Positions 1 through 64,000 of a stretch of 64,000 nt of DNA are shown one piece after another. Position numbers and translations under genes: made by a program. The stretch is from Flavobacteriaceae bacterium LYZ1037 (lineage in GTDB: Bacteria > Bacteroidota > Bacteroidia > Flavobacteriales > Flavobacteriaceae): the NCBI GenBank assembly GCA_003144015.1, contig QFWS01000001.1, forward strand, positions 62,001 through 126,000, given 5' to 3'. The notes under the pieces were generated by a model. The model searched no databases, had not been told where the DNA came from, and was given only the letters and a program-made list of their open reading frames with translations. Each line of letters starts with the position of its first letter. Position 1 is the first letter of the stretch.

Positions 1-615
1 CTACAAGACCAACGATTGCGAATTAGTAGAGATTTACACGATAATATTGGTGCACAATTAACATTTATCATTTCATCTTTAGATAATTTAAAATACGGCT
101 TCAAATTACCAGACAATTTAAACGATAAATTAAAATATATTAGCGAGTTTACCACTTCAACCATCTATGAGTTAAGAGATACTATTTGGGCTATGAATAA
201 AAGTGAAATTTCGTTTGAAGACCTGCAATCTAGGATTTCCAATTTTATTGAAAAAGCAAACAAATCGTCTGAAGCTGTCACTTTTAATTTTAATGTGGAC
301 CAGGAACTGAAAAACAATAAAATGTTTACCTCTGTTCAAGGCATGAATATGTATCGAATTATTCAAGAAGCCATCAATAATGCCCTAAAATATGCCAAGG
401 CTTCTCAAATTGATGTTGATTTTTCTTTTAAAAATAGGATGTATGAAATGACGATTACAGATAATGGCATCGGTTTCGACATCAATCAGATTGCATTAGG
501 AAACGGGCTCAATAATATGAAAAAACGCGCTCATGAATTAGATGCAGAATTTGAGGTGACATCCGTAATTAATAAAGGAACAATCATAAGAGTTTTTAAA
601 ACTAAGAATACGTAA
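1..615 (+). CDS. Sensor histidine kinase, C-terminal part (left end cut off)
   Basis: The frame is open from the first base, so the N-terminal sensor part lies outside the window. The visible 204 residues begin in a HisKA_3 dimerisation domain with the phospho-acceptor histidine in RDLHDNIGAQL, followed by a HATPase domain with an N-box (EAINNALKYA) and G-box (DNGIGFD, GNGLNNMKKRA). This is the NarL-type family of kinases that pairs with LuxR-type regulators. The next gene, 55 bases on, is exactly such a regulator, so the two very likely form one system. The stimulus cannot be told from what is visible. Confidence 0.93.
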   Translation, partial: LQDQRLRISRDLHDNIGAQLTFIISSLDNLKYGFKLPDNLNDKLKYISEFTTSTIYELRDTIWAMNKSEISFEDLQSRISNFIEKANKSSEAVTFNFNVDQELKNNKMFTSVQGMNMYRIIQEAINNALKYAKASQIDVDFSFKNRMYEMTITDNGIGFDINQIALGNGLNNMKKRAHELDAEFEVTSVINKGTIIRVFKTKNT

Positions 616-670
616 TTCTTCGTATGACGTCAAATGACTTAAATGGTTATTTTAGAAAAAATTAAATAAC

Positions 671-1321
671 ATGAATATTAAAATTGGCATAGTAGACGAT
701 AATTCCTTTCTAATTAATGCAGTAAAAGAAAAACTCTCGTTTTTTGAGGATTTAAATTTTAAATTTTCGGCAACAAATGGATCAGACTTATTAATAAAAC
801 TTGAAGACAATCATAATATAGATTTAATCCTTATGGATATTGAGATGCCCGTTTTAAATGGCATTGAAACCACAGAAATTGTCAAGCAAAAATATCCACA
901 CATTAAAATTATCATGCTTACCGTTTTCGATAACGATGAGAATATTTTTAAATCTATTAAAGCTGGAGCAGATGGGTATTTGCTAAAAGAAATTAATGCT
1001 GAAGATCTTCATAACGGTATAATTGAAACATTAAATGGTGGAGCAGCTATGAATCCTTCCATAGCTTTAAAAACCTTAAAATTGCTTCGAAACCCGTTAA
1101 ATATTGAAAACCAACAAGAGCAAGAAGATATTAAATTAACAACAAGAGAAATTGAGGTTTTAGAGCATTTGAGTAAAGGTTTAAGCTACAATGCTATAGC
1201 GTCCAATTTAATACTTTCTACAGGAACTGTTAGAAAACATATCGAGAACATTTATAATAAACTGCAGGTGCATAATAAAATTGAAGCCCTTCAAAAGGCC
1301 AAGAAGAATAATCTTATTTAA
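671..1321 (+). CDS. LuxR/NarL-type response regulator
   Basis: A 216-residue protein with an N-terminal receiver domain (about 1-120) and a C-terminal LuxR helix-turn-helix (about 150-212). The receiver shows the acidic pair in VDDNSF, the phospho-acceptor aspartate in LILMDIEMPVLNG and the conserved lysine in YLLKE. The HTH contains LTTREIEVLEHLSKGLS and GTVRKHIENIYNKL, typical of the family. It should be phosphorylated by the kinase directly upstream and bind DNA as a dimer. Its targets are unknown. It follows the kinase in the same direction and is probably co-transcribed. Confidence 0.95.
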   Translation: MNIKIGIVDDNSFLINAVKEKLSFFEDLNFKFSATNGSDLLIKLEDNHNIDLILMDIEMPVLNGIETTEIVKQKYPHIKIIMLTVFDNDENIFKSIKAGADGYLLKEINAEDLHNGIIETLNGGAAMNPSIALKTLKLLRNPLNIENQQEQEDIKLTTREIEVLEHLSKGLSYNAIASNLILSTGTVRKHIENIYNKLQVHNKIEALQKAKKNNLI

Positions 1322-1368
1322 AACAAACCCGTTTCAAGTAATTAATTATTTTTTGTCTATTTTTAAAT

Positions 1369-1992
1369 ATGCGAAAAATTCTATTTGGTGTTATTATTAC
1401 ATTGGTTGTTCTTTTTACTTTCAAATACTGTGAAGATAAGCAGGAAGGTAAAATGGTGCTTAAGGAAAGCTCTGCTTTAATTCAAGAACAAATTAAAAAC
1501 GTAGGCAAACTTATTGTTACCGAAGGGCATTTTAGTGAAGTGTTTACCTATAATAATTCTAAAGCCGTTTTTGCCGATTTGGTAAATGCTGAAAAAAAGG
1601 CATTGGTGGTTGTTAATGCTAATGTAACCATCGCTTACGATTTAAGTAAAATTGAATATCAAATAGATGAAGCATCAAAAACACTAACCATCTTAAGCAT
1701 TCCAACTGAAGAAATTAAAATCAATCCAGATTTTGAATATTATGATGTACAAGCAGATTATCTAAATCCATTTGAAGCTAAAGATTATAATGCCATTAAA
1801 GAAACGGTAAACAAGTCATTAATGAAAAAGGTAAATGCCTCAGAAATCAAATCCAATGCTCAAAATAGGCTAATAAGCGAATTGTCTAAATTTTATATCC
1901 TTACGAACTCTTTAGGATGGACACTACAATATAATGGGAATATTATTGGTTCTACAAATGAGTTTCAAAACATAGAAACCTTCAAAGATTAA
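1369..1992 (+). CDS. DUF4230 membrane-anchored protein
   Basis: A 207-residue protein with one N-terminal hydrophobic segment (about residues 4-20, RKILFGVIITLVVLFTF) and a predicted periplasmic remainder. The body, with VNANVTIAYDLSKIEY and the later NPDFEYYDVQADYLNPF, fits the DUF4230 family, which is widespread in Bacteroidota and has no established biochemical role. It follows the two-component pair by about 50 bases and may share its transcript. Nothing in the sequence indicates an enzymatic active site. Confidence 0.8.
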   Translation: MRKILFGVIITLVVLFTFKYCEDKQEGKMVLKESSALIQEQIKNVGKLIVTEGHFSEVFTYNNSKAVFADLVNAEKKALVVVNANVTIAYDLSKIEYQIDEASKTLTILSIPTEEIKINPDFEYYDVQADYLNPFEAKDYNAIKETVNKSLMKKVNASEIKSNAQNRLISELSKFYILTNSLGWTLQYNGNIIGSTNEFQNIETFKD

Positions 1993-2024
1993 AGTTCTCC
2001 TTGAAGAAGATAGTTGTAAGAGGT

Positions 2025-2330
2025 TTAAAGCTTTTTGCTTAAACTTACCCAACCACCACCATTAGTTGCCTCAATATTGTTAAGGTTTAAAAATTTTGCA
2101 GCTTTTGCAGAGCGCACACCACTTTGACAACAAACCACAAAAATGGTGTTCATTGCTTTTAACTCATCGACATGGTTTCTTAAATCATCTAAAGGAATAT
2201 GTTTTGAGCCCTCAATATGTCCACTATCCCATTCTCGTTTCGTCCTCACGTCAAGAATTACAGCGCCATTTTCAAGAAAAAATTTTACCTGTCTTTTTTT
2301 TGCACCAAAAATAAAATCTAAAAACCCCAT
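2025..2330 (-). CDS. Single-domain rhodanese-like sulfurtransferase
   Basis: A 101-residue protein consisting of one rhodanese domain. Visible landmarks are the start VILDVRTKREWDSGHIEGSKHIP and the active-site loop CQSGVRSAKAA, whose cysteine would carry the persulfide. Proteins of this size resemble the PspE/GlpE group, but no signal peptide is apparent, so it is probably cytoplasmic. It is divergent from the TetR-type gene at 2378, separated by 47 bases that must hold both promoters. A role in the neighbouring catabolic cluster is not indicated. Confidence 0.92.
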   Translation of the reverse strand: MGFLDFIFGAKKRQVKFFLENGAVILDVRTKREWDSGHIEGSKHIPLDDLRNHVDELKAMNTIFVVCCQSGVRSAKAAKFLNLNNIEATNGGGWVSLSKKL

Positions 2331-2377
2331 AGTCTATCTTTTTGCCTAAATTTACAATAAATTATTAAAATCTTCTA
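2331..2377. promoter_or_regulatory. Divergent promoter region between rhodanese and TetR genes
   Basis: This 47-base gap separates two divergent genes. It contains the self-complementary stretch TAAATTTA, one base from the Bacteroidota -7 consensus TAnnTTTG when read on either strand. I see no inverted repeat like the one before paaE, so autoregulation of the TetR gene is not supported by the sequence. Confidence 0.4.
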
Positions 2378-2947
2378 TTGAAACCCGAAACACGAAAAGA
2401 CGAAATTATAAAAACAGCAGCCAAACTTTTTAAAGAAAAAGGCTACAGCGCTGTCACCATGAGAGATATTGCGGCTGCAATGGGGATGAAAGCAGCTAGT
2501 TTGTATAACCACATAAATTCCAAACAAGAAATTCTTAAAGAAATCATTATTTCTCTAGCTGAAGAGTTTACCAATGAAATGGAGCTAATTAAAGAATCCA
2601 ATAATTCTTGTATTGAAAAATTAAAACAAATTGTTGAGTTGCATATTACTATTACAAGTCAGAACACTTTCGGAATGGCTTCACTTAATAGTGATTGGAT
2701 GCATCTGGAAGAACAATTAGATTATTATTTAAAATTGCGTATTAATTATGAAGAGAATTTTAGAAGTGTATTAAGTTCAGGAATATTAAATAAAGAAATA
2801 TCTAATAAAAATACAGAAGTCATATTATTTTCAATGCTTTCTACGCTACGTTCCTTATATATTTGGATTCCTAGTAAAGAGGATATTAATATTAAGAAAC
2901 TAAGTGAACAATTAAGTGATATTCTCATTAACGGAATTAACAAATAG
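2378..2947 (+). CDS. TetR-family regulator, probable PaaR-type repressor
   Basis: A 189-residue protein with an N-terminal TetR HTH (about 8-55; RKDEIIKTAAKLFKEKGYSA, then MRDIAAAMGMKAASLYNHI) and a helical ligand domain. The start is TTG: an in-frame stop lies three codons upstream, no ATG precedes the HTH, and the usual few residues before it are present only with TTG. It sits directly upstream of the paa genes in the same direction, and an 18-base perfect palindrome follows it at the paaE promoter. By analogy with TetR-type PaaR regulators, the inducer is probably phenylacetyl-CoA or another pathway CoA ester. That role is inferred from position, not from a diagnostic residue. Confidence 0.82.
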   Translation: MKPETRKDEIIKTAAKLFKEKGYSAVTMRDIAAAMGMKAASLYNHINSKQEILKEIIISLAEEFTNEMELIKESNNSCIEKLKQIVELHITITSQNTFGMASLNSDWMHLEEQLDYYLKLRINYEENFRSVLSSGILNKEISNKNTEVILFSMLSTLRSLYIWIPSKEDINIKKLSEQLSDILINGINK

Positions 2948-2963
2948 TTTAGAAATTATTTTG

Positions 2964-2971
2964 TAAATTTG
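2964..2971 (+). promoter_or_regulatory. -7 promoter element of the paa operon
   Basis: TAAATTTG is an exact match to the Bacteroidota -7 consensus TAnnTTTG. It lies 43 bases before the paaE ATG, and transcription would start around 2975-2978, just before the palindromic operator. No convincing -33 TTTG is seen at the ideal distance. Confidence 0.6.
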
Positions 2972-2978
2972 TAACCCT

Positions 2979-2996
2979 AACTAACAAGTGTTAGTT
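2979..2996. promoter_or_regulatory. Palindromic operator AACTAACA-AG-TGTTAGTT
   Basis: A perfect inverted repeat with 8-base arms and a 2-base spacer begins about 8 bases after the -7 element and ends 18 bases before the paaE ATG. Its size and symmetry suit a TetR-family dimer, and the position over the start of transcription suits repression. The most likely ligand is the TetR protein encoded immediately upstream. I found no second full copy in the window. Confidence 0.72.
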
Positions 2997-3014
2997 GTAT
3001 ATTTAAAATTTCAT

Positions 3015-4088
3015 ATGGCAGATTTTTATAACTTAAAAGTTGCAGATATATATAAGGAAACTAAAGATACAGTGGTTATATCTTTTGATATTCCAGAGAA
3101 CTTAAAAGAGAAATTTAAGTTTAAACAAGGGCAACATCTTACCCTTCGTAAAGAAATAAACGGACAAGATATTCGTCGTAACTACTCGTTATGTTCCAGC
3201 CCTTTTGATAATAAATGGAAAGTAGCAGTTAAGACCATTCGTCAAGGAGTGTTTTCTAATTATGCTTTTAACGAATTAAAAAGAGGAGACGAGTTACAGG
3301 TTATGCCTCCACATGGTGAATTTTATGTGGAATGTAATCCAGAATCTACTAATAATTATATAGCATTTGCAGCTGGTAGTGGTATAACACCTATGTTGTC
3401 CATTATTAAAACACACCTACATCAAGAGCCAAATAGTACGTTTAAGTTGTTTTACTTGAATCGTACTGTTAAATCCATTATCTTTAAAGAAGAGATAGAA
3501 CAACTTAAAAATGAGTTTTTTGAGCGTTTTCAGGTTTTTTACTTTTTAACAAAGGAACAACGCGATATCCCATTTTTAAATGGTCGTTTTGATAAAGAAA
3601 AATTAGCTGTTTTAACCAAGACTTTTATCGATATTCCAGATACAAATCACGCGTTTATTTGCGGTCCACAAGACATGATTTTTCTAATTCGAGACGAATT
3701 GCAAGCGGCTGGATTAGATAAAGAAAAGATACATTACGAATTGTTTTTCTCTGGAAGCTCCGAAGAAGAAAATAAACACATTGCTGAAGTTCTTGAAGAA
3801 AAAGCAGATGGAACAGAAGTAACTATTATCGATGGTGGAAAAGAATTTCATTTCATCATGGACGACGATTTCGATAACATCTTAGATGGTGCCTTAGCAG
3901 CAGGAGCCGATTTGCCTTTTGCGTGTAAAGGTGGTGTTTGTAGTACCTGTAAATGTCAGGTGGTTGAGGGGTCAGTAAAAATGAAAGTAAATTATGCACT
4001 CGAAGAAAAAGAAGTAGCACAAAATTATGTGTTAAGCTGCCAGGCTGTACCAACGAGTAAAGTAGTTAAAGTAGATTTTGACGTATAA
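3015..4088 (+). CDS. paaE: Phenylacetyl-CoA epoxidase reductase subunit PaaE
   Basis: A 357-residue flavo-iron-sulfur reductase that passes electrons from NADPH to the PaaABC oxygenase. An FAD-binding domain ([12 protein letters not shown]) is followed by an NAD(P)-binding domain ([25 protein letters not shown]) and a C-terminal plant-type 2Fe-2S ferredoxin domain with cysteines in [12 protein letters not shown] and LSCQA. The ATG at 3015 ([13 protein letters not shown]) is preferred over an in-frame GTG at 2988, which would lie inside the operator. Length matches E. coli PaaE. It is the first gene of the operon here, whereas in E. coli it follows paaD. Confidence 0.96.
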
Positions 4089-4104
4089 AATAAACTCAAA
4101 AATT

Positions 4105-5061
4105 ATGAGTGAAGAACAAATAAAAAACTTAGAAGCTCAATTTGAAGCACGTATTGCTCGTGACGAAAAAATTGAAGCTAAAGATTGGATGCCTGAAAAG
4201 TATCGTAAGACACATATCAGACAAATGTCTCAGCATGCACATTCTGAAATAGTAGGGATGCTTCCAGAAGGTAACTGGATCACTAGAGCACCTTCGTTAC
4301 GAAGAAAAGTAGCTCTGTTAGCAAAAGTTCAAGATGAAGCAGGTCACGGATTATACCTGTATTCTGCATGCGAAACCTTAGGGATTTCACGTGATGAACT
4401 ATATGAACAATTACATTCTGGTAAGGCGAAGTACTCAAGTATTTTTAACTATCCAACCGTAACTTGGGCAGATATGGGAGCCATTGGTTGGTTAGTAGAT
4501 GGAGCAGCTATTATTAATCAAGTGCCTTTGTGTAACACCTCCTATGGACCTTACGCTAGAGCCATGGTTCGTGTGTGTAAAGAGGAAAGTTTTCACCAAC
4601 GTCAAGGTTATGAAATCATGATTAAGTTAGCAAACGGAACTCCAGAGCAAAAAGAAATGGCTCAAGATGCTTTAAACCGTTGGTGGTGGCCAAGTTTAAT
4701 GATGCTTGGTCCTACAGATGCTGAATCTATTCATACAGAACAATCCATGAAATGGAAATTAAAGCGAAAATCTAACGACGATTTACGTCAGCAATTTATA
4801 GATCAAACAGTGCCACAAGCAGATTTAATCGGTTTAACCATTCCTGATCCAGATTTAAAATGGAATGAAGAAAAGGGAAGTTACGATTTTGGAGATATCG
4901 ATTGGGATGAATTTTGGCAAGTCGTTAAAGGTCATGGACCATGTAATAAAGAACGAATGAATGCCAGAGTTGGTGCATGGGAACGAGGAGAATGGGTTCG
5001 TGATGCAGCTATGGCACATGCCGAAAAACAACAACAAAGAAAAGAAAAACAAGCAGTATAG
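4105..5061 (+). CDS. paaA: Phenylacetyl-CoA epoxidase catalytic subunit PaaA
   Basis: A 318-residue ferritin-like di-iron protein, the oxygenase subunit that epoxidises the ring of phenylacetyl-CoA to the 1,2-epoxide. Recognisable PaaA stretches include [36 protein letters not shown] and [15 protein letters not shown], which hold the glutamate and histidine iron ligands. The ATG at 4105 ([10 protein letters not shown]) is preferred over an in-frame upstream start at 4078, which would run back into the end of paaE. Length is close to E. coli PaaA (309). It works with PaaC as a heterodimeric core, with PaaB as a bridging subunit. Confidence 0.97.
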
Positions 5062-5069
5062 AAACTTTT

Positions 5070-5118
5070 GTCAGTTCGAGTGAAATTGTTTTTTAAGCAA
5101 TTTTGTATCGAGAACAAG
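5070..5118 (+). repeat. Intergenic repeat, family A, single unit
   Basis: The paaA-paaB gap holds a unit that starts GTCAGTTCGAGTGAAATTG and ends in TTTTGTATCGAGAACAAG, with a small internal stem pairing AAATTG with CAATTT. Nearly the same unit recurs at 8032-8079 and, in head-to-head pairs, at 15689-15785 and 17105-17204. Confidence 0.85.
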
Positions 5119-5139
5119 ATGAATAAATAAAATAATATC

Positions 5140-5427
5140 ATGTCAACAAAAAACTGGCCACTTTGGGAAGTCTTCGTAAGAAGTAAAAACGGATTAGAAC
5201 ATCGACATTTTGGAAGTCTTCATGCAGCAGATGCAGACATGGCTTTAGAAAATGCACGTGATGTATATACAAGAAGAAATGAAGGTGTGAGTATTTGGGT
5301 TGTAGAATCTAAAAATATTACAGCATCAAACCCTCAGCACAATGGTGAGATGTTCGAGCCTGCTCAAGATAAAGTCTATCGTCACCCTACTTTTTACGAG
5401 TTACCTGACGAAGTAAAATATATGTGA
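5140..5427 (+). CDS. paaB: Phenylacetyl-CoA epoxidase subunit PaaB
   Basis: A 95-residue protein identical in length to E. coli PaaB. It begins with the family-typical WPLWEVFVRSKNGLEHRHFG, followed by SLHAADADMALENARDVYTRR and the acidic C-terminal part ending LPDEVKYM. PaaB is non-catalytic; it bridges PaaAC heterodimers in the oxygenase and is needed for activity. It lies between paaA and paaC, separated from each by gaps that contain repeat elements. Confidence 0.96.
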   Translation: MSTKNWPLWEVFVRSKNGLEHRHFGSLHAADADMALENARDVYTRRNEGVSIWVVESKNITASNPQHNGEMFEPAQDKVYRHPTFYELPDEVKYM

Positions 5428-5441
5428 TACATCTTTGATTT

Positions 5442-5509
5442 GTCATCCTTAGCTTATTCAGGAACTCATCAATAATAAGAAAGCCATTCAGAGTGCAACG
5501 AAGAATTTC
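5442..5509 (+). repeat. Intergenic repeats, family B then family C
   Basis: The 100-base paaB-paaC gap contains two short modules. The first (5442-5469, GTCATCCTTAGC followed by TTCAGGAACTCAT) resembles the family B unit at 8093-8121. The second (5483-5509, GCCATTCAGAGTG followed by AACGAAGAATTTC) resembles a segment inside the E2 gene at 16073-16100. Both look like flavobacterial intergenic repeats. Confidence 0.7.
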
Positions 5510-5527
5510 TTCACACAAAGATTAAAC

Positions 5528-6283
5528 ATGAAAAACGAAAATTTATATAATTACATTCTAGGCATCGCAGATAATTCTTTAATTCTTGGACAAAGATTAG
5601 GAGAGTTAACTGGTCATGGACCAAGTTTGGAAACCGATATTGCCTGCACAAATATTTCATTAGATTTATTCGGTCAGGTACGTAGTTATTATCAATATGC
5701 CGCTAAAATAGCTGGAGATAACAGAACGGAAGATGATATTGCCATGCTTCGTAAAGAACGCGAGTACGTTAATGTGTTGCTTGTAGAGCAGCCAAATACA
5801 GATTTTGCATACACAATGACACGTCAGTTTTTGTTTGATGTGTATCATTTGTTGTATTTACAGGAACTACAAAAAAGTACAGATTTAACCTTATCAGCAA
5901 TAGCTGCTAAGTCAATGAAAGAGGTGAGTTATCATCAACGATTTTCATCAGATTGGATGAAACGTTTAGGTGATGGTACCAAGGAAAGCAATCAAAAAAT
6001 GCAAAACGCTATTGATGATTTATGGAGATACACAGATGAATTATTTCATCAAACCGAAGCTGATATAGCGATGGTTAAAGAAGGAATAGGTGTAGATGTA
6101 ACCGCTTTAAAAGAAAAATATCATCAAATTGTAACGAGTATTCTTGAAGAGTCAACCTTAACAATTCCTGAGTCTAAATATTTTCAAAAGGGAGGAAAGC
6201 TAGGGATTCATACAGAACATATGGGTTATATATTAACGGAATTACAGTACATGCAACGTACCTATCCAAATATGGAATGGTAA
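5528..6283 (+). CDS. paaC: Phenylacetyl-CoA epoxidase structural subunit PaaC
   Basis: A 251-residue ferritin-like protein, close in length to E. coli PaaC (248). It starts NENLYNYILGIADNSLILGQ and contains LGELTGHGPSLETDIACTNI and FLFDVYHLLYLQEL, characteristic of the non-catalytic partner of PaaA. PaaC forms the heterodimer with PaaA and contributes to substrate binding. It follows paaB after a repeat-containing gap and precedes paaD by 100 bases that also contain a repeat. Confidence 0.96.
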   Translation: MKNENLYNYILGIADNSLILGQRLGELTGHGPSLETDIACTNISLDLFGQVRSYYQYAAKIAGDNRTEDDIAMLRKEREYVNVLLVEQPNTDFAYTMTRQFLFDVYHLLYLQELQKSTDLTLSAIAAKSMKEVSYHQRFSSDWMKRLGDGTKESNQKMQNAIDDLWRYTDELFHQTEADIAMVKEGIGVDVTALKEKYHQIVTSILEESTLTIPESKYFQKGGKLGIHTEHMGYILTELQYMQRTYPNMEW

Positions 6284-6298
6284 AAATAAAATGAAATC

Positions 6299-6375
6299 GA
6301 ACCTGAATTTGAAATCGAAGCTGAAAAATACATATTAAGTCTTTCAAATTCATTTTCATCTTCAAGTTCAGTTTC
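6299..6375. repeat. Imperfect inverted repeat between paaC and paaD
   Basis: The arms 6299-6325 and 6349-6375 pair at about two thirds of positions around a 23-base loop. Both are built from GAA-rich short motifs (GAACCTGAATTTGAAATCG on one side). A related sequence, about 20 of 25 identical, occurs within the E2 gene at 16152-16180. Confidence 0.65.
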
Positions 6376-6383
6376 AAATAAAT

Positions 6384-6884
6384 ATGATAGCAGAAAAACA
6401 ACATATCGATCAAATTCTAATTCCAATTCTGGAGCAAGTTTCAGATCCGGAAATTCCAGTATTGTCTATTATGGATATGGGAGTTGTACGTTCGGCTGTT
6501 ATTGAAAATAATTATGTAAAAGTTCAAATTACACCAACATATAGTGGTTGTCCCGCAATGGATGTCATTGGTGATGATATTAAAGCGGCCTTAAAAGAAG
6601 CAGGATACAGTTCAGAAATTGAATTAATTCTAGCTCCAGCTTGGACAACCGATTGGATTACGCCAAGAGGTAGAAAAGCTCTGGAAGATTATGGTATTGC
6701 AGCCCCTTTAGATGCAGAAGCTGATAAAGAGGCACTTTTAGGGAATAAGAAATTAGTGAAATGTACCAATTGTGGTTCAACAAACACACGATTAGTAAGT
6801 CAGTTTGGTTCAACAGCATGCAAAGCACAATTTCAGTGTAATGATTGTCAAGAACCCTTTGATTATTTTAAATGTCTTAAATAA
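6384..6884 (+). CDS. paaD: Phenylacetate-CoA oxygenase assembly factor PaaD
   Basis: A 166-residue protein with an N-terminal MIP18/DUF59 domain (about 10-105; PVLSIMDMGVV, PTYSGCPAMDVI) and a C-terminal zinc ribbon with two CxxC pairs (KCTNCGS and QCNDC) near residues 130-160. Proteins of this type assist iron-sulfur or metal-centre maturation, and PaaD is required for an active epoxidase. Length matches E. coli PaaD (165). Its TAA overlaps the ATG of the next gene by one base, a sign of translational coupling. Confidence 0.94.
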   Translation: MIAEKQHIDQILIPILEQVSDPEIPVLSIMDMGVVRSAVIENNYVKVQITPTYSGCPAMDVIGDDIKAALKEAGYSSEIELILAPAWTTDWITPRGRKALEDYGIAAPLDAEADKEALLGNKKLVKCTNCGSTNTRLVSQFGSTACKAQFQCNDCQEPFDYFKCLK

Positions 6885-7246
6885 TGTTAGGATTAAGAAC
6901 AACCATATATAAAGTCAATAATTTATCAGAAGCAAAAGCTTGGTATGTAAAAGCATTCAAAATCGAGCCTTATTTTGATGAATCTTTTTATGTTGGGTTT
7001 AATATTCAAGGCTACGAATTAGGATTGCTTCCTGAGGAAGAGCAAATTCAAAAAGGAGAAAATATACTATCATATTGGGGAGTTGAAGATATTCAAAAAA
7101 CCTATGAACATCTATTAAATTTGGGAGCCACTAAACATGAAGAACCAAATAATGTAGGAGGCGAACTCATGGTTGCTAGTGTCTTCGATCCTTGGAATAA
7201 CATCATTGGCATTATTTATAACCCTTATTTTAAATTACCAGAATAA
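6884..7246 (+). CDS. VOC/glyoxalase-fold protein in the paa operon
   Basis: A 120-residue single VOC domain (LGLRTTIYKVNNLSEAKAWYVKAF, ending FDPWNNIIGIIYNPYF) of the glyoxalase/bleomycin-resistance superfamily. The family includes isomerases, dioxygenases and binding proteins, so the fold alone does not give a reaction. It is not part of the E. coli paa set. It is joined to paaD by an ATGA-type one-base overlap and followed by paaG one base later, so it is firmly embedded in the operon. A role handling a reactive epoxide or aldehyde intermediate is a guess from position. Confidence 0.85.
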   Translation: MLGLRTTIYKVNNLSEAKAWYVKAFKIEPYFDESFYVGFNIQGYELGLLPEEEQIQKGENILSYWGVEDIQKTYEHLLNLGATKHEEPNNVGGELMVASVFDPWNNIIGIIYNPYFKLPE

Positions 7247-7247
7247 T

Positions 7248-8027
7248 ATGAGTTCAATAGAACTAAAAATAGAAAATAAAGTAGCATATATCACACTTAA
7301 CAGACCAGAAGTGTTTAATAGTTTTAATCGTGAAATGGCATTTTTACTTCACGATACATTAGATGCATGTGAAAAAAATGATGATGTTAGAGCCATAGTA
7401 TTAACAGGAAATGGAAAAGCATTCTGTGCTGGTCAGGACTTAAAAGAAGTAACAGATCCAGAATTAAACCCAGGATTTAAAAAAATATTGGAAGAGCATT
7501 ATAATCCAATAATCACACGAATTAGAAATATTAAAAAACCAATTATTGGAGCCGTTAATGGTGTTGCTGCAGGAGCAGGAGCTAATATTGCTTTAGCATG
7601 CGATATTGTAGTTGCACATGAAAAAGTGAGCTTCATTCAAGCTTTTAGTTTAATAGGTTTAGTTCCAGATAGTGCAGGAACGTTCTTCTTGCCTAGACTT
7701 ATCGGATTCCAAAAAGCATTAGCATTAGCCATGTTAGGAGATAAAATAGGTGCTGAAGAAGCCGAAAAAATGGGAATGATTTATAAGGTTATTCCATTAG
7801 AAAGTTTTGAAGAAGATGTCAATAAACTAGCTATAAAATTGGCAAACATGCCAACAAAAGCATTAGGAATGATTAAAGAGTTATTTAATCAATCCATGAC
7901 AAATGATCTAGAAGCACAATTAGCTTTAGAATCTAAATTACAAATAGAAGCAGCACAAAGTGAAGATTATGCCGAAGGTGTAGCTGCATTTATTGAAAAA
8001 CGTAAGCCAAATTTTAAAGGGAATTAA
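7248..8027 (+). CDS. paaG: Ring 1,2-epoxyphenylacetyl-CoA isomerase PaaG
   Basis: A 259-residue crotonase-fold enzyme expected to isomerise the ring epoxide to oxepin-CoA. The oxyanion-hole segment is AFCAGQDLKEV. The position of the first hydratase glutamate holds Asn (GAGANIALACD), while the aspartate in GLVPDSAG, used by PaaG-type isomerases, is present. This pattern favours isomerase over hydratase. The ATG at 7248 (MSSIELKIENKVAYITLNRP) is right at the family start; an in-frame start at 7173 would overlap the VOC gene. Length matches E. coli PaaG (262). Confidence 0.92.
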   Translation: MSSIELKIENKVAYITLNRPEVFNSFNREMAFLLHDTLDACEKNDDVRAIVLTGNGKAFCAGQDLKEVTDPELNPGFKKILEEHYNPIITRIRNIKKPIIGAVNGVAAGAGANIALACDIVVAHEKVSFIQAFSLIGLVPDSAGTFFLPRLIGFQKALALAMLGDKIGAEEAEKMGMIYKVIPLESFEEDVNKLAIKLANMPTKALGMIKELFNQSMTNDLEAQLALESKLQIEAAQSEDYAEGVAAFIEKRKPNFKGN

Positions 8028-8031
8028 AAAC

Positions 8032-8079
8032 GTCAGTTCGAGTGAAATTGCTTTTTAGCAATTTTGTATCGAGAACAAG
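8032..8079 (+). repeat. Intergenic repeat, family A, single unit
   Basis: In the paaG-paaH gap, a unit starting GTCAGTTCGAGTGAAATTG and ending TTTTGTATCGAGAACAAG. It is almost identical to the unit at 5070-5118, including the small stem formed by AAATTG and CAATTT. Confidence 0.87.
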
Positions 8080-8092
8080 ATAATATAGAAAC

Positions 8093-8121
8093 GTCATCCT
8101 GAACATGTTTCAGGATTTCAT
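8093..8121 (+). repeat. Intergenic repeat, family B
   Basis: Fourteen bases after the family A unit lies GTCATCCTGAAC-ATG-TTTCAGG, in which CCTGAA pairs with TTCAGG. It resembles the module at 5442-5469 and is a short stem-loop unit typical of flavobacterial intergenic repeats. Confidence 0.75.
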
Positions 8122-8138
8122 AACAATAGATTTAAAAT

Positions 8139-9293
8139 ATGAACGTAGGAATTATCGGTTCTGGAACCATGGGAAGTGGCATCGCACAAGTAGCTGCAAC
8201 TTCTGGTTGCAAAGTGAAACTATACGACACCAATCAAGCAGCACTGGATAAAGCAAAAACAACTTTAGAAAAAATATTAGCACGTCTAGTTGAAAAAGGA
8301 CGAATTGATGAGGTCGAAAAAGCAAGAATTCAAAGTAACATTTCTTATGTAGATACTTTAAAAGATTTAGCAGATTCAAATCTAACAATCGAAGCCATCA
8401 TTGAAAATATTGAGATAAAGAAAAAAGTATTTTCAGAATTAGAAAGCTATGTAGCTGATGATTGTGTCATTGCATCAAACACCTCTAGTTTGTCAATAGC
8501 CTCTATTGCTTCTTCATTACAAAAACCAGAACGTTGTATCGGAATCCATTTTTTCAATCCAGCTCCTTTAATGAAGCTGGTTGAGGTTATTCCTGCGATT
8601 CAAACATCAAAAGAAGTTCTTGATAAATCAGTAAATATAATTTCAGATTGGAAGAAAGTGGTTGCTGTAGCAAAAGATACTCCTGGCTTTATTGTCAATC
8701 GTGTTGCTAGACCATTTTACGGAGAAGCTTTACGAATTTATGAAGAAGGTTTTGCCGATTTCGCAACGATTGATCATAGTTTAAAAACTTTAGGAGGTTT
8801 CAGAATGGGGCCATTCGAACTTATGGATTTTATAGGAAACGACGTCAATTACACAGTCACAGAAACGGTGTTTACGGCTTTCTATTTCGATCCAAGATAT
8901 AAACCAGCATTTACTCAGAAACGTTTTGCTGAAGCAGGTTACTTAGGACGTAAATCTGGAAAAGGATATTATGATTATTCTGAAGGAGCAAAACTACTAC
9001 AACCAAAGGAAGATAAAGATTTAGCTCAAAAAATATTTGATCGTGTTTTAGTGATGCTCATCAACGAAGCAGCAGATGCCTTATTTTTAAACATCGCATC
9101 AGCTGAAGATATCGACAATGCCATGACTAAAGGTGTTAACTATCCAAAAGGATTATTGGCTTGGGCAGACGAAAAAGGGATTGATTGGTGTGTTTCAAAA
9201 TTAGACGAGTTATATAATGAATATCATGAAGATAGATATCGTTGTAGTCCATTATTGCGTAAAATGAATAGAGAAAATAAAACCTTTTTTTAA
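8139..9293 (+). CDS. paaH: 3-hydroxyadipyl-CoA dehydrogenase PaaH
   Basis: A 384-residue 3-hydroxyacyl-CoA dehydrogenase that would oxidise 3-hydroxyadipyl-CoA with NAD. The Rossmann domain starts VGIIGSGTMGSGIAQVAA; IASNTSSLSI and IGIHFFNPAPLMKLVEV are family signatures holding the catalytic histidine, followed by DTPGFIVNRV. Two C-terminal helical domains follow, the second shorter than in E. coli PaaH (475 residues). It follows paaG after a gap with two repeat units, and its TAA directly abuts the ATG of paaI. Confidence 0.93.
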   Translation: MNVGIIGSGTMGSGIAQVAATSGCKVKLYDTNQAALDKAKTTLEKILARLVEKGRIDEVEKARIQSNISYVDTLKDLADSNLTIEAIIENIEIKKKVFSELESYVADDCVIASNTSSLSIASIASSLQKPERCIGIHFFNPAPLMKLVEVIPAIQTSKEVLDKSVNIISDWKKVVAVAKDTPGFIVNRVARPFYGEALRIYEEGFADFATIDHSLKTLGGFRMGPFELMDFIGNDVNYTVTETVFTAFYFDPRYKPAFTQKRFAEAGYLGRKSGKGYYDYSEGAKLLQPKEDKDLAQKIFDRVLVMLINEAADALFLNIASAEDIDNAMTKGVNYPKGLLAWADEKGIDWCVSKLDELYNEYHEDRYRCSPLLRKMNRENKTFF

Positions 9294-9701
9294 ATGAAAG
9301 GCGAACAAATTCCATATAAGATGTTAAGTCAAGATGCTTACAGCACTTGGTTAGGTATTGAGATTCTTGAATGCGAAATTGGACGATGTAAAGTTGGATT
9401 GACCATTAGAAAGGAAATGCTAAACAGTATGAACAAAGCTCATGGAGGCATTAGCTATTCTTTAGCAGATACAGCTTTCGGTTTTGCTGCTAATACTCAT
9501 GGCAAATATGCCGTTTCCATTGAAACTAGTATCAATCATATAGAAGCATTAAATGAAGGAGATTATATCGTGGCAGAATCAGTCATTGAAAATGTGAAAA
9601 ACAAATTAGGCTTCAATATTATTGAAGTTAAAAGAGATGAAGAACTTGTCGCTTTATTTAAAGGCGTGGTTTATAGAACAAATAAAGATTGGCTAGAATA
9701 A
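9294..9701 (+). CDS. paaI: Hotdog-fold acyl-CoA thioesterase PaaI
   Basis: A 135-residue hotdog thioesterase close in length to E. coli PaaI (140). The segment NSMNKAHGGISYSLADTAFG contains the conserved HGG and the catalytic aspartate of the family. PaaI is thought to hydrolyse dead-end aryl-CoA and epoxide-derived CoA esters, rescuing CoA when the pathway stalls. The ATG follows the paaH stop with no gap, which indicates coupled translation. Confidence 0.92.
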   Translation: MKGEQIPYKMLSQDAYSTWLGIEILECEIGRCKVGLTIRKEMLNSMNKAHGGISYSLADTAFGFAANTHGKYAVSIETSINHIEALNEGDYIVAESVIENVKNKLGFNIIEVKRDEELVALFKGVVYRTNKDWLE

Positions 9702-9725
9702 AAAACATAAATAAAAAGTGTAATT

Positions 9726-10586
9726 ATGAAATGGCAAGGTAGAAGAAAAAGCGATAATTTAGAAGATCGAAGAGGTATGGGCTCAAAAGGAAAGCTTGTA
9801 GCTGGTGGAGGCTTAATAGCAGTTGTAGTAATACTTTTACAACTTTTTGGAGGTGAAACTGGACAACAAATAGCGCCAATCATTGAGCAAATGAATCAAG
9901 GTCAGAGTACACAACAAGTTCAACAGAGGGAACTCTCAGATCAAGAAAAAGAAGTGGGAGACTTTGTGGCTACTGTTTTAGCAGATACTGAAGATGTTTG
10001 GAATCAGGTTTTTCGTGAAAATAACCTTGGAAATTACAAAGAGCCAACTATGGTGTTATTTACAAATGCAGTTTCTACGGCCTGTGGAAATGCTAGTTCT
10101 GCCTCAGGACCATTTTATTGTCCAGGAGATCAAAAATTATATATGGATTTAACGTTTTTTGAAGAGCTAAAAACACGTTTTGGTGCTCAAGGTGGCGATT
10201 TCGCAATCGCTTACGTAACAGCACACGAGATTGGCCATCACATTCAAACCATATTAGGAACCTCACAAAAAGTGAGGCAATTACAACAACAAACAAATAA
10301 AGTAGAAGCCAATAAACTTTCTGTAGCACAGGAGCTTCAGGCAGATTTTTATGCAGGTGTTTGGGCACATCATAATCAGAAGTATTTAGAAGCTGGTGAC
10401 GTTGAAGAAGCCTTAAGTGCCGCTAATGCTGTTGGAGATGATGCCATTCAAAGACGCGTTCAAGGAGACGTTAGACCTGACAGTTTCACTCATGGAACTT
10501 CAGAGCAACGTATGGAGTGGTTTATGAAAGGGTATAACTCAGGAGATATCAGACAGGGAGATACGTTTTCTGCAATTTTAAATTAG
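9726..10586 (+). CDS. Neutral zinc metallopeptidase (YpfJ-like)
   Basis: A 286-residue protein of the putative neutral zinc metallopeptidase family. It has a polar basic N-terminus, a membrane segment (about residues 19-39; LVAGGGLIAVVVILLQLFGG) and a catalytic domain with CGNASSASGPFYCPGD, the HExxH motif in TAHEIGHHIQT and the downstream ligand region AQELQADFYAGVWAHH. It would be anchored in the inner membrane with the catalytic part outside. It lies between paaI and paaJ, 24 and 11 bases from its neighbours, so it is in the operon although it has no known place in phenylacetate catabolism. Confidence 0.93.
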   Translation: MKWQGRRKSDNLEDRRGMGSKGKLVAGGGLIAVVVILLQLFGGETGQQIAPIIEQMNQGQSTQQVQQRELSDQEKEVGDFVATVLADTEDVWNQVFRENNLGNYKEPTMVLFTNAVSTACGNASSASGPFYCPGDQKLYMDLTFFEELKTRFGAQGGDFAIAYVTAHEIGHHIQTILGTSQKVRQLQQQTNKVEANKLSVAQELQADFYAGVWAHHNQKYLEAGDVEEALSAANAVGDDAIQRRVQGDVRPDSFTHGTSEQRMEWFMKGYNSGDIRQGDTFSAILN

Positions 10587-10597
10587 AACAAGTTATC

Positions 10598-11806
10598 ATG
10601 AAAGAAGCATATATTATTGATGGTGTTAGAACACCAATAGGAAATTATCAAGGCACATTGTCAGCTGTTAGAACAGATGATTTAGCAGCTTTAGTAATTA
10701 AAGAAATTGTAAAACGAAATCCAAATATCCCAAGCGATGCTTACGATGATGTAATTTTGGGATGTGCCAATCAAGCTGGCGAAGATAATCGGAACGTGGC
10801 TAGAATGGCTTCGCTTTTAGCTGGTTTGCCTTTTAGTGTTCCAGGAGAAACCGTTAATCGCTTATGTAGCTCGGGATTATCGGCAATTATTCATGCCAAT
10901 AGAGCTATAAAAGCTGGAGATGGAGACGTGTTTATTTCAGGCGGTGTAGAAAATATGACACGTGGGCCATACGTAATTGCGAAACCTTCAAAAGGATTTG
11001 GAACGGATGCTAAAATGTACGATTCAAGTTTTGGATGGCGATTTATCAATCCGAAAATGGAAAAAATGTATGGTACTGATGGGATGGGACAAACAGCTGA
11101 AAATCTCGTTGAGAAATACAATATCTCTCGTGAAGATCAAGATAAATTTGCCTATTGGAGCCAAATGAAAGCTGCCAAAGCACAAGAAAATGGTCGTTTA
11201 GCAAAAGAAATTATTACGGTTGAGATTCCCCAACGTAAAAAAGACCCAATACAATTTTCAAAAGATGAGTTTGTAAAACCTACAACATCGTTAGAGGTTC
11301 TTGCTAAATTAAGAGGTGCCTTTAAAGCAGAAGGTGGAAGCGTGACTGCAGGTAACTCTTCAGGATTAAACGATGGAGCAGCAGTAACCATTATTGCTTC
11401 TGAAGATGCTGTAAAAAAATACAATCTAAAACCCTTAGCTAGAATAGTAAGTTCAGCTGTTGTTGGTGTCGAGCCAAGAATTATGGGGATTGGTCCTGTA
11501 GAAGCCTCAAATAAAGCTTTAGAAAAAGCAGGTTTGACCATGGACGATATGGATGTTATCGAATTAAATGAAGCTTTTGCGGCACAAGCTTTGGCTTGCA
11601 CAAGAGCTTGGGGTTTGGAAGATAACGACCCGAGATTAAACCCTAATGGAGGTGCCATCGCTATTGGTCATCCACTTGGCGTTACAGGTGCTAGAACTAC
11701 ATATTCTGCAGCTTTAGAACTGAAAGAACAAAATAAACGTTATGCTTTGGTTACCATGTGTATTGGAGTCGGTCAAGGTTATGCTGCAATAATTGAAAGA
11801 GTTTAA
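10598..11806 (+). CDS. paaJ: 3-oxoadipyl-CoA / 3-oxo-5,6-didehydrosuberyl-CoA thiolase PaaJ
   Basis: A 402-residue thiolase matching E. coli PaaJ (401) and PcaF in length. It shows the nucleophilic cysteine in NRLCSSGLSAI, the oxyanion segment NEAFAAQALAC, the histidine in GGAIAIGHPLGVTGAR and the second cysteine in MCIGVGQG. In the pathway it cleaves the ring-derived didehydrosuberyl-CoA and later 3-oxoadipyl-CoA, giving acetyl-CoA and succinyl-CoA. The start segment EAYIIDGVRTPIGNYQG is typical of the beta-ketoadipyl branch. It precedes paaZ by two bases. Confidence 0.94.
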   Translation: MKEAYIIDGVRTPIGNYQGTLSAVRTDDLAALVIKEIVKRNPNIPSDAYDDVILGCANQAGEDNRNVARMASLLAGLPFSVPGETVNRLCSSGLSAIIHANRAIKAGDGDVFISGGVENMTRGPYVIAKPSKGFGTDAKMYDSSFGWRFINPKMEKMYGTDGMGQTAENLVEKYNISREDQDKFAYWSQMKAAKAQENGRLAKEIITVEIPQRKKDPIQFSKDEFVKPTTSLEVLAKLRGAFKAEGGSVTAGNSSGLNDGAAVTIIASEDAVKKYNLKPLARIVSSAVVGVEPRIMGIGPVEASNKALEKAGLTMDDMDVIELNEAFAAQALACTRAWGLEDNDPRLNPNGGAIAIGHPLGVTGARTTYSAALELKEQNKRYALVTMCIGVGQGYAAIIERV

Positions 11807-11808
11807 TT

Positions 11809-14310
11809 ATGAATAAATTACAAAATTACGTTACAGGACATTGGTTAGAGGGGCAAGGAGAAGGCGTTCCTATGTTCGATGCCATTACCGGAGAAATTGT
11901 AGGGCTTTCTGATACAGAAGGATTAGACTTTGGAGAAATCCTTCAATATGGAAGAACTAAAGGAGGAGACAAACTGCGTAAAATGACTTTTCAGGAACGT
12001 GGTAACATGCTGAAGAGTCTGGCTTTATATTTGACTAAAAGGAAAGCAGCTTTTTACGAATTAAGTTATAGAACTGGAGCAACTAAAATAGATAGTTGGA
12101 TTGATATTGAAGGAGGTTTTGGAAATTTGTTTGCGAATGCATCTTTAAGAAAGTTGTTTCCTAATCAGTCTTATCATGTAGAAGGAGATGCTATCGACTT
12201 GTCTCGTGGTGGTCGTTTTATGGCTCATCATATTATGGTGCCAAAACGAGGAGTTGCTATTCATATCAACGCGTTTAATTTCCCTGTTTGGGGCATGTTA
12301 GAAAAATGTGCTACGAATTGGATGGCAGGTGTTCCTGCTGTTGTCAAACCTGCAACTAACACGTCGTTTTTAACAGAAGCAGTGGTTCGAGAAATTATTG
12401 CCTCAGGTATTTTGCCTGAAGGCGCATTACAATTAATTACAGGCTCAGCAAGAAGTATTTTAGATACAGTAGAATCACAGGATGTCGTAACCTTTACAGG
12501 TTCGGCAACAACAGGTAGATTATTAAAATCTCATAAACGTATCATTGAAGAATCTGTGCCATTTAATATGGAAGCAGATTCCTTAAATGCATCCGTTTTG
12601 GGTGAAGATGCCGTTCCTGGAACACCAGAATTTGACTTGTTTATCAAAGAAGTCAGAAATGAAATGACTGTAAAATGTGGTCAAAAATGTACAGCGATTC
12701 GTAGAATTATTGTGCCCCAAGATCGTGTTGAAGATGTTCAAATAGCTTTAGGAAAAGCATTAGATAAAATCACTATTGGAGACCCTCGTCTTAAAGAAGT
12801 AAGAATGGGAGCTTTAGTAAGCAAAGACCAAGTAACAGAAGTAAGAGATCGTGTTCAGGAATTAGCAAAAACAGCAAGTATTGTTTATGGCGATTTAGAT
12901 AAAATTGAAACCCTTGGAGCCGATGCTAAAAAAGGTGCTTTTTTAGCACCAATATTACTTCGTGAAGATCATCCATTTACAAATTTAGCCGTTCATGAGA
13001 CGGAAGCTTTTGGTCCAGTAAGTACTATCATGCCTTATAAAAATTTAGACGAAGCAATTACCTTAGCTCAAATGGGTAAAGGGTCTTTAGTGTCTTCCAT
13101 TGCAACAAATGATGATAAGATTGCTAAAGATTATGTTATTAATGCTGCCAGTCATCATGGACGAATTTTAGTGATTAATCGTGATATGGCTAAGGAAAGT
13201 ACGGGTCATGGTTCGCCATTGCCAAACTTAGTCCATGGTGGTCCCGGACGTGCTGGAGGTGGAGAAGAAATGGGAGGTATGCGTGGCATTAAGCATTATT
13301 TACAGCGTACTGCCATTCAAGGTTCGCCTACAACTTTAACTGAAATTACAGGAATTTATCAGCAAAATGCTGAGTATAAAGAAGCTGAACAACATCCTTT
13401 TAAATACCATTGGGAAGACATTCAGCCAGGTATGTCGCTTAAAACGCATAACCGAACTTTTACTGATACAGACATCATCAACTTTGCCAATCTGACCTGG
13501 GATCATTTTTATGCACATACAGATATCACGTCGTTAGACGGAAGTATTTTTGAAAAAAGGACAGCTCATGGATATTTCATTATTTCGGCAGCAGCAGGAT
13601 TATTTGTGTACCCAAATAAAGGACCTGTAGCAGCGAATTACGGGTTGGAAGAATGTCGTTTCCTTCGTCCCTTATATCATAATGACACCGTTTATGTAAG
13701 ACTCACTTGTAAACAAAAAGTCGATCGTGATGTCGCTTCTGCAGAACATCCAAGTGGGATTGTGAAATGGTATGTTGAGGTGTTTGATGCTTTAAATGAC
13801 GAACTAGTGGCTTTTGCAACCATCTTAACAATGGTACAGAAAAAGCAAGAGGTTTTTATTGAAATGACTGAAGATAAAATCAATGAATGTCTTTCAAAAT
13901 TAACTGAAGATATAAAACCAAAATGGGGAATTATGACGCCTCAGCACATGATTGAGCATCTAGAATATACTTATAAAATTGCTTCAGGAGAGATTCAGGA
14001 TTTTGAAATTGCAACGCCAGAAAAGATTTTAGAGAAAGTGCATAATAGTTTATGGAATTATGATAAGTTTCCTAAAAACTCTCAATTTCCTCAATTAGAG
14101 AAAAACACATTAGATGCTTTGAAGCATTCAGATTTAGCAACAGCTATTGAAAAGTTTAAAGCTCAAAGAGAAACATATTTAGAATATTTTACAGAACACC
14201 CTGATGCAAAATTGAAGAATCTCGTTTTTGGAGAATTAAATAGGTATGAGTCCTATTTATTGGAAAGAAAACATCTAAATCATCATTTTGAGCAATTCGG
14301 ATTAATATAA
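11809..14310 (+). CDS. paaZ: Oxepin-CoA hydrolase/aldehyde dehydrogenase PaaZ with an extra C-terminal domain
   Basis: An 833-residue bifunctional enzyme. Residues 1 to about 525 are an aldehyde dehydrogenase with the catalytic cysteine in TVKCGQKCTAI. Residues about 527-679 form an R-hydratase (MaoC) domain with the Asp/His pair in TWDHFYAHTD. Together they open the oxepin-CoA ring and oxidise the aldehyde. E. coli PaaZ ends at 681; this protein continues in frame for about 150 residues (680-833), with KWGIMTPQHMIEHLEYTYK and a histidine-containing tail NHHFEQFGLI resembling DUF1569/DinB-like proteins. The function of the extra domain is unknown. Confidence 0.94.
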   Translation: MNKLQNYVTGHWLEGQGEGVPMFDAITGEIVGLSDTEGLDFGEILQYGRTKGGDKLRKMTFQERGNMLKSLALYLTKRKAAFYELSYRTGATKIDSWIDIEGGFGNLFANASLRKLFPNQSYHVEGDAIDLSRGGRFMAHHIMVPKRGVAIHINAFNFPVWGMLEKCATNWMAGVPAVVKPATNTSFLTEAVVREIIASGILPEGALQLITGSARSILDTVESQDVVTFTGSATTGRLLKSHKRIIEESVPFNMEADSLNASVLGEDAVPGTPEFDLFIKEVRNEMTVKCGQKCTAIRRIIVPQDRVEDVQIALGKALDKITIGDPRLKEVRMGALVSKDQVTEVRDRVQELAKTASIVYGDLDKIETLGADAKKGAFLAPILLREDHPFTNLAVHETEAFGPVSTIMPYKNLDEAITLAQMGKGSLVSSIATNDDKIAKDYVINAASHHGRILVINRDMAKESTGHGSPLPNLVHGGPGRAGGGEEMGGMRGIKHYLQRTAIQGSPTTLTEITGIYQQNAEYKEAEQHPFKYHWEDIQPGMSLKTHNRTFTDTDIINFANLTWDHFYAHTDITSLDGSIFEKRTAHGYFIISAAAGLFVYPNKGPVAANYGLEECRFLRPLYHNDTVYVRLTCKQKVDRDVASAEHPSGIVKWYVEVFDALNDELVAFATILTMVQKKQEVFIEMTEDKINECLSKLTEDIKPKWGIMTPQHMIEHLEYTYKIASGEIQDFEIATPEKILEKVHNSLWNYDKFPKNSQFPQLEKNTLDALKHSDLATAIEKFKAQRETYLEYFTEHPDAKLKNLVFGELNRYESYLLERKHLNHHFEQFGLI

Positions 14311-14333
14311 ATAATTAAGAAATTAAATAGAAT

Positions 14334-15086
14334 ATGAGTGACCCATATGTTAAGTTGAAAATAAATAATGAAGTGGGATATATTGAGTTTTTTCATCCTG
14401 CTCATAATTCCTTGCCTGGAGATTTATTAGCAAAATTAGCGCAAACTATTACAGATGCTGGAAAAAACAATGCTATTAAAGTCATTGTTCTTAAAAGTGG
14501 TAAAGACAGAACGTTTTGTGCTGGAGCCAGTTTTAAAGAATTGATTAATATTAATGATGAAGCTACTGGAAAAGTGTTCTTTTCTGGTTTTGCAAATGTT
14601 ATTAATGCCATGCGTAAATGTCCGAAATTCATTATTGGACGCATTCAAGGAAAGACCGTTGGAGGAGGTGTTGGTTTAGCTGCTTCAACCGATTATTGTA
14701 TGGCAACAAAATTTGCTGCCATCAAGTTAAGCGAATTAAATGTTGGAATTGGACCTTTTGTAGTTGGCCCTGCCATAGAACGTAAAATTGGATTGACAGG
14801 TATGTCACAAATAGCTATCGATGCGAATACGTTTTATTCAGCAGAATGGGCAAAACAAAAAGGGTTGTTTACACAAGTTTACGACACAACTGAAGCATTA
14901 GATGAAGCAGTAAAAGAGTTTGCTGAAAACTTATGCTCATATAATGTTGAAGCCATGAAAGAAATGAAAGCCATTTTTTGGCAAGGAACAGAAGACTGGG
15001 GCTCATTACTAGCCGAACGTGCAGCTATAAGTGGTCGCTTGGTGTTAAGTGAGTTTACAAAGGAAAAATTAAAGGGTTTTAAATAA
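14334..15086 (+). CDS. Enoyl-CoA hydratase/isomerase family protein, PaaF-like
   Basis: A 250-residue crotonase-fold protein placed where paaF is expected, so hydration of 2,3-dehydroadipyl-CoA is the likely role. The oxyanion segment is TFCAGASFKEL. The first catalytic glutamate of classical hydratases is replaced by Gly (GGGVGLAASTDY), while the second is kept in KLSELNVGIGP. That pattern is not fully PaaF-like and leaves room for another enoyl-CoA reaction, for instance in branched-chain amino acid breakdown, given the downstream genes. Its stop overlaps the paaY start by one base. Confidence 0.82.
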   Translation: MSDPYVKLKINNEVGYIEFFHPAHNSLPGDLLAKLAQTITDAGKNNAIKVIVLKSGKDRTFCAGASFKELININDEATGKVFFSGFANVINAMRKCPKFIIGRIQGKTVGGGVGLAASTDYCMATKFAAIKLSELNVGIGPFVVGPAIERKIGLTGMSQIAIDANTFYSAEWAKQKGLFTQVYDTTEALDEAVKEFAENLCSYNVEAMKEMKAIFWQGTEDWGSLLAERAAISGRLVLSEFTKEKLKGFK

Positions 15087-15682
15087 TGATTTACCGTTTT
15101 AAAAGCTACACACCAGTGGTTCACGAGTCTAGTTTTGTGCACCCCTTGGCAGCAGTAACAGGAAATGTCATCATAGGCAAAAACTGTTACATTGGCCCAG
15201 GTGCTGCTATTCGTGGCGATTGGGGACAAATCATTTTAGAAGATGGCGTTAATGTCCAAGAAAATTGTACGGTACATATGTTTCCAGGAAAATCCATCAC
15301 GCTTAAAGAAAGCGCTCATGTTGGCCATGGAGCGATTATTCATGGTGCAAATCTGGGTAGAAATTGCCTGATTGGAATGAATACAGTTATCATGGACGAT
15401 GCTGAAATTGGTGATGAAAGTATTGTAGGAGCCATGGCATTTGTGAAAGCAGAAACTAAAATTCCTAAAAGAAGTTTAGTCGTTGGGAATCCGGCAAAGA
15501 TTATTAAAGAAGTAAGTGATGACATGATTGCATGGAAAACAAAAGGCACACAATTGTACCAACAATTACCAGCTGATTGTCATGAGAGTTTAAAAGAAGT
15601 TGAACCTTTAAGAGAGGTTCCAGAGAATATGAAAATACAAGAAGATGTTTATAAAACACTTCGTGATTTTATGAAAAAATAA
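15086..15682 (+). CDS. paaY: PaaY, gamma-carbonic-anhydrase-fold thioesterase
   Basis: A 198-residue left-handed beta-helix protein close in length to E. coli PaaY (196). Hexapeptide repeats run from about residue 15 to 150, with metal-binding histidines in CTVHMFPGKS and AHVGHGAIIHGA. PaaY belongs to the gamma-carbonic anhydrase family but has been reported to act as a thioesterase that detoxifies pathway CoA intermediates. The ATG overlaps the upstream TAA by one base, so it is coupled to the hydratase gene. Confidence 0.92.
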   Translation: MIYRFKSYTPVVHESSFVHPLAAVTGNVIIGKNCYIGPGAAIRGDWGQIILEDGVNVQENCTVHMFPGKSITLKESAHVGHGAIIHGANLGRNCLIGMNTVIMDDAEIGDESIVGAMAFVKAETKIPKRSLVVGNPAKIIKEVSDDMIAWKTKGTQLYQQLPADCHESLKEVEPLREVPENMKIQEDVYKTLRDFMKK

Positions 15683-15688
15683 TTTTAA

Positions 15689-15785
15689 CGTCACTTCGAG
15701 TGATCTCGATTTTTTTCGAGATTGTATCGAGAAGTAAAAAAGTTCTCGATACAAAATTGCAAAATGCAATTTCACTCGAACCGAC
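15689..15785. repeat. Head-to-head pair of family A repeats before the E2 gene
   Basis: A unit beginning CGTCACTTCGAGTG runs forward to TATCGAGAAG, then a second unit runs in reverse from GTTCTCGATAC to CACTCGAACCGACG. The roughly 45-base arms form a large imperfect inverted repeat, and each arm has its own small stem (ATCTCGA/TCGAGAT and AAATTGC/GCAATTT). It fills almost the whole gap between paaY and the E2 gene and could also act as a terminator or RNA-stability element. Confidence 0.85.
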
Positions 15786-15802
15786 GAAATTGAAATATAA
15801 AA

Positions 15803-17104
15803 ATGTCGAAATTCGAATTAAGAATGCCCAAAATGGGTGAAAGTATTACAGAGGGAACAATTATCAATTGGTTGATTTCTGAAGGAGATTCTTTTGAAGA
15901 AGGAGATATCATCCTAGAAGTCGCAACCGATAAAGTAGATAATGAAGTTCCTGCACCAGCTTCAGGAACATTGGTAAAAACCATGTTCCAGGCTAAAGAT
16001 GTTGTACCTGTAGGTGAAGTAATTGCAGTACTTGAGATTTCAGAAGAATTAAAATCTTCAAAAAAAGACACTGTCATTCAGAGCGAAAGCGAAGAATCTC
16101 AACGAAAGAAGAAGGTATCAAAAAGATTGAAACCAGCCTCAGAATCTTTAACCTCGAATTCATTTTCGGTTTCAAATTCCAACACTTTCTTTTCACCATT
16201 AATCATCAAAATAGCAAAAGAGTACCATATTAGTTTTGAAGAATTAGCCCGAATTCCTGCAACAGGTAATGAAGGCCGATTACGTAAAAGTGATGTGTTT
16301 AATTATATTGAAGAAGGCAGACCGTTTAAATTCGCACAACCAGTAACACAAGATCCAACAGCTTATAGAATTCCACAATTAAGTTTCGATAAAGGCAAGG
16401 GGAAGGTGATTGAGATGGACAGAATGCGTCAAATGATTGCTGATCATATGGTGTATTCAAAACACACATCACCTCATGTGACTGCCTATGTGGAAGCTGA
16501 TCTTACAAATATGGTAAACTGGCGAAATGCCAATAAAAAAGCCTTTCAGGAAAAACATGGAGAGCGTTTAACATTCACACCTTTATTTGTAGAAGCGGTT
16601 GCAAAAGCCGTTAAGGATTTTCCTAATATCAATGCCTCTGTTGATGGTAATAACATTATTGTAAAAGAAGATATAAATATAGGTATGGCAACAGCTTTAC
16701 CTAGTGGTAACTTAATCGTTCCTGTTGTGAGAAATGCAGATGCCAAAGATTTGAAATCTTTAGCTGCAAATGTTAATGAATTAGCTAATAAAGCTAGAGA
16801 GAATAAACTGGGAGGTGACGATATAAAAGGAAGCACCTTCACAATATCAAATGTAGGAACCTTTGGAAGCGTTATGGGAACACCCATCATCAATCAACCA
16901 GAAGTAGCCATTTTAGCTTTGGGAATTATTAAAAAAAGACCTGAAGTAATTACAACTGAAAAAGGAGATGAAATTGCTATTAGAAGTATGATGTATTTAT
17001 CCTTGTCCTTTGACCACCGAGTGGTTGATGGCTTTTTAGGAGGAAGTTTTGTGAGACGTGTAGCTGATTATTTCGAGCAGTTCGATATCAATAGAAAAAT
17101 ATAA
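15803..17104 (+). CDS. 2-oxoacid dehydrogenase E2 (dihydrolipoamide acyltransferase)
   Basis: A 433-residue E2 core protein. An N-terminal lipoyl domain (1-78) has the lipoylation lysine in EVATDKVDNEV (Lys44). A peripheral-subunit-binding domain follows at about 130-170 (PATGNEGRLRKSDVFNYI), then the acyltransferase domain with the catalytic motif SFDHRVVDGF. The linker (80-130) is Ser/Lys-rich and its DNA resembles the local intergenic repeats at 16073-16100 and 16152-16180. With the E1 gene two places downstream it should form a 2-oxoacid dehydrogenase complex. The substrate (branched-chain or aromatic 2-oxoacids) cannot be fixed from sequence. No E3 gene is in the window. Confidence 0.92.
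   Translation: MSKFELRMPKMGESITEGTIINWLISEGDSFEEGDIILEVATDKVDNEVPAPASGTLVKTMFQAKDVVPVGEVIAVLEISEELKSSKKDTVIQSESEESQRKKKVSKRLKPASESLTSNSFSVSNSNTFFSPLIIKIAKEYHISFEELARIPATGNEGRLRKSDVFNYIEEGRPFKFAQPVTQDPTAYRIPQLSFDKGKGKVIEMDRMRQMIADHMVYSKHTSPHVTAYVEADLTNMVNWRNANKKAFQEKHGERLTFTPLFVEAVAKAVKDFPNINASVDGNNIIVKEDINIGMATALPSGNLIVPVVRNADAKDLKSLAANVNELANKARENKLGGDDIKGSTFTISNVGTFGSVMGTPIINQPEVAILALGIIKKRPEVITTEKGDEIAIRSMMYLSLSFDHRVVDGFLGGSFVRRVADYFEQFDINRKI
16073..16180 (+). repeat. Repeat-derived segments inside the E2 linker
   Basis: Within the E2 coding sequence, 16073-16100 reads GTCATTCAGAGCG followed by AAAGCGAAGAATCTC, matching the family C intergenic module at 5483-5509 apart from small differences. 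The segment 16152-16180 (core AATTCATTTTC, then TTTCAAATTC) matches 6345-6369 at about 20 of 25 positions. Both fall in the unstructured linker, residues 91-126, and are read in frame. Confidence 0.65.
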
Positions 17105-17204
17105 CGTCACTTCGAGTAATATGTGAAGCACGAGCAAATTGTATCGAGAAGTTTCAAAAGTTCTCGATACAAAATTGTAAAAAGCAAATTCACACGAACT
17201 GACG
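17105..17204. repeat. Head-to-head pair of family A repeats after the E2 gene
   Basis: The gap between E2 and the aminotransferase gene holds a second composite: CGTCACTTCGAGTAATATG to TATCGAGAAG, then GTTCTCGATAC to CACACGAACTGACG in reverse. It has the same orientation and architecture as 15689-15785, so the E2 gene is bracketed by two like elements. Confidence 0.85.
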
Positions 17205-17217
17205 TAAAGATAAAATT

Positions 17218-18285
17218 ATGAAGCAAAACATTTTAATTACCAAAGTAGAAAAATCAAAAGTTGAAAACATCGATTTCAACAACATTCCATTAGGAACCAC
17301 ATTTACAGACCACATGTTTATTTGCGATTATGAACATGGTCAATGGACAAATCCAAGAATAGAACCATTAGCATTCATTCCTACACATCCAGCAGCTATG
17401 GCTTTACATTATGGACAAGCCATTTTTGAAGGGATGAAAGCGACTGTAGATGCCAATGGGAACCCGATGTTATTTAGAGCAAATAAAAATGCAGCACGAT
17501 TAAATTTCAGTGCAGATAGAATGGGAATGCCTCATTTTCCTGAAGATTTATTTGTAGTAGGTTTGAAGCAGTTAGTAGATTTAGAACGAAGTTGGATTCC
17601 TCCAACAGATGGAAGCGCATTGTATTTAAGACCTTTTATGTATGCAGATGAACCTTTTATTGGGATGCGAGCAGCAACCCATTATAAGTTTATTATTATG
17701 GCATCGCCAGCTGGTCCTTTTTTTAGTAAACGTATCAAGCTTTGGGCAGAAAAGCAATATATACGAGCAGCTAATGGAGGTACAGGAGAAGCAAAAGCAG
17801 CTGGAAATTATGCAGCAGCAATTCGTCCTACTGAATTAGCAAAAGCTAAAGGTTATGATCAGGTTTTATGGTTAGATGCTGTAGAACATAAGTATATCCA
17901 AGAAGTTGGAACTATGAATATTTTCTTTAAAATAGATGGTAAATTTATCACACCAAAACGCGATGGTTCTATTTTAGATGGTATCACACGAATGAGTGTT
18001 ATTGATATTTTAAAAGATAAAGGATATGAAGTTATTGAACGTGCCATCACAATCGATGAGGTTATTGAAGCTTCAAAAAACAACACTTTAGAAGAAGCCT
18101 TTGGAACTGGAACGGCTGTTGGGATTGCTTATATTCAAAATATTGGATTAGAAGGAGAAACCATTCATGTATCTGATGAAAGTCCTGTTGGATTAGAAGT
18201 GAATAATACTTTAAATGATATTAAAACAGGTAGAGTTGAGGACACATTCAATTGGATGACTAAGGTTAAAAAAGAGTTAGTTTAA
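17218..18285 (+). CDS. ilvE: Branched-chain-type aminotransferase (PLP fold type IV)
   Basis: A 355-residue aminotransferase of the branched-chain family. Landmarks are GQAIFEGMKATVDANGNPML, LYLRPFMYADEPFIG, the lysine-containing segment VEHKYIQEVGTMNIFF and the cofactor phosphate-binding region GTGTAVGIAYI. These enzymes interconvert branched-chain amino acids and 2-oxoacids, and some accept aromatic amino acids. It sits between the E2 and E1 genes of a 2-oxoacid dehydrogenase, and its TAA overlaps the E1 ATG. It therefore probably supplies the oxoacid to that complex rather than serving biosynthesis only. Confidence 0.92.
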   Translation: MKQNILITKVEKSKVENIDFNNIPLGTTFTDHMFICDYEHGQWTNPRIEPLAFIPTHPAAMALHYGQAIFEGMKATVDANGNPMLFRANKNAARLNFSADRMGMPHFPEDLFVVGLKQLVDLERSWIPPTDGSALYLRPFMYADEPFIGMRAATHYKFIIMASPAGPFFSKRIKLWAEKQYIRAANGGTGEAKAAGNYAAAIRPTELAKAKGYDQVLWLDAVEHKYIQEVGTMNIFFKIDGKFITPKRDGSILDGITRMSVIDILKDKGYEVIERAITIDEVIEASKNNTLEEAFGTGTAVGIAYIQNIGLEGETIHVSDESPVGLEVNNTLNDIKTGRVEDTFNWMTKVKKELV

Positions 18286-20336
18286 TGAAAAAAGATATAT
18301 TAGAAAAAGGATTTTTAAAACTCTGTACAGCGAAAGCAATGGCAGAATTATACGAAGCTAATTTTAAGCAGGTTTCAAAATATGTGCATGCCACTTCAAG
18401 AGGTCATGAGGCTATTCAGATTGCATTAGGGATGCAATTATTACCTCAGGATTATGCGTTTCCATATTATCGAGACGATGCTATGTTACTTTCATTTGGT
18501 TTAGAGCCTTATGATTTAATGTTGCAATTATTAGCCAAAAAAAATGATCCGTTTTCTGGTGGTAGAACTTATTATTGTCATCCAAGTTTGAAGGATGCCG
18601 ATAAGCCAAAAATTCCACATCAATCATCTGCAACCGGTATGCAAGCCATTCCTGCTACAGGTGTTGCGATGGGCATGCAATACAAAGAACTACAAGGTTT
18701 AGATGATAAAACATTAAAGGATTTACCTTTAGTGGTTTGTTCCTTAGGGGATGCTTCTGTCACTGAAGGTGAGGTCTCCGAAGCTTTCCAAATGGCAGCT
18801 TTAAAGCAAATGCCAATTATATTCTTGGTACAGGATAATGGTTGGGATATTTCTGCTAATGCAGCTGAAACCAGAGCACAAGATGCTTTTGAGTATGCTA
18901 GAGGATTCAATGGTTTAGAAGCGATTTCTATAGATGGTGCCAACTTTACTGAAAGTTATGAAGCTGTTCAAAAAGTAATAGAAACCATAAGAAAAGAACG
19001 TCGTCCATTTTTAGTACACGCTAAAGTACCCTTATTAAATCACCACACTTCTGGAGTTAGAATGGAGTGGTATCGTGACGATTTAGAAGAAGCTAAATCA
19101 AGAGATCCTTACCCAGTTTTAAAGAAACAGTTATTAGATTATGGGTTTACTGAAAAAGAAGTTGAAAATATAGAAAAATCCGCAAGAGCTAAAGTGAAAT
19201 CAGATTTTGAAAAGGCTCTAAAAGCTGAAGATCCAAAACCTGAAGATTTATTTACAAACGATTTTGTTCCAACACCTATCACAGAAGAGCTAGGAGTTCG
19301 TTCTCCGGAAGGAGCAGAAAAAGTAGTCATGGTAGATTGTGCCTTGTTTGCTGTTGAAGAGCTCATGAAAAAGCACAAAGAGTGTTTGCTTTACGGACAA
19401 GATGTAGGAGGAAGACTTGGAGGCGTGTTTAGAGAAGCGGCCACTTTAGCACAAAAGTTTGGAGACGACAGAGTGTTTAATACACCCATCCAGGAAGCAT
19501 TTATTGTTGGCTCTACCGTTGGTATGAGTGCTGTTGGATTAAAACCCATTGTTGAGGTTCAGTTTGCAGATTATATATGGCCTGGATTAAATCAATTGTT
19601 TACTGAAGTTAGTAGAAGTTGTTATTTAAGTAATGGAAAGTGGCCAGTTAGTATGATACTTCGTGTTCCAATCGGAGCTTACGGAAGTGGAGGGCCTTAT
19701 CATTCGTCGTCTGTAGAAAGTGTGATTACCAATATTCGAGGTATTAAAATAGCGTATCCAAGTAATGGAGCCGATTTAAAAGGCCTGTTGAAAGCTGCTT
19801 ATTACGATCCAAACCCAGTTGTTATTTTAGAACATAAAGGTCTTTATTGGTCTAAAGTTCCTGGAACGCAAGGAGCAACTTCGGTTGAACCAGGAGAAGA
19901 TTATGTATTGCCTTTTGGTAAAGCATGGGTGTTACAAGAGATTTGGAAACAAGAAGATGTTGAGACCATTACTATAATTTCTTATGGAATGGGAGTGCAT
20001 TGGGCTATGAATGCTTCAGAAGAACTCGGAATGAAAGATCAAATTGAAGTGATTGATTTACGAACCTTATGTCCTTTAGATGAAGAAACGATTATGAAAT
20101 CGGTTAAGAAAACTGGAAAATGTTTAGTGGTAACAGAAGAGCCAAGCAACAATAGTTTTGCTAGAGCTTTGGCAGGAAAAATTCAAGAAGTATGCTTTAA
20201 ATATTTGGATGCCCCAGTAACGACAATTGGTAGTGAAAATATGCCAGCAATTCCATTAAATGCCACTTTAGAACAAACGATGATACCTTCAACTGAAAAA
20301 GTAAAATCAAAGATTGAAATGGTTCTAAAGTATTAA
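18285..20336 (+). CDS. 2-oxoacid dehydrogenase E1, fused alpha and beta subunits
   Basis: A 683-residue fusion of thiamine-diphosphate-dependent E1 alpha (about 1-325) and beta (about 345-683). The alpha half carries SRGHEAIQIALG, the ThDP site GDASVTEGEVSEAFQ with DNGWDIS, and HHTSGVRMEWYRD. The beta half carries GQDVGGRLGGVFREA, NTPIQEAFIVGSTVGM and PIGAYGSGGPYHS. Such fusions are common in Bacteroidota and are usually annotated as branched-chain or general 2-oxoacid dehydrogenase. It decarboxylates a 2-oxoacid and passes the acyl group to the E2 lipoyl domain. One-base overlap with the aminotransferase gene shows coupling. It closes the long catabolic cluster. Confidence 0.93.
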   Translation: MKKDILEKGFLKLCTAKAMAELYEANFKQVSKYVHATSRGHEAIQIALGMQLLPQDYAFPYYRDDAMLLSFGLEPYDLMLQLLAKKNDPFSGGRTYYCHPSLKDADKPKIPHQSSATGMQAIPATGVAMGMQYKELQGLDDKTLKDLPLVVCSLGDASVTEGEVSEAFQMAALKQMPIIFLVQDNGWDISANAAETRAQDAFEYARGFNGLEAISIDGANFTESYEAVQKVIETIRKERRPFLVHAKVPLLNHHTSGVRMEWYRDDLEEAKSRDPYPVLKKQLLDYGFTEKEVENIEKSARAKVKSDFEKALKAEDPKPEDLFTNDFVPTPITEELGVRSPEGAEKVVMVDCALFAVEELMKKHKECLLYGQDVGGRLGGVFREAATLAQKFGDDRVFNTPIQEAFIVGSTVGMSAVGLKPIVEVQFADYIWPGLNQLFTEVSRSCYLSNGKWPVSMILRVPIGAYGSGGPYHSSSVESVITNIRGIKIAYPSNGADLKGLLKAAYYDPNPVVILEHKGLYWSKVPGTQGATSVEPGEDYVLPFGKAWVLQEIWKQEDVETITIISYGMGVHWAMNASEELGMKDQIEVIDLRTLCPLDEETIMKSVKKTGKCLVVTEEPSNNSFARALAGKIQEVCFKYLDAPVTTIGSENMPAIPLNATLEQTMIPSTEKVKSKIEMVLKY

Positions 20337-20424
20337 AAGTGAAGGAATAGAGGGTTTTGTACTTAGGTTTAGCATATCAGTTAGTATTATTTGATTTAGA
20401 GTTAATATGATTTATAGGTTTTTA

Positions 20425-20432
20425 TAATTTTG
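20425..20432 (+). promoter_or_regulatory. -7 promoter element before the small lipoprotein gene
   Basis: TAATTTTG matches TAnnTTTG exactly and lies 28 bases before the ATG at 20461. It gives the small gene a transcript of its own after the catabolic cluster. Confidence 0.5.
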
Positions 20433-20460
20433 AGTATTATTAATTTAAAAACATTAAATC

Positions 20461-20721
20461 ATGAAAACTTTATTTTATAGAATAATCTTTCTATTACTTA
20501 TAACTGTTGCATTTACATCTTGTAGAGATGAAAATAAAACTCAAAAGGAAGAATTAATAGAAGAAATGCAAGCTAACGATGCAGATATTGAAGTAAAAGA
20601 TCGCGTCAATGATACCAAAATAAAAATGGAAACTGAAGATAAAAAGGTGAAAATTAAAGAAGGTGATGATGGCGATACAAAAATAAAAGTCAAAGAAGAC
20701 GCCGATTCTGAAATGGAATAA
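20461..20721 (+). CDS. Small, highly charged putative lipoprotein
   Basis: An 86-residue protein with an N-terminal signal segment (LFYRIIFLLLITVAFTSC) ending in a lipobox-like FTSC, so Cys20 is a plausible lipid anchor. The mature part is almost entirely Asp, Glu and Lys, with alternating lysine-x-lysine strands (DTKIKMETEDKKVKIKEGDD). I do not recognise a family. Its composition is low complexity, and no partner is evident. A strong bidirectional terminator follows. Confidence 0.72.
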   Translation: MKTLFYRIIFLLLITVAFTSCRDENKTQKEELIEEMQANDADIEVKDRVNDTKIKMETEDKKVKIKEGDDGDTKIKVKEDADSEME

Positions 20722-20756
20722 TTAAAAAACTATTTATTTTTAATAGTAATAAAAGC

Positions 20757-20790
20757 AAAGAGCCTATCATATTTATGATAGGCTCTTTTT
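20757..20790. terminator. Bidirectional rho-independent terminator
   Basis: A perfect 14-base stem (AAAGAGCCTATCAT pairing with ATGATAGGCTCTTT) around the loop ATTT, with T-runs on both strands. It lies between the small lipoprotein gene and the convergent cold-shock gene and can serve both. Confidence 0.93.
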
Positions 20791-20812
20791 AAAAGTTTAA
20801 AAGTAAATCTTC

Positions 20813-21004
20813 TTAGATTACTTTTACGTTTATTGCGTTTAGGCCTTTTTTACCTTCTGTTAAATCGAATTCAACTGTGTCACCTTCTCTAACCTCATCG
20901 ATTAGACCTGAAATGTGCACGAAATGCTCTTTGTTGTTTCCTTCTTCTGTTATGAATCCAAAACCTTTAGAGTCATTAAAAAATTTTACTGTACCAGTAC
21001 TCAT
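20813..21004 (-). CDS. Cold-shock domain protein (CspA family)
   Basis: A 63-residue single cold-shock domain, slightly shorter than the usual 65-70. It starts STGTVKFFNDSKGFGFITEE with the RNP1-like KGFGFI, followed by RNP2 in EHFVHISGL, and ends KKGLNAINVKVI. These proteins bind single-stranded RNA and DNA and melt secondary structure. The gene has its own promoter with an exact -7 box inside a palindrome and ends at a bidirectional terminator, so it is monocistronic. Confidence 0.96.
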   Translation of the reverse strand: MSTGTVKFFNDSKGFGFITEEGNNKEHFVHISGLIDEVREGDTVEFDLTEGKKGLNAINVKVI

Positions 21005-21020
21005 AATAATAATTTATTTA

Positions 21021-21044
21021 ATTAAGTTGCAAAGGTAACTTAAT
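21021..21044 (-). promoter_or_regulatory. Cold-shock gene promoter with palindrome across the -7 box
   Basis: On the minus strand TACCTTTG (21030-21037) matches TAnnTTTG exactly, 26 bases from the ATG. It is enclosed by perfect 8-base arms, ATTAAGTT (21021-21028) and AACTTAAT (21037-21044), with an 8-base spacer. The palindrome could be an operator or a structure at the start of the leader. Confidence 0.6.
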
Positions 21045-21205
21045 ATTCTGATTTTTAAAGCTTTTTTACTTTTAGTTTATAAATAGAGTAAAAAAATATT
21101 ATTGAAGGGCTAAAAATTTTAAGAGAGATATCATTAAATGAATAAGTGTATATTGATAATTTTTGTATATTTATTTTTTTAATAACTAACATAACGAACA
21201 TTATC

Positions 21206-21559
21206 ATGAAAAAATACATTTCATTTTTAAGCATTTTAGCTTTATTTTTTATTGGGACACAATTCTCTTCAGCACAATCTGCAGAAAAACAACAAAGTCC
21301 TGAAGCTATTGCAAAACAGCAAACTTACCAATTACACGAACTTGTTAGTTTAACAGGAGAGCAACAAAGTGCTATTTTTAAAGTATTAGTAGATGCTCAA
21401 CAAAATAGACAAGAATTAAACAAAAGGCCAGACGCAGATAAACTTAGACAGGAAGGTAATAGAACTGTTAATGAAAGAGTAGAGGAGAGTTTTAAAAAGA
21501 TTTTAACTCCAGAACAATTTAGAACATATCAATCATCTTTAGTGAAAGATAAAAAGTAA
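21206..21559 (+). CDS. Small secreted protein, unknown family
   Basis: A 117-residue protein with a clear signal peptide (KKYISFLSILALFFIGTQFS, predicted cleavage near SSAQS). The mature part is helical and rich in Gln, Lys and Glu, with QLHELVSLTGEQQSAIFKVL and KILTPEQFRTYQS, reminiscent of small periplasmic Spy/LTxxQ-like proteins of Bacteroidota. The ATG at 21206 is chosen because the signal peptide begins there; an in-frame start at 21146 would add a non-signal extension. A terminator follows 18 bases after the stop. Confidence 0.8.
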   Translation: MKKYISFLSILALFFIGTQFSSAQSAEKQQSPEAIAKQQTYQLHELVSLTGEQQSAIFKVLVDAQQNRQELNKRPDADKLRQEGNRTVNERVEESFKKILTPEQFRTYQSSLVKDKK

Positions 21560-21576
21560 TTATACTTTATATTAAA

Positions 21577-21605
21577 AAAAAGCGACTCTATGAGTCGCTT
21601 TTTTT
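21577..21605. terminator. Bidirectional rho-independent terminator
   Basis: The stem GCGACTC/GAGTCGC with a TAT loop is extended by A-runs and T-runs on either side. It lies between two convergent genes, three bases from the end of the DUF4136 gene. Confidence 0.9.
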
Positions 21606-21607
21606 AT

Positions 21608-22141
21608 TTATTTATCCTCAGAACCTGGAGGATATTTCGCCATAATTGCAGCAACAAATTCCTTTATACGCTCTTCTTTTTTATTGATGTTCTTACTTAA
21701 ATAACCTGTACCAACACCTTGCCACACCAATTCTTTTTTATTAGCATCAATTAAGTCTACATATAAGATGCCTTCCGTTGAAGTGGTTACAGTGTTGTAA
21801 TTTCCCCAATAATAAGGACTCCAACCCCAACCATAACCATAAGGATAAAAGCCAGAATTTTGAACATTCACTTTTTCTCTTGATTTGGTAAAGATGCTCA
21901 CCAACAAATCTGGAGTTTCAGATTTAGTAAAGCCTTTTGCGAGCATTTCAGATTCGATAGCTCTTAAAATTCGACGTTTATCAAGATCGTTTATTTCGGC
22001 TTTGTCTATGCCAGTTTTATAAAAAGCAAAGGTTTTGAATTCAGAAAAATTTGCTTGTCTGTCATAATCTGAAGCCACATTTACTGAAACACAGGAAAAT
22101 AAGCTTACAGTAAATATTATTAGTACTGCGTATTTAGGCAT
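21608..22141 (-). CDS. DUF4136 lipoprotein
   Basis: A 177-residue protein when started at 22141, where the signal segment MPKYAVLIIFTVSLFSC ends in a lipobox cysteine. An in-frame ATG at 22204 would add 21 basic residues before the signal and is less likely. The mature part fits DUF4136: DYDRQANFSEFKTFAFY, RRILRAIESEMLAKGF, a Gly/Tyr-rich loop (YPYGYGWGWSPYYWG), and ILYVDLIDANKKELVWQGVG. The family is common in Bacteroidota outer membranes and has no known function. Confidence 0.86.
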   Translation of the reverse strand: MPKYAVLIIFTVSLFSCVSVNVASDYDRQANFSEFKTFAFYKTGIDKAEINDLDKRRILRAIESEMLAKGFTKSETPDLLVSIFTKSREKVNVQNSGFYPYGYGWGWSPYYWGNYNTVTTSTEGILYVDLIDANKKELVWQGVGTGYLSKNINKKEERIKEFVAAIMAKYPPGSEDK

Positions 22142-22220
22142 GTTTTTAAAATTCGCAATAAATAGATTATATACTTGATTGCGAGGTTTTTTTATTTTTT
22201 TCATAGTAACATTTTTTAAG

Positions 22221-24215
22221 TTAAAACGAGTTTAGTAAACTTTCATCAACTAAGTTAGGGAGTGTTACTTTTAAGTTTGGTTCTACTTCCATAGCTCTTT
22301 TAATGGCAAAAATAGCTTCATTATTTCTAGCCCAACTTCGTCTAGAGATGCCATTGTTTACATCCCAGAAGAGCATCGATTTTAAGCGTCTTTCCGCATC
22401 TTTACTACCATCAAGAACCATACCAAATCCACCATTTACAACTTCTCCCCAGCCAACGCCACCACCGTTATGGATGCTTACCCAAGTGGCTCCTCTAAAG
22501 CTATCTCCAATGACATTTTGAATAGCCATATCTGCAGTAAAACGTGAACCATCATAAATATTACTTGTTTCTCTATAGGGTGAATCTGTACCAGAAACAT
22601 CATGATGATCACGGCCTAACACAACGTAACCAATGTCTCCTTTTGCAATAGCATTATTAAATGCTTCGGCAATTTTCATTCGACCTTCAGCATCAGCATA
22701 TAGAATCCTAGCCTGAGAACCTACCACTAATTTGTTTTCTTGAGCACCTTTTATCCACTGGATATTATCAGACATTTGCTGTTGGATTTCTTGTGGCGAA
22801 TGTTTTTTAATATTTTCTAAAACGGCGCAGGCAATCGCATCTGTTTTAGCTAGGTCTTCTGGTTTTCCAGAAGTACAAACCCAACGGAAAGGACCAAAGC
22901 CATAATCGAAACACATTGGTCCCATAATGTCCTGTACATAACTTGGGTATTTAAATTCTCTGCCTATACTTGGGTTTTCAGACATGACATCTGCCCCAGC
23001 TCTTGAAGCTTCTAATAAAAACGCATTGCCATAATCGAAAAAATAGGTGCCTCTTGCCGTATGTTTATTAATAGCTTTTGCATGACGACGTAGAGTTTCC
23101 TGCACTTTCTCTTTAAAAAGTGTTGGATTATTGGCCATCATGTCGTTGGCTTCTTCAAAAGAAATACCAACAGGATAATAACCACCAGCCCAAGGGTTGT
23201 GAAGAGATGTTTGGTCGCTTCCTAAATCGATAAAGAGATTTTCTTGATCGAATTTTTCCCAGACGTCAACTATATTTCCTAAATAAGCGATAGAAACTGT
23301 TTCTTTTTCAATTTTGGCTTTATTAACTCTAGCGACTAATGCATCTAAATCAGATATTTTTTCGTCAATCCAACCTTGATCTAATCTTACTTGAGTAATC
23401 TTCGGATTTACTTCGGCACAAACCGTAATACAACCAGCAATATTTCCGGCTTTTGGTTGTGCACCACTCATACCACCTAAGCCTGATGTTACAAATAGAT
23501 TGCCTTTAGGTGTTTTTTTTATTTTTCTGAAACCATTTAAAACCGTGATGGTGGTGCCATGAACAATACCTTGAGGTCCAATATACATATAGCTTCCTGC
23601 TGTCATTTGCCCATACTGTGTGACTCCTAATGCATTGAATTTTTCCCAATCGTCTGGTTTGGAGTAGTTAGGAATCATCATACCGTTTGTAACTACAACA
23701 CGAGGTGCATCTTTGTGAGAAGGAAATAAGCCCATTGGATGTCCAGAGTAGATGGCTAATGTCTGTTCATCGTTCATTTCGGCAAGATACTTCATGGTTA
23801 ATCTATATTGCGCCCAATTTGAAAACACAGCACCATTGCCACCATAAGTAATCAATTCGTGAGGATGTTGCGCTACTGCATGATCTAAGTTATTTTGAAT
23901 CATGAGCATGATGGCAGCAGCTTGTTTAGATTTTGCAGGATATGCTTCTATAGGTCTTGCATATATTTTATAATCTGGACGAAAGCGATACATATAGATT
24001 CTTCCATAAGTTTCTAATTCACTTTTAAATTCTGGGAGTAACGTTTTATGATGCTTTGCATCGAAATAGCGAAGAGCATTTTGGATAGCTAATTTCTTTT
24101 CTTCAACGGTTAAAATATCCTTTCGTTTAGGTGCATGATTGATTGATGCGTCGTATGTTTTTACTTGTGGTAAGTTAGATGGAATGCCTTCTAATATTTG
24201 CTCTTGAAATGTCAT
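22221..24215 (-). CDS. hutU: Urocanate hydratase
   Basis: A 664-residue urocanase, longer than the roughly 550-residue enzymes of Proteobacteria but usual for Bacteroidota. It converts urocanate to imidazolonepropionate in histidine breakdown using tightly bound NAD. Recognisable stretches are YGGNGAVFSNWAQYRLTMKY, SGLGGMSGAQPKAGNIAGC, CFDYGFGPFRWVCTSG and SIHNGGGVGWGEVVNGG. The ATG at 24215 (MTFQEQILEGIPSNLPQ) comes four bases after the stop of a short upstream gene; an in-frame start at 24269 would lie within that gene. Other hut genes are not in the window. Confidence 0.94.
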   Translation of the reverse strand: MTFQEQILEGIPSNLPQVKTYDASINHAPKRKDILTVEEKKLAIQNALRYFDAKHHKTLLPEFKSELETYGRIYMYRFRPDYKIYARPIEAYPAKSKQAAAIMLMIQNNLDHAVAQHPHELITYGGNGAVFSNWAQYRLTMKYLAEMNDEQTLAIYSGHPMGLFPSHKDAPRVVVTNGMMIPNYSKPDDWEKFNALGVTQYGQMTAGSYMYIGPQGIVHGTTITVLNGFRKIKKTPKGNLFVTSGLGGMSGAQPKAGNIAGCITVCAEVNPKITQVRLDQGWIDEKISDLDALVARVNKAKIEKETVSIAYLGNIVDVWEKFDQENLFIDLGSDQTSLHNPWAGGYYPVGISFEEANDMMANNPTLFKEKVQETLRRHAKAINKHTARGTYFFDYGNAFLLEASRAGADVMSENPSIGREFKYPSYVQDIMGPMCFDYGFGPFRWVCTSGKPEDLAKTDAIACAVLENIKKHSPQEIQQQMSDNIQWIKGAQENKLVVGSQARILYADAEGRMKIAEAFNNAIAKGDIGYVVLGRDHHDVSGTDSPYRETSNIYDGSRFTADMAIQNVIGDSFRGATWVSIHNGGGVGWGEVVNGGFGMVLDGSKDAERRLKSMLFWDVNNGISRRSWARNNEAIFAIKRAMEVEPNLKVTLPNLVDESLLNSF

Positions 24216-24219
24216 AAAC

Positions 24220-24375
24220 TCAGTATTGTTTTTTATTGTCGAACCCATAAGGACAGTGTCTGCATCCACTTTCGCAGCAATAGCCTCTTTTAATAAGATA
24301 TTGTTCAGTGAAACAGCGATAACCTTCTGGTGTAAGATAGAAATCGCCTTCTTCTATGGGAACTAGTTTTTTCAT
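24220..24375 (-). CDS. DUF5522 small cysteine-rich protein upstream of hutU
   Basis: A 51-residue gene easily missed by length cut-offs. Translation from the ATG at 24375 gives MKKLVPIEEGDFYLTPEGYR, then the cysteine cluster RGYCCESGCRHCPYGF, ending KKQY. The C-C-x3-C-x2-C pattern with CRHCPY is that of DUF5522, a short conserved family with a probable metal site. It ends four bases before the hutU start and shares its promoter. A link to histidine catabolism is suggested only by this arrangement. Confidence 0.88.
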   Translation of the reverse strand: MKKLVPIEEGDFYLTPEGYRCFTEQYLIKRGYCCESGCRHCPYGFDNKKQY

Positions 24376-24687
24376 AAAACAAAGATATGAAAATAGATTT
24401 TTGGACGGCCAGTCTATTTAATTGGTTTCTGTTTATTACCGTAACAGTGCCTCTTTTAATATGTAGGAAAATACTCTTGCATCCATAGGGTATCTATAAG
24501 ATATCAATAGCCAGCCGATACGGTATTCTGTTTGTGTAACACACACTAAAATAACTATACATTTTTTAATAAAGAAAGACTTCAACTTGCTAAATTTTTA
24601 AAACTTAATGCTTGTAGATTTCATTATTAATTTTAATTTCAAATTTTGAAATAAATTAATTGGATTGATTATTGAGAGCTTGTAATT
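24376..24687. promoter_or_regulatory. 312-base intergenic region with the hut promoter
   Basis: On the minus strand TATCTTTG (24380-24387) is an exact -7 box only four bases from the DUF5522 ATG. Further upstream, TGGACGGCCAGTCTA (24402-24416) is an imperfect inverted repeat of the TAGAC-N5-GTCTA kind near the -33 position. The remaining 270 bases toward 24687 hold no gene, RNA or strong hairpin that I can see. Confidence 0.5.
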
Positions 24688-25011
24688 ATGATTGTCATTT
24701 CAAAATATTTGGTTCCAAAGGGGTATTTGGGAATTACTATTTTTCCCTTTGTGATTTTAAAGACTGCGACTTTAAAATGTGATGCTGTTTTAATGAACCA
24801 TGAACGCATACATCTAAGACAGCAATTAGAATTATTAATTCTACCCTTTTTTTTAATTTATGGTATTGAGTTTGTTATTCGATTATTTCAATTTAAATCT
24901 TGGCAGGCTGCCTATAAACAGATTTCTTTTGAACGAGAAGCTTATACCAATGAAAAAGACCTTAACTATTTAAAGTCAAGGTCTTTTTGGAATTTTATAA
25001 GCTATTTTTAA
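24688..25011 (+). CDS. Short membrane protein with an HExxH motif
   Basis: A 107-residue protein with the motif HERIH in LMNHERIHLRQQLELL, followed by one hydrophobic segment (about 51-66; LILPFFLIYGIEFVIRLF) and a downstream glutamate in QISFEREAYTNEKDL. HExxH followed by a distant Glu is the pattern of zinc metalloproteases of the gluzincin type, but the protein is far smaller than typical enzymes. I do not recognise a named family. Its last 20 codons include a strong terminator hairpin shared with the convergent giant gene. Confidence 0.78.
   Translation: MIVISKYLVPKGYLGITIFPFVILKTATLKCDAVLMNHERIHLRQQLELLILPFFLIYGIEFVIRLFQFKSWQAAYKQISFEREAYTNEKDLNYLKSRSFWNFISYF
24953..24988. terminator. 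Terminator hairpin inside the end of a coding sequence
   Basis: Arms AAAAAGACCTT (24953-24963) and AAGGTCTTTTT (24978-24988) pair perfectly around a 14-base loop. The hairpin lies 23 bases before the stop of the plus-strand gene and 27 bases after the stop of the convergent T9SS gene. It is well placed to end the minus-strand transcript. Confidence 0.75.
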
Positions 25012-25014
25012 TTG

Positions 25015-28000
25015 TTATTTTAAAATGATTTTTTGAGTTTTCTGAAGCCCATTTGCTAGTGTCACTTTAACAATATAAGCTCCTGAAGGATTTTTAATCT
25101 CGTTAAAGATCATTTCAGATTTAAGAATGTTTTTATTGTCAATAATCACCCTTCCTAATACATCATACACAACAACATCTTTTATAACATCTTTAGCAGA
25201 GGTTATTTTAATGTAATTGTTTTTAGGTGCAGTGATGCTTAAATCTTTAATATCATTAAATTCCTCTGTACTTAGAATACTATTATTATAACGTAATACA
25301 AAGCGGTTATCTAATACACCAGTTTCAGCATTAAAGCTGTACGGTTGGTTACGTAAATTATGTATGATATTTAATTCTAAGTCTTCAAGAAAAACATCTT
25401 GAGATTCATCTTCAAATAAACCATCTACACTATGGATTGCTATGGTGTAGTTTCCAGCTACTGGAATTACTGCACCAATAGGCACTTGGTCTTCTGTATT
25501 AAATGGTAAAGGACGTCCTTGAATAAGCATACGGTCTTCATCAATTAAAGAAAACAGATTCATAGCATTGTTTTCTAATCCATAAGCATCAAACATACGA
25601 TCTTTGGCAAGTGTAGCGCCTTCAATGTAACCAATTAGACTAGTAGCCGTTTGGTTGGTTGGTGAAATGATACTTAACCAAATTCTATGTCTTTCTATCT
25701 CATTATCAGTTCTTGTCTGAGTGGTTCTGTAAAACTCGCCATTGTCATAAGATTTATGTCTCATGGTATTGTTGAAATTCACATCTGCATCTGCAGCACC
25801 ATGATTCATCATGACGAAAAACCCTTGTCCAGAAGCAATATTTCCACCATAGGTGCCAGCTCCCGATGAGGAACCAGAAGAGTTATATGTGACGTAATCA
25901 TTCACATTATAATTATATTCATAATCCTCATAGAACGGTGGTAAATTTGTTGTGTTGATTTGTGTACCATGCGTCCAAATATGGACTGCTCCCTCAATAT
26001 TTGTATTAGCACTTAAAAAGGCTATAGCATCTATGGCTGATGGATAAGGGTTTCCAATAAGGTTCCAGTTGTCATCGTTTCTTGTAACCAAAGTAGCTGA
26101 AGGTCCTGTATAGTCACCACCATTGTAGGTGCCGCTAGCAATAGGTGTATTAATATTACCATTGTTAAAGACCCCTCTAAACGTTGTATTTACAGGTGTA
26201 TCTGCTGTGTTATCGCTATTATTTGTTCCAGCACGAACAATATAACCTTTACCAAGAGTCATGTTTCCAGAAGCATAGGTCCAATCTCCAAAGCCATTTG
26301 TATTACTTCCAACTGTAGGGATCCATTGCCATCTATAATAAGAAGGAGTTCCAGAAGAAATTCCCGAAAGATCAAACGCATCTACAGGTGAGGTCCAGTA
26401 TATATAATCTGTATCTCGAACATTGGCTGAATTTCTTTTTACGTCTCCAATACCTGTATTTGTTACCGGGTCTATTTGGATTAAACTACCACCGCTTTCG
26501 ATTTCAAAAAGACCACCCGTTCTAATATCGGAAAAATTAACAATGGTTAAGGTACCATTTGGTTGGATAAACAATTCTCCGCCATTTTTAACTGTCACGT
26601 TAAGAGCATCACCATCTGTTGTACCATTAATAATACTTCTGTAGGTGTCAGGTATAATGACACAATTATCAGAGCTTGGGACACCATTTGGGAACCAGTT
26701 GTTAGGGTCGTTCCAGTTGTTATTCGTGCCTTTAAAATATTTTGTTTTGTTGTTAATAGGGACTACTGTAGAAACCGAACATCCGTTATTTAAAATAGCA
26801 GAAGCCGTAAAGGAGAAGTTTTGATTCTCTAACTGTGCTGGGGTTGGTTTTACATAAATAGTTGCTAGTGGTGCACTTGTTCCAGAAATATAAGGAATAG
26901 TTGCAGCTGCATCAGTATAAGCATCAGCTGTAGTCGTCCAATCGAAAGCTGAATTTAACGGTTTTTCACCATATATTTTGATATTATCGATGGCAACACC
27001 ATCTGTCCATCCTTCGGAATGGTAATAAAATGATACACGTATGGTATTAAATGTAGGACCCACATGAGTCGATAAATCAACCGTTTTTGTTTCAAAATCT
27101 GTTCCTACACCAATATCAGCATCGTTATATTGCTCTACTTGAATCCAATTAGTACCTCCATCAACAGATACTCTAATTTGAACATAATCATCATTTACAT
27201 TTCCGTCTCCATTAGTTACCTCATAATAATCAGAATAATACATGTCAAATTCTAAAAATAAATTTAAAAAATCTGTGGTTGTTACCGTAGGAGATCTTAA
27301 ATCGTTATCTAGATTGATACCTACTCCGGAATTATAATCTGAATTAGACATGACAAAGTGGTTGACACCTAATCCAGAGGCAATGGCTGGATACCAAGTT
27401 AATCCTCCAGGAATATGCGTGTTTGCACGTTGCGTCCATTGTGTTCTGGCATCCGTTACATTTGGCTGTGCCTGTGTAAATGTACTTAAGCCAGTACCTT
27501 CAAAATCTTCATCTAATAGTATGACACTTTCTTTATCTCCGGAAGCCGCTATTTCAACAATAGTATCTTCACCACATAGGGTTGGTGTATTTGGTGTAAA
27601 CGTTAAGGTGGCTACGGGATTTATTTTAGCCACAATTTCTTTACGTGCTAAAGATTCGCAACCATTAACAGCAGTGACCCAATAACTGGTAGTGGCACTG
27701 ATGCTTGGTGTTGTCCAATTACCTGTTGGCGTGCCGCCAGGACTCGAAAACGTAGGAGCAGGAGTTAATGGAGTTCCTCCTGTTTTATTATCATATACCC
27801 TAAAAGACGTAACGCCAGCAGAGCCTTCAAATTCTAAATCTACTGTTTGGTTATTACCACAAGCCTCGCCATTGGCAATATCTGTAATGATATTCGAGCA
27901 ATTAGAGACTACTTCGAATAAATAATCTTCGGTTTCTCCATTATAATTTAAATTACCGCATGGCCCAAAAGTAGATGTTCCTCCATAGGCGCTTCCACGT

Positions 28001-30384
28001 ATGCGCACTCTGTAATTTCCTAGAGCTTGTCCAGATGGGATAATAAAACCAAAGGTTGTATTTATTACAGCATTACTACCTGGGTTGTAAACCTCTTCGG
28101 CAGCTGTGTTTCCAAAAACACCATCTCTATCCCAGTCTACCCATGCTTTAATATGCATGTTAGTAGCTCCTTCAAATTCTACATATATATTGACACCCTC
28201 TCCTTGTGCTTGTTGACTAACACCTGTTAATCCTGTAAAATCTTGATAGCCTCTAGGAGAGTTAGAATAAGTAGATGTATTTGAGGTGTTGTTTAATGTA
28301 CCCACAAAGCTGACTTCCTGTAAATATGAATTACTTTGATTGCCACTACCAACAGAAGGTGTGCAATAAGTTACTGCGCTTGTTGCTTGGTTTCCTGTTA
28401 AAGGCGATGATGTTAAATAATCTGGTCCGCCAGAACAGGCACTATTAAAACTATAAATAAAGAAATAATAAGTGGTTGATGCAGCAAGACCAGTCGCATT
28501 AAAGTTGGTGTTACCATCGTTATCTATAACTGTTGCACCTAAACTAGTGTTGCCTATGGTGTAAGATGTTCCATTGCTAGGAGCCGTTGGGGTAGTTCCA
28601 GTTGTATTCATTAATACCAAATAGCTGTCTGCTCCTGGTGCCCCTGCAGCTGAGAAATTACCAGAAATGCTATTTGCAGTAATACTATTGAATGTTAAGT
28701 TTGTTGGTTGTGTTATTGGAGTTATGCAAGGTGTCGTACTGGTAATATTTAATGTGTAATCTTCAAAAGACCCCCACGAACCTGTATAACAAGGGTTGGT
28801 AAGTGGACCACTGTCTACTCCACCAATTCGCATTCTATGATTTCCAATAGGCGCTGTAAGAGGGATTAAAAATGATGCATTAAGTGTTGTTGGGCTGGCT
28901 GCAGTTGATACTCCAATATAGACTCTTTCTGTTGCAGCAAAAATACCATTGTCATTCCAATCGACCCAAATAGACGTGTCATAGGTATATGAAGTTTGAT
29001 AAGTTATAGCCACATTAAGAGTTGTATTTTGCATCGCTGTACCAACTAGATGAGAATAATTACCATAATTACCAGCTTCTGTGCCAGTTGTATTATTAAC
29101 TGTGCTAAAGGTTACATTGGTAATTCCTAAATTATCTACACTTGAAGGGGCTGGTGTGCAATAATCTTCATACAATTTTACAATTTGTATTTCATGTTCC
29201 ATTGTGTTACCACTTCTATGTGACCAATGTGCAGCTTGTACAGTGGAGTTTATTTGATAATTACGCCAACCTCTACCATAAGCAGTACCACCACCACTAG
29301 ATATAGAATTTCCGATTATTAAAGCTTGATTTACAGATGTTAATCCAGAAGAAGTAATATCAAATGTATGTTCTCCAGAACTATTGTTATTATTGCCATC
29401 AAAACGAGTTACAGAAATTTCAGGGTTATTTGCAACATGAACAAAATGTCTGTTCCCAGAAGTCTGCGCATCATGCTGCCCATCAAATTTCCAATCAACA
29501 GTTTGGTTATTGCTTCCAGGACTCATTAGAGGCCAATTGTCGGCAATGGCATTATCAACATTGTCATCAGCCATATTACCTCTGTGGTGAGTAAAAATCA
29601 TAGAATTTGCCCAATTGGTAACACTTGATACTGTACCTGTACCATCGGAATTTGCTCTTAAGGTTACAGATCCTGTATCTGCGCTTACTCCCCCAGAATC
29701 ACCATGTAAAATAGTCCAATTACTACCCGTAAATTCTACTAGAGTTATGTAGACGGTTACATTATTCGCGTTAGAACCTTTTTGTACTCTTAATGTTGTT
29801 GCATTTTCTAAATAAGCAATCGCGGTACCAGAATCTGCATCATCAACAGTTGCATTTGTAACTATTCCAGTTATAAAAGGAATACATTTATTAGCATTTG
29901 TAAGTCCACTAACAGCATGTGTAACACTACCATTAGCACCATTTAATGCTACACTATATCTGCCTCTAACAATAAACTCGTTATTTCCTCCAGGTGTACC
30001 AGTATATTCCCAGATAGACGAACTAAATTTCATATTAGTATTTAATGAACTAGAATTTCTATAATATGTTAAAGTATTGTTTGCAGTTAGCCTTACAGCA
30101 CCCGATAAATCGTCATTATCTAAACTAGTTTCAATTTCATCAGTTCTACCAGCATGCGTTTTTCTATTGTTATTAGGTAAAACAAATGCGCTATTAGTAT
30201 TGGATACAGGAGTGAAACTCATGCTTGTACCTCCAGCTATTGCAATATCATTTTGGATATGTTGTACATTAAAATCTTGCCCAAAACTAAAAGATATAAA
30301 GAGGAGCGAGAAAAACAAGAAAAATAATCTAAATTTCACACATAAAACACGTGTCAATACTGAGGAAATGTAGGATTGTTTCAT
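25015..30384 (-). CDS. Giant secreted protein with GEVED domains and T9SS sorting signal
   Basis: A 1789-residue protein with a signal peptide (VKFRLFFLFFSLLFISFSFG; mature start near QDFNVQHI). The first 400 residues are repeat-rich without a family I recognise. Two GEVED domains follow (about 405-550 and 670-810; DTSIWVDWNDNGIFAATERV and WVDWDRDGVFGNTAAEEVY) separated by a fibronectin-type segment. Next come a jelly-roll-like region starting LLDEDFEGTG and a shared C-terminal region, then a type A T9SS sorting domain ending GLQKTQKIILK. It should be exported and anchored at or released from the cell surface, perhaps for adhesion. It is a paralogue of the next gene. Confidence 0.88.
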   Translation of the reverse strand: MKQSYISSVLTRVLCVKFRLFFLFFSLLFISFSFGQDFNVQHIQNDIAIAGGTSMSFTPVSNTNSAFVLPNNNRKTHAGRTDEIETSLDNDDLSGAVRLTANNTLTYYRNSSSLNTNMKFSSSIWEYTGTPGGNNEFIVRGRYSVALNGANGSVTHAVSGLTNANKCIPFITGIVTNATVDDADSGTAIAYLENATTLRVQKGSNANNVTVYITLVEFTGSNWTILHGDSGGVSADTGSVTLRANSDGTGTVSSVTNWANSMIFTHHRGNMADDNVDNAIADNWPLMSPGSNNQTVDWKFDGQHDAQTSGNRHFVHVANNPEISVTRFDGNNNNSSGEHTFDITSSGLTSVNQALIIGNSISSGGGTAYGRGWRNYQINSTVQAAHWSHRSGNTMEHEIQIVKLYEDYCTPAPSSVDNLGITNVTFSTVNNTTGTEAGNYGNYSHLVGTAMQNTTLNVAITYQTSYTYDTSIWVDWNDNGIFAATERVYIGVSTAASPTTLNASFLIPLTAPIGNHRMRIGGVDSGPLTNPCYTGSWGSFEDYTLNITSTTPCITPITQPTNLTFNSITANSISGNFSAAGAPGADSYLVLMNTTGTTPTAPSNGTSYTIGNTSLGATVIDNDGNTNFNATGLAASTTYYFFIYSFNSACSGGPDYLTSSPLTGNQATSAVTYCTPSVGSGNQSNSYLQEVSFVGTLNNTSNTSTYSNSPRGYQDFTGLTGVSQQAQGEGVNIYVEFEGATNMHIKAWVDWDRDGVFGNTAAEEVYNPGSNAVINTTFGFIIPSGQALGNYRVRIRGSAYGGTSTFGPCGNLNYNGETEDYLFEVVSNCSNIITDIANGEACGNNQTVDLEFEGSAGVTSFRVYDNKTGGTPLTPAPTFSSPGGTPTGNWTTPSISATTSYWVTAVNGCESLARKEIVAKINPVATLTFTPNTPTLCGEDTIVEIAASGDKESVILLDEDFEGTGLSTFTQAQPNVTDARTQWTQRANTHIPGGLTWYPAIASGLGVNHFVMSNSDYNSGVGINLDNDLRSPTVTTTDFLNLFLEFDMYYSDYYEVTNGDGNVNDDYVQIRVSVDGGTNWIQVEQYNDADIGVGTDFETKTVDLSTHVGPTFNTIRVSFYYHSEGWTDGVAIDNIKIYGEKPLNSAFDWTTTADAYTDAAATIPYISGTSAPLATIYVKPTPAQLENQNFSFTASAILNNGCSVSTVVPINNKTKYFKGTNNNWNDPNNWFPNGVPSSDNCVIIPDTYRSIINGTTDGDALNVTVKNGGELFIQPNGTLTIVNFSDIRTGGLFEIESGGSLIQIDPVTNTGIGDVKRNSANVRDTDYIYWTSPVDAFDLSGISSGTPSYYRWQWIPTVGSNTNGFGDWTYASGNMTLGKGYIVRAGTNNSDNTADTPVNTTFRGVFNNGNINTPIASGTYNGGDYTGPSATLVTRNDDNWNLIGNPYPSAIDAIAFLSANTNIEGAVHIWTHGTQINTTNLPPFYEDYEYNYNVNDYVTYNSSGSSSGAGTYGGNIASGQGFFVMMNHGAADADVNFNNTMRHKSYDNGEFYRTTQTRTDNEIERHRIWLSIISPTNQTATSLIGYIEGATLAKDRMFDAYGLENNAMNLFSLIDEDRMLIQGRPLPFNTEDQVPIGAVIPVAGNYTIAIHSVDGLFEDESQDVFLEDLELNIIHNLRNQPYSFNAETGVLDNRFVLRYNNSILSTEEFNDIKDLSITAPKNNYIKITSAKDVIKDVVVYDVLGRVIIDNKNILKSEMIFNEIKNPSGAYIVKVTLANGLQKTQKIILK

Positions 30385-30625
30385 AATATTTGGGGTCTTA
30401 TAAATGACTTAATGTTTAATTAACGACACTTATTGTTAGGTTTTATATTGTTAATTAATAGACAAATATAAATAAAAAATGCATTTAAACTAACAAATCG
30501 AACACTTTATCGATAAAATACCTTATTTGTATTCTGTCTAAATAATAAAATTTCAAAAATAAGCGTAAAAAAAGCCCAATAATTTTTAATTATTGGGCTT
30601 TGATGTTTTATGATATTAAAATTCT
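30385..30625 (-). promoter_or_regulatory. Promoter and leader of the first giant T9SS gene
   Basis: TATATTTG on the minus strand (30463-30470) matches TAnnTTTG exactly and lies about 80 bases from the ATG at 30384. The leader contains a 9-base inverted repeat (TTAATTAAC pairing with GTTAATTAA). The far end of this gap holds the terminator of the neighbouring giant gene. Confidence 0.55.
30567..30602 (-). terminator. Terminator of the second giant T9SS gene
   Basis: A perfect 14-base stem (AAAGCCCAATAATT with AATTATTGGGCTTT) around TTT, followed on the minus strand by a T-run. It starts 24 bases after the stop at 30626 and separates the two paralogues transcriptionally. Confidence 0.92.
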
Positions 30626-33600
30626 TTACTGTTTCATGACGACTTTTTGTGTTTTCTGTAAGCCATTATTTAATGTAGCTTTTACAAACAGAACACCATC
30701 GGAATGATTTATATTGTTTATTGTTAATTCCATTTTATTTATGTTGTGGTTGTTGTATAAAAGTTTGCCTGAGACATCGTATATAGTGACAGATTTAATA
30801 GTTTCTGTTCCAGATGTTACTTTGATATAATTATTATTAGGTGCAGAAATAACTAAGCCATTTAATATGCTTACTTCCTCAATATTTAAATAATTATTGG
30901 TATAGCGTAAAATAAAGCGATCGTTAAAGGTGCCTTCTTCTGTATTGAAGCTATAAGGTGCTATTCTTAAATCGTGAATGATTCCAAGATAGGTGTCTTC
31001 TAAATAAATATCTTGAGCATCTGTCTCAAATAAACCATCCAACGAATTAATAGCTATGGTATAATTTTCACTTTGAGGAACAACAAGACCAAGAGGTACC
31101 ATATCTGTTTCTTCAAAAGGAAGTGCTCTTCCTTGAATAGACATTTTTTCTTCATTGATTAATGAATAAAAGCTAATTGCGGAACCTGCAAACTCATAGC
31201 CATCATAAAGTCGGTCGTTTTCATTTGTAGCACCTTCCACATAACCAACCAAGATTGATGTTCCTATTTCATTAGGATCTATGAGGTCTAACCAAATTCT
31301 ATGTCGTTCCATGTTTGTAGAACTACTATTAGAGTTATTTGTTCTATAAAACTGACCATTGTCGTAAGTTGGATGACGCATGGTGTTGTTAAAAATAACA
31401 TCTTCAGAAACTCCAGTACCGTTTACGTCATCTAACATGAGAACAAAAAAGGCTTGTCCAGCTGCAATATCTCCATTAAACCCTGGAGGATTAGATCCTG
31501 TGTAATTGTTATCGATATAATCATCACTATAATTATATAGGAAATCGTAATAGAATGGACTATTAGGATTGACTGGAGCAGATTGATGTGTCCAAAAGTA
31601 AATAGTTCCATCAATATGAATATTAGCACTCATAAAGTCAGTATATGAAATTGCTGAAGGATACGGATTACCAATTAGATTCCAGTTGTCGTCTTCGTTA
31701 GTCGCCTGAACATCACCAGGAGCTGTATAAGGTCCAGTAATATGTGTGCCTCTAGTAATGGGAGTAGTTATAGCACCATTTTGAGGTTTTCCAGAAAACT
31801 GAGTGGTGTTTGCAGGGATAGGACTTGTAGACTGGAGTCCTCTAACGATATATCCTTTACCATTTTCCATTAAACCAGAAGCAGGAATCCAATCGCCATG
31901 GGTGATACCATTTAATGTGGGATTCCACACGTAAATAAGTTCGCCTGTTGCATCTGAAATATCTGTCACACTAAAGTCGTTATCTGTTGGTGACGACCAA
32001 TAGATGTAATCGTAACCATTTACACCACCTGGAACGGTTCGTTGCATATTAATAACACCATTACCAGTATTGTTATTCACGTTTGGAGCCCCATTCGTAA
32101 CTTGAATTAAGCTGCCAGAATCTCTAATATCAATAGTTCCATCTAGATGGATCCAATCGGTTACTACTAGTTCTGTATCTGAAGCTATTTCTAGTCTTGC
32201 AGTTGGTGCCACAGTTAAGTTTAGAGCGAATCCAATAATGGAAGGTGGAAGAGGAATTGTAGTTAAACCAACAGCTTCATCTACTATTGGAAAATCTACA
32301 TTTGAAACGGCTATATCTGGTATTAATACGCAGTCACTAGCTGTTGGAATTCCGTTTGGTTCCCAGTTGCCATCCACATACCAGTTGTTATCAATATAGC
32401 CCATCCATGTTTTACTTGATTGGGTAACAACAACATCGTCGGTTAATGTTACAGGAGCGCCACAAATAGTATAAGTTGCAACAGCTGTATAGGTGTCTGG
32501 GGTTGTAACGGTTAATGTTGGGCCTGTGCCTATAGATGTTCCTCCAACACCTCCGTTGCTGTCAGAATACCAAGTAATACTATTATGATTAATTACAGCT
32601 CCATCTGGTGTAAAACGCCAAGCTTCATTAAAAGTTTCCCAGTTAGGGTCTATACCATTTCTGCAAGGTGCAACTGCAAATTCATTCGCTGGATTGCCTG
32701 GGTTATTATCCACGTTGTTCCCTTGAATCCCTACTGTAGCATTACCATCATTCCATATTGAAGTGCCGTTATTTTCAAGACGTTTTTCTTCAATAAAGAC
32801 CTCTATAATATTTGTTGTTTCATGTAGAATTATCATGCCCGTGTAAAAAGTAGAACTATCACCAAACATAGGTATGTTATTCCAAGATACTTGAAGCTGT
32901 CTACATGGTTCTGTACCAATAACTCTACTTTTAATTGGTGTGCCTGTCATGCCCGTTGGGTCGATATCATGATAAACTCCATAGATTGTGTGTTCGAATA
33001 GACTATTTACTGTACTAGGTAAGTTGTTACTATATTGCCATCCAGAACCTTGCCCTGGAGATGGAAGAGCTGTTCCTATATTGTTGTCAAAATCGAATGT
33101 AATCAACCCATTGGCACCAACTAAAGTTTCATCGTAGCATTGGTTATAAAAGTTAAAATTAAATGGGATAGGGGTTGCAGCATCTGCCCATACGTCATCT
33201 GTAGTAATTACCTGAGGGACACCATTACCGAAAATCGGAAAATCATATTCTGGTACTGGATTCGGATAGGTTATTTTTTCTACTATATAACTGGTTGTTT
33301 GTTTTAAGTTAGAGTGAGCCTCTAATGTAATTGTAGGGTTCGAGCAGTCTAGACCAAAGCTTGGATCAGGATTAAACGGATCTGCAGTAAATGGATCGAC
33401 CCCAACTTCGCCTACAATAATAGGGCATACTGTTGGAGTGTTAACAGTATCTGAACAGCCTGTTGTGAAGGTTGTTGTAATCCAGACGCCATTATCTACA
33501 GCATTACAGACACCTCTTACAAATACATAATAAGTGGTTCCGGCTAGTAATCCTGTTAAATTTACACTGTTTCCTGCAGTAGTACCAGTAATATCTCCTG

Positions 33601-36085
33601 CTGGAGTAGAAGTAGAATTGTCAGTTGAAATAATATATTCATAACCATTACCAGGTAAAGGTGAAGCGTGTGTCCAACTAATGGTAGCTGTGGTTGTTGT
33701 GCTTGAGACAGCTGTTAATGTTTGTGGGTTTGCAGTACAATTTAAAGGAGTGATGGTAATTAGATAATCTTCAGCTTCTCCATAGGATATATTGCCACAA
33801 GCTGGGGGGCTTGTATCGAATTCACTTGACCTTATGCGCATAACATGAGTACCTGCAGTTCCTCCAGGAATTGTAAAACTACCCGTAGCAGCTGTAACAT
33901 ATGCGCCACTAGCATAAACGAGTTCTGCTGCTGAAAAGTTTGAATCATCATCCCAATCTACCCAAATATTAAAGCCATAAGTCCAAATTGTTGGAGCCAT
34001 ATTTACAGTAAAATTGACTATACCTCCTTCAGATTGACTGACTGTTAATGGGCCACCTGGAGCTTGAGAATAGTTACTATACCCTGAAGCTGTGATTCCT
34101 CCACCTGTACCTAGATTATTTATATTTGATGCTCCATCGCCAGTAGCAGTGAAATTATTAATGTATTCTGAATTATAAGTTGAAGTAGGAGAGCATGTTG
34201 TTGTGGTTGCAGTTGTAGTTGGGGTAGAATTACCATAAGCAGGACCTGCACATGCTGCCGTGTTATTAAAAGAATACACCCAAAAGTAATATTGTGTATT
34301 AGAGTTTAATCCATTAGCTATAAAGTTTGTGTTTCCATCTGTATCTATTACAGTAGCACCTAAAGCGGTGTTTCCAATTCCATATACTGTACCATCAACA
34401 GGAGCTGATGGTGGCGTGCCAGTTGTGTTCATTAATACTAGATAGTTGTTTGCTCCAGATCCTGTAAAGGTTCCTGCAATAGAGTTGTCTGTTACAGTGC
34501 CTATTGTTAGGTTTGTTGGAGAATTAGGCATAGTACATGGTGGAGGTGTGTATACACAAATATCGAAGGTCCCATTATTGTCATTTCCATATTCCCAGAC
34601 TCTAATATAAATAGTATCTCCTGGATTTAGTCCAGATCTGTTTATATAAGACATAGCACCATTAGTACTTCCATCATCATCACACTCAATAGAATTAAGA
34701 GTTAAACTACCAGGACAAGATCCAGTTGCAGAATAGATTTCCATTCCGGAATCCGTAATAACACCAGTATCAGTATCGATAATTAGTGTTCCGTTAGCTG
34801 GAACAACAGCTGTAAACCACACATCGCCACCCGAATAAAAACTACAAGTAGGAGCTGGAACGCCAGCTGTAGCTGTAGCATATTCATTGGTGTAAGTTGC
34901 AAATGAGCATGAGCTACCTACTGTTAATGGGATGGCATTACAAGGCTCGTCGTTTCCTGGTACTGTTATTGGATCTGTTGTAAATATTATAGGACCATTG
35001 ATAGTGCTGAAATTACCTGAATTACAAATACTTCTTATAAATACATAATAGGTAGTATTTGGTGTTAATCCTACAATATTTGCAGTTGTTATTCCAGCTC
35101 CAGTTGTTCCAATAATATCATTGCCTGGAGTTGTACCAGAATTATCCAGAGAAACAGCGTATTGATATCCTGTAGATGGTGCAGGAACTGCTGCATTCCA
35201 GTTAATAGTTGCAGTCGAGGTTAATACATTTGTTGCAGCTGTTAATGTAGGTTCATTACAAGGTGCTGGAATACCACAAACAGAAGCCTCCCATCCGGGA
35301 CGGGTGTTGGAGCCATCACTATCAAATTCAAATGTTAAGGTTTGCGTAGCATGAGTTGATGTAAATGGTCCTATAGATCCTAAATTACCTGAAAATGGCG
35401 ATCCTGCTACTTGAGGGGATCCAGCATTTGGCCCATCATAAACATATAAAAAATCCCAGCCATTTTCTAAATTAAAAGCAGTAAACGTTGCTGTAACTGG
35501 TCCTCCATCTGGGTAAAATGTCCATGTTTCCAGTTCATTATTGCTATAATTGTTACCTGGGCCACCAGTGTCGTAGAAGTTAGTAGTTGTTCCTGCGCAA
35601 GATACTGTAGAATCGTAAACGCATATGGTTCCAGTTGTGCTATTCGTTCCTGCGTTATTACTTCTCATTATTCGGAGGTAATAGGTTGTACTTGGAGTAA
35701 CCGCAATATTTACTAATGAAGGCTCTCCTGCAGTAACTGTATCTTGAGCGCAATACTCTTCAGTTAATCCAGTACAAACACCACTATATAAAGCAATAGA
35801 AATTCTTCTGTTTCCAACACAATTTATTGTAATATTTGTTGTTGAAGTGCCAGTAGTAAAAGAAAACCAGCCATCTCTATAAGAAGTAGCGCAAGAAGGG
35901 CTAGCCATAGAGTTTGAAAGCCCGGTAATATTATAAGGTGTTGTTGTACAACTTGTTTCTATTGTTAGTGTTGTAGACCCACTGCAAATGTCTCCTTGCC
36001 CAAATCCACTAAAGGAAATTAAAAAACATAATAGGGTAAAGACATGTAATGTGTTTGTTTTTAGACTGAAGTATTTTTTTTTCAT
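30626..36085 (-). CDS. Giant secreted protein with CUB, fibronectin and GEVED domains and T9SS sorting signal
   Basis: An 1819-residue protein with signal peptide (LHVFTLLCFLISFSGFGQ). In order: a pre-peptidase-like N-terminal region; a CUB-like domain (about 160-270; NGWDFLYVYDGPNAGSPQ); a fibronectin-type domain; a second pre-peptidase-like domain (PGDTIYIRVWEYGNDNNGTF); another fibronectin type; a GEVED domain (FNIWVDWDDDSNFSAAELVY); and another fibronectin type. A nidogen-like part (GANGLITFDFDNNIGTALP) and the C-terminal region shared with the neighbouring giant follow, with a T9SS sorting domain ending NGLQKTQKVVMKQ. Probable surface adhesin or matrix protein. Confidence 0.88.
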   Translation of the reverse strand: MKKKYFSLKTNTLHVFTLLCFLISFSGFGQGDICSGSTTLTIETSCTTTPYNITGLSNSMASPSCATSYRDGWFSFTTGTSTTNITINCVGNRRISIALYSGVCTGLTEEYCAQDTVTAGEPSLVNIAVTPSTTYYLRIMRSNNAGTNSTTGTICVYDSTVSCAGTTTNFYDTGGPGNNYSNNELETWTFYPDGGPVTATFTAFNLENGWDFLYVYDGPNAGSPQVAGSPFSGNLGSIGPFTSTHATQTLTFEFDSDGSNTRPGWEASVCGIPAPCNEPTLTAATNVLTSTATINWNAAVPAPSTGYQYAVSLDNSGTTPGNDIIGTTGAGITTANIVGLTPNTTYYVFIRSICNSGNFSTINGPIIFTTDPITVPGNDEPCNAIPLTVGSSCSFATYTNEYATATAGVPAPTCSFYSGGDVWFTAVVPANGTLIIDTDTGVITDSGMEIYSATGSCPGSLTLNSIECDDDGSTNGAMSYINRSGLNPGDTIYIRVWEYGNDNNGTFDICVYTPPPCTMPNSPTNLTIGTVTDNSIAGTFTGSGANNYLVLMNTTGTPPSAPVDGTVYGIGNTALGATVIDTDGNTNFIANGLNSNTQYYFWVYSFNNTAACAGPAYGNSTPTTTATTTTCSPTSTYNSEYINNFTATGDGASNINNLGTGGGITASGYSNYSQAPGGPLTVSQSEGGIVNFTVNMAPTIWTYGFNIWVDWDDDSNFSAAELVYASGAYVTAATGSFTIPGGTAGTHVMRIRSSEFDTSPPACGNISYGEAEDYLITITPLNCTANPQTLTAVSSTTTTATISWTHASPLPGNGYEYIISTDNSTSTPAGDITGTTAGNSVNLTGLLAGTTYYVFVRGVCNAVDNGVWITTTFTTGCSDTVNTPTVCPIIVGEVGVDPFTADPFNPDPSFGLDCSNPTITLEAHSNLKQTTSYIVEKITYPNPVPEYDFPIFGNGVPQVITTDDVWADAATPIPFNFNFYNQCYDETLVGANGLITFDFDNNIGTALPSPGQGSGWQYSNNLPSTVNSLFEHTIYGVYHDIDPTGMTGTPIKSRVIGTEPCRQLQVSWNNIPMFGDSSTFYTGMIILHETTNIIEVFIEEKRLENNGTSIWNDGNATVGIQGNNVDNNPGNPANEFAVAPCRNGIDPNWETFNEAWRFTPDGAVINHNSITWYSDSNGGVGGTSIGTGPTLTVTTPDTYTAVATYTICGAPVTLTDDVVVTQSSKTWMGYIDNNWYVDGNWEPNGIPTASDCVLIPDIAVSNVDFPIVDEAVGLTTIPLPPSIIGFALNLTVAPTARLEIASDTELVVTDWIHLDGTIDIRDSGSLIQVTNGAPNVNNNTGNGVINMQRTVPGGVNGYDYIYWSSPTDNDFSVTDISDATGELIYVWNPTLNGITHGDWIPASGLMENGKGYIVRGLQSTSPIPANTTQFSGKPQNGAITTPITRGTHITGPYTAPGDVQATNEDDNWNLIGNPYPSAISYTDFMSANIHIDGTIYFWTHQSAPVNPNSPFYYDFLYNYSDDYIDNNYTGSNPPGFNGDIAAGQAFFVLMLDDVNGTGVSEDVIFNNTMRHPTYDNGQFYRTNNSNSSSTNMERHRIWLDLIDPNEIGTSILVGYVEGATNENDRLYDGYEFAGSAISFYSLINEEKMSIQGRALPFEETDMVPLGLVVPQSENYTIAINSLDGLFETDAQDIYLEDTYLGIIHDLRIAPYSFNTEEGTFNDRFILRYTNNYLNIEEVSILNGLVISAPNNNYIKVTSGTETIKSVTIYDVSGKLLYNNHNINKMELTINNINHSDGVLFVKATLNNGLQKTQKVVMKQ

Positions 36086-36488
36086 ATGCTATTCTATTAG
36101 TTTATTAACAAGGTTGATCTTGTTTGTAATAATTTTTAGGAAAAATTCAGCAACAATTACGGTCGCTATTTATAACTAATAGATGAGCTTCTGTAGATTT
36201 TGGGGGAATCTTGAAAAAAAATATAAAATTTTTAATTTATAAACAGATAATAATGCATGAATTTAACACTTCTTTTAAATGATATGTCGATTAATCTGTA
36301 ATTTTATTAAACATTTGTTAACATAAAAATGAGCTTTTTTTTCGACTAGTTATTTATGCTATTAAATTTTTCGATAAACGGTATAGTAATCAAGTTAATA
36401 TGTAAGAATGAAGTTTCAATATTTTCTTTTTCTATTTGGTAAGTTGCAATTAGCTATGACTATCTTTGTGATGCAGATGTGAAAAGTT
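36086..36488. promoter_or_regulatory. 403-base divergent intergenic region
   Basis: For the plus-strand gene, TATCTTTG (36461-36468) is an exact -7 box 20 bases before the ATG, with TTTG at 36435-36438 as a possible -33 element 22 bases away. On the other side, AACAAG-GTTGAT-CTTGTT (36107-36124) is a short inverted repeat about 20 bases upstream of the giant gene start. The middle is AT-rich, and I see no gene in it. Confidence 0.5.
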
Positions 36489-37385
36489 ATGATTAGTATA
36501 AAAAATCAATCGAATATTTTTTTAAATGAAACTCTTACTATAAAACCAGATTACTTAAACCATCCTTTTGTTTCTGGAAATAAATTTCGAAAATTAAAAT
36601 ATAACCTTCTTATTGCTAAACAATTAAATTATTCTGTATTGCTAACTTTTGGAGGCGCTTATTCCAATCATATTGCAGCAGTTGCAGCTGCAGGGCATGA
36701 ATTTGGTTTTAAAACCATTGGTGTTATTAGAGGAGATGAGTTATCGGCTAAAATTTCAGAAAATCCAACTTTAACTTTTGCGAAAAATCAAGGCATGGAA
36801 TTTTACTTTATTTCTAGAGAGACTTATAAAGAAAAGACGACTGAAACTTTTATAGATGCGTTGAAAATTAAGTTTGGAGATTTCTATTTAATACCAGAAG
36901 GAGGTACTAATAACTTAGCAGTAAAAGGCTGTGAAGAGATTTTAACACGTGACGATAATTCCTTCGATTATATATGTTGTCCAGTAGGCACTGGTGGTAC
37001 GATTAGCGGCTTAATTAATTCAAGCAACAATTCGCAAAAAATTCTAGGTTTTCCATCGTTAAAAGGTGACTTTTTACGAGAAGAAATTGGTAAATTTGCA
37101 CAGAATAAACATTGGGATTTAATCCAAGATTATCATTTGGGGGGTTATGCTAAAATAAATACCGATTTAATTAGTTTTATTAATTGGTTTAAAGCCACCT
37201 ATCATATTCCATTAGATCCAATATATACTGGAAAGATGATGTTTGGAATTTTTGATTTATTGAAACAAGGTTATTTTCCAAAGGGTTCTAAAATTCTTGC
37301 TATTCATACAGGTGGATTGCAAGGAATTGAAGGAATGAATAAAATATTGAGACGTAAAAATTCACCAATAATTAATTTAGATTAA
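36489..37385 (+). CDS. PLP-dependent desulfhydrase/deaminase family protein
   Basis: A 298-residue tryptophan-synthase-beta-fold enzyme of the ACC deaminase/D-cysteine desulfhydrase family. The PLP lysine is in HPFVSGNKFRKLKYNL, the substrate-binding region is FGGAYSNHIAAVAAAG, and the phosphate-binding Gly-rich loop is CPVGTGGTISG. Members release ammonia or sulfide from small amino acids; the exact substrate cannot be read here. The protein is shorter than typical D-cysteine desulfhydrases (about 330), mainly at the N-terminus. Its stop overlaps the next start by one base. Confidence 0.87.
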   Translation: MISIKNQSNIFLNETLTIKPDYLNHPFVSGNKFRKLKYNLLIAKQLNYSVLLTFGGAYSNHIAAVAAAGHEFGFKTIGVIRGDELSAKISENPTLTFAKNQGMEFYFISRETYKEKTTETFIDALKIKFGDFYLIPEGGTNNLAVKGCEEILTRDDNSFDYICCPVGTGGTISGLINSSNNSQKILGFPSLKGDFLREEIGKFAQNKHWDLIQDYHLGGYAKINTDLISFINWFKATYHIPLDPIYTGKMMFGIFDLLKQGYFPKGSKILAIHTGGLQGIEGMNKILRRKNSPIINLD

Positions 37386-38203
37386 TGAGAAAACTCATCC
37401 TTATTTTTGTGTTAAGTGTTTTTGCTTTTAGTTGTGGTACCAGCAAAAAAACAAGTTCAAAACGTTCAAAAAGCAAAACAAAGACCGAACGTGTAGTAAA
37501 AGATACTAGAACGCAGCCCACTGTTTCAAAAGAAACAGAACCTGTTATTGTGGTTGAGGAAACTCCTGTAAAAATTCCTAATTCTACGAATGAATATATC
37601 GCTTTGTTTAGTGATATTGCTCAAGAAGAAATGCGCTTATATAAAATTCCAGCAAGTATAACCTTAGCCCAAGGTATTTTAGAATCAGCTTCAGGTAAAG
37701 GCCGTTTGGCAGTTGAAGCTAATAATCATTTTGGGATAAAATGTCACGGATGGACTGGTGCTAAAATTTATCATGATGATGATGCTTCTCAGGAGTGTTT
37801 CAGGAAATACAATGATGCTAAATACTCTTATAGAGATCATTCTTTATTTTTAACAGGACGATCTCGTTATCAAAAACTATTTCAATTAGATATTGACGAT
37901 TATAAATCTTGGGCAAAAGAATTACGAGCTGCAGGTTATGCTACAGATAGAAAATATCCTGATAAATTAATTAGTTTGATAGAACGATATCAATTATATA
38001 CCTATGATGATGCTGTTTTAGGAGATAAGAAAACAAATAGAACAACTGTAAAAGCTGAAAACACTCACTTGATCAATAAAGGAGATACTTTGTATTCATT
38101 GTCTAAAAGATATAATACGACAGTTGAGGAGTTAAAAAAAATAAATAATTTACGTACTAATGATTTAACTATAGGAAATGTGCTAATAGTTAAATCGAAT
38201 TAA
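37385..38203 (+). CDS. Glucosaminidase-LysM cell-wall lipoprotein
   Basis: A 272-residue lipoprotein: signal segment RKLILIFVLSVFAFSC with lipobox cysteine, a Lys/Ser/Thr-rich linker to about 65, a glucosaminidase (FlgJ-like) domain at about 66-205 (ASITLAQGILESASGKGRLA with the catalytic Glu, NNHFGIKCHGWTG), and a C-terminal LysM (HLINKGDTLYSLSKRYNTT, VEELKKINNL). It would cleave peptidoglycan between N-acetylglucosamine and the next sugar. Coupled to the PLP gene upstream and 15 bases before hemL; the grouping is not obviously functional. Confidence 0.92.
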   Translation: MRKLILIFVLSVFAFSCGTSKKTSSKRSKSKTKTERVVKDTRTQPTVSKETEPVIVVEETPVKIPNSTNEYIALFSDIAQEEMRLYKIPASITLAQGILESASGKGRLAVEANNHFGIKCHGWTGAKIYHDDDASQECFRKYNDAKYSYRDHSLFLTGRSRYQKLFQLDIDDYKSWAKELRAAGYATDRKYPDKLISLIERYQLYTYDDAVLGDKKTNRTTVKAENTHLINKGDTLYSLSKRYNTTVEELKKINNLRTNDLTIGNVLIVKSN

Positions 38204-38218
38204 TATCAAAGAATTTTC

Positions 38219-39505
38219 ATGTTATACAAAAGAAGTAGTGCTTTGTTTGCAGAGGCAGAGACGGTTATTCCTGGTGGTGTTAATTCGCCAGTAAGAGCAT
38301 TTAAAGCTGTTGGAGGAACTCCTATTTTTATTAAAAAAGCCAAAGGCGCTTATTTAATAGATGAAGATGATAATCAATACATTGATTATATTAATTCTTG
38401 GGGACCTATGATACTTGGACATGCACATAAACCTGTGGTTGATGCTGTTATTGAAAAAACAAAATTAGGGACCTCATTTGGTACACCTACTGAAATTGAA
38501 ACAAAAATAGCTCAATTGGCAGTTTCTATGGTTCCAAATATTGATAAAATTAGGTTTGTGAATTCGGGTACCGAAGCTTGTATGAGTGCTGTTAGACTAG
38601 CTAGAGGATACACAGGAAAAGATAAGATTATAAAATTTGCAGGTTGCTACCATGGCCATAGCGATTCGTTCTTAATTCAGGCAGGAAGTGGCGCAGTAAC
38701 TTTTGGAAGCCCTAATAGCCCTGGAGTTACAAAAGGAACGGCACAAGATACTTTGTTGGCAAGATTTAACGATTATAAACATGTAGAATCTATTGTTGAA
38801 TCTAATAAAGGTGAAATTGCTTGTATTATCTTAGAGCCTGTTGCAGGTAATATGGGTTGTATTCCTCCAGGCGAAATGTTTTTGCAAAAGTTAAGAAACT
38901 TATGTACTGCCAATGATATTTTATTGATTTTCGATGAGGTTATGACGGGCTTTAGATTGGCTAAAGGAGGTGCTCAAGAACTATTTGGTGTTGCAGCAGA
39001 TTTAGTTTGTTTTGGAAAAGTTATAGGTGGTGGCTTGCCAGTAGGTGCATTTGCAGGAAGAGCAGAAATCATGAACCATTTAGCACCTCTTGGACCTGTT
39101 TATCAAGCAGGAACATTGAGTGGTAATCCATTAGCAATGGCTGCAGGATTAGCAATGTTGACAGAATTGAATGAAGACAAAGCCATTTATAATCGATTAG
39201 CTGAAAAAACGGCTTATTTGCATAAAGGATGTGAAGAGGTATTAAATAAACATAAAATTGCACATACAATAAACAGAATTGGGTCGATGATTTCAATTCA
39301 TTTTTCAGATACAGATGTGGTAGATTTTGAATCTGCTGCTAATGGAAATAATGATAGATTTAAATCTTTTTTCCACGGCTTGTTAAACGAAGGTGTTTAC
39401 ATAGCCCCAAGTGCCTTTGAAACTTGGTTTATTACAGATGCTTTAAGTTATAAAGATTTAGACAGAACCATTGCGGCCTGTGATAAAGTTTGTAGTTCAT
39501 TATAA
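38219..39505 (+). CDS. hemL: Glutamate-1-semialdehyde 2,1-aminomutase
   Basis: A 428-residue class III aminotransferase-fold enzyme that makes 5-aminolevulinate from glutamate-1-semialdehyde for haem synthesis. It begins with the HemL-typical [20 protein letters not shown] and contains [30 protein letters not shown]-like [19 protein letters not shown], and the PLP lysine in [18 protein letters not shown]. Full length for the family. It is followed by a strong bidirectional terminator. Confidence 0.96.
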
Positions 39506-39507
39506 AA

Positions 39508-39547
39508 AAAAAAAGCTGTTTAAGATGTCATTCTTAAACAGCTTTTT
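39508..39547. terminator. Bidirectional rho-independent terminator
   Basis: A perfect 15-base stem (AAAAGCTGTTTAAGA with TCTTAAACAGCTTTT) around TGTCAT, with A- and T-runs outside. It lies between hemL and the convergent small periplasmic gene. Confidence 0.93.
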
Positions 39548-39557
39548 AATTTTGCTA

Positions 39558-40004
39558 TTATTCTTTGTGTTTCATTTGCTTTTTTTGATGCACTCTAGTT
39601 TTTTTACTGTCTCTTCTTTCACTACTTATTTTTTCCCACTTGTCGTATTGCTGATCATTTAAAATGCTTTTCATTCTTTTCTTCATTTCAATCTGACGGT
39701 CTAATTGTTCATTTTTCATATTAAGACGGTCTTCTTTTGAAGGTTTTACTTTTTGTGAAGCTTCTGTAGCACTTTTTTTAGATTCATATTTAGCTTTACG
39801 TTCTTTAGCATTTTCTAGATTTAATTGCAGCACTTGTTTTTGTTGTGCTTCTGTTAGATCTAAATCTAAAGTCATTTGTTTTGTTTGAACTTGAGCTATT
39901 TCTTCAGGTGTGTAATCCTGCATTTTATTAGCTATTTCTTTTTTTTGTTGAGCATTCGCTAAAAAACTTAGCGAAATGAATGCGATTGCCATTACTTTTT
40001 TCAT
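39558..40004 (-). CDS. Small periplasmic helical protein, Spy/LTxxQ-like
   Basis: A 148-residue protein with a signal peptide (KKVMAIAFISLSFLANAQ). The mature part is a long basic helix-rich chain with LDLDLTEAQQKQVLQLNLEN and MKSILNDQQYDKWEKI, a pattern seen in LTxxQ/DUF4890-type periplasmic proteins of Bacteroidota. Some relatives are stress-induced chaperones, but that role cannot be assigned here. It resembles the small secreted protein at 21206 in general design. Confidence 0.82.
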   Translation of the reverse strand: MKKVMAIAFISLSFLANAQQKKEIANKMQDYTPEEIAQVQTKQMTLDLDLTEAQQKQVLQLNLENAKERKAKYESKKSATEASQKVKPSKEDRLNMKNEQLDRQIEMKKRMKSILNDQQYDKWEKISSERRDSKKTRVHQKKQMKHKE

Positions 40005-40068
40005 CTTGTATTTTTTTAGAATTATAACTATAAGACCTAATAAATGGCAAAAGGTTTAAAATGAGTGC

Positions 40069-41058
40069 TTACAGAGAATCTAAGTACTGACTAACTAAAT
40101 CATAACCTTCTGGGTGTAATATGGTAGTTCCAATTAAAGGCATGGTAAATCCTTGGTAATAAAAAGACATTCTGGCATCAATATTTATCCTATCTTCAAA
40201 AATATAAGAATCAGCTAAAGGTGTTTCATAAGTTAACCTTAAGTAAGATTGATCTTGACAGAATCCACCATCAGAATGACAATGTGCACAATTCATATCG
40301 AAATAAGCTCTAGCACGTTCTTCTAAAGAATAATTTACTGCATCTTCCCAATTTGGCAACACGCCAACTTGAGAGGCATCTGTTAGATTTGTTAAATAGT
40401 TATTAGAAATCCAATCTTCTAATTGGTGGTTGCTGTTAATTGATCTTAGTTTTGGTCCAATAGGTTTTATTATATTATTGCTATTGTGGCAATCGATACA
40501 TTGTTGAGCAGAAGGTATTACATAATCTAAATTGACAGTTTCTCCATTTGTGTTTAAGTAACTTAATGGAACAGTACTGGTTGTGTTATCTAATACTGCA
40601 TCTGTTTGTTCGGCATTCCATTTATAGTTTCCTAGTTCCCAAACACCATTTTGTTTAATTAAGATTCTGGTTTCAACTAATATTTTTCCTTCAGATTCGT
40701 CTCTTTCATTATTAAAATAATAAAAGGTTTTAGCGATTACGGTATTATCAGGAAAATTAGGAAAGCCATCATCAACATATTCCATAGATGTGCCTTCAGG
40801 TAATGCTATAAGACGTTGTTTGTGTGCGTAATCTGTAAAAAGAGGCGTGTTTAAGTCGTAAATAAAAGCACGATCACTTGGTGTTAAATCGGTTAAATTC
40901 TCTGTAAACAAATTGAGTTCAGATAGGTTTGGCAAAAACTCAGGAACTACTTCAGGTGTTGGTTCTGGTGGAATAGGCGAATAATACGTGTCGTCTGCAT
41001 CTTCTGAGCAGGAAATAAAAAGGAAGCAAAGAGCTATCGAATAGATTAAATTTTTCAT
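40069..41058 (-). CDS. SO2930-family dihaem c-type cytochrome lipoprotein
   Basis: A 329-residue lipoprotein (signal NLIYSIALCFLFISC, lipobox FISC) followed by a Pro-rich spacer. Two haem c motifs are present: CIDCH near residue 187 and CAHCH near residue 258. The body (SELNLFTENLTDLTPSDRAF, TPLFTDYAHKQRLIALP) matches the SO2930 family of dihaem cytochromes. It should act in periplasmic electron transfer at the outer membrane or inner-membrane surface; the partner is not in the window. It stands alone on its strand. Confidence 0.88.
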   Translation of the reverse strand: MKNLIYSIALCFLFISCSEDADDTYYSPIPPEPTPEVVPEFLPNLSELNLFTENLTDLTPSDRAFIYDLNTPLFTDYAHKQRLIALPEGTSMEYVDDGFPNFPDNTVIAKTFYYFNNERDESEGKILVETRILIKQNGVWELGNYKWNAEQTDAVLDNTTSTVPLSYLNTNGETVNLDYVIPSAQQCIDCHNSNNIIKPIGPKLRSINSNHQLEDWISNNYLTNLTDASQVGVLPNWEDAVNYSLEERARAYFDMNCAHCHSDGGFCQDQSYLRLTYETPLADSYIFEDRINIDARMSFYYQGFTMPLIGTTILHPEGYDLVSQYLDSL

Positions 41059-41230
41059 TGTAAGATTTGATATTTGGAAAAGTGAAAGTAATAAAAATGT
41101 TTTATCATCGATAAAAATTTCGATAAAAATCTGATTTATACTTTATAAGCTTCATTTTAGATGCCTTTATTTAATTTTTAAACATATAAACAAGACCAAA
41201 ATATTAGCGTTTTTTAATTAAATAAAATCT

Positions 41231-41238
41231 TATTTTTG
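41231..41238 (+). promoter_or_regulatory. -7 element abutting the SprT-like start codon
   Basis: TATTTTTG matches TAnnTTTG exactly and ends five bases before the ATG at 41243. If used, the transcript would begin at or within a base or two of the start codon. Confidence 0.5.
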
Positions 41239-41242
41239 CTTT

Positions 41243-41842
41243 ATGCCGAACACCCTACAACCTTTTCTCACAGACAAAGCATATCTTCAAGTACTAGCAC
41301 TTTTACAAGACGATAACTTGTCGGTTAAAGTAAAAAAAGAAAGAAAAACAAGACATGGAGATTATAAACAATTACCAGACGGCACACATCAAATTACAGT
41401 AAATTCTAACTTAAATGTCTATCGGTTTTTAATTACTTTAATTCACGAAATTGCTCATTTTGAAGCTTATAAAAGCTATGGAAGGTTTATAAAACCTCAT
41501 GGGAAAGAGTGGAAATATACCTTTCAAAGACTTATGTTGCCATTTTTAAATCCAGATATTTTTCCAAATAACTTATTGCCTCTTTTAGCAAAACATTTTA
41601 AAAACCCAAAAGCAAGTAGTGATACAGATATTGCTTTGGCTTTGGCCTTAAAGCAGTTTGATGAACCTAATAATAAAACATATGTTTTTCAAATTCCTGT
41701 TGGAGCATCATTTAAACTTTATAATGGAAAAGTTTTTAAAAAAGGACAAACTCGTACAAAACGGATAGAATGTGTTGAAATAAGGTCAGGAAAATTGTAT
41801 CTTTTCAACCCAAATGCAGAAGTAGAGTTGATAGAAGACTAA
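41243..41842 (+). CDS. SprT-like zinc metalloprotease-domain protein
   Basis: A 199-residue SprT-like protein with the HExxH motif in LITLIHEIAHFEAYKSYG and a downstream His in KPHGKEWKYTFQRL, the third metal-ligand region of the family. A C-terminal part (about 145-199) is rich in Lys and beta structure and contains a single Cys (KRIECVEIRSGKLYLFNP). It may be a degenerate zinc ribbon. The family includes DNA-protein crosslink proteases in eukaryotes; bacterial members are poorly characterised. The transcript may be leaderless. Confidence 0.86.
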   Translation: MPNTLQPFLTDKAYLQVLALLQDDNLSVKVKKERKTRHGDYKQLPDGTHQITVNSNLNVYRFLITLIHEIAHFEAYKSYGRFIKPHGKEWKYTFQRLMLPFLNPDIFPNNLLPLLAKHFKNPKASSDTDIALALALKQFDEPNNKTYVFQIPVGASFKLYNGKVFKKGQTRTKRIECVEIRSGKLYLFNPNAEVELIED

Positions 41843-41894
41843 TTCAAAATATATTATAAGCTTTCACTTTGGTGAAATGAAAATAACATTTTTA

Positions 41895-42974
41895 ATGAAT
41901 AAAAATTATTATGCCATACTAATGGCTGGAGGCGTAGGGTCTAGATTTTGGCCAGTAAGTACCCAAGATTTTCCTAAACAGTTTCACGACATGCTAGGGA
42001 CTGGAGATACGTTAATCCAAAAAACGTTTCAAAGACTTTCTAAGCTTATTCCAAAAGAGAATATTTTTATTTTAACCAACGAGCGTTATAACGATTTGGT
42101 TTTCGAGCAATTGCCCGAAATTACTAATCGTCAGGTGGTTCTTGAGCCTGCTATGCGTAATACAGCACCTTGTATTTTATATGCTTCTTTAAAAATTCAG
42201 AAGGAAAACCCAGATGCTGTGATGATAGTTGCTCCAAGTGATCATTGGATTGAAGATGAAGACGCTTTTACAGATAATGTTCAGCAAGCTTTTGATTATT
42301 GTTCGGAAAATGATGCCTTAATGACTTTAGGTATCAAGCCTACTTTCCCAAATACGGGTTATGGCTATATTGAATACAACACCTCTTTTGAAACAGATAT
42401 CAAACAAGTCGAACAGTTTAGAGAGAAACCAGATTATCAAACTGCAAAACAGTTTTTAGATCAAGGAAATTTTTTGTGGAATGCAGGGATTTTTATGTGG
42501 CATGTAAAGCATGTTGTTGCAGCTTTTAAAAAGAATCAAAAACAATTATTTCAACTTTTTGAAAAAGGAATTCCGGTTTATAATACAGATGGAGAAAGCG
42601 ATTTTATAAATGAAAACTATGGATTAGCCGAAAACATTTCAGTGGATTATGCCATTATGGAATCTTCAAGAAATGTGTATGTTATTCCAGCAACATTCGA
42701 TTGGAACGACCTAGGAACTTGGGGCAGCTTATACGATAAGCTAGATAAAGACCAGAATAAAAATGCAGTAGTAAACGCGAGAACGTTACTTGAAGATGCT
42801 ACAGGGAATATGATTCGTACTCAAACAGATAAAGTTGTGGTTGTGGATGGGCTGAAAGACTTTATTATTGTTGATAAAGACGACGTTTTATTAATCTATC
42901 CAAAAGCGAAAGAGCAGGATATTAAAATGGTGCTTAATAAAGTAAAAGATGCCTTTGGCAATAATTTGGGCTAA
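41895..42974 (+). CDS. manC: Mannose-1-phosphate guanylyltransferase
   Basis: A 359-residue nucleotidyltransferase that makes GDP-mannose. The N-terminal motif is LMAGGVGSRFWPVSTQDFPK, the catalytic lysine region is QFREKPDYQTA, and NFLWNAGIFMWH is a family signature. It lacks the C-terminal phosphomannose isomerase domain of longer ManC proteins, as usual in this phylum. The ATG at 41895 places the nucleotide-binding motif ten residues in; an in-frame ATG at 41877 adds six hydrophobic residues and is less likely. It would feed surface polysaccharide synthesis. Confidence 0.92.
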   Translation: MNKNYYAILMAGGVGSRFWPVSTQDFPKQFHDMLGTGDTLIQKTFQRLSKLIPKENIFILTNERYNDLVFEQLPEITNRQVVLEPAMRNTAPCILYASLKIQKENPDAVMIVAPSDHWIEDEDAFTDNVQQAFDYCSENDALMTLGIKPTFPNTGYGYIEYNTSFETDIKQVEQFREKPDYQTAKQFLDQGNFLWNAGIFMWHVKHVVAAFKKNQKQLFQLFEKGIPVYNTDGESDFINENYGLAENISVDYAIMESSRNVYVIPATFDWNDLGTWGSLYDKLDKDQNKNAVVNARTLLEDATGNMIRTQTDKVVVVDGLKDFIIVDKDDVLLIYPKAKEQDIKMVLNKVKDAFGNNLG

Positions 42975-43066
42975 GAACTAAAAGATATTCTATAAGTTAC
43001 TATTACAATAAAATAATGAATCGGATTTTTATATATATTCGCTTGTTGTTATAAAACTAAAATTAC

Positions 43067-44554
43067 ATGGAAGAAAGTAAATTCAATTTTTCTGAAGAGG
43101 AAGCTAAAAAAGATCAAGCAGCCCAAGACGCTAAGAAAGATCAAGCTGTTGAAGAATCTAAAAATGCCGTAACGAAAGATGCTAAAGGCTTGTTTCAAAA
43201 CATAAAAAAGTTTTTACAAGAGCTGCTAGATTTTAGAGAAGATACTGATAGAGACGAAACAATTGAAGCGATAAAAAAAGATATTTCTTTTAAAGGAGCT
43301 ACAGCCTGGATTTTAGTTTGTTCCATTTTTGTAGCTTCCATTGGGTTGAATGCCAACTCTACAGCTGTTGTTATAGGAGCCATGTTAATTTCTCCCTTAA
43401 TGGGGCCAATTTTAGGGATTGGATTATCGGTAGCTGTTAATGATATTGATACCATGAAGAGATCGTTAATTAATTTAGCAACCATGATTGTGCTAAGTTT
43501 ATTAACAGCCTTTCTGTTTTTCTGGTTATTTCCATTAAGTGAAGATACCTCGGAACTTTTAGGAAGAGTGAAACCAGATATTAGAGATGTTTTAATTGCC
43601 TTTTTTGGTGGCTCGGCATTAATGATTGCACGTACCAAAAAAGGGACCATAGCCTCAGTTATTTTCGGTGTAGCCATTGCAACAGCATTAATGCCACCTT
43701 TATGTACTGCTGGATACGGATTAGCAAAAGCCAATTGGCCCTATTTTTTTGGTGCCATGTATTTGTTCACCATTAACACCATATTTATTGCCTTAGCTGG
43801 ATTTATTGTTTTAAAAGTGTTGCGTTTTCCAATGCTTAAATATGCGAACTCTAAAAAACGAAAATTAATAGCTAGAATAGCTTCGTTGTTGGCTATAATT
43901 GTTATGATTCCTGCTGTCTGGACATTTATAGAAGTATTAAAAGAAAGTAATTTTCATGCAGATGCAAGAAGTTATGTGGATAGAGAATTGAATGGTTTGC
44001 CTCAATTTGAATACATAAAAAAGAATGTTATTTATAAGTATGACGAAGCAGGATCTTATATAGAATTCAATACGTATGGATTAGGCGAAGTACCACAGTC
44101 CACAATAGATGTTTTAAAACAGAAAAAAAACGCTTATCCTGCTTTAAAAGATACAAGGATTATCTTTAATCAAAGTAGAGCAGAACAATACGATAACATG
44201 AAATATATGGAGCAATTACGCTTTAGAGACTCTGTAGATCTCATATCTCAAACCCAAAAAATTGAATTTTTGGAAAATCGTGTAAAATCGCTTACAGCTT
44301 TAGAAAAAAACACCATTCCTTTTGATGATGTGGTTAAAGAAGTTCAAATTAATTATGAAAATTTATCGGCTTTTAGTTATGCCAATCTTATTAAAACTAA
44401 TTTTAAAACGATTGATACAATACCCGAATTTCTAGTGACTTGGGATAAGGCAAAGGTGAAGGAACAGGATATTTCCAAAGAACAAGACAAATTAGAACGT
44501 TGGTTAAAAGTAAAATTGAAGTTAGATACTTTGGTTGTAAGACGCCAGAATTAA
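43067..44554 (+). CDS. DUF389 (TIGR00341-like) membrane protein
   Basis: A 495-residue protein. The N-terminal 60 residues are charged with repeated KKDQA segments. A six-helix DUF389 core follows (about 75-300), including IGLNANSTAVVIGAMLISPL and LMGPILGIGLSVAVNDID. The C-terminal half is soluble and partly coiled coil. The family is widespread and uncharacterised. Its stop overlaps the ATG of a broken DUF6090 gene, so the two once formed a coupled pair. Confidence 0.88.
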   Translation: MEESKFNFSEEEAKKDQAAQDAKKDQAVEESKNAVTKDAKGLFQNIKKFLQELLDFREDTDRDETIEAIKKDISFKGATAWILVCSIFVASIGLNANSTAVVIGAMLISPLMGPILGIGLSVAVNDIDTMKRSLINLATMIVLSLLTAFLFFWLFPLSEDTSELLGRVKPDIRDVLIAFFGGSALMIARTKKGTIASVIFGVAIATALMPPLCTAGYGLAKANWPYFFGAMYLFTINTIFIALAGFIVLKVLRFPMLKYANSKKRKLIARIASLLAIIVMIPAVWTFIEVLKESNFHADARSYVDRELNGLPQFEYIKKNVIYKYDEAGSYIEFNTYGLGEVPQSTIDVLKQKKNAYPALKDTRIIFNQSRAEQYDNMKYMEQLRFRDSVDLISQTQKIEFLENRVKSLTALEKNTIPFDDVVKEVQINYENLSAFSYANLIKTNFKTIDTIPEFLVTWDKAKVKEQDISKEQDKLERWLKVKLKLDTLVVRRQN

Positions 44555-45283
44555 TGGTATCATTATTTAGAAAAATCCGTCAAAAACTGATAACCGAAAA
44601 TTAGTTCAATAAATACCTTTTGTATGCTATAGGTGAAATTGTTTTGTTGGTTATTGGAATTCTAATTGCGTTGTAAATTAATACCTGGAATAATGAACAG
44701 CAGAAACAGGAGTTAGAAGTCAAGATATTAAAAGAGATAGGTGCTAACCTTCATTTAGATTTAAGTGAAATCCGTGAAGATATTGGAGTCATAGATTCTA
44801 TTGGTTTGGCATGTAAATTGGTCATTACATATATTAATACCAATAACGAACCATCAGCCGATTTTAATTATAATGCATCTAAGCTTAAAGTGGTGTCACA
44901 TTTTAATCCAAACAAAAGCGGTTACGAATTATATGTTTCTAAAGGGATGGAATTGATTAGAAAAGATAGTTTACGTGCTGCTATAGTCGTCTTACCCTTA
45001 CTATGAGAAATATGAAAAAGAGCGTATTCATTTCGAGGCAACTCATATTCAGTCCATGTTGTTAAAGTATTATACATGGTTACAAAATGAAGATTGTGCT
45101 TACTTTTCGAATATGAATACAACTCTGAAAGATTTTACTGAATTAAAAGAAAATGGTGATTTCTTGAAAGTAGTAAATGCTGCTTCATTTGAAAGCTGGT
45201 TTGTTCAATTTCGAGTTAAAGGTATTGAGAAGCAAATTGTAAGTCTGATAACATTTATAGAAAATGAATTAGAAACAGATTAG
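44554..45283 (+). pseudogene. Decayed DUF6090-family membrane protein gene
   Basis: Translating from 44554 gives VSLFRKIRQKLITEN, a TAG, FNKYLLYAIGEIVLLVIGIL, then a TAA after IAL and INTWNNEQQKQELEVKILKE. This is the usual start of DUF6090 proteins with two stops where Lys and Gln codons are expected. The frame then ends near 45006, and homologous-looking sequence resumes one base out of register (YEKYEKERIHFEATHIQ to IENELETD). Two nonsense changes and one frameshift indicate a pseudogene. The ATG overlaps the stop of the DUF389 gene. Confidence 0.87.
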
Positions 45284-45299
45284 ACTGGCAAAAATTAAT

Positions 45300-46067
45300 T
45301 TATTGCCTTTCTTCCAAGTACATTTGGCGTACTTTCTTGAACAACTCAGACGAGTAAACAAAATCGGTAACCACCTCGTTATCGGTTTTAAAAATAGTTT
45401 CTTTAGAACCTTCCCAAGCTTTTAAACCATCTTTTAAGAATACAATTTTTTCACCTATTTGCATAACCGAATTCATGTCGTGCGAATTAATAATAGTTGT
45501 AATATTATACTCGTCTGTAATTTCATGAATTAAATCGTCGATAACAATAGCCGTTTTAGGGTCTAGACCAGAATTAGGTTCATCGCAAAATAAGTATTTG
45601 GGTTTGTTAACAATAGCTCGAGCAATGGCAACTCTTTTCTGCATACCTCCAGAAGCTTCACTAGGCATTTTGTTATGAGCATCTTCAAGCTTTACACGCT
45701 TTAAAACAAAGTCAGCTCGGTCTTCCATTTCACTTTTACTTTGTTTTGTAAACATGCGCAATGGAAACATAACGTTTTCCATTATAGTCATAGAATCAAA
45801 TAAGGCACTGCCTTGAAATACCATGCCCATTTCGGAGCGAAGGTTTCTTTTTTGGTCACTATTTAATTCAGAATAAATTTTACCATCGTAAGATATGGAT
45901 CCTTCTTCTGGATGAAATAAACCTAGTAAGCATTTTAAAAAAACAGTTTTTCCGGAACCACTTTGTCCAATTACCAAACTCGTTTTGCCTTTTTCGAACG
46001 TCGTAGATATGCCTTTTAAAATATGCGCGTCTCCAAAAGATTTATGTATATTTTTTACGTCTATCAT
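45300..46067 (-). CDS. MlaF-type ABC transporter ATP-binding protein
   Basis: A 255-residue ABC ATPase with Walker A in IGQSGSGKTVFLKCLLG, signature ASGGMQKRVAIARA and Walker B in YLFCDEPNSGLDP. It is most like MlaF, which powers phospholipid transport between inner and outer membranes. Its start overlaps the stop of the MlaE-like permease gene by one base, so they are coupled. The substrate-binding MlaD and the periplasmic components are not in the window. Confidence 0.91.
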   Translation of the reverse strand: MIDVKNIHKSFGDAHILKGISTTFEKGKTSLVIGQSGSGKTVFLKCLLGLFHPEEGSISYDGKIYSELNSDQKRNLRSEMGMVFQGSALFDSMTIMENVMFPLRMFTKQSKSEMEDRADFVLKRVKLEDAHNKMPSEASGGMQKRVAIARAIVNKPKYLFCDEPNSGLDPKTAIVIDDLIHEITDEYNITTIINSHDMNSVMQIGEKIVFLKDGLKAWEGSKETIFKTDNEVVTDFVYSSELFKKVRQMYLEERQ

Positions 46068-46804
46068 TAGCTTAGTAGGAGTTGAGTTAGAATGTAGTTT
46101 AAAAGTATAATGGTTACACTAGTCCAAACAAAGGAGGTTGTACTAGCTTTACCAACTTCTAAGGCACCACCTTTCATAAAATAACCATGAAAGGATGGAA
46201 TGGTCGCTAAAACAAAAGCAAATACAAATGTTTTTATAAAGGCATACGTAATATGAAATGGAATAAAATCCATTTGAATTCCAATAATATAATCGTCAAG
46301 CGTACTAAATCCGCCATAAATACAAGCTGCCATGCCTCCCATAATTCCTAAAAACATCGCTATAGAAATAACAAAAGGGTAGAGCATTAAGGCTATAAAT
46401 TTTGGAAATACTAAGTAATTAATGGCATTAATTCCCATAACCTCAAGCGCATCAATTTGTTCGGTAACACGCATGGTTCCTATGCTTGAAGTAATAAAAG
46501 AGCCTACTTTTCCAGCCATAACTATGGAAATAAAAGTAGGAGCAAACTCCAGAATAATTGACTGTCTTGTAGCAAAACCAACCAAATATTTAGGAATTAA
46601 AGGGCTGGTAATGTTTAATGCCGTTTGTATGGTTACAACACCACCAACGAAAAAAGAGATAAAAGCTACAATGCCAAGCGAGCCTATTATTAAATCGTCT
46701 ATGTCTTTAAAGATTAGAATTCGCATCACAGACCATTTAGTAGGTTTGCGAAACATATCTTTAATCATTATAAAATAAGCACCAATATTATGAAGGTATG
46801 TCAT
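46067..46804 (-). CDS. MlaE-type ABC transporter permease
   Basis: A 245-residue membrane protein of the MlaE/YrbE family. It has an amphipathic N-terminus and five or so membrane segments, with the family stretch SFFVGGVVTIQTALNI and the cytoplasmic loop GKVGSFITSSIGTMRVTEQI plus DALEVMGINAINYLVFP. It forms the membrane channel for the ATPase encoded next. It is the first gene of a two-gene operon, divergent from the phosphatase gene at 46915. Confidence 0.92.
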   Translation of the reverse strand: MTYLHNIGAYFIMIKDMFRKPTKWSVMRILIFKDIDDLIIGSLGIVAFISFFVGGVVTIQTALNITSPLIPKYLVGFATRQSIILEFAPTFISIVMAGKVGSFITSSIGTMRVTEQIDALEVMGINAINYLVFPKFIALMLYPFVISIAMFLGIMGGMAACIYGGFSTLDDYIIGIQMDFIPFHITYAFIKTFVFAFVLATIPSFHGYFMKGGALEVGKASTTSFVWTSVTIILLNYILTQLLLS

Positions 46805-46884
46805 AAAATAATTTGTTACTGCTAAAGTATAAAAAACTAAGCCTTTTTTAACCTTAATTTTAAATTATGATGTTTTAAAATGTC

Positions 46885-46892
46885 TATTTTTG
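46885..46892 (+). promoter_or_regulatory. -7 promoter element of the PafA-like gene
   Basis: TATTTTTG matches TAnnTTTG exactly, 22 bases before the ATG at 46915 in the divergent gap with the Mla genes. Confidence 0.5.
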
Positions 46893-46914
46893 GAGTTTAA
46901 ATTTAATTCTGAAA

Positions 46915-48597
46915 ATGAAAAAACTTGTTCTAGTCTTAAGTCTTTTAATATTAAGTGTTTCTTGTAAGTCTCAAAACGAAACAGTTAATGCTAATCCAAA
47001 AGTGTTTACCCCTCAAAATAATCCAAAACTAGTTGTAGGTATTGTAGTGGACCAGATGCGATATGATTATTTATCGAGATTTTATAATAAATATAGTGAA
47101 GGTGGCTTTAAACGTATGATGAATGAAGGGTTTAACTGTAAAAACAATCATTATAATTACATACCAACCAAAACAGGACCTGGCCATGCATCTATTTTTA
47201 CAGGAACTACTCCTAAATATCATGGTATAATTGGAAACGATTGGTTTGACAAAAAAATAAACGATAAAGTAAATTGTGTTGAAGATAATTCTGTTCAACC
47301 CATTGGCACAAATAGTAAAGATGGCATAAAATCTCCTCAAAGAATGCTAACTACAACATTTGCAGATGAAAATAGATTGTTTACTCAATTACGTGGTAAA
47401 ACTATTGGAGTTTCACTAAAACACCGTGGAGCTATTTTACCAGCAGGACATACTGCTAATGCCGCTTTTTGGTTAGATTACGAACATGATGGAACCGGAA
47501 ATTGGATTACAAGTTCGTTTTATATGAATCGTTTACCAAAATGGGTAGAAGATTTTAATACGTCCAACATTACAGAGTCTTATTTTAAAGAATGGAATAC
47601 ACTTTATCCAATAGAATCGTATACTGAAAGTGGAAGCGATTTAAACACGTTTGAGAGAATACTTAAAGGGCGAGAAACGGCAACATTTCCATATGATTTA
47701 GAGGAATTAAGAACTTTAAACGGGAATTTTAAAATAATTGCTGAATCTCCTTATGGGAACAGTTTAACTACAGATTTTGCTATAGCAGCAGTTGATGGTG
47801 AGCAATTAGGTCAAGATGAATATACTGATGTATTAACCATAAGTTATTCGAGTACAGATAAAATAGGTCATGATTATGGTGTCAATGCTAAAGAAACAGA
47901 AGACACCTATTTGCGTTTAGATTTGGATTTAGAAAGATTATTCAAGGTATTGGATAAAAAAGTAGGAATAGGTGAGTACACTGTTTTTTTAACTTCAGAT
48001 CATGGTGCACCAGATGTTCCAGCATATTTGTACTCTGAACAAATTCCAGCAGGTCTTTTTAACGAAAGTGCTATGTTTGATGATATTAACATGCTATTGA
48101 ATGACACATATGGCATAACAGGTTTGTTGTTAAGCAGAATTAATAATCAATTGTTTTTTGACCATGCGTTAATTGAGAAAAACAACTTAAACCTTCAGCA
48201 GATAAAACAAACTGCTGCAAATGGGTTGTTGAAATATGATTTAATAGATAAGGTGTTTATTACTTCAGAGATAAATATTTTAGAAAACACTCATGGTTAT
48301 GTAGAAAACATGTTGGCTAATGGGCATAACCAAAAAAGATCTGGTGAGGTTTTATTTGTTTACAAACCAGCTGTTTTTAAAGATACACCTTGGAATAGGA
48401 CAGGAACCGATCATCATACAGGGTTTAATTATGATACACATGTACCCTTATTATTTTTTGGAAAAGGGATTGAAAATGGCTCTACGTTAAAAAGAACAGA
48501 GATTGTGGACATTGCACCTACAATATCAGCCTTATTAGGTATTAGTTTCCCTAATGGATCTATTGGTACGCCATTAGAGTTTGTGTTAGAGGAATAA
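46915..48597 (+). CDS. pafA: PafA-type alkaline phosphatase, lipoprotein
   Basis: A 560-residue metallophosphatase with a lipoprotein signal (KLVLVLSLLILSVSC). Metal and catalytic landmarks of the alkaline phosphatase superfamily are present: VVDQMRYD, the nucleophile threonine region PTKTGPGHASIFTG, DKIGHDYG, TSDHGAPD and TDHHTGFNYDTHVP. The Lys-x-Arg pair in LKHRGAILPAGH is the feature of PafA-type phosphate monoesterases. It would release phosphate from organic esters in the periplasm or at the cell surface. PafA enzymes are typical of Bacteroidota and need calcium as well as zinc. Confidence 0.88.
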   Translation: MKKLVLVLSLLILSVSCKSQNETVNANPKVFTPQNNPKLVVGIVVDQMRYDYLSRFYNKYSEGGFKRMMNEGFNCKNNHYNYIPTKTGPGHASIFTGTTPKYHGIIGNDWFDKKINDKVNCVEDNSVQPIGTNSKDGIKSPQRMLTTTFADENRLFTQLRGKTIGVSLKHRGAILPAGHTANAAFWLDYEHDGTGNWITSSFYMNRLPKWVEDFNTSNITESYFKEWNTLYPIESYTESGSDLNTFERILKGRETATFPYDLEELRTLNGNFKIIAESPYGNSLTTDFAIAAVDGEQLGQDEYTDVLTISYSSTDKIGHDYGVNAKETEDTYLRLDLDLERLFKVLDKKVGIGEYTVFLTSDHGAPDVPAYLYSEQIPAGLFNESAMFDDINMLLNDTYGITGLLLSRINNQLFFDHALIEKNNLNLQQIKQTAANGLLKYDLIDKVFITSEINILENTHGYVENMLANGHNQKRSGEVLFVYKPAVFKDTPWNRTGTDHHTGFNYDTHVPLLFFGKGIENGSTLKRTEIVDIAPTISALLGISFPNGSIGTPLEFVLEE

Positions 48598-48673
48598 ATT
48601 GAGAATAGATTAAATAAAAAAGCTCTTAATTTAATTGGTGTTTAATGCTGAATTTTAACACTTGATACTTAAG

Positions 48674-48940
48674 TTACTTTCGATACAGAAAATAATTGTT
48701 AACAAGATTAATATAGGTTTCTTTAGCTTCGTCTTGTGTAATATTCTGAATTTGGAACAACGCATTTGTTTTAAATGCAGTAATTAAAGGCTTACTACTG
48801 CTAGGTCTATTGTAATCGTTTGTTGCTTTTTTGTAATAGGCATACAAACGCAATAAGAAATCTGCTGGGAATGGCTCTGTGTAATCGTTTATTCGATCTA
48901 CAGCTTCTTTAAATGCGATATCTAATTCTTCAGAAGTCAT
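48674..48940 (-). CDS. Acyl-CoA-binding protein
   Basis: An 88-residue four-helix acyl-CoA-binding protein, the normal size for the family. Recognisable parts are LDIAFKEAVDRIN, the ligand-binding YAYYKKATNDYN and a C-terminal helix. It binds long-chain acyl-CoA in the cytoplasm. It is the last gene of an operon with phospholipid synthesis genes and overlaps the psd stop by one base, which suits a role in delivering acyl chains. Confidence 0.88.
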   Translation of the reverse strand: MTSEELDIAFKEAVDRINDYTEPFPADFLLRLYAYYKKATNDYNRPSSSKPLITAFKTNALFQIQNITQDEAKETYINLVNNYFLYRK

Positions 48941-49590
48941 TATTTTTCAGCAATAACAGTTTCACCACCTCGTACTTTTTGATTGAGTTCAACTTTAATT
49001 TTGGTATCTAAAGGTAGAAACAAATCTACTCTCGAGCCAAATTTAATAAATCCAGAATCTTCGCCTTGTAACACAGTCTGGTCTACTTTTGCATAGTTTA
49101 CAATACGTTTTGCTAATGCTCCAGCAATTTGTCTGTAAAGTACTTTGCCGTAAGTTTCATTTTCAACGACCACTGTCGTTCGTTCATTCTCTTCGCTAGC
49201 TTTTGGATGCCATGCAACTAAATATTTCCCCTTATGGTATTTGCTAAAAAGCACCTGCCCACCAATGGGATGTCTTGTTACATGCACATTTATTGGAGAC
49301 ATAAAGATGCTTACTTGTAGCCGTTTTTCGTTAAAGTATTCTTTTTCAAAAACCTCTTCTATAACCACCACTTTTCCATCGACAGGAGAAACAACGGTAT
49401 CTATATTTCTGTGAGTAAATCGTTTTGGGTTTCGGAAAAACTGTAATATTAAGATTAAGAAAATTAAATACGAAATCATTAATATTTTGCTTAACCAAGC
49501 AATTGTAACAAAGTTATCAGTTAGCAGAAATAATGCAACGACTATAATAAGAGTTACAAAAATAATTTTATGGCCTTCTTTATGAAACAT
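48940..49590 (-). CDS. psd: Phosphatidylserine decarboxylase
   Basis: A 216-residue short-form decarboxylase that makes phosphatidylethanolamine. After two N-terminal membrane segments come SPVDGKVVVIEEV, SIFMSPINVHVTRHPIGG with the catalytic histidines, and the self-cleavage site in GFIKFGSRVDLFLP. There the serine of FGS would become the pyruvoyl group; the usual motif is LGS/GGS, so Phe is a mild variant. It overlaps cdsA by 11 bases and the acyl-CoA-binding gene by one base. Confidence 0.94.
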   Translation of the reverse strand: MFHKEGHKIIFVTLIIVVALFLLTDNFVTIAWLSKILMISYLIFLILILQFFRNPKRFTHRNIDTVVSPVDGKVVVIEEVFEKEYFNEKRLQVSIFMSPINVHVTRHPIGGQVLFSKYHKGKYLVAWHPKASEENERTTVVVENETYGKVLYRQIAGALAKRIVNYAKVDQTVLQGEDSGFIKFGSRVDLFLPLDTKIKVELNQKVRGGETVIAEK

Positions 49591-50404
49591 AATTCAAAAT
49601 ACGTAAAAACAAATAAATAAAAGGTGCAGCAAATATAATGCTGTCAAACCTGTCTAACAATCCACCATGTCCTGGCATAATAATACCACTATCTTTAACA
49701 TTGGCTTGGCGTTTAAACTTCGATTCTATTAAATCGCCAAGTGTCCCAAAAACACTAATAATGATACTTAAAATTAACCAATTTGAAAAACTTAAATTAG
49801 TTTCTGTAAAGGTAGCAATAAAATAACTTGCAACGGAAGCAAAAAATAAACCTCCTAAAAATCCTTCAACCGTTTTCTTTGGTGAAATGCTTGGAAATAA
49901 TTTTTGTTTTCCAAAATTCTTACCAACAAGGTAAGCAAAAGTATCATTCGTCCATACTAAAATAAACGACCCAAATAAAATTATAGGATTAAAGGTGTGG
50001 TTGTGACTTGCAATTAAAACTAAGAATATAAACCCACTTGAAAGGTAAAATGTTGTTGTAATTATTTTTTTTGAAATAAAGAGAGGTATATTTTTTTCTG
50101 TAAATAAGTCCTTAATTAAAAACAATTGAACAAATATGGTAATAACTTGTAGTATTTGCGTGATTTCATTTAAACCATCGGTTGAGTCGACAACAAATTG
50201 CCAATAGCCAAAAATTGCATATAAAATAGTGAAGACTATAAACGGAATAAATGATTTGTATTGAATAAGTTTTTTAAATTCAGCTAAACAGATAATTCCG
50301 AACACAAAAAATAAGATTAAAAAGGCATGTTCATTGGTTAATGAAAGAAGTAGTAATGCTACATACAAAAGGCCAGAAAAGGATCTTACTAGAGTTTCTT
50401 TCAT
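49580..50404 (-). CDS. cdsA: Phosphatidate cytidylyltransferase
   Basis: A 274-residue polytopic enzyme making CDP-diacylglycerol from phosphatidate and CTP. About eight membrane segments are visible, along with FILVWTNDTFAYLVGKNFGK, SPKKTVEGFLGG and the C-terminal CDP-diacylglycerol synthase signature DSGIIMPGHGGLLDRFDS. It overlaps psd, whose product acts two steps later in phosphatidylethanolamine synthesis. The LUD-domain gene ends two bases before its start. Confidence 0.95.
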   Translation of the reverse strand: MKETLVRSFSGLLYVALLLLSLTNEHAFLILFFVFGIICLAEFKKLIQYKSFIPFIVFTILYAIFGYWQFVVDSTDGLNEITQILQVITIFVQLFLIKDLFTEKNIPLFISKKIITTTFYLSSGFIFLVLIASHNHTFNPIILFGSFILVWTNDTFAYLVGKNFGKQKLFPSISPKKTVEGFLGGLFFASVASYFIATFTETNLSFSNWLILSIIISVFGTLGDLIESKFKRQANVKDSGIIMPGHGGLLDRFDSIIFAAPFIYLFLRILNYVS

Positions 50405-50405
50405 A

Positions 50406-51014
50406 CTATAGGTCTTCTAATAGTAGTAAATATAAATTTTTTGAACTACTACCGTATGTCATAAAGTCTTTTTCTTCTAAAGATTTAAAATGCTTTATGG
50501 TTGTAATGTTTGTTGGAATCTGTTTTTTGTTTCTTGATTTTATCACTCTTAGTCCTTCGCCTATATTCTCAACTATTTGACTAGTAGTTGCAAATACTAT
50601 AAAGTTATCTGGAAGCTCTTTTAGTTTTTTTTCTGCAATTTGTCTAGATGAAATAAGTAAAGAACCATCATCTGCAATTAGATTTTCGCAAGTTGTAAGA
50701 AAAAAAGTAGCATTTTCTGCTGTTTTTGATTTGGGTAAATTAAAGTCGTTAAATCTGTCTTCCATATTACTGTCAAGAAATAAGACTTTTTTTTCTTGCC
50801 AACTATTCTCTTCAATAATGTTATTTAGAGAGTTAAAAATTTCATCTAAATTTTCGCAATACAGAAATTTTCCACCATTAGCTTTAAAGTTTATTGTAAA
50901 CCTTTCATCTACTGGCAGTTTAATTTCTGGCATGTATTTGCCTCTCTCATTTGATTTTAATTCTTCTTCTGATTTTTCAGATTTGGAACCAAAAAGTTTT
51001 CTAAAAAGACTCAT
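50406..51014 (-). CDS. LUD-domain protein (LutC/YkgG-like)
   Basis: A 202-residue protein with a charged N-terminus (SLFRKLFGSKSEKSEEELKS) and an LUD domain (about 45-202), seen in NATFFLTTCENLIADDGSLL and PDNFIVFATTSQIVENIGEG. LUD domains occur in LutC of lactate utilisation and in uncharacterised singletons. No LutA or LutB partner is adjacent. It sits between ftsH and cdsA in one transcript direction, so its job may relate to membrane lipid or protein quality control, but nothing in the sequence shows this. Confidence 0.8.
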   Translation of the reverse strand: MSLFRKLFGSKSEKSEEELKSNERGKYMPEIKLPVDERFTINFKANGGKFLYCENLDEIFNSLNNIIEENSWQEKKVLFLDSNMEDRFNDFNLPKSKTAENATFFLTTCENLIADDGSLLISSRQIAEKKLKELPDNFIVFATTSQIVENIGEGLRVIKSRNKKQIPTNITTIKHFKSLEEKDFMTYGSSSKNLYLLLLEDL

Positions 51015-51133
51015 TTAAGTTATTGCTATTAATCTAAGTATAGTAGGCTTTTTTTCAAATATAAAAAATCTTAAACTAACCAATGGGTTAATTTAAGATT
51101 TTTGCTAAACCTTAACAAATATATTTAAGTAAT

Positions 51134-53122
51134 TTATTCTTCTTCAGATTTGTCAAGTTCTTCTTTCTGGTCTTTAATTTCTACCTTTTCAGCAACAAGT
51201 TCTTGTTTTTCAAAAGGGCGCTTACCAAATATTTTTTCTAAATTATCTTTAAAAATAACTTCTTTTTCAAGTAATACTTCGGCAAGTAAGGTTAATTTAT
51301 CTCTGTTTTCTTCTAGGAGTTTTACGGCTCTTTCGTATTGCTCTTCTATGATATCTGAGATTTCTTTATCAATTAATTCGGCTGTTTTCTCGCTATAAGG
51401 TTTCGTAAAGCCATATTCGTTTTGTCCAGAAGAATCGTAATACGTTAAGTTTCCAACTTTTTCGCTTAGGCCATAAATGGTCACCATAGCTCTAGCTTGT
51501 TTGGTTACTTTCTCTAAATCACTTAAAGCACCTGTAGAGATTCTATTAAAAATCACTTTTTCAGCAGCACGACCACCAAGAGCAGCACACATTTCGTCCA
51601 GCATTTGTTCTGGATGAACAATAAGCCTTTCTTCAGGTAAGTACCAGGCAGCACCTAAAGAGCGTCCACGAGGTACAATGGTTACTTTTACTAGTGGCGC
51701 AGCATGTTCTAACATCCAACTTACTGTAGCATGACCAGCTTCATGAAAAGCAATGGCTTTCTTTTCAGCAACCGTCATGATTTTATTTTTCTTTTCTAAA
51801 CCACCAACAATTCTATCTACAGCATCTAAAAAGTCTTGTTTATCAACAGCTTTTTTACCTTGTCTGGCAGCTATTAATGCTGCTTCGTTACAAACATTGG
51901 CTATATCTGCACCAGAGAATCCAGGGGTTTGTTTTGCAAGGAAATCAATATCTAATCCTTCAGCTTTTTTAAGAGGTCTTAAATGAACTTCGAAGATCTC
52001 TTTACGCTCTCTTACATCTGGTAGATCTACAAAAATTTGTCTGTCAAAACGACCAGCACGCATTAAAGCTTTATCTAAAATATCGGCTCTGTTAGTTGCA
52101 GCAAGCACAATAACATTTGTATTGGTACCAAAACCATCCATTTCTGTTAATAGTTGGTTTAAGGTGTTTTCTCGCTCATCGTTACTTCCAGACATGGCAT
52201 TTTTACCTCTTGCTCGACCAATAGCATCAATCTCATCAATAAATATAATGGCTGGAGATTTTTCTTTAGCTTGTTTAAAGAGGTCTCTAACTCTAGAAGC
52301 ACCTACACCTACAAACATTTCAACAAAATCTGAACCAGATAAAGAGAAGAAAGGGACTTTGGCTTCTCCGGCTACAGCTTTTGCTAATAAGGTTTTACCT
52401 GTACCAGGAGAACCAACTAATAATGCTCCTTTTGGTATTTTACCTCCTAATGAGGTGTATTTTTCTGGGTTTTTAAGGAAATCTACAATTTCTTGAACTT
52501 CTTCTTTCGCGCCTTCTAATCCAGCAACATCTTTAAAAGTCGTTTTTACCTCTGTGTTTTCATCAAAAAGCTTAGCTTTAGATTTACCAATATTAAATAT
52601 TTGGCTACCACCACCTCCAGCTCCACCACCAGACATACGACGCATGATAAAAATCCAAACACCAATTAATAAGATAAAAGGCAGTAACCCTATTAGGAAA
52701 TCTCCCCATAGATTTTGTTCGGTTTTATACTCTACTTTTGGCTGTGGATCTAAATGTTCTTCATTGATAACTTTAGATATGTCATCTTCAAAATTCTGAA
52801 GATCTCCAAATTCAAATTTATAATTTGGAAGCTTTGTTGCAGAAGGCAATAAAGAAGATGGTTTCGATTTTTTATGTATTTCCTTTTGTTCAGCTTCAGC
52901 AGTTAAATATACTTTTGCTTCACGTCTGTTTACTATTTCTACTTTTTCAACATCCCCATTCCTTAAATAGGTCATGAATTGTGATGGTGTAGTAGGACTT
53001 GCATCCTGAAAATTACTACCACTGAACAATTGCATGGTTAAAAATATAACTATAATAATACCGTAAATCCAGTAAGGACTGAATTTAGGTTTTTTAGGAT
53101 TAATTTTTTTCTTATTTGTCAT
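51134..53122 (-). CDS. ftsH: ATP-dependent zinc metalloprotease FtsH
   Basis: A 662-residue membrane AAA protease. Two N-terminal membrane segments (about 15-34 and 140-160) flank a periplasmic domain. The AAA domain has Walker A in VGSPGTGKTLLAKAVAGEA, Walker B in PAIIFIDEIDAIG and the SRH arginines in RAGRFDRQIF. The protease domain has HEAGH in AIAFHEAGHATVSWML. The C-terminus is Lys/Glu-rich. A Gly-rich stretch (GGGAGGGGSQ) precedes the AAA domain. It degrades membrane and short-lived cytosolic proteins. It follows rsfS by eight bases. Confidence 0.97.
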   Translation of the reverse strand: MTNKKKINPKKPKFSPYWIYGIIIVIFLTMQLFSGSNFQDASPTTPSQFMTYLRNGDVEKVEIVNRREAKVYLTAEAEQKEIHKKSKPSSLLPSATKLPNYKFEFGDLQNFEDDISKVINEEHLDPQPKVEYKTEQNLWGDFLIGLLPFILLIGVWIFIMRRMSGGGAGGGGSQIFNIGKSKAKLFDENTEVKTTFKDVAGLEGAKEEVQEIVDFLKNPEKYTSLGGKIPKGALLVGSPGTGKTLLAKAVAGEAKVPFFSLSGSDFVEMFVGVGASRVRDLFKQAKEKSPAIIFIDEIDAIGRARGKNAMSGSNDERENTLNQLLTEMDGFGTNTNVIVLAATNRADILDKALMRAGRFDRQIFVDLPDVRERKEIFEVHLRPLKKAEGLDIDFLAKQTPGFSGADIANVCNEAALIAARQGKKAVDKQDFLDAVDRIVGGLEKKNKIMTVAEKKAIAFHEAGHATVSWMLEHAAPLVKVTIVPRGRSLGAAWYLPEERLIVHPEQMLDEMCAALGGRAAEKVIFNRISTGALSDLEKVTKQARAMVTIYGLSEKVGNLTYYDSSGQNEYGFTKPYSEKTAELIDKEISDIIEEQYERAVKLLEENRDKLTLLAEVLLEKEVIFKDNLEKIFGKRPFEKQELVAEKVEIKDQKEELDKSEEE

Positions 53123-53130
53123 TAATTCTC

Positions 53131-53502
53131 TTAATAATTTGTTTCAACTACGGTTGTTTTTGCGTCTCCCCAAAGGCTCTCAATATCATAATATTCTCTA
53201 ATATGTTTTTGAAACACATGAACAACAATATTTACATAATCCATTAAAATCCACTCAGCATTATCTTCACCTTCAATATGCCAAGGCTTGTCTTTTAATT
53301 CCTTACTTACTTTTTTCTGAATGGAATTTACAATGGCATTCACTTGCGTATTCGAAGTTCCTTCGCAAATAATAAAGTAGTCGCAAACCGTGTTTTCTAT
53401 GTCTCGTAAATCTAGAATATTGATGTCTTTTCCTTTAACATCTTCAATACCACTTATTATGGTTGTTATTAGTAAGTCTGCGTTAGATTCTTTTTTCGCC
53501 AT
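53131..53502 (-). CDS. rsfS: Ribosomal silencing factor RsfS
   Basis: A 123-residue RsfS/DUF143 protein that binds ribosomal protein L14 and blocks subunit joining under starvation. Diagnostic stretches are DINILDLRDIENTVCDYFII, CEGTSNTQVNAIVNSIQ, WHIEGEDNAEWILMDYVNIV and the terminal YYDIESLWGDA. It is first in the operon rsfS-ftsH-LUD-cdsA-psd-acbP, preceded by an exact -7 element on the minus strand. Confidence 0.96.
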   Translation of the reverse strand: MAKKESNADLLITTIISGIEDVKGKDINILDLRDIENTVCDYFIICEGTSNTQVNAIVNSIQKKVSKELKDKPWHIEGEDNAEWILMDYVNIVVHVFQKHIREYYDIESLWGDAKTTVVETNY

Positions 53503-53521
53503 TAATTATTTTTAATTTGTG

Positions 53522-53529
53522 CAAAGTTA
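53522..53529 (-). promoter_or_regulatory. -7 promoter element of the rsfS-ftsH operon
   Basis: On the minus strand TAACTTTG matches TAnnTTTG exactly, 19 bases upstream of the rsfS ATG. The divergent birA gene lies on the other side of the gap. Confidence 0.55.
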
Positions 53530-53597
53530 TTATTTTTTAAGTTCTTTATACTCTAAAATTTTCATAAGATTTTATAGTACGAATATAACTATTTATT

Positions 53598-54329
53598 ATG
53601 CGTATAATCAAACTTAATGCCATCGATTCCACTAACAGCTATTTAAAGCAACTAAGTATGGATGAACTTGTTGAAGATAACACGATTGTTGTAGCAAATT
53701 ATCAAACTCAGGGTAGAGGGCAAATGGGAACCACTTGGGTTTCTGCAGATTCTAAAAACCTTATGTTTAGTGTGTTTAAAGATGTTTCGTATCTTCCAAT
53801 AGAACAAAACTTCTTTATAAGTATGGCGGTTTCACTATCTATTATCAAGTCTCTTGAACAATTTTTAATCCCGAAATTACACATTAAATGGCCTAACGAC
53901 ATTTTGTCAGAAAGCCAAAAAATATGCGGGATTTTAATTGAAAATGTCATAAAACAAAATTCTTTGAAAGCAAGCATCATAGGAGTTGGTCTAAATGTCA
54001 ATCAAACCAATTTTGAAGAATTACCGAAAGCCTCCTCAATGTATCTGTTAACTGGTGTTGTTTTTAATTTAGAAGAAGTGTTATTTGCGATTACAAAAAA
54101 CACTGAAATTTATTTTAACTTATTAAATGCAGGAAAGCACCAACAAATAAAAGATAGTTATGAAAGTTATTTGTTTAGAAAAGATAAACCTTCAACTTTT
54201 AAAAATGCTGAAGGTTCTTTGTTTTCTGGTTTTATAAAATCTGTATCAAATTCCGGCAATCTTCAAATCATGCTTGAAGACCAAGTTATTAAAGAATTCG
54301 ATTTAAAGGAAATAAGCTTGCTCTATTAA
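53598..54329 (+). CDS. birA: Biotin-[acetyl-CoA-carboxylase] ligase
   Basis: A 243-residue biotin protein ligase without the N-terminal HTH of E. coli BirA, so it is an enzyme only and not a repressor. The biotinyl-AMP site appears as TQGRGQMGTTWVSADSKNLM, with LHIKWPNDILSESQKICGIL and GVGLNVNQTNF following. It attaches biotin to carboxylase carrier proteins. Its last four bases overlap the end of the convergent SRPBCC gene. Confidence 0.95.
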   Translation: MRIIKLNAIDSTNSYLKQLSMDELVEDNTIVVANYQTQGRGQMGTTWVSADSKNLMFSVFKDVSYLPIEQNFFISMAVSLSIIKSLEQFLIPKLHIKWPNDILSESQKICGILIENVIKQNSLKASIIGVGLNVNQTNFEELPKASSMYLLTGVVFNLEEVLFAITKNTEIYFNLLNAGKHQQIKDSYESYLFRKDKPSTFKNAEGSLFSGFIKSVSNSGNLQIMLEDQVIKEFDLKEISLLY

Positions 54330-54721
54330 ATAGCACTAGGTATATTGCTTGCTAAGGTCTCAATAAATTTAGTAATTGGGCCTTTAATCATCATAGCCAT
54401 CATGGCATTAAATTTACCATCAAAAACTAATTGTACTTCACTTTTATGAGATTCTAGTTCTGTAATATGTCCTGTTAAAGAAAAATCTATTTTCCCACCA
54501 GCAGCTCCTAAAACAACTTTATTAGGAGAAATTAATTCTTTTTTCTTTAAAATAATTTCAGGCATACCTTTTAAAGCAAATAAGAATTTATCCTCATTTA
54601 ACACCTCAAATTTACTAATGTTTTCTGGCATTAATTTTTCAAAGTTTTTTATTTCAGATAGAAAATTAAACACTTCTTCAGGTGATTTATCTACTGTTAC
54701 TGTTGGTGATTCTAAATTCAT
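54326..54721 (-). CDS. SRPBCC/START-like protein
   Basis: A 131-residue single-domain protein of the SRPBCC fold, a hydrophobic-ligand-binding cavity found in coenzyme Q-binding and polyketide cyclase families. Visible elements are TVTVDKSPEEVFNFLSEIKN, FEKLMPENISKFEVLNED and a C-terminal amphipathic helix (GPITKFIETLASNI). The ligand is unknown. It is probably co-transcribed with pyrE, whose gene lies 90 bases upstream. Confidence 0.84.
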   Translation of the reverse strand: MNLESPTVTVDKSPEEVFNFLSEIKNFEKLMPENISKFEVLNEDKFLFALKGMPEIILKKKELISPNKVVLGAAGGKIDFSLTGHITELESHKSEVQLVFDGKFNAMMAMMIKGPITKFIETLASNIPSAI

Positions 54722-54812
54722 GTTATTCTTGTTTAGTTGAAAGTTGTTCTGTTGTTTTAAGCTTTAATAAAATAGATCTTAAATTAATACTTTGCCTCTT
54801 CGTGTTTTATTA

Positions 54813-55457
54813 TCAATTATTATTCCATTCGCTTGGATTTGCATTCCACTTGGATAAAGTTCCTAATTCTTTTTGTGTAATATAATTTGTTTCTAAAGCT
54901 TGATCTAATAGACTTTGATAATTACTTAAAGTATGAAACGAAATGTTTTCTTTCTCAAAATTAGCATTTGCTATTTCAAAGCCATAAGAAAAAATAGCGA
55001 TCATTCCTTTTACATTTAGATTGGCTTCTTTTAATGCTTTTACAGCGTTTAAGCTGCTATTTCCTGTGCTTATTAAATCTTCAACTACAACAATGTTTTG
55101 ACCGCTTTCTACATGACCTTCAATTTGGTTTTTTCTACCATGAGATTTTGCTTCAGGTCTTACATAAATAAAAGGTACACCTAAATATTCGGCAACCAAC
55201 ATGCCAATTCCTATAGCTCCAGTAGCAACTCCCGCTATAACATCTGGCTTCCCATATTGTTTCTCAATTTGTTTCGCCATGGTTTCGCGAATATAATTTC
55301 GAATGGTTGGATAAGATAATATAATTCTATTATCACAATAAATGGGAGACTTCCATCCTGAGGCCCAGGTAAAAGGATCTTTAGGGCTTAATTTTATAGC
55401 ATTTATTTGTAATAAAACTTCTGCCGTTTTTCTTGCTGTATGTTTATTGAAAATCAT
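54813..55457 (-). CDS. pyrE: Orotate phosphoribosyltransferase
   Basis: A 214-residue phosphoribosyltransferase converting orotate and PRPP to orotidine monophosphate. It has FTWASGWKSPIYCDNR, the family GVATGAIGIGMLVAEYLG, the catalytic lysine region RPEAKSHGRKNQIEG and the PRPP-binding VVVEDLISTGNSSLNAV. Full length. An exact -7 element lies six bases before the ATG, so the mRNA may be nearly leaderless. Confidence 0.96.
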   Translation of the reverse strand: MIFNKHTARKTAEVLLQINAIKLSPKDPFTWASGWKSPIYCDNRIILSYPTIRNYIRETMAKQIEKQYGKPDVIAGVATGAIGIGMLVAEYLGVPFIYVRPEAKSHGRKNQIEGHVESGQNIVVVEDLISTGNSSLNAVKALKEANLNVKGMIAIFSYGFEIANANFEKENISFHTLSNYQSLLDQALETNYITQKELGTLSKWNANPSEWNNN

Positions 55458-55462
55458 AAGCG

Positions 55463-55470
55463 CAAAATTA
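55463..55470 (-). promoter_or_regulatory. -7 element abutting the pyrE start codon
   Basis: On the minus strand TAATTTTG matches TAnnTTTG exactly and ends five bases before the start codon. A transcript from it would have a leader of about zero to two bases. Confidence 0.5.
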
Positions 55471-55584
55471 CACTTTTTTAATTAAAATTTTAATTTGAAA
55501 ATGTATTTATAATTACTTATGAAAACTATTGTTATGAAATAAAAATTGATATTTTTACAGAACAAAACAACTTTAAAACACATT

Positions 55585-56166
55585 ATGCATAAAGTTTTTG
55601 TTAATGATAAACCAATTGTTTTAACAACCAAAGTTGAAAAAGAAAAAGGATTTAAGAATTTCCCCTTAAAAACAGTCAATCTTAAAAAGATTATAAGAGA
55701 GCTTAACTCTACGTCGTTAAAAGAAGTTCGGTTAATTCATAAAAACGAAGAAAAACTTTTAAAAAAATTCCTAAAGAAGCTGCCTAATGTGATTGCAGGT
55801 GGAGGTAAAGCCTATAATGATAAAGGAGAGATTCTATTTATTTTTAGAAATAATAAATGGGATTTACCTAAAGGGAAAACAGAAAAAAAAGAAGCTATTG
55901 AAGAAACTGCAATAAGAGAAGTTGAAGAGGAAACAGGTGTTAATGGTCTTGAAATTGTTAAACCACTTGAAACAACCTATCATATTTTTAAGCGAAACGG
56001 CAGGAATAAAATCAAAATAACTTATTGGTTTGAAATGAAAACCAACTATAATGGTAAGTTGGAACCTCAAGAAAATGAAGGCATAACCAAGGTGGCTTGG
56101 TTGGATAAAGAGCAAGTAGAAAAAGCTCTAGAAAATTCTTATGCAAATATAAAATCACTTATTTAA
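55585..56166 (+). CDS. Nudix hydrolase
   Basis: A 193-residue protein with an N-terminal helical part of about 65 residues and a C-terminal Nudix domain. The Nudix box runs from PKGKTEKKEAIEETA into IREVEEETGV, fitting GX5EX7REUXEEXGU. The substrate cannot be told. The ATG at 55585 (MHKVFVNDKPIVLTTKVE) is preferred; an in-frame start at 55546 would extend into the promoter gap. Divergent from pyrE. Confidence 0.9.
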   Translation: MHKVFVNDKPIVLTTKVEKEKGFKNFPLKTVNLKKIIRELNSTSLKEVRLIHKNEEKLLKKFLKKLPNVIAGGGKAYNDKGEILFIFRNNKWDLPKGKTEKKEAIEETAIREVEEETGVNGLEIVKPLETTYHIFKRNGRNKIKITYWFEMKTNYNGKLEPQENEGITKVAWLDKEQVEKALENSYANIKSLI

Positions 56167-56300
56167 AATAAAGTTTCATCAAACTTTAAATAATATTTGT
56201 TGTTAATAGTATGTTTTATTGATGCATACTACTTAGTTTTTTTGATTGATATGAAATCTTTTCGCAATTAGTTATTATATTTATAACATAAAATTTTCTT

Positions 56301-57476
56301 GTGTTTAGAACCAATTCTTTTCCATTTCTTAAAAATGCACTTTTTGTTTCTGTTTTGGGAATCTTTCTTCATAGTTGTTCCTTGTTGAAAATAGAAAGTG
56401 CACAAGAACCTCTGTCAAAACAAGATTTAAATATGCGTTTGTTAACGCAATCTTTGGTCAACGAAGCAACCAATCGTGTTGAATTTGCTGCAGATAGTAT
56501 TATAACAAATTCCACAAATACTAATTTGCAGAAACATGCTTATCGTTGGAAAATAGAGACCTTAAATACGTTTAAAAGCACCGCTTTTCAAAGTTCGCCT
56601 AAATTATCCTTAATGGATACGTGGACGTATATGTTGCAAGTCCGTAATTTTATGGAAACAGACGAAGCCCTAGATTATTTTGGTGTTTACAGATCTTATG
56701 TTGCGCAAGTAGCTCAAGACAATGTAAACGATATCGAGAAAAAAGCCCAACAATTTTTTACATCAGATAACTTTAAAAAGCATCAAAGTTTTGCCAATCA
56801 ATATGCTAAAGAACATCCACTTTCCAGTAGTAATTTAAAACATAATTCTATAAGAAGCAGCTATGTTGAATTCTTAGAAGTGCCAGATAGTTTGGCTTTT
56901 ACAACAGTTGGTTCTTTATCTGAAGTGATGTCAAATTTTTCAGACAAACTTTCCTATTCCACCGATGCGGCTGGCAAACAGTTTAAATGGAATACCGAAT
57001 TAATGCTAAAAGAAAAAGGTTTTGACTCTGTTCAAGTTAAAGATATGATGACGACTATTGAGATAAAAGTAGACCGGTTAAGTGATATTGCTGAAAATAC
57101 ACCAGATAAATTAAATGATGCCTTAAAATCATTTTCAAACGATATGCGTTATTTGTTTTATAGTCTCAACGAAGAAATAGCATTTGTTAGTGATCGAATG
57201 GCATTAGAACGTCAAGCCATCGATACCATTATTAGAAGAGAGCGAATTGCCCTAGACAGTATTATTTTACGAGAAAGAAAAGCTGTTGCAGCAGAAGCTG
57301 GTGATATTTCTGTGCGTGTTGTAGATGAAGCCATGATTCATGTCAAGGAGTTAACGGGAACACTTTTATTTTACTTTGTATTATTGTTTGCACTCTTATT
57401 ATTTTTGCCTTTTGCTTTAGGTTATTTTGCTGGTAAAATACATCAGAAGAATAAACATCATAAAAATAAGGATTGA
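56301..57476 (+). CDS. Membrane-anchored lipoprotein of unknown function
   Basis: A 391-residue protein starting at GTG; no in-frame ATG precedes the hydrophobic segment. The N-terminus (NALFVSVLGIFLHSC) looks like a lipoprotein signal with the cysteine at about residue 26. The middle is helical and charged with a probable coiled coil (RMALERQAIDTIIRRERIAL, about 300-335). A C-terminal membrane helix follows (LLFYFVLLFALLLFLPFALG) with a basic tail KIHQKNKHHKNKD. I do not recognise a family. Confidence 0.82.
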   Translation: MFRTNSFPFLKNALFVSVLGIFLHSCSLLKIESAQEPLSKQDLNMRLLTQSLVNEATNRVEFAADSIITNSTNTNLQKHAYRWKIETLNTFKSTAFQSSPKLSLMDTWTYMLQVRNFMETDEALDYFGVYRSYVAQVAQDNVNDIEKKAQQFFTSDNFKKHQSFANQYAKEHPLSSSNLKHNSIRSSYVEFLEVPDSLAFTTVGSLSEVMSNFSDKLSYSTDAAGKQFKWNTELMLKEKGFDSVQVKDMMTTIEIKVDRLSDIAENTPDKLNDALKSFSNDMRYLFYSLNEEIAFVSDRMALERQAIDTIIRRERIALDSIILRERKAVAAEAGDISVRVVDEAMIHVKELTGTLLFYFVLLFALLLFLPFALGYFAGKIHQKNKHHKNKD

Positions 57477-57480
57477 TTTT

Positions 57481-59784
57481 TTAAAAGGACACCCGAAACG
57501 ATACATTTGGTGTGATGCCTAGAGCCACATTTTTTACTTCAAGAATGTCGTTATTTGCATCCATTAAGTAGTAACTATTGATAATGTTTTCTGTATCAAA
57601 AATATTCCAAACCGAAGCACATACTTGTGCTTTAATATGTTTTGAAAATTCAAAATCGTAAATTGCAGAAAAGTCTGTTCGCCAATAATCGGGTAAACTA
57701 TTGGCATTGGGTTCTCCATAAACTAAGGTGTTTGTAGCTTTAGATTCTGTGCTATTTATTAAAGTTGTAGGTCTTCCAGAATGCCAATTCATACCTAACG
57801 CTAATTTTAAACGGTTAAGAGTATAGGTTCCAGATAGGTTTAATTGATGTCTAATATCTACATTGTTGGGAAAAGAGTTGCCATTTTGTAATTCAGCAAA
57901 GGTATAATCGTTTTTACTGTAAGAATAACTCATCCAGGTGCTAAAATCTTTAAATTGTTTATTGATTAAAAAGTCTAAACCAGTAACAAAATAATCACCA
58001 ATGGTGTTGGTATATTGAAACTGATTTTGGAATCCTTGACTTCTAGAAGTTATCCCATCAACATGTTTAATGTACCCTTCTAAACTAATTAACAACTGTT
58101 TTTTATTATAATGAATGCCAGTTGATACTTGTTGACTTTTAATGATTGGAATATCTTCGTCATTTGCTAAAATCCAACGTTTTTTTTCAATACCTAAAAA
58201 ATCATTTTGCAAATCTATAATTTGTGAGGTAGTCTGACTTTTTAGCTCGGCTAAAACTTCAACACGAAAATTCTTAGCAATTATTTGATTGAAACTTAAA
58301 CGAGGTTCAAAATAGAAATCAGAAAATTTCTCAATGTAATTTGTACGAAACCCAAAACGAGCACGTGTGTTTCCTGATTTCGATTTAAATGTTAGCTCGT
58401 TAAAAAATCCATGAGTACGCAAGACCTCTTTAATATAACGTCTGTAATCTGGATTGGATACATCTTCTAGGTTTCCAATGCCAGTTTCAGAATATTGATA
58501 ACCACCAAAATAGTTTAATTGATCGTCCACATTATAAAGTATATGTGCTTTGAAGTTGCCTTCTGAAACCTTGTTTTCTTGAATAAGTTTTTGATTATTA
58601 CTTACATCAACTTGATTGGCATTAAGGTCATAATTTGAAAAATATCCTTGAAAGCTAGTTTGTAATTTAGGATTCCAATTACGTGTGTATTTGGCATTAA
58701 TAGACAAACTGCCTTGTGAAAGCTGACTGTTTGAAATGGTATTGGAATTGTTTATAGTAGCAGTTTCTTCATAATCCAACGCATTGTCAATGGTTAAAAA
58801 ACTAACTTCTAGTTTGTCGTTTTTAGAAATGTCATAAATCAGTTTAGCTGATACATCATAAAAATAAAAATTCTCATTATTGGTTAAAACGGTTTCTGTA
58901 GGATTTGTTAAATCGGAATCCTGAAAAATGCGCTTAAAATATTGTTTGTACGTTGGTGTGTCAATACCATCTGTAAGAGAGCGTCTTCCGGCAATTTGTA
59001 ATCCAATATTTTCAGAAATAGGAATGATGGCAAACGCATCTGCAGCTAGCATATTTGCTCCAATACCTCCATTGAATTTTGTAGAAATAGTATTGCTACT
59101 TCTCATATCAATAATACCTGAAACCCCATCTCCAAATTGGGTGCTTGACCCATTTTTTGAAATTGATACTTGATCGATTAGAGAAGGATTAAAAGCAGAA
59201 ATAAGTCCGAAAAAATGTCCAGATTGATACATTTTTACGCCATCCCATAGAATTAAGTTTTGATCGTTTGTACCTCCACGAATGTTTAAATTAGAAACCC
59301 TTTCATCAACACTTGTAATACCTGGTAATGCCTGAACGGTTTGTAAAACATCAGGTTCAATCAAACCAGGTAAAATACCAAAAGCCTTTAAGTGAATACG
59401 CGATGTCCCATCGGCTTGTAACGAGATGCCTTCGGTTAGGTAGTTGGTAAGTAATATTTCGTTTAGATATTGAGTTTTGGTAATATCAGAAAACAGAATA
59501 GATCTTATAACAAAAGCATTTTCAGATAATGCTTCAAAAACTAAATGAGTTTCAGTTTCTAAATAGTCTATGAGTTTGGCTTGTGATAAATTTTTTGCTG
59601 GAGGATAAATTTGCTTGTCTGTTATGGTTTCATCTGCATAAGAAAACGATAGGTTATATTCCTTTTCGACAGTTTTTAAAATATTAGTTAAATACTGTTT
59701 TGTGTTAGTATTTTTCTGTGCTTGAAGAACACCAAAGACACTAAAAAAGCAGCAATAAAAGAAAAGAATGTGTTTACTTTTCAT
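57481..59784 (-). CDS. TonB-dependent receptor with N-terminal STN domain
   Basis: A 767-residue outer-membrane receptor. Signal peptide (HILFFYCCFFSVFGVLQAQ), then an STN signalling domain (about 28-95; LKTVEKEYNLSFSYADETI), a plug (LNIRGGTNDQNLILWDGVKM) and a beta-barrel ending in Phe (PNVSFRVSF). An STN domain shows that it signals to the FecR and sigma factor encoded upstream, as in FecA systems. No SusD partner is present, so iron-complex or other small-ligand uptake is more likely than glycan uptake. Its start overlaps the fecR end by 11 bases. Confidence 0.92.
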   Translation of the reverse strand: MKSKHILFFYCCFFSVFGVLQAQKNTNTKQYLTNILKTVEKEYNLSFSYADETITDKQIYPPAKNLSQAKLIDYLETETHLVFEALSENAFVIRSILFSDITKTQYLNEILLTNYLTEGISLQADGTSRIHLKAFGILPGLIEPDVLQTVQALPGITSVDERVSNLNIRGGTNDQNLILWDGVKMYQSGHFFGLISAFNPSLIDQVSISKNGSSTQFGDGVSGIIDMRSSNTISTKFNGGIGANMLAADAFAIIPISENIGLQIAGRRSLTDGIDTPTYKQYFKRIFQDSDLTNPTETVLTNNENFYFYDVSAKLIYDISKNDKLEVSFLTIDNALDYEETATINNSNTISNSQLSQGSLSINAKYTRNWNPKLQTSFQGYFSNYDLNANQVDVSNNQKLIQENKVSEGNFKAHILYNVDDQLNYFGGYQYSETGIGNLEDVSNPDYRRYIKEVLRTHGFFNELTFKSKSGNTRARFGFRTNYIEKFSDFYFEPRLSFNQIIAKNFRVEVLAELKSQTTSQIIDLQNDFLGIEKKRWILANDEDIPIIKSQQVSTGIHYNKKQLLISLEGYIKHVDGITSRSQGFQNQFQYTNTIGDYFVTGLDFLINKQFKDFSTWMSYSYSKNDYTFAELQNGNSFPNNVDIRHQLNLSGTYTLNRLKLALGMNWHSGRPTTLINSTESKATNTLVYGEPNANSLPDYWRTDFSAIYDFEFSKHIKAQVCASVWNIFDTENIINSYYLMDANNDILEVKNVALGITPNVSFRVSF

Positions 59785-60670
59785 GTAATACTATCATATC
59801 ATTTTTAGACGTATAACTAATATTTAATGGTAGCGTAATGGCTTTTAAGGCCATGTCTTTGTTGTTGTGAACAAAATGCCCAGTAAATAAAATGTTTGTG
59901 TCAATATTTTTAGCATCAATAGTTACTTTATATTGACGTTTAAATTCATTTAAAACAAATTTATAAGGCATGCTTTTAAAGGTGCTTTTGTTTTGTAACC
60001 AAGCAGGCTCTGTGGCGTCTTCTTTTTCTTTAACAATTAATTTCCCATCAAGAATTAAAAATTGATCTCCAGGTTTTAAGATGGTGTTTGCGTCTTCTAT
60101 GGAAACTTTTACAGAGCCTTCATAACAAACAACCTCAAAAATATGGTCGCGATTTTTAACTAAAAATTGAGTGCCTAAAACAGTAACTGTTCCAGATTGG
60201 GTTTGGACTCTAAATTGGGAACCTTTTTCAACTTTAAAATAGGCTTCACCATCTAAGGTTAAAGTACGACTGTCTTTCCATTTCTTTTTGTTGTATGTGA
60301 TTTTTGATAGTGCATTTAATGTCACATGCGATTGATCTGGTAAACTAATAGCTGTTTTTTCAGCTGTTAAGGTTGAAATGTTTGTGTCTAAATTTGTTGT
60401 GTAATAATACACACTAAAAAGTATGGCTAATAAAGCAGCAATGCGTAGCACAGGTTTTAACCAAGTTGTTTTTACAGCAGATTTTTTTGAAATAGCCTTG
60501 GAAATATTTGCTAAAGCAAGCTGTTCATCAAATTCTGAAGCTTTAAAATGTTTTAAACCTTCAGATAATTTCATGAGTGCCTCATAATCATCCAATGCCT
60601 TGAAAGCCTCATGTTCTTGAGGATTCAGGTTGTTGGATAACCATTTTTGTATGAGTTCGTCTTTTGTCAT
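59774..60670 (-). CDS. FecR-family anti-sigma factor
   Basis: A 298-residue protein with a cytoplasmic N-terminus (1-75), one membrane helix (about 76-95; PVLRIAALLAILFSVYYYTT), a periplasmic FecR domain (TLTLDGEAYFKVEKGSQFRV, VLGTQFLVKN) and a C-terminal DUF4974 (about 228-298; FKSMPYKFVLNEFKRQYKV). It would hold the sigma factor inactive until the receptor STN domain signals ligand binding. It lies between the sigma and receptor genes in the expected order. Confidence 0.94.
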   Translation of the reverse strand: MTKDELIQKWLSNNLNPQEHEAFKALDDYEALMKLSEGLKHFKASEFDEQLALANISKAISKKSAVKTTWLKPVLRIAALLAILFSVYYYTTNLDTNISTLTAEKTAISLPDQSHVTLNALSKITYNKKKWKDSRTLTLDGEAYFKVEKGSQFRVQTQSGTVTVLGTQFLVKNRDHIFEVVCYEGSVKVSIEDANTILKPGDQFLILDGKLIVKEKEDATEPAWLQNKSTFKSMPYKFVLNEFKRQYKVTIDAKNIDTNILFTGHFVHNNKDMALKAITLPLNISYTSKNDMIVLHEK

Positions 60671-60725
60671 AATTTAGCTCTTCATATATAAAACAAGTTG
60701 GATGTTGTTTTTCCTACCTACTTTT

Positions 60726-61241
60726 TTAAATTCCTTCTATGTCTTTTCGTAATTGTTTTAAAGCACCATAGATCCGTTTTTCAACAGCCTTAGTTGAAAT
60801 GTCTAACATATTAGCAATTTCTTTGTGTTTTTTTCCTTCAATTCGGTTTAGTAAAAACGCCACGCGTTGCGCTTCTGTTAAGTTTGCAATTGCCTTTTGA
60901 AGTTTGTGCATGTATTCACTTTCTTCTAAAAGAAATTGTGGGTTCTCATTTGTGGATGATTTGGGTTTGTTTTTTTGAAAATTCAACACGACTTTGTGAT
61001 GCGCAACAGCATTTAGCATTAAATTATTAGCGACTGTAAACAAATAAGATTTTGCTTTAGAAGGTTCGACGTTCATACAATTTTGCCATAACTTTATAAA
61101 AGCTTCCTGAACCTGATCTTGCGGATTTAAATGATTTCCAAATTTGTAATATAAAAAGTCATGCAAGTTTTTGGCATGCGCTTTAAATAGCTTAGAAAAA
61201 AGCTGTTCGTTACAAATATGGTTGTTTAAATCTTTAGACAT
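60726..61241 (-). CDS. ECF-type RNA polymerase sigma factor (FecI-like)
   Basis: A 171-residue ECF sigma factor with region 2 (about 15-85; DQVQEAFIKLWQNCMN, KSYLFTVANNLMLNAVAHHK) and region 4 (about 110-168; LTEAQRVAFLLNRIEGKKHK followed by EIANMLDISTKAVEKRIYGA). It is the first gene of a sigma-FecR-receptor cassette and should activate transcription of its own operon or nearby genes. It is divergent from the LamG lipoprotein gene across a gap of 103 bases. Confidence 0.95.
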   Translation of the reverse strand: MSKDLNNHICNEQLFSKLFKAHAKNLHDFLYYKFGNHLNPQDQVQEAFIKLWQNCMNVEPSKAKSYLFTVANNLMLNAVAHHKVVLNFQKNKPKSSTNENPQFLLEESEYMHKLQKAIANLTEAQRVAFLLNRIEGKKHKEIANMLDISTKAVEKRIYGALKQLRKDIEGI

Positions 61242-61344
61242 TTTTGATTTTCTGACTGTAAATGTATAAAAAAACTTATGGCATGGTAGGAGTTTTTAAA
61301 TTTAAACTGTTCTATAAGAAATGAGTTAAATTAAAGGACATATC

Positions 61345-63660
61345 ATGAAAACAACAATCAAATTTATATTTCTATTTGTAAGTATAATGCTTATAACTTT
61401 TACATCTTGTCAAGATGAAGTTATTGAAGAAACTCCACCAAATGAACAAGAAGTTATTCAGTCAAATTCCAATCTGGCTAATTTAATGCGTAATACATCT
61501 GCTAATGATGGAAGTGTAGACGATATCTTGGATAACAGCGATTGTTTTACAGTAAATTTACCAGTGACTATTATCGCAAATGGCATTACATTAACTATAG
61601 AAACTATAGATGATTTAAGTTTGTTAGAAGCTATTTTTGATGCGAGTAACACAGATGATGACAATGTGGAATTTTTATTCCCAGTTACTATTATTTTAAA
61701 TGATTATACAGAAGTAAATATCGACTCCATTGATGCATTAAACGATTTTATTGATTCCTGCATAGCTAATGAGGATGTAATAGAATGCGTTGATTTTGTA
61801 TACCCAATTTCGTTTTCAATTTATAATACAGATTTTCAAGTTATCGAAACAGTTATTGTTGATAATGATTACGAATTATATATCTTCCTAGAAGGCTTGG
61901 ATGATGGTAATAATGGTGTGGTTTTAGCTAGTTTAAACTTTCCAGTTATTTTAGAATACACTAATGGAGAAACTATTGAAGTGACAAACAATCAGGAATT
62001 GGAAGAGGCAATCAATGCAGCTAACGAAAATTGTGATGCAGAATGTGAAATCAATGATGTTATAGAAGATTTAAAAGAGTGTAAATGGACAATTGCGGAT
62101 TATAATGTAAATAATGAATATATAGGATTTGATATTTATTTTAACGAAAATAATTATTTACAAATAATTTTTGGAACTGGAGGTCTAACTGTTGGTGGAA
62201 ATTGGATGGTTTCAGAATTAAATGATGATACAATAATTACTATAAGTGAGCTAACCGGCTTTAATGATTTAGAAGGGGATTGGTTAGTAGTGAATTGTAA
62301 TGATGGTAGATTTGTTTTAACACAACAAGTAAATTCTGAAACGATTGAATTGGTTTTAGAGCAAGATTGTGGACAGAATCCGTTTAATTGTTTTGATGAT
62401 GTTACAGTTACTACTTGTGATTTTGACAATGATGGTTTTGGCGTTTTTGAACTAGAAGCTTTAGTTTTGGGCAATATTATTTGTAACATTGATTATACCC
62501 CTTCTTTCCACGAAACTCTAATGGATGCTGAAAATAATGTAAATGCTATTGCTCAGCCAAATGCATTTACAAATACCACAAATCCACAAACGATATATTT
62601 AAGAATTGAAGCTGTAAATGGAAATTCTCAAGTTTTCGAAATAACATTAGTTCTTGAAGATTGTAGTGCAAATTGCTCAGAGACAGAGATCGATAATTTT
62701 TTGCAAACTTGTGTATGGAATGTTGTCGATATTGACGGAAATAATGAGTTAATAATTTATGATTTTGACTTTATATCAAATTCAACAGTGGTTATAACTG
62801 GTAACGGTGAAGTTATAAATGCAAATTGGTCAACTTCACAATCAGGCTCTGGTACTATCGTGGAATTCAGTAATGTTAATGGCGGCTTAATACAAATCAT
62901 TACAGGAAATTGGTTGGTTGTTGAATGTGCTGAAGATCGATTAGTCTTGAATTCCATTAATGATGCCTACATCATGGTAATGGAGCAAGATTGCACAAAT
63001 AATTGTAATAATCCTGGAACGCTAACTAACGATTTAATAATCTACATGCCTTTTGGTAATGAGGTTCGAGATTTAATTGGTGGAACAGTTATTAACGATT
63101 TAAACTTAGTAGAAGATCGTTCAGGTAACGCAACTTGTGCAGTATCATTTAATGGAACTGAAAGTTTCTCAATTCCAGTTACAACTCAAAACCAATTGGT
63201 GCAAGGAGATAGTTTCTCTATAAGTCTTTGGTTTAAAATGCAAAATGATGATTTATCAAATTTAGAAATTTTCTTTAGGTCACCTGGTAATGCAACTCAA
63301 GGTTTTCAATTAGGAGTATATGATTTGAATACCCCATTGTTTTTTGATAATTTAAACACGTCTATTTGGGATAACGATTGGAATCAAGAAGTAGATGTTA
63401 GTTGGGATAATACAGATTGGCATCATTTAGTTGTAACATTAGATTCAAATAACACTGTTAGATTGTTTAGAGATGGTGTCCTTAGGAATGTTATTGAAAA
63501 CTCTAATTTTAGTGTTGGAACACAACCTGCTAATGAATATATTTTAGGTGAAGGCTTTCAAGGACATTTAGATGATTTGAGAGTTTATAAAAGAACATTG
63601 AGTACTAATGATATAAATGATTTATATAATCTTGAAGCAGATTGTTATCAATGCCTTTAA
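61345..63660 (+). CDS. Repeat-rich LamG-domain lipoprotein
   Basis: A 771-residue lipoprotein (signal IFLFVSIMLITFTSC, lipid cysteine at 22). Residues 67-230 contain four related beta-rich units (for example CFTVNLPVTIIANGITLTI and VEFLFPVTIILNDYTEVNI). A 95-residue module occurs twice (246-342 and 456-550), each containing WLVV followed by C and ending EQDC. The C-terminal 200 residues form a LamG/concanavalin-like domain (SFSISLWFKMQNDD, WHHLVVTLDSNNTVRLFRDG). It probably binds sugars or matrix at the cell surface. Divergent from the sigma factor cassette, which may control it. Confidence 0.85.
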   Translation: MKTTIKFIFLFVSIMLITFTSCQDEVIEETPPNEQEVIQSNSNLANLMRNTSANDGSVDDILDNSDCFTVNLPVTIIANGITLTIETIDDLSLLEAIFDASNTDDDNVEFLFPVTIILNDYTEVNIDSIDALNDFIDSCIANEDVIECVDFVYPISFSIYNTDFQVIETVIVDNDYELYIFLEGLDDGNNGVVLASLNFPVILEYTNGETIEVTNNQELEEAINAANENCDAECEINDVIEDLKECKWTIADYNVNNEYIGFDIYFNENNYLQIIFGTGGLTVGGNWMVSELNDDTIITISELTGFNDLEGDWLVVNCNDGRFVLTQQVNSETIELVLEQDCGQNPFNCFDDVTVTTCDFDNDGFGVFELEALVLGNIICNIDYTPSFHETLMDAENNVNAIAQPNAFTNTTNPQTIYLRIEAVNGNSQVFEITLVLEDCSANCSETEIDNFLQTCVWNVVDIDGNNELIIYDFDFISNSTVVITGNGEVINANWSTSQSGSGTIVEFSNVNGGLIQIITGNWLVVECAEDRLVLNSINDAYIMVMEQDCTNNCNNPGTLTNDLIIYMPFGNEVRDLIGGTVINDLNLVEDRSGNATCAVSFNGTESFSIPVTTQNQLVQGDSFSISLWFKMQNDDLSNLEIFFRSPGNATQGFQLGVYDLNTPLFFDNLNTSIWDNDWNQEVDVSWDNTDWHHLVVTLDSNNTVRLFRDGVLRNVIENSNFSVGTQPANEYILGEGFQGHLDDLRVYKRTLSTNDINDLYNLEADCYQCL

Positions 63661-63690
63661 GATTTAGAATTTGGTTTTAGTTTAGGTTAG

Positions 63691-63721
63691 AAAGAGTTGC
63701 CAATAAAGGCAGCTCTTTTTT
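63691..63721 (+). terminator. Rho-independent terminator after the LamG lipoprotein gene
   Basis: AAGAGTTGCC pairs with GGCAGCTCTT (one T-G wobble) around AATAAA, followed by TTTTTT. It starts 31 bases after the stop. Confidence 0.85.
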
Positions 63722-63768
63722 ATGCAATTAAAATAAGGTCATCTCTTTAATAATAACAATCAAATCCT

Positions 63769-63776
63769 TAAATTTG
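63769..63776 (+). promoter_or_regulatory. -7 promoter element of ffh
   Basis: TAAATTTG matches TAnnTTTG exactly, 24 bases before the ffh ATG and after the preceding terminator. Confidence 0.55.
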
Positions 63777-63800
63777 CATCTTTAAAATTCAAAGAAGATT

Positions 63801-64000
63801 ATGTTTAATAATTTAAGCGAAAAGTTAGATAAAGCCTTACACGTATTAAAAGGTCACGGAAGTATTACAGAAGTAAACGTTGCCGAAACCTTAAAAGAAG
63901 TTCGTAGAGCGCTTTTAGATGCCGATGTTAACTTTAAAATAGCTAAAGAATTTACCGTTCGAGTAAAAGAAAAAGCACTAGGACAAAACGTATTAACAAC
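63801..64000 (+). CDS. ffh: Signal recognition particle protein Ffh, N-terminal part (right end cut off)
   Basis: The visible 66 residues begin FNNLSEKLDKALHVLKGHG and continue TEVNVAETLKEVRRALLDAD with VNFKIAKEF. This is the N domain of Ffh, the GTPase that binds signal peptides with SRP RNA and delivers ribosomes to the membrane. The GTPase and M domains lie beyond the window. Confidence 0.95.
   Translation, partial: MFNNLSEKLDKALHVLKGHGSITEVNVAETLKEVRRALLDADVNFKIAKEFTVRVKEKALGQNVLT

Follow-up and report, generated by a model that had tools for sequence, protein, structure and literature searches.

The stretch of DNA analysed here, referred to as the window, comprises 64,000 nucleotides of contig QFWS01000001.1 from Flavobacteriaceae bacterium LYZ1037. 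Searches with NCBIfam and Pfam profiles demonstrated that positions 2378–20336 of its plus strand hold a paa gene cluster that runs in one direction and is followed by genes for a dihydrolipoyl acyltransferase (E2), a class IV aminotransferase and a fused 2-oxoacid dehydrogenase α-β component (E1). The paa genes claimed in the original prediction, together with E2, the aminotransferase and the fused E1, are all present on this strand (Table 1). The paaF-like gene was confirmed insofar as an enoyl-CoA hydratase is encoded, but this protein is divergent and received no NCBIfam name above cut-off. Features beyond the original prediction are the TetR gene with the palindrome ahead of paaE, the glyoxalase-like ORF, the YpfJ-type peptidase and the C-terminal extension of PaaZ. 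The expected conservation of the cluster across Flavobacteriaceae was also observed in the family genomes checked.

Table 1. Features of the paa cluster and its surroundings, in positions of the window
Feature	Position	Strand	Remarks
TetR-family regulator, PaaR-like by position and operator	2378..2947	+	TetR matches at family level only
Perfect palindrome ACTAACAAGTGTTAGT, putative PaaR operator	2980..2995	.	19 bp before paaE ATG
paaE, epoxidase reductase	3015..4088	+	TIGR02160 425.8 bits, over cut-off; ORF listed from 2988, ATG at 3015
paaA, epoxidase catalytic subunit	4078..5061	+	TIGR02156 533.9 bits, over cut-off
paaB, epoxidase subunit, 95 aa	5140..5427	+	read from sequence
paaC, epoxidase structural subunit	5528..6283	+	TIGR02158 279.9 bits, over cut-off
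paaD	6384..6884	+	TIGR02159 179.5 bits, over cut-off
Glyoxalase/dioxygenase-superfamily ORF	6884..7246	+	PF00903 28.3 bits
paaG-like isomerase	7248..8027	+	TIGR02280 307 bits, below cut-off 345
paaH-like 3-hydroxyacyl-CoA dehydrogenase	8139..9293	+	PRK08268 512.8 bits, over subfamily cut-off; TIGR02279 466 bits, below cut-off
paaI-like hotdog thioesterase	9294..9701	+	TIGR02286 95.8 bits, below cut-off 118.9; TIGR00369 over cut-off
YpfJ-type zinc metallopeptidase, between paaI and paaJ	9726-10586		
paaJ, 3-oxoadipyl-CoA thiolase	10598..11806	+	TIGR02430 602 bits, over cut-off
paaZ, bifunctional, 833 aa, C-terminal extension ~154 aa	11809..14310	+	TIGR02278 899 bits, over cut-off
Divergent enoyl-CoA hydratase/isomerase, paaF-like position	14334..15086	+	PF00378
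paaY-like hexapeptide thioesterase	15086..15682	+	TIGR02287 240 bits, below cut-off 319.6
E2 dihydrolipoyl acyltransferase	15803..17104	+	PF00198, PF00364, PF02817; lipoyl DKV, catalytic HRVVDG
Class IV aminotransferase, paa-associated BCAT paralogue	17218..18285	+	TIGR01123 (ilvE_II) 330 bits, over cut-off
Fused E1 alpha-beta, 683 aa, proposed phenylpyruvate dehydrogenase component	18285..20336	+	PF00676, PF02779, PF02780

The family naming of window genes covers up to 24.3 kb. PaaE, PaaA, PaaC, PaaD, PaaJ, PaaZ and the aminotransferase scored above their NCBIfam cut-offs, and the curated matches of PaaA, PaaC, PaaD and PaaE, together with those of PaaZ and PaaJ, place the cluster in the Paa pathway; PaaG, PaaH, PaaI and PaaY stayed below equivalog cut-offs and bear the names of their best matches. 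The small gene between paaA and paaC is probably paaB, judging by its position. The make-up of a 2-oxoacid dehydrogenase is seen in the α and β domains of E1 and in E2, with its lipoyl lysine, E3-binding and catalytic histidine domains, and no cognate E3 was recognised within the cluster. A urocanase gene adjoins the cluster in the window, and urocanase occurs in 36 of the 80 named loci.

The regulator is probably a PaaR because of the operator next to it, and relatives of its gene adjoin paaE or paaA in many related genomes. The palindrome ACTAACAAGTGTTAGT is the sole copy of the strict pattern in the LYZ1037 genome and has the form CNAACGNNCGTTNG, which is also that of the operator described for PaaR (TTHA0973), a TetR regulator of Thermus thermophilus, in PMC6651687; operator form and a TetR gene adjoining paa are both features of a PaaR regulon. 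A search with the Thermus-type AACGNNCGTT was uninformative, and the palindrome before paaE turned up in that same search. Among hand-picked family genomes, the strict operator was found in 27 of 27 with PaaA and in 0 of 12 without it. Whereas the Thermus PaaR regulon includes the ligase (PMC6651687), several of the lineages studied here also have boxes before genes of the E1/E2/aminotransferase group: they precede E2, an unlinked aminotransferase or paaK in some relatives, and in all five genomes of the distant genus g200 the sole strict copy starts 45–47 bp before the ATG of an unlinked E1. In the window itself no box precedes E2 or E1, and of the 22 Bacteroidia genomes with an unlinked E1, just 6 showed a box close to it, five of these six belonging to one genus.

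The distribution of the window-type E1 follows that of PaaA. Among 199 Flavobacteriaceae genomes, 73 have PaaA, 71 have this E1, 69 have both and 124 neither, so that the two occur together in 69 of the 75 genomes having either one. Both lie on one contig, 11.8–29.1 kb apart, in 63 of those 69, a grouping far beyond chance. In the class Bacteroidia of the phylum set, PaaA occurs in 27 genomes and an E1 with 57% identity or higher in exactly these 27; in 22 of them (outside the family of LYZ1037) the two genes either sit on separate contigs or are separated by more than 600 kb. For E1, these whole-genome searches scored the best candidates only, up to five per genome in the family and up to three in the phylum. 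HMG-CoA lyase, a marker of leucine catabolism, was present in 184 of the 199 family genomes, counting matches down to E 1e-40 (mostly ~190–210 bits among the matches listed, the curated cut-off being passed by 1/199), and leucine catabolism therefore does not explain the distribution of E1. Phenylalanine hydroxylase (PF00351), representing a competing route, was found at E 1e-15 in 15 of 199 genomes, LYZ1037 not among them, with the long forms scoring ~58–64 bits, near the limit.

In comparison with the branched-chain E1s of Thermus (1um9) and human (1dtw), the cluster E1 has the same domains, domain order and candidate catalytic residues, the latter being invariant in its orthologues; however, its α and β parts are fused, and F, M and a DD-containing loop are replaced by KYVH, GR.YY.HP and HHTSGVR. 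Thermus residues F66 and M128 presumably belong to the substrate pocket. The motif KYVH..(S/A)(R/K)GHE occurs in 54 of 55 orthologues and the other two motifs in all 55, with L079 having two of the three but not KYVH, while in the Thermus and human enzymes and in three outgroup E1s the V site is occupied by F and the first Y site by M or L, and the DD-containing loop is present. By sequence comparison the canonical branched-chain pocket and loop motifs are absent from all 55, and the putative pocket signature is specific to this clade, setting the orthologues that were compared apart from branched-chain E1s. In a tree from which L079 was left out, a branch with 100/100 support sets the 54 paa-type E1s apart, although the two paralogues have very long branches. 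The search for a second branched-chain dehydrogenase turned up a second fused E1, of 672 aa, encoded elsewhere in the genome, but it likewise lacks the canonical motifs and so is not identifiable by them as the housekeeping branched-chain enzyme.

A second branched-chain-type aminotransferase is also encoded elsewhere in the LYZ1037 genome. All 31 family genomes that were checked for it have the housekeeping type, and the cluster type was present in 17 of 22 with PaaA and 0 of 9 without. The cluster aminotransferase is thus optional, being missing from five PaaA-positive genomes, in one of which a contig end cuts the cluster. Residue 25 of the cluster aminotransferase is L where housekeeping copies have F, in a small set of 17 cluster-type, 12 housekeeping and one intermediate sequence, the last with F at the same position.

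It is unlikely that E1, E2 and the aminotransferase form a catabolic dehydrogenase for the 2-oxoacids of leucine, isoleucine and valine that shares PaaR within a general amino-acid regulon, even if several features would agree with it. The fold and the nearest solved structures, mostly branched-chain E1s, are of this kind, although such searches do not tell the substrate; the aminotransferase belongs to the BCAT family; the other fused E1 lacks branched-chain motifs; and urocanase adjoins the cluster in the window and occurs in part of the named loci. Furthermore, in some genomes of family f4 the operator also stands before a short-chain acyl-CoA dehydrogenase (G286, G441, G480) and an acetyl-CoA thiolase (G441, G340), which would suit a broader regulon for amino acids or short-chain acyl-CoAs. 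Against it, E1 tracks PaaA while HMG-CoA lyase is nearly everywhere in the family, the genome has another E1 and another BCAT, and the pocket signature is unlike that of branched-chain E1s. Flavobacteriaceae generally make iso-branched fatty acids, and would need a branched-chain complex with or without the window-type E1.

The absence of paaK claimed for the window was borne out, and extends to the whole LYZ1037 genome (99.89% complete), where no recognisable PaaK was found and the best TIGR02155 match reached 160.5 bits against a cut-off of 646.3. Since this cut-off is passed by 0 of 199 family and 0 of 296 phylum genomes, a working line of ~550 bits was used; PaaK-like proteins of 555–591 bits then occur in four of the 199 family genomes, all PaaA-positive, with the gene inside the cluster in G093 and at its end in G102. 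In the phylum set, with presence taken at E 1e-90 and the best candidates (up to five per genome) scored, PaaK was absent from 21 of the 27 PaaA-positive Bacteroidia, the other six having both PaaK and E1, and 58 of 64 genomes with PaaK had no PaaA. A different kind of ligase (a weak PaaK homologue, a FadD-like enzyme or an ADP-forming synthetase) as the activator of phenylacetate, with E1/E2 as a side supply or unrelated, is highly improbable on these searches for PaaK and its homologues. LYZ1037 does have a weak homologue of 438 aa, but on a contig other than that of the cluster, and such homologues (143–196 bits) are found in 18 of 126 PaaA-negative as well as 23 of 73 PaaA-positive family genomes; 48 of the 73 have neither these nor true PaaK at the cut-offs used. 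Such a ligase would agree with the 73 PaaA-positive genomes outside Bacteroidia that lack both PaaK (E 1e-90) and an E1 reaching 57% identity, from which it follows that lacking PaaK alone does not imply a window-type E1.

The predicted ligase-free course from phenylalanine through phenylpyruvate to phenylacetyl-CoA gains support from the absence of PaaK, the second E1 and aminotransferase in the genome, the conservation of the cluster and the tracking of PaaA by E1. The cluster is probably a phenylalanine-fed version of the Paa pathway that works without PaaK through a dedicated dehydrogenase complex. This reading draws on gene content, the lack of a recognisable PaaK, the co-occurrence of E1 and PaaA, the operator in relatives, the candidate catalytic residues and the pocket signature; from these we infer phenylpyruvate as the substrate, as well as the E3 partner, the repressor ligand and the flux. 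A branched-chain-type aminotransferase, either the cluster copy or a general one, would convert phenylalanine to phenylpyruvate. The fused E1 and the E2 of the cluster, together with a general E3, would oxidatively decarboxylate this compound, giving phenylacetyl-CoA, NADH and CO2. Phenylacetyl-CoA would then be broken down by PaaABCDE and the remaining Paa enzymes, under the control of the PaaR-like TetR repressor, presumably released by phenylacetyl-CoA. A complex acting mainly on indolepyruvate or 4-hydroxyphenylpyruvate, or on several such substrates with phenylpyruvate minor, is the least probable of all, for although the pocket signature would fit a different, unspecified substrate and the PaaI-type thioesterase, of a family named for hydroxyphenylacetyl-CoA, could recycle that compound from a promiscuous complex, E1 tracks PaaA and the Paa pathway is well established to start from phenylacetyl-CoA.

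Phaeobacter inhibens has a direct route of its own, the enzyme of which is presumably a ferredoxin-dependent oxidoreductase. That route leads from phenylalanine to phenylacetyl-CoA for the supply of tropodithietic acid and, like the one proposed here, skips free phenylacetate (PMC7497051). For the pyruvate-dehydrogenase-like PglB/PglC of Streptomyces pristinaespiralis, PMC7089894 suggests direct conversion of phenylpyruvate to phenylacetyl-CoA, and with this precedent the route proposed here would be a variant of a known conversion, not the first of its kind. PglB/C, likened here by description, differ in serving secondary metabolism (phenylglycine), in having separate α and β subunits and in competing with the paa operon for phenylacetyl-CoA (PMC7089894). 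The canonical pathway of Escherichia coli shares PaaABCDE, PaaG, PaaH, PaaI, PaaJ, PaaZ and PaaY, but is entered through the ATP-dependent ligase PaaK (PMC13186573).

A wider reading is put forward tentatively, as one that may quite possibly hold: a phenylpyruvate dehydrogenase complex would be the original and general entry to Paa throughout Bacteroidia, a phenylalanine route without free phenylacetate to which PaaK was added later in a few lineages, and the fused E1 would represent a new substrate class of 2-oxoacid dehydrogenases marked by KYVH, GR.YY.HP and HHTSGVR. The openly licensed PMC literature yielded no paper describing a 2-oxoacid dehydrogenase that supplies the Paa pathway in Bacteroidota. 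If the phenylalanine-fed reading is true, Paa in these bacteria amounts to amino-acid catabolism, spares the ATP that ligation would cost and is likely induced by phenylalanine, phenylacetyl-CoA can be made without a ligase, and a sequence signature for phenylpyruvate-specific dehydrogenases becomes useful for annotation. Since many flavobacteria with paa genes lack the usual ligase and almost always have a dedicated complex apparently capable of forming phenylacetyl-CoA from phenylalanine, Paa in them may be a protein-digesting rather than a pollutant-degrading route. According to the survey PMC13186573, which reports complete pathways as uncommon in Flavobacteriia, the neighbourhoods inspected were those around PaaK, and clusters without PaaK would therefore probably be missed. 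Among the family genomes analysed here, 69 of the 73 with PaaA would escape a search that starts from PaaK.

The gene arrangement in the window agrees with the original prediction, in that a paa set without paaK runs on one strand into genes for a dehydrogenase E2, an aminotransferase and a fused E1. Curated cut-offs were passed by PaaE, PaaA, PaaC, PaaD, PaaJ, PaaZ and the aminotransferase; PaaG, PaaH, PaaI and PaaY scored below their own cut-offs and are named after the best match. In the E2, the motifs DKV (lipoyl) and HRVVDG (catalytic) are retained. The interpretation given to these genes, i.e. that phenylalanine is converted via phenylpyruvate, the predicted substrate of a dedicated dehydrogenase complex, to phenylacetyl-CoA without PaaK, is the best-supported reading and probably correct.

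Coordinates of the paa cluster and neighbouring features in the window
Feature	Position	Strand	Remark
TetR gene, paaE-A-B-C-D, glyoxalase-like ORF, paaG, paaH, paaI, YpfJ metallopeptidase, paaJ	within 2378-20336	+	
paaZ, enoyl-CoA hydratase, paaY, E2, class IV aminotransferase, fused E1	within 2378-20336	+	after paaJ
Putative PaaR operator	2980-2995		perfect palindrome
Repeated intergenic element	5072-5113, 8034-8074, 15692-15780, 17105-17200		in cluster gaps
YpfJ-type zinc metallopeptidase gene	9726-10586	+	between paaI and paaJ
PaaZ C-terminal extension	13846-14307	+	~154 aa
Cluster-type aminotransferase	17218-18285	+	
Fused E1	18285-20336	+	
Urocanase gene	22221-24269	opposite	downstream of E1

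The absence of PaaK extends to the whole genome (G000:C12; 3.19 Mb, 99.89% complete), where the best match to TIGR02155 reached 160.5 bits against a cut-off of 646.3. This cut-off was passed by none of the 199 genomes (198 genera) of family f1, judged from named relatives to be the Flavobacteriaceae. Four of them, all PaaA-positive (G022, G089, G093 and G102), scored 555–591 bits, the PaaK-like gene lying inside the paa cluster in G093 and just past E1 in G102. A weaker class (143–196 bits), which includes the protein of the own genome, occurs in 23 of 73 PaaA-positive and 18 of 126 PaaA-negative family genomes, and 48 of the 73 have neither class. Across the phylum set (296 genomes), PaaK was detected at E 1e-90 in 64 genomes, 58 of them without PaaA, and 73 PaaA-positive genomes outside the class Bacteroidia had neither PaaK at this threshold nor an E1 of the window type. 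Both findings weigh against the tie between E1 and PaaA described next.

Searching the family genomes with the window E1 yielded two clearly separate groups: orthologues, found in 71 of 199 genomes (72–93% identity), and paralogues (~32–35% identity), one of which is present in the own genome, too. PaaA was found in 73 genomes, PaaA together with E1 in 69 and neither in 124 (Fisher p 7e-46, a value that ignores kinship). Conservation of the cluster across the Flavobacteriaceae, proposed earlier as a check, is borne out: in 63 of the 69 genomes with PaaA and E1, both genes share one contig, 11.8–29.1 kb apart. PaaA without E1 was seen in G089, G112 and G161, which are 64–82% complete, and in G105, whose paa cluster meets a contig end; E1 without PaaA was seen in G048 and G158 (82 and 87% complete), and in the latter E1 adjoins paaY, E2 and the aminotransferase gene. 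Within the Bacteroidia of the phylum set, the identical 27 genomes carry PaaA and E1 (at least 57% identity), six of them with PaaK as well, and in 22, all outside the own family, PaaA and E1 lie on separate contigs or at a distance above 600 kb. Among the 80 named loci listed around E1 orthologues (from Formosa, Winogradskyella, Psychroserpens, Bizionia, Aquimarina, Kordia, Dokdonia, some Flavobacterium and others), at least 67 have paaZ or paaY, at least 71 E2 and at least 50 the cluster aminotransferase; paaK occurs in none of the 80 within the stretch available, many stretches stopping at contig ends. A different arrangement is found in an uncultured Aureispira (L295), with E1 directly before paaE and paaA and so again joined to the epoxidase genes. 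Because a urocanase gene lies downstream of E1 in the window and urocanase is found in at least 36 of the 80 named loci listed, a neighbourhood of amino-acid catabolism is suggested.

The solved relatives of the window E1 are mostly branched-chain E1s (Thermus, Pseudomonas, human), with pyruvate E1s ranking behind. In 13 diverse aligned orthologues the candidate catalytic positions, e.g. H99, D156, N185, H253 and H473, which presumably act in catalysis, are invariant. Relative to the Thermus E1, valine replaces F66 and tyrosine replaces M128, both presumably pocket residues of that enzyme. The motif KYVH..(S/A)(R/K)GHE is present in 54 of 55 orthologues, and GR.YY.HP and HHTSGVR in all 55; none of the three was found in any other E1 row compared, and three outgroup E1s (L082–L084) retain F, GRQ(M/L) and HSSSDD. 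In the tree, a branch with full support separates 54 paa-type E1s from the paralogues, which sit on long branches. At residue 25 of the aminotransferase, leucine is found in 17/17 cluster-type and phenylalanine in 12/12 housekeeping copies; the position aligns with a phenylalanine of mycobacterial IlvE, taken here as the equivalent of Phe30 of yeast Bat2. Phe30 lies within 5 Å of the substrate (PMC9275217). As judged from sequence, the changes in the E1 pocket and at residue 25 would give space for a ring.

Alternatively, E1, E2 and the aminotransferase may serve leucine, isoleucine and valine and merely share the PaaR regulator with the paa genes. E1 does not, however, track the leucine-catabolism marker HMG-CoA lyase, which is present in 184 of 199 family genomes, with E1 (68/71) and without it (116/128). 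Of the aminotransferases in 31 family genomes, a housekeeping type with 41–47% identity to the window copy occurs in all 31. The cluster type (at least 62% identity) occurs in 17 of 22 PaaA-positive and 0 of 9 PaaA-negative ones; since five PaaA-positive genomes (G130, G168, G010, G022 and G105) lack it, the module can do without this enzyme. As to a second branched-chain dehydrogenase in the genome, another fused E1 (672 aa) is a candidate, but it too lacks the canonical branched-chain motifs.

The putative operator, the palindrome ACTAACAAGTGTTAGT 19 bp upstream of the paaE ATG, matches CNAACGNNCGTTNG, the operator form reported for Thermus PaaR in the accessible part of PMC6651687. The strict pattern RCTAACRNNYGTTAGY, searched in 61 hand-picked genomes, gave 56 forward matches versus 12 for the reversed-pattern control, and was present in 27/27 PaaA-positive and 0/12 PaaA-negative family genomes, 5/6 genomes of family f2 and 9/16 other Bacteroidia, with exactly one copy in the own genome. 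In some genomes of family f4, strict boxes also precede genes for a short-chain acyl-CoA dehydrogenase and a thiolase, which extends the regulon past Paa and provides the strongest support for a branched-chain role. In G179 two of three boxes precede genes without a clear link. As for the genes proposed to act on phenylalanine, five members of a single f2 genus (G210, G290, G399, G453 and G465) have their sole strict copy starting 45–47 bp ahead of the start codon of an unlinked E1; with G441 (one mismatch), unlinked E1 has a nearby box in 6/22 cases. When two mismatches are allowed, 5 of the 13 loci with E2 among the family clusters read have a box before that gene, and boxes also stand before paaK in G399, G210, G356 and G022, where paaK is unlinked. 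Strict boxes precede the unlinked aminotransferase gene of G441 and G480. No box was found before E2 in the window, where shared control would therefore need upstream read-through. In G441, which has six strict boxes, a perfect match to the PaaR type lies 35 bp ahead of an ORF of 563 aa (L206 4062; G441:C1:75061), presumably for a phosphoenolpyruvate carboxykinase.

Formation of phenylacetyl-CoA from phenylpyruvate is a reaction type already known. It has been suggested for PglB/C of Streptomyces (PMC7089894), and Phaeobacter inhibens is reported to form phenylacetyl-CoA from phenylalanine without free phenylacetate (PMC7497051), both according to the portions available. The available sections of a 2026 survey of the Paa pathway examine PaaK neighbourhoods and describe complete pathways as uncommon in Flavobacteriia (PMC13186573); those of the GapMind gap-filling paper describe another Paa variant, with no mention found of the present one (PMC9007349). 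Searches of openly licensed papers brought up no case in which this reaction serves as the dedicated entry to catabolic Paa clusters lacking PaaK throughout a bacterial class.

The YpfJ-type gene occupies the same place in some relatives and is absent from others. The intergenic element (CAGTTCGAGTGA ... TATCGAGAA ... TCTCGATACAA) is nearly confined to the cluster gaps: of five words counted over 64 kb, only two copies, both TATCGAGAA, lie outside them. The C-terminal extension of PaaZ is found in 70 of 73 PaaZ compared, that of the window included, and is absent from L140 and L291, the sequence of L096 being cut by its contig. Its only Pfam match is DinB_2 (E 0.055), and its model (mean pLDDT 88) shows weak likeness to DinB/YfiT and mycothiol-transferase structures (best Foldseek E 0.04), with NHHF.QF invariant.
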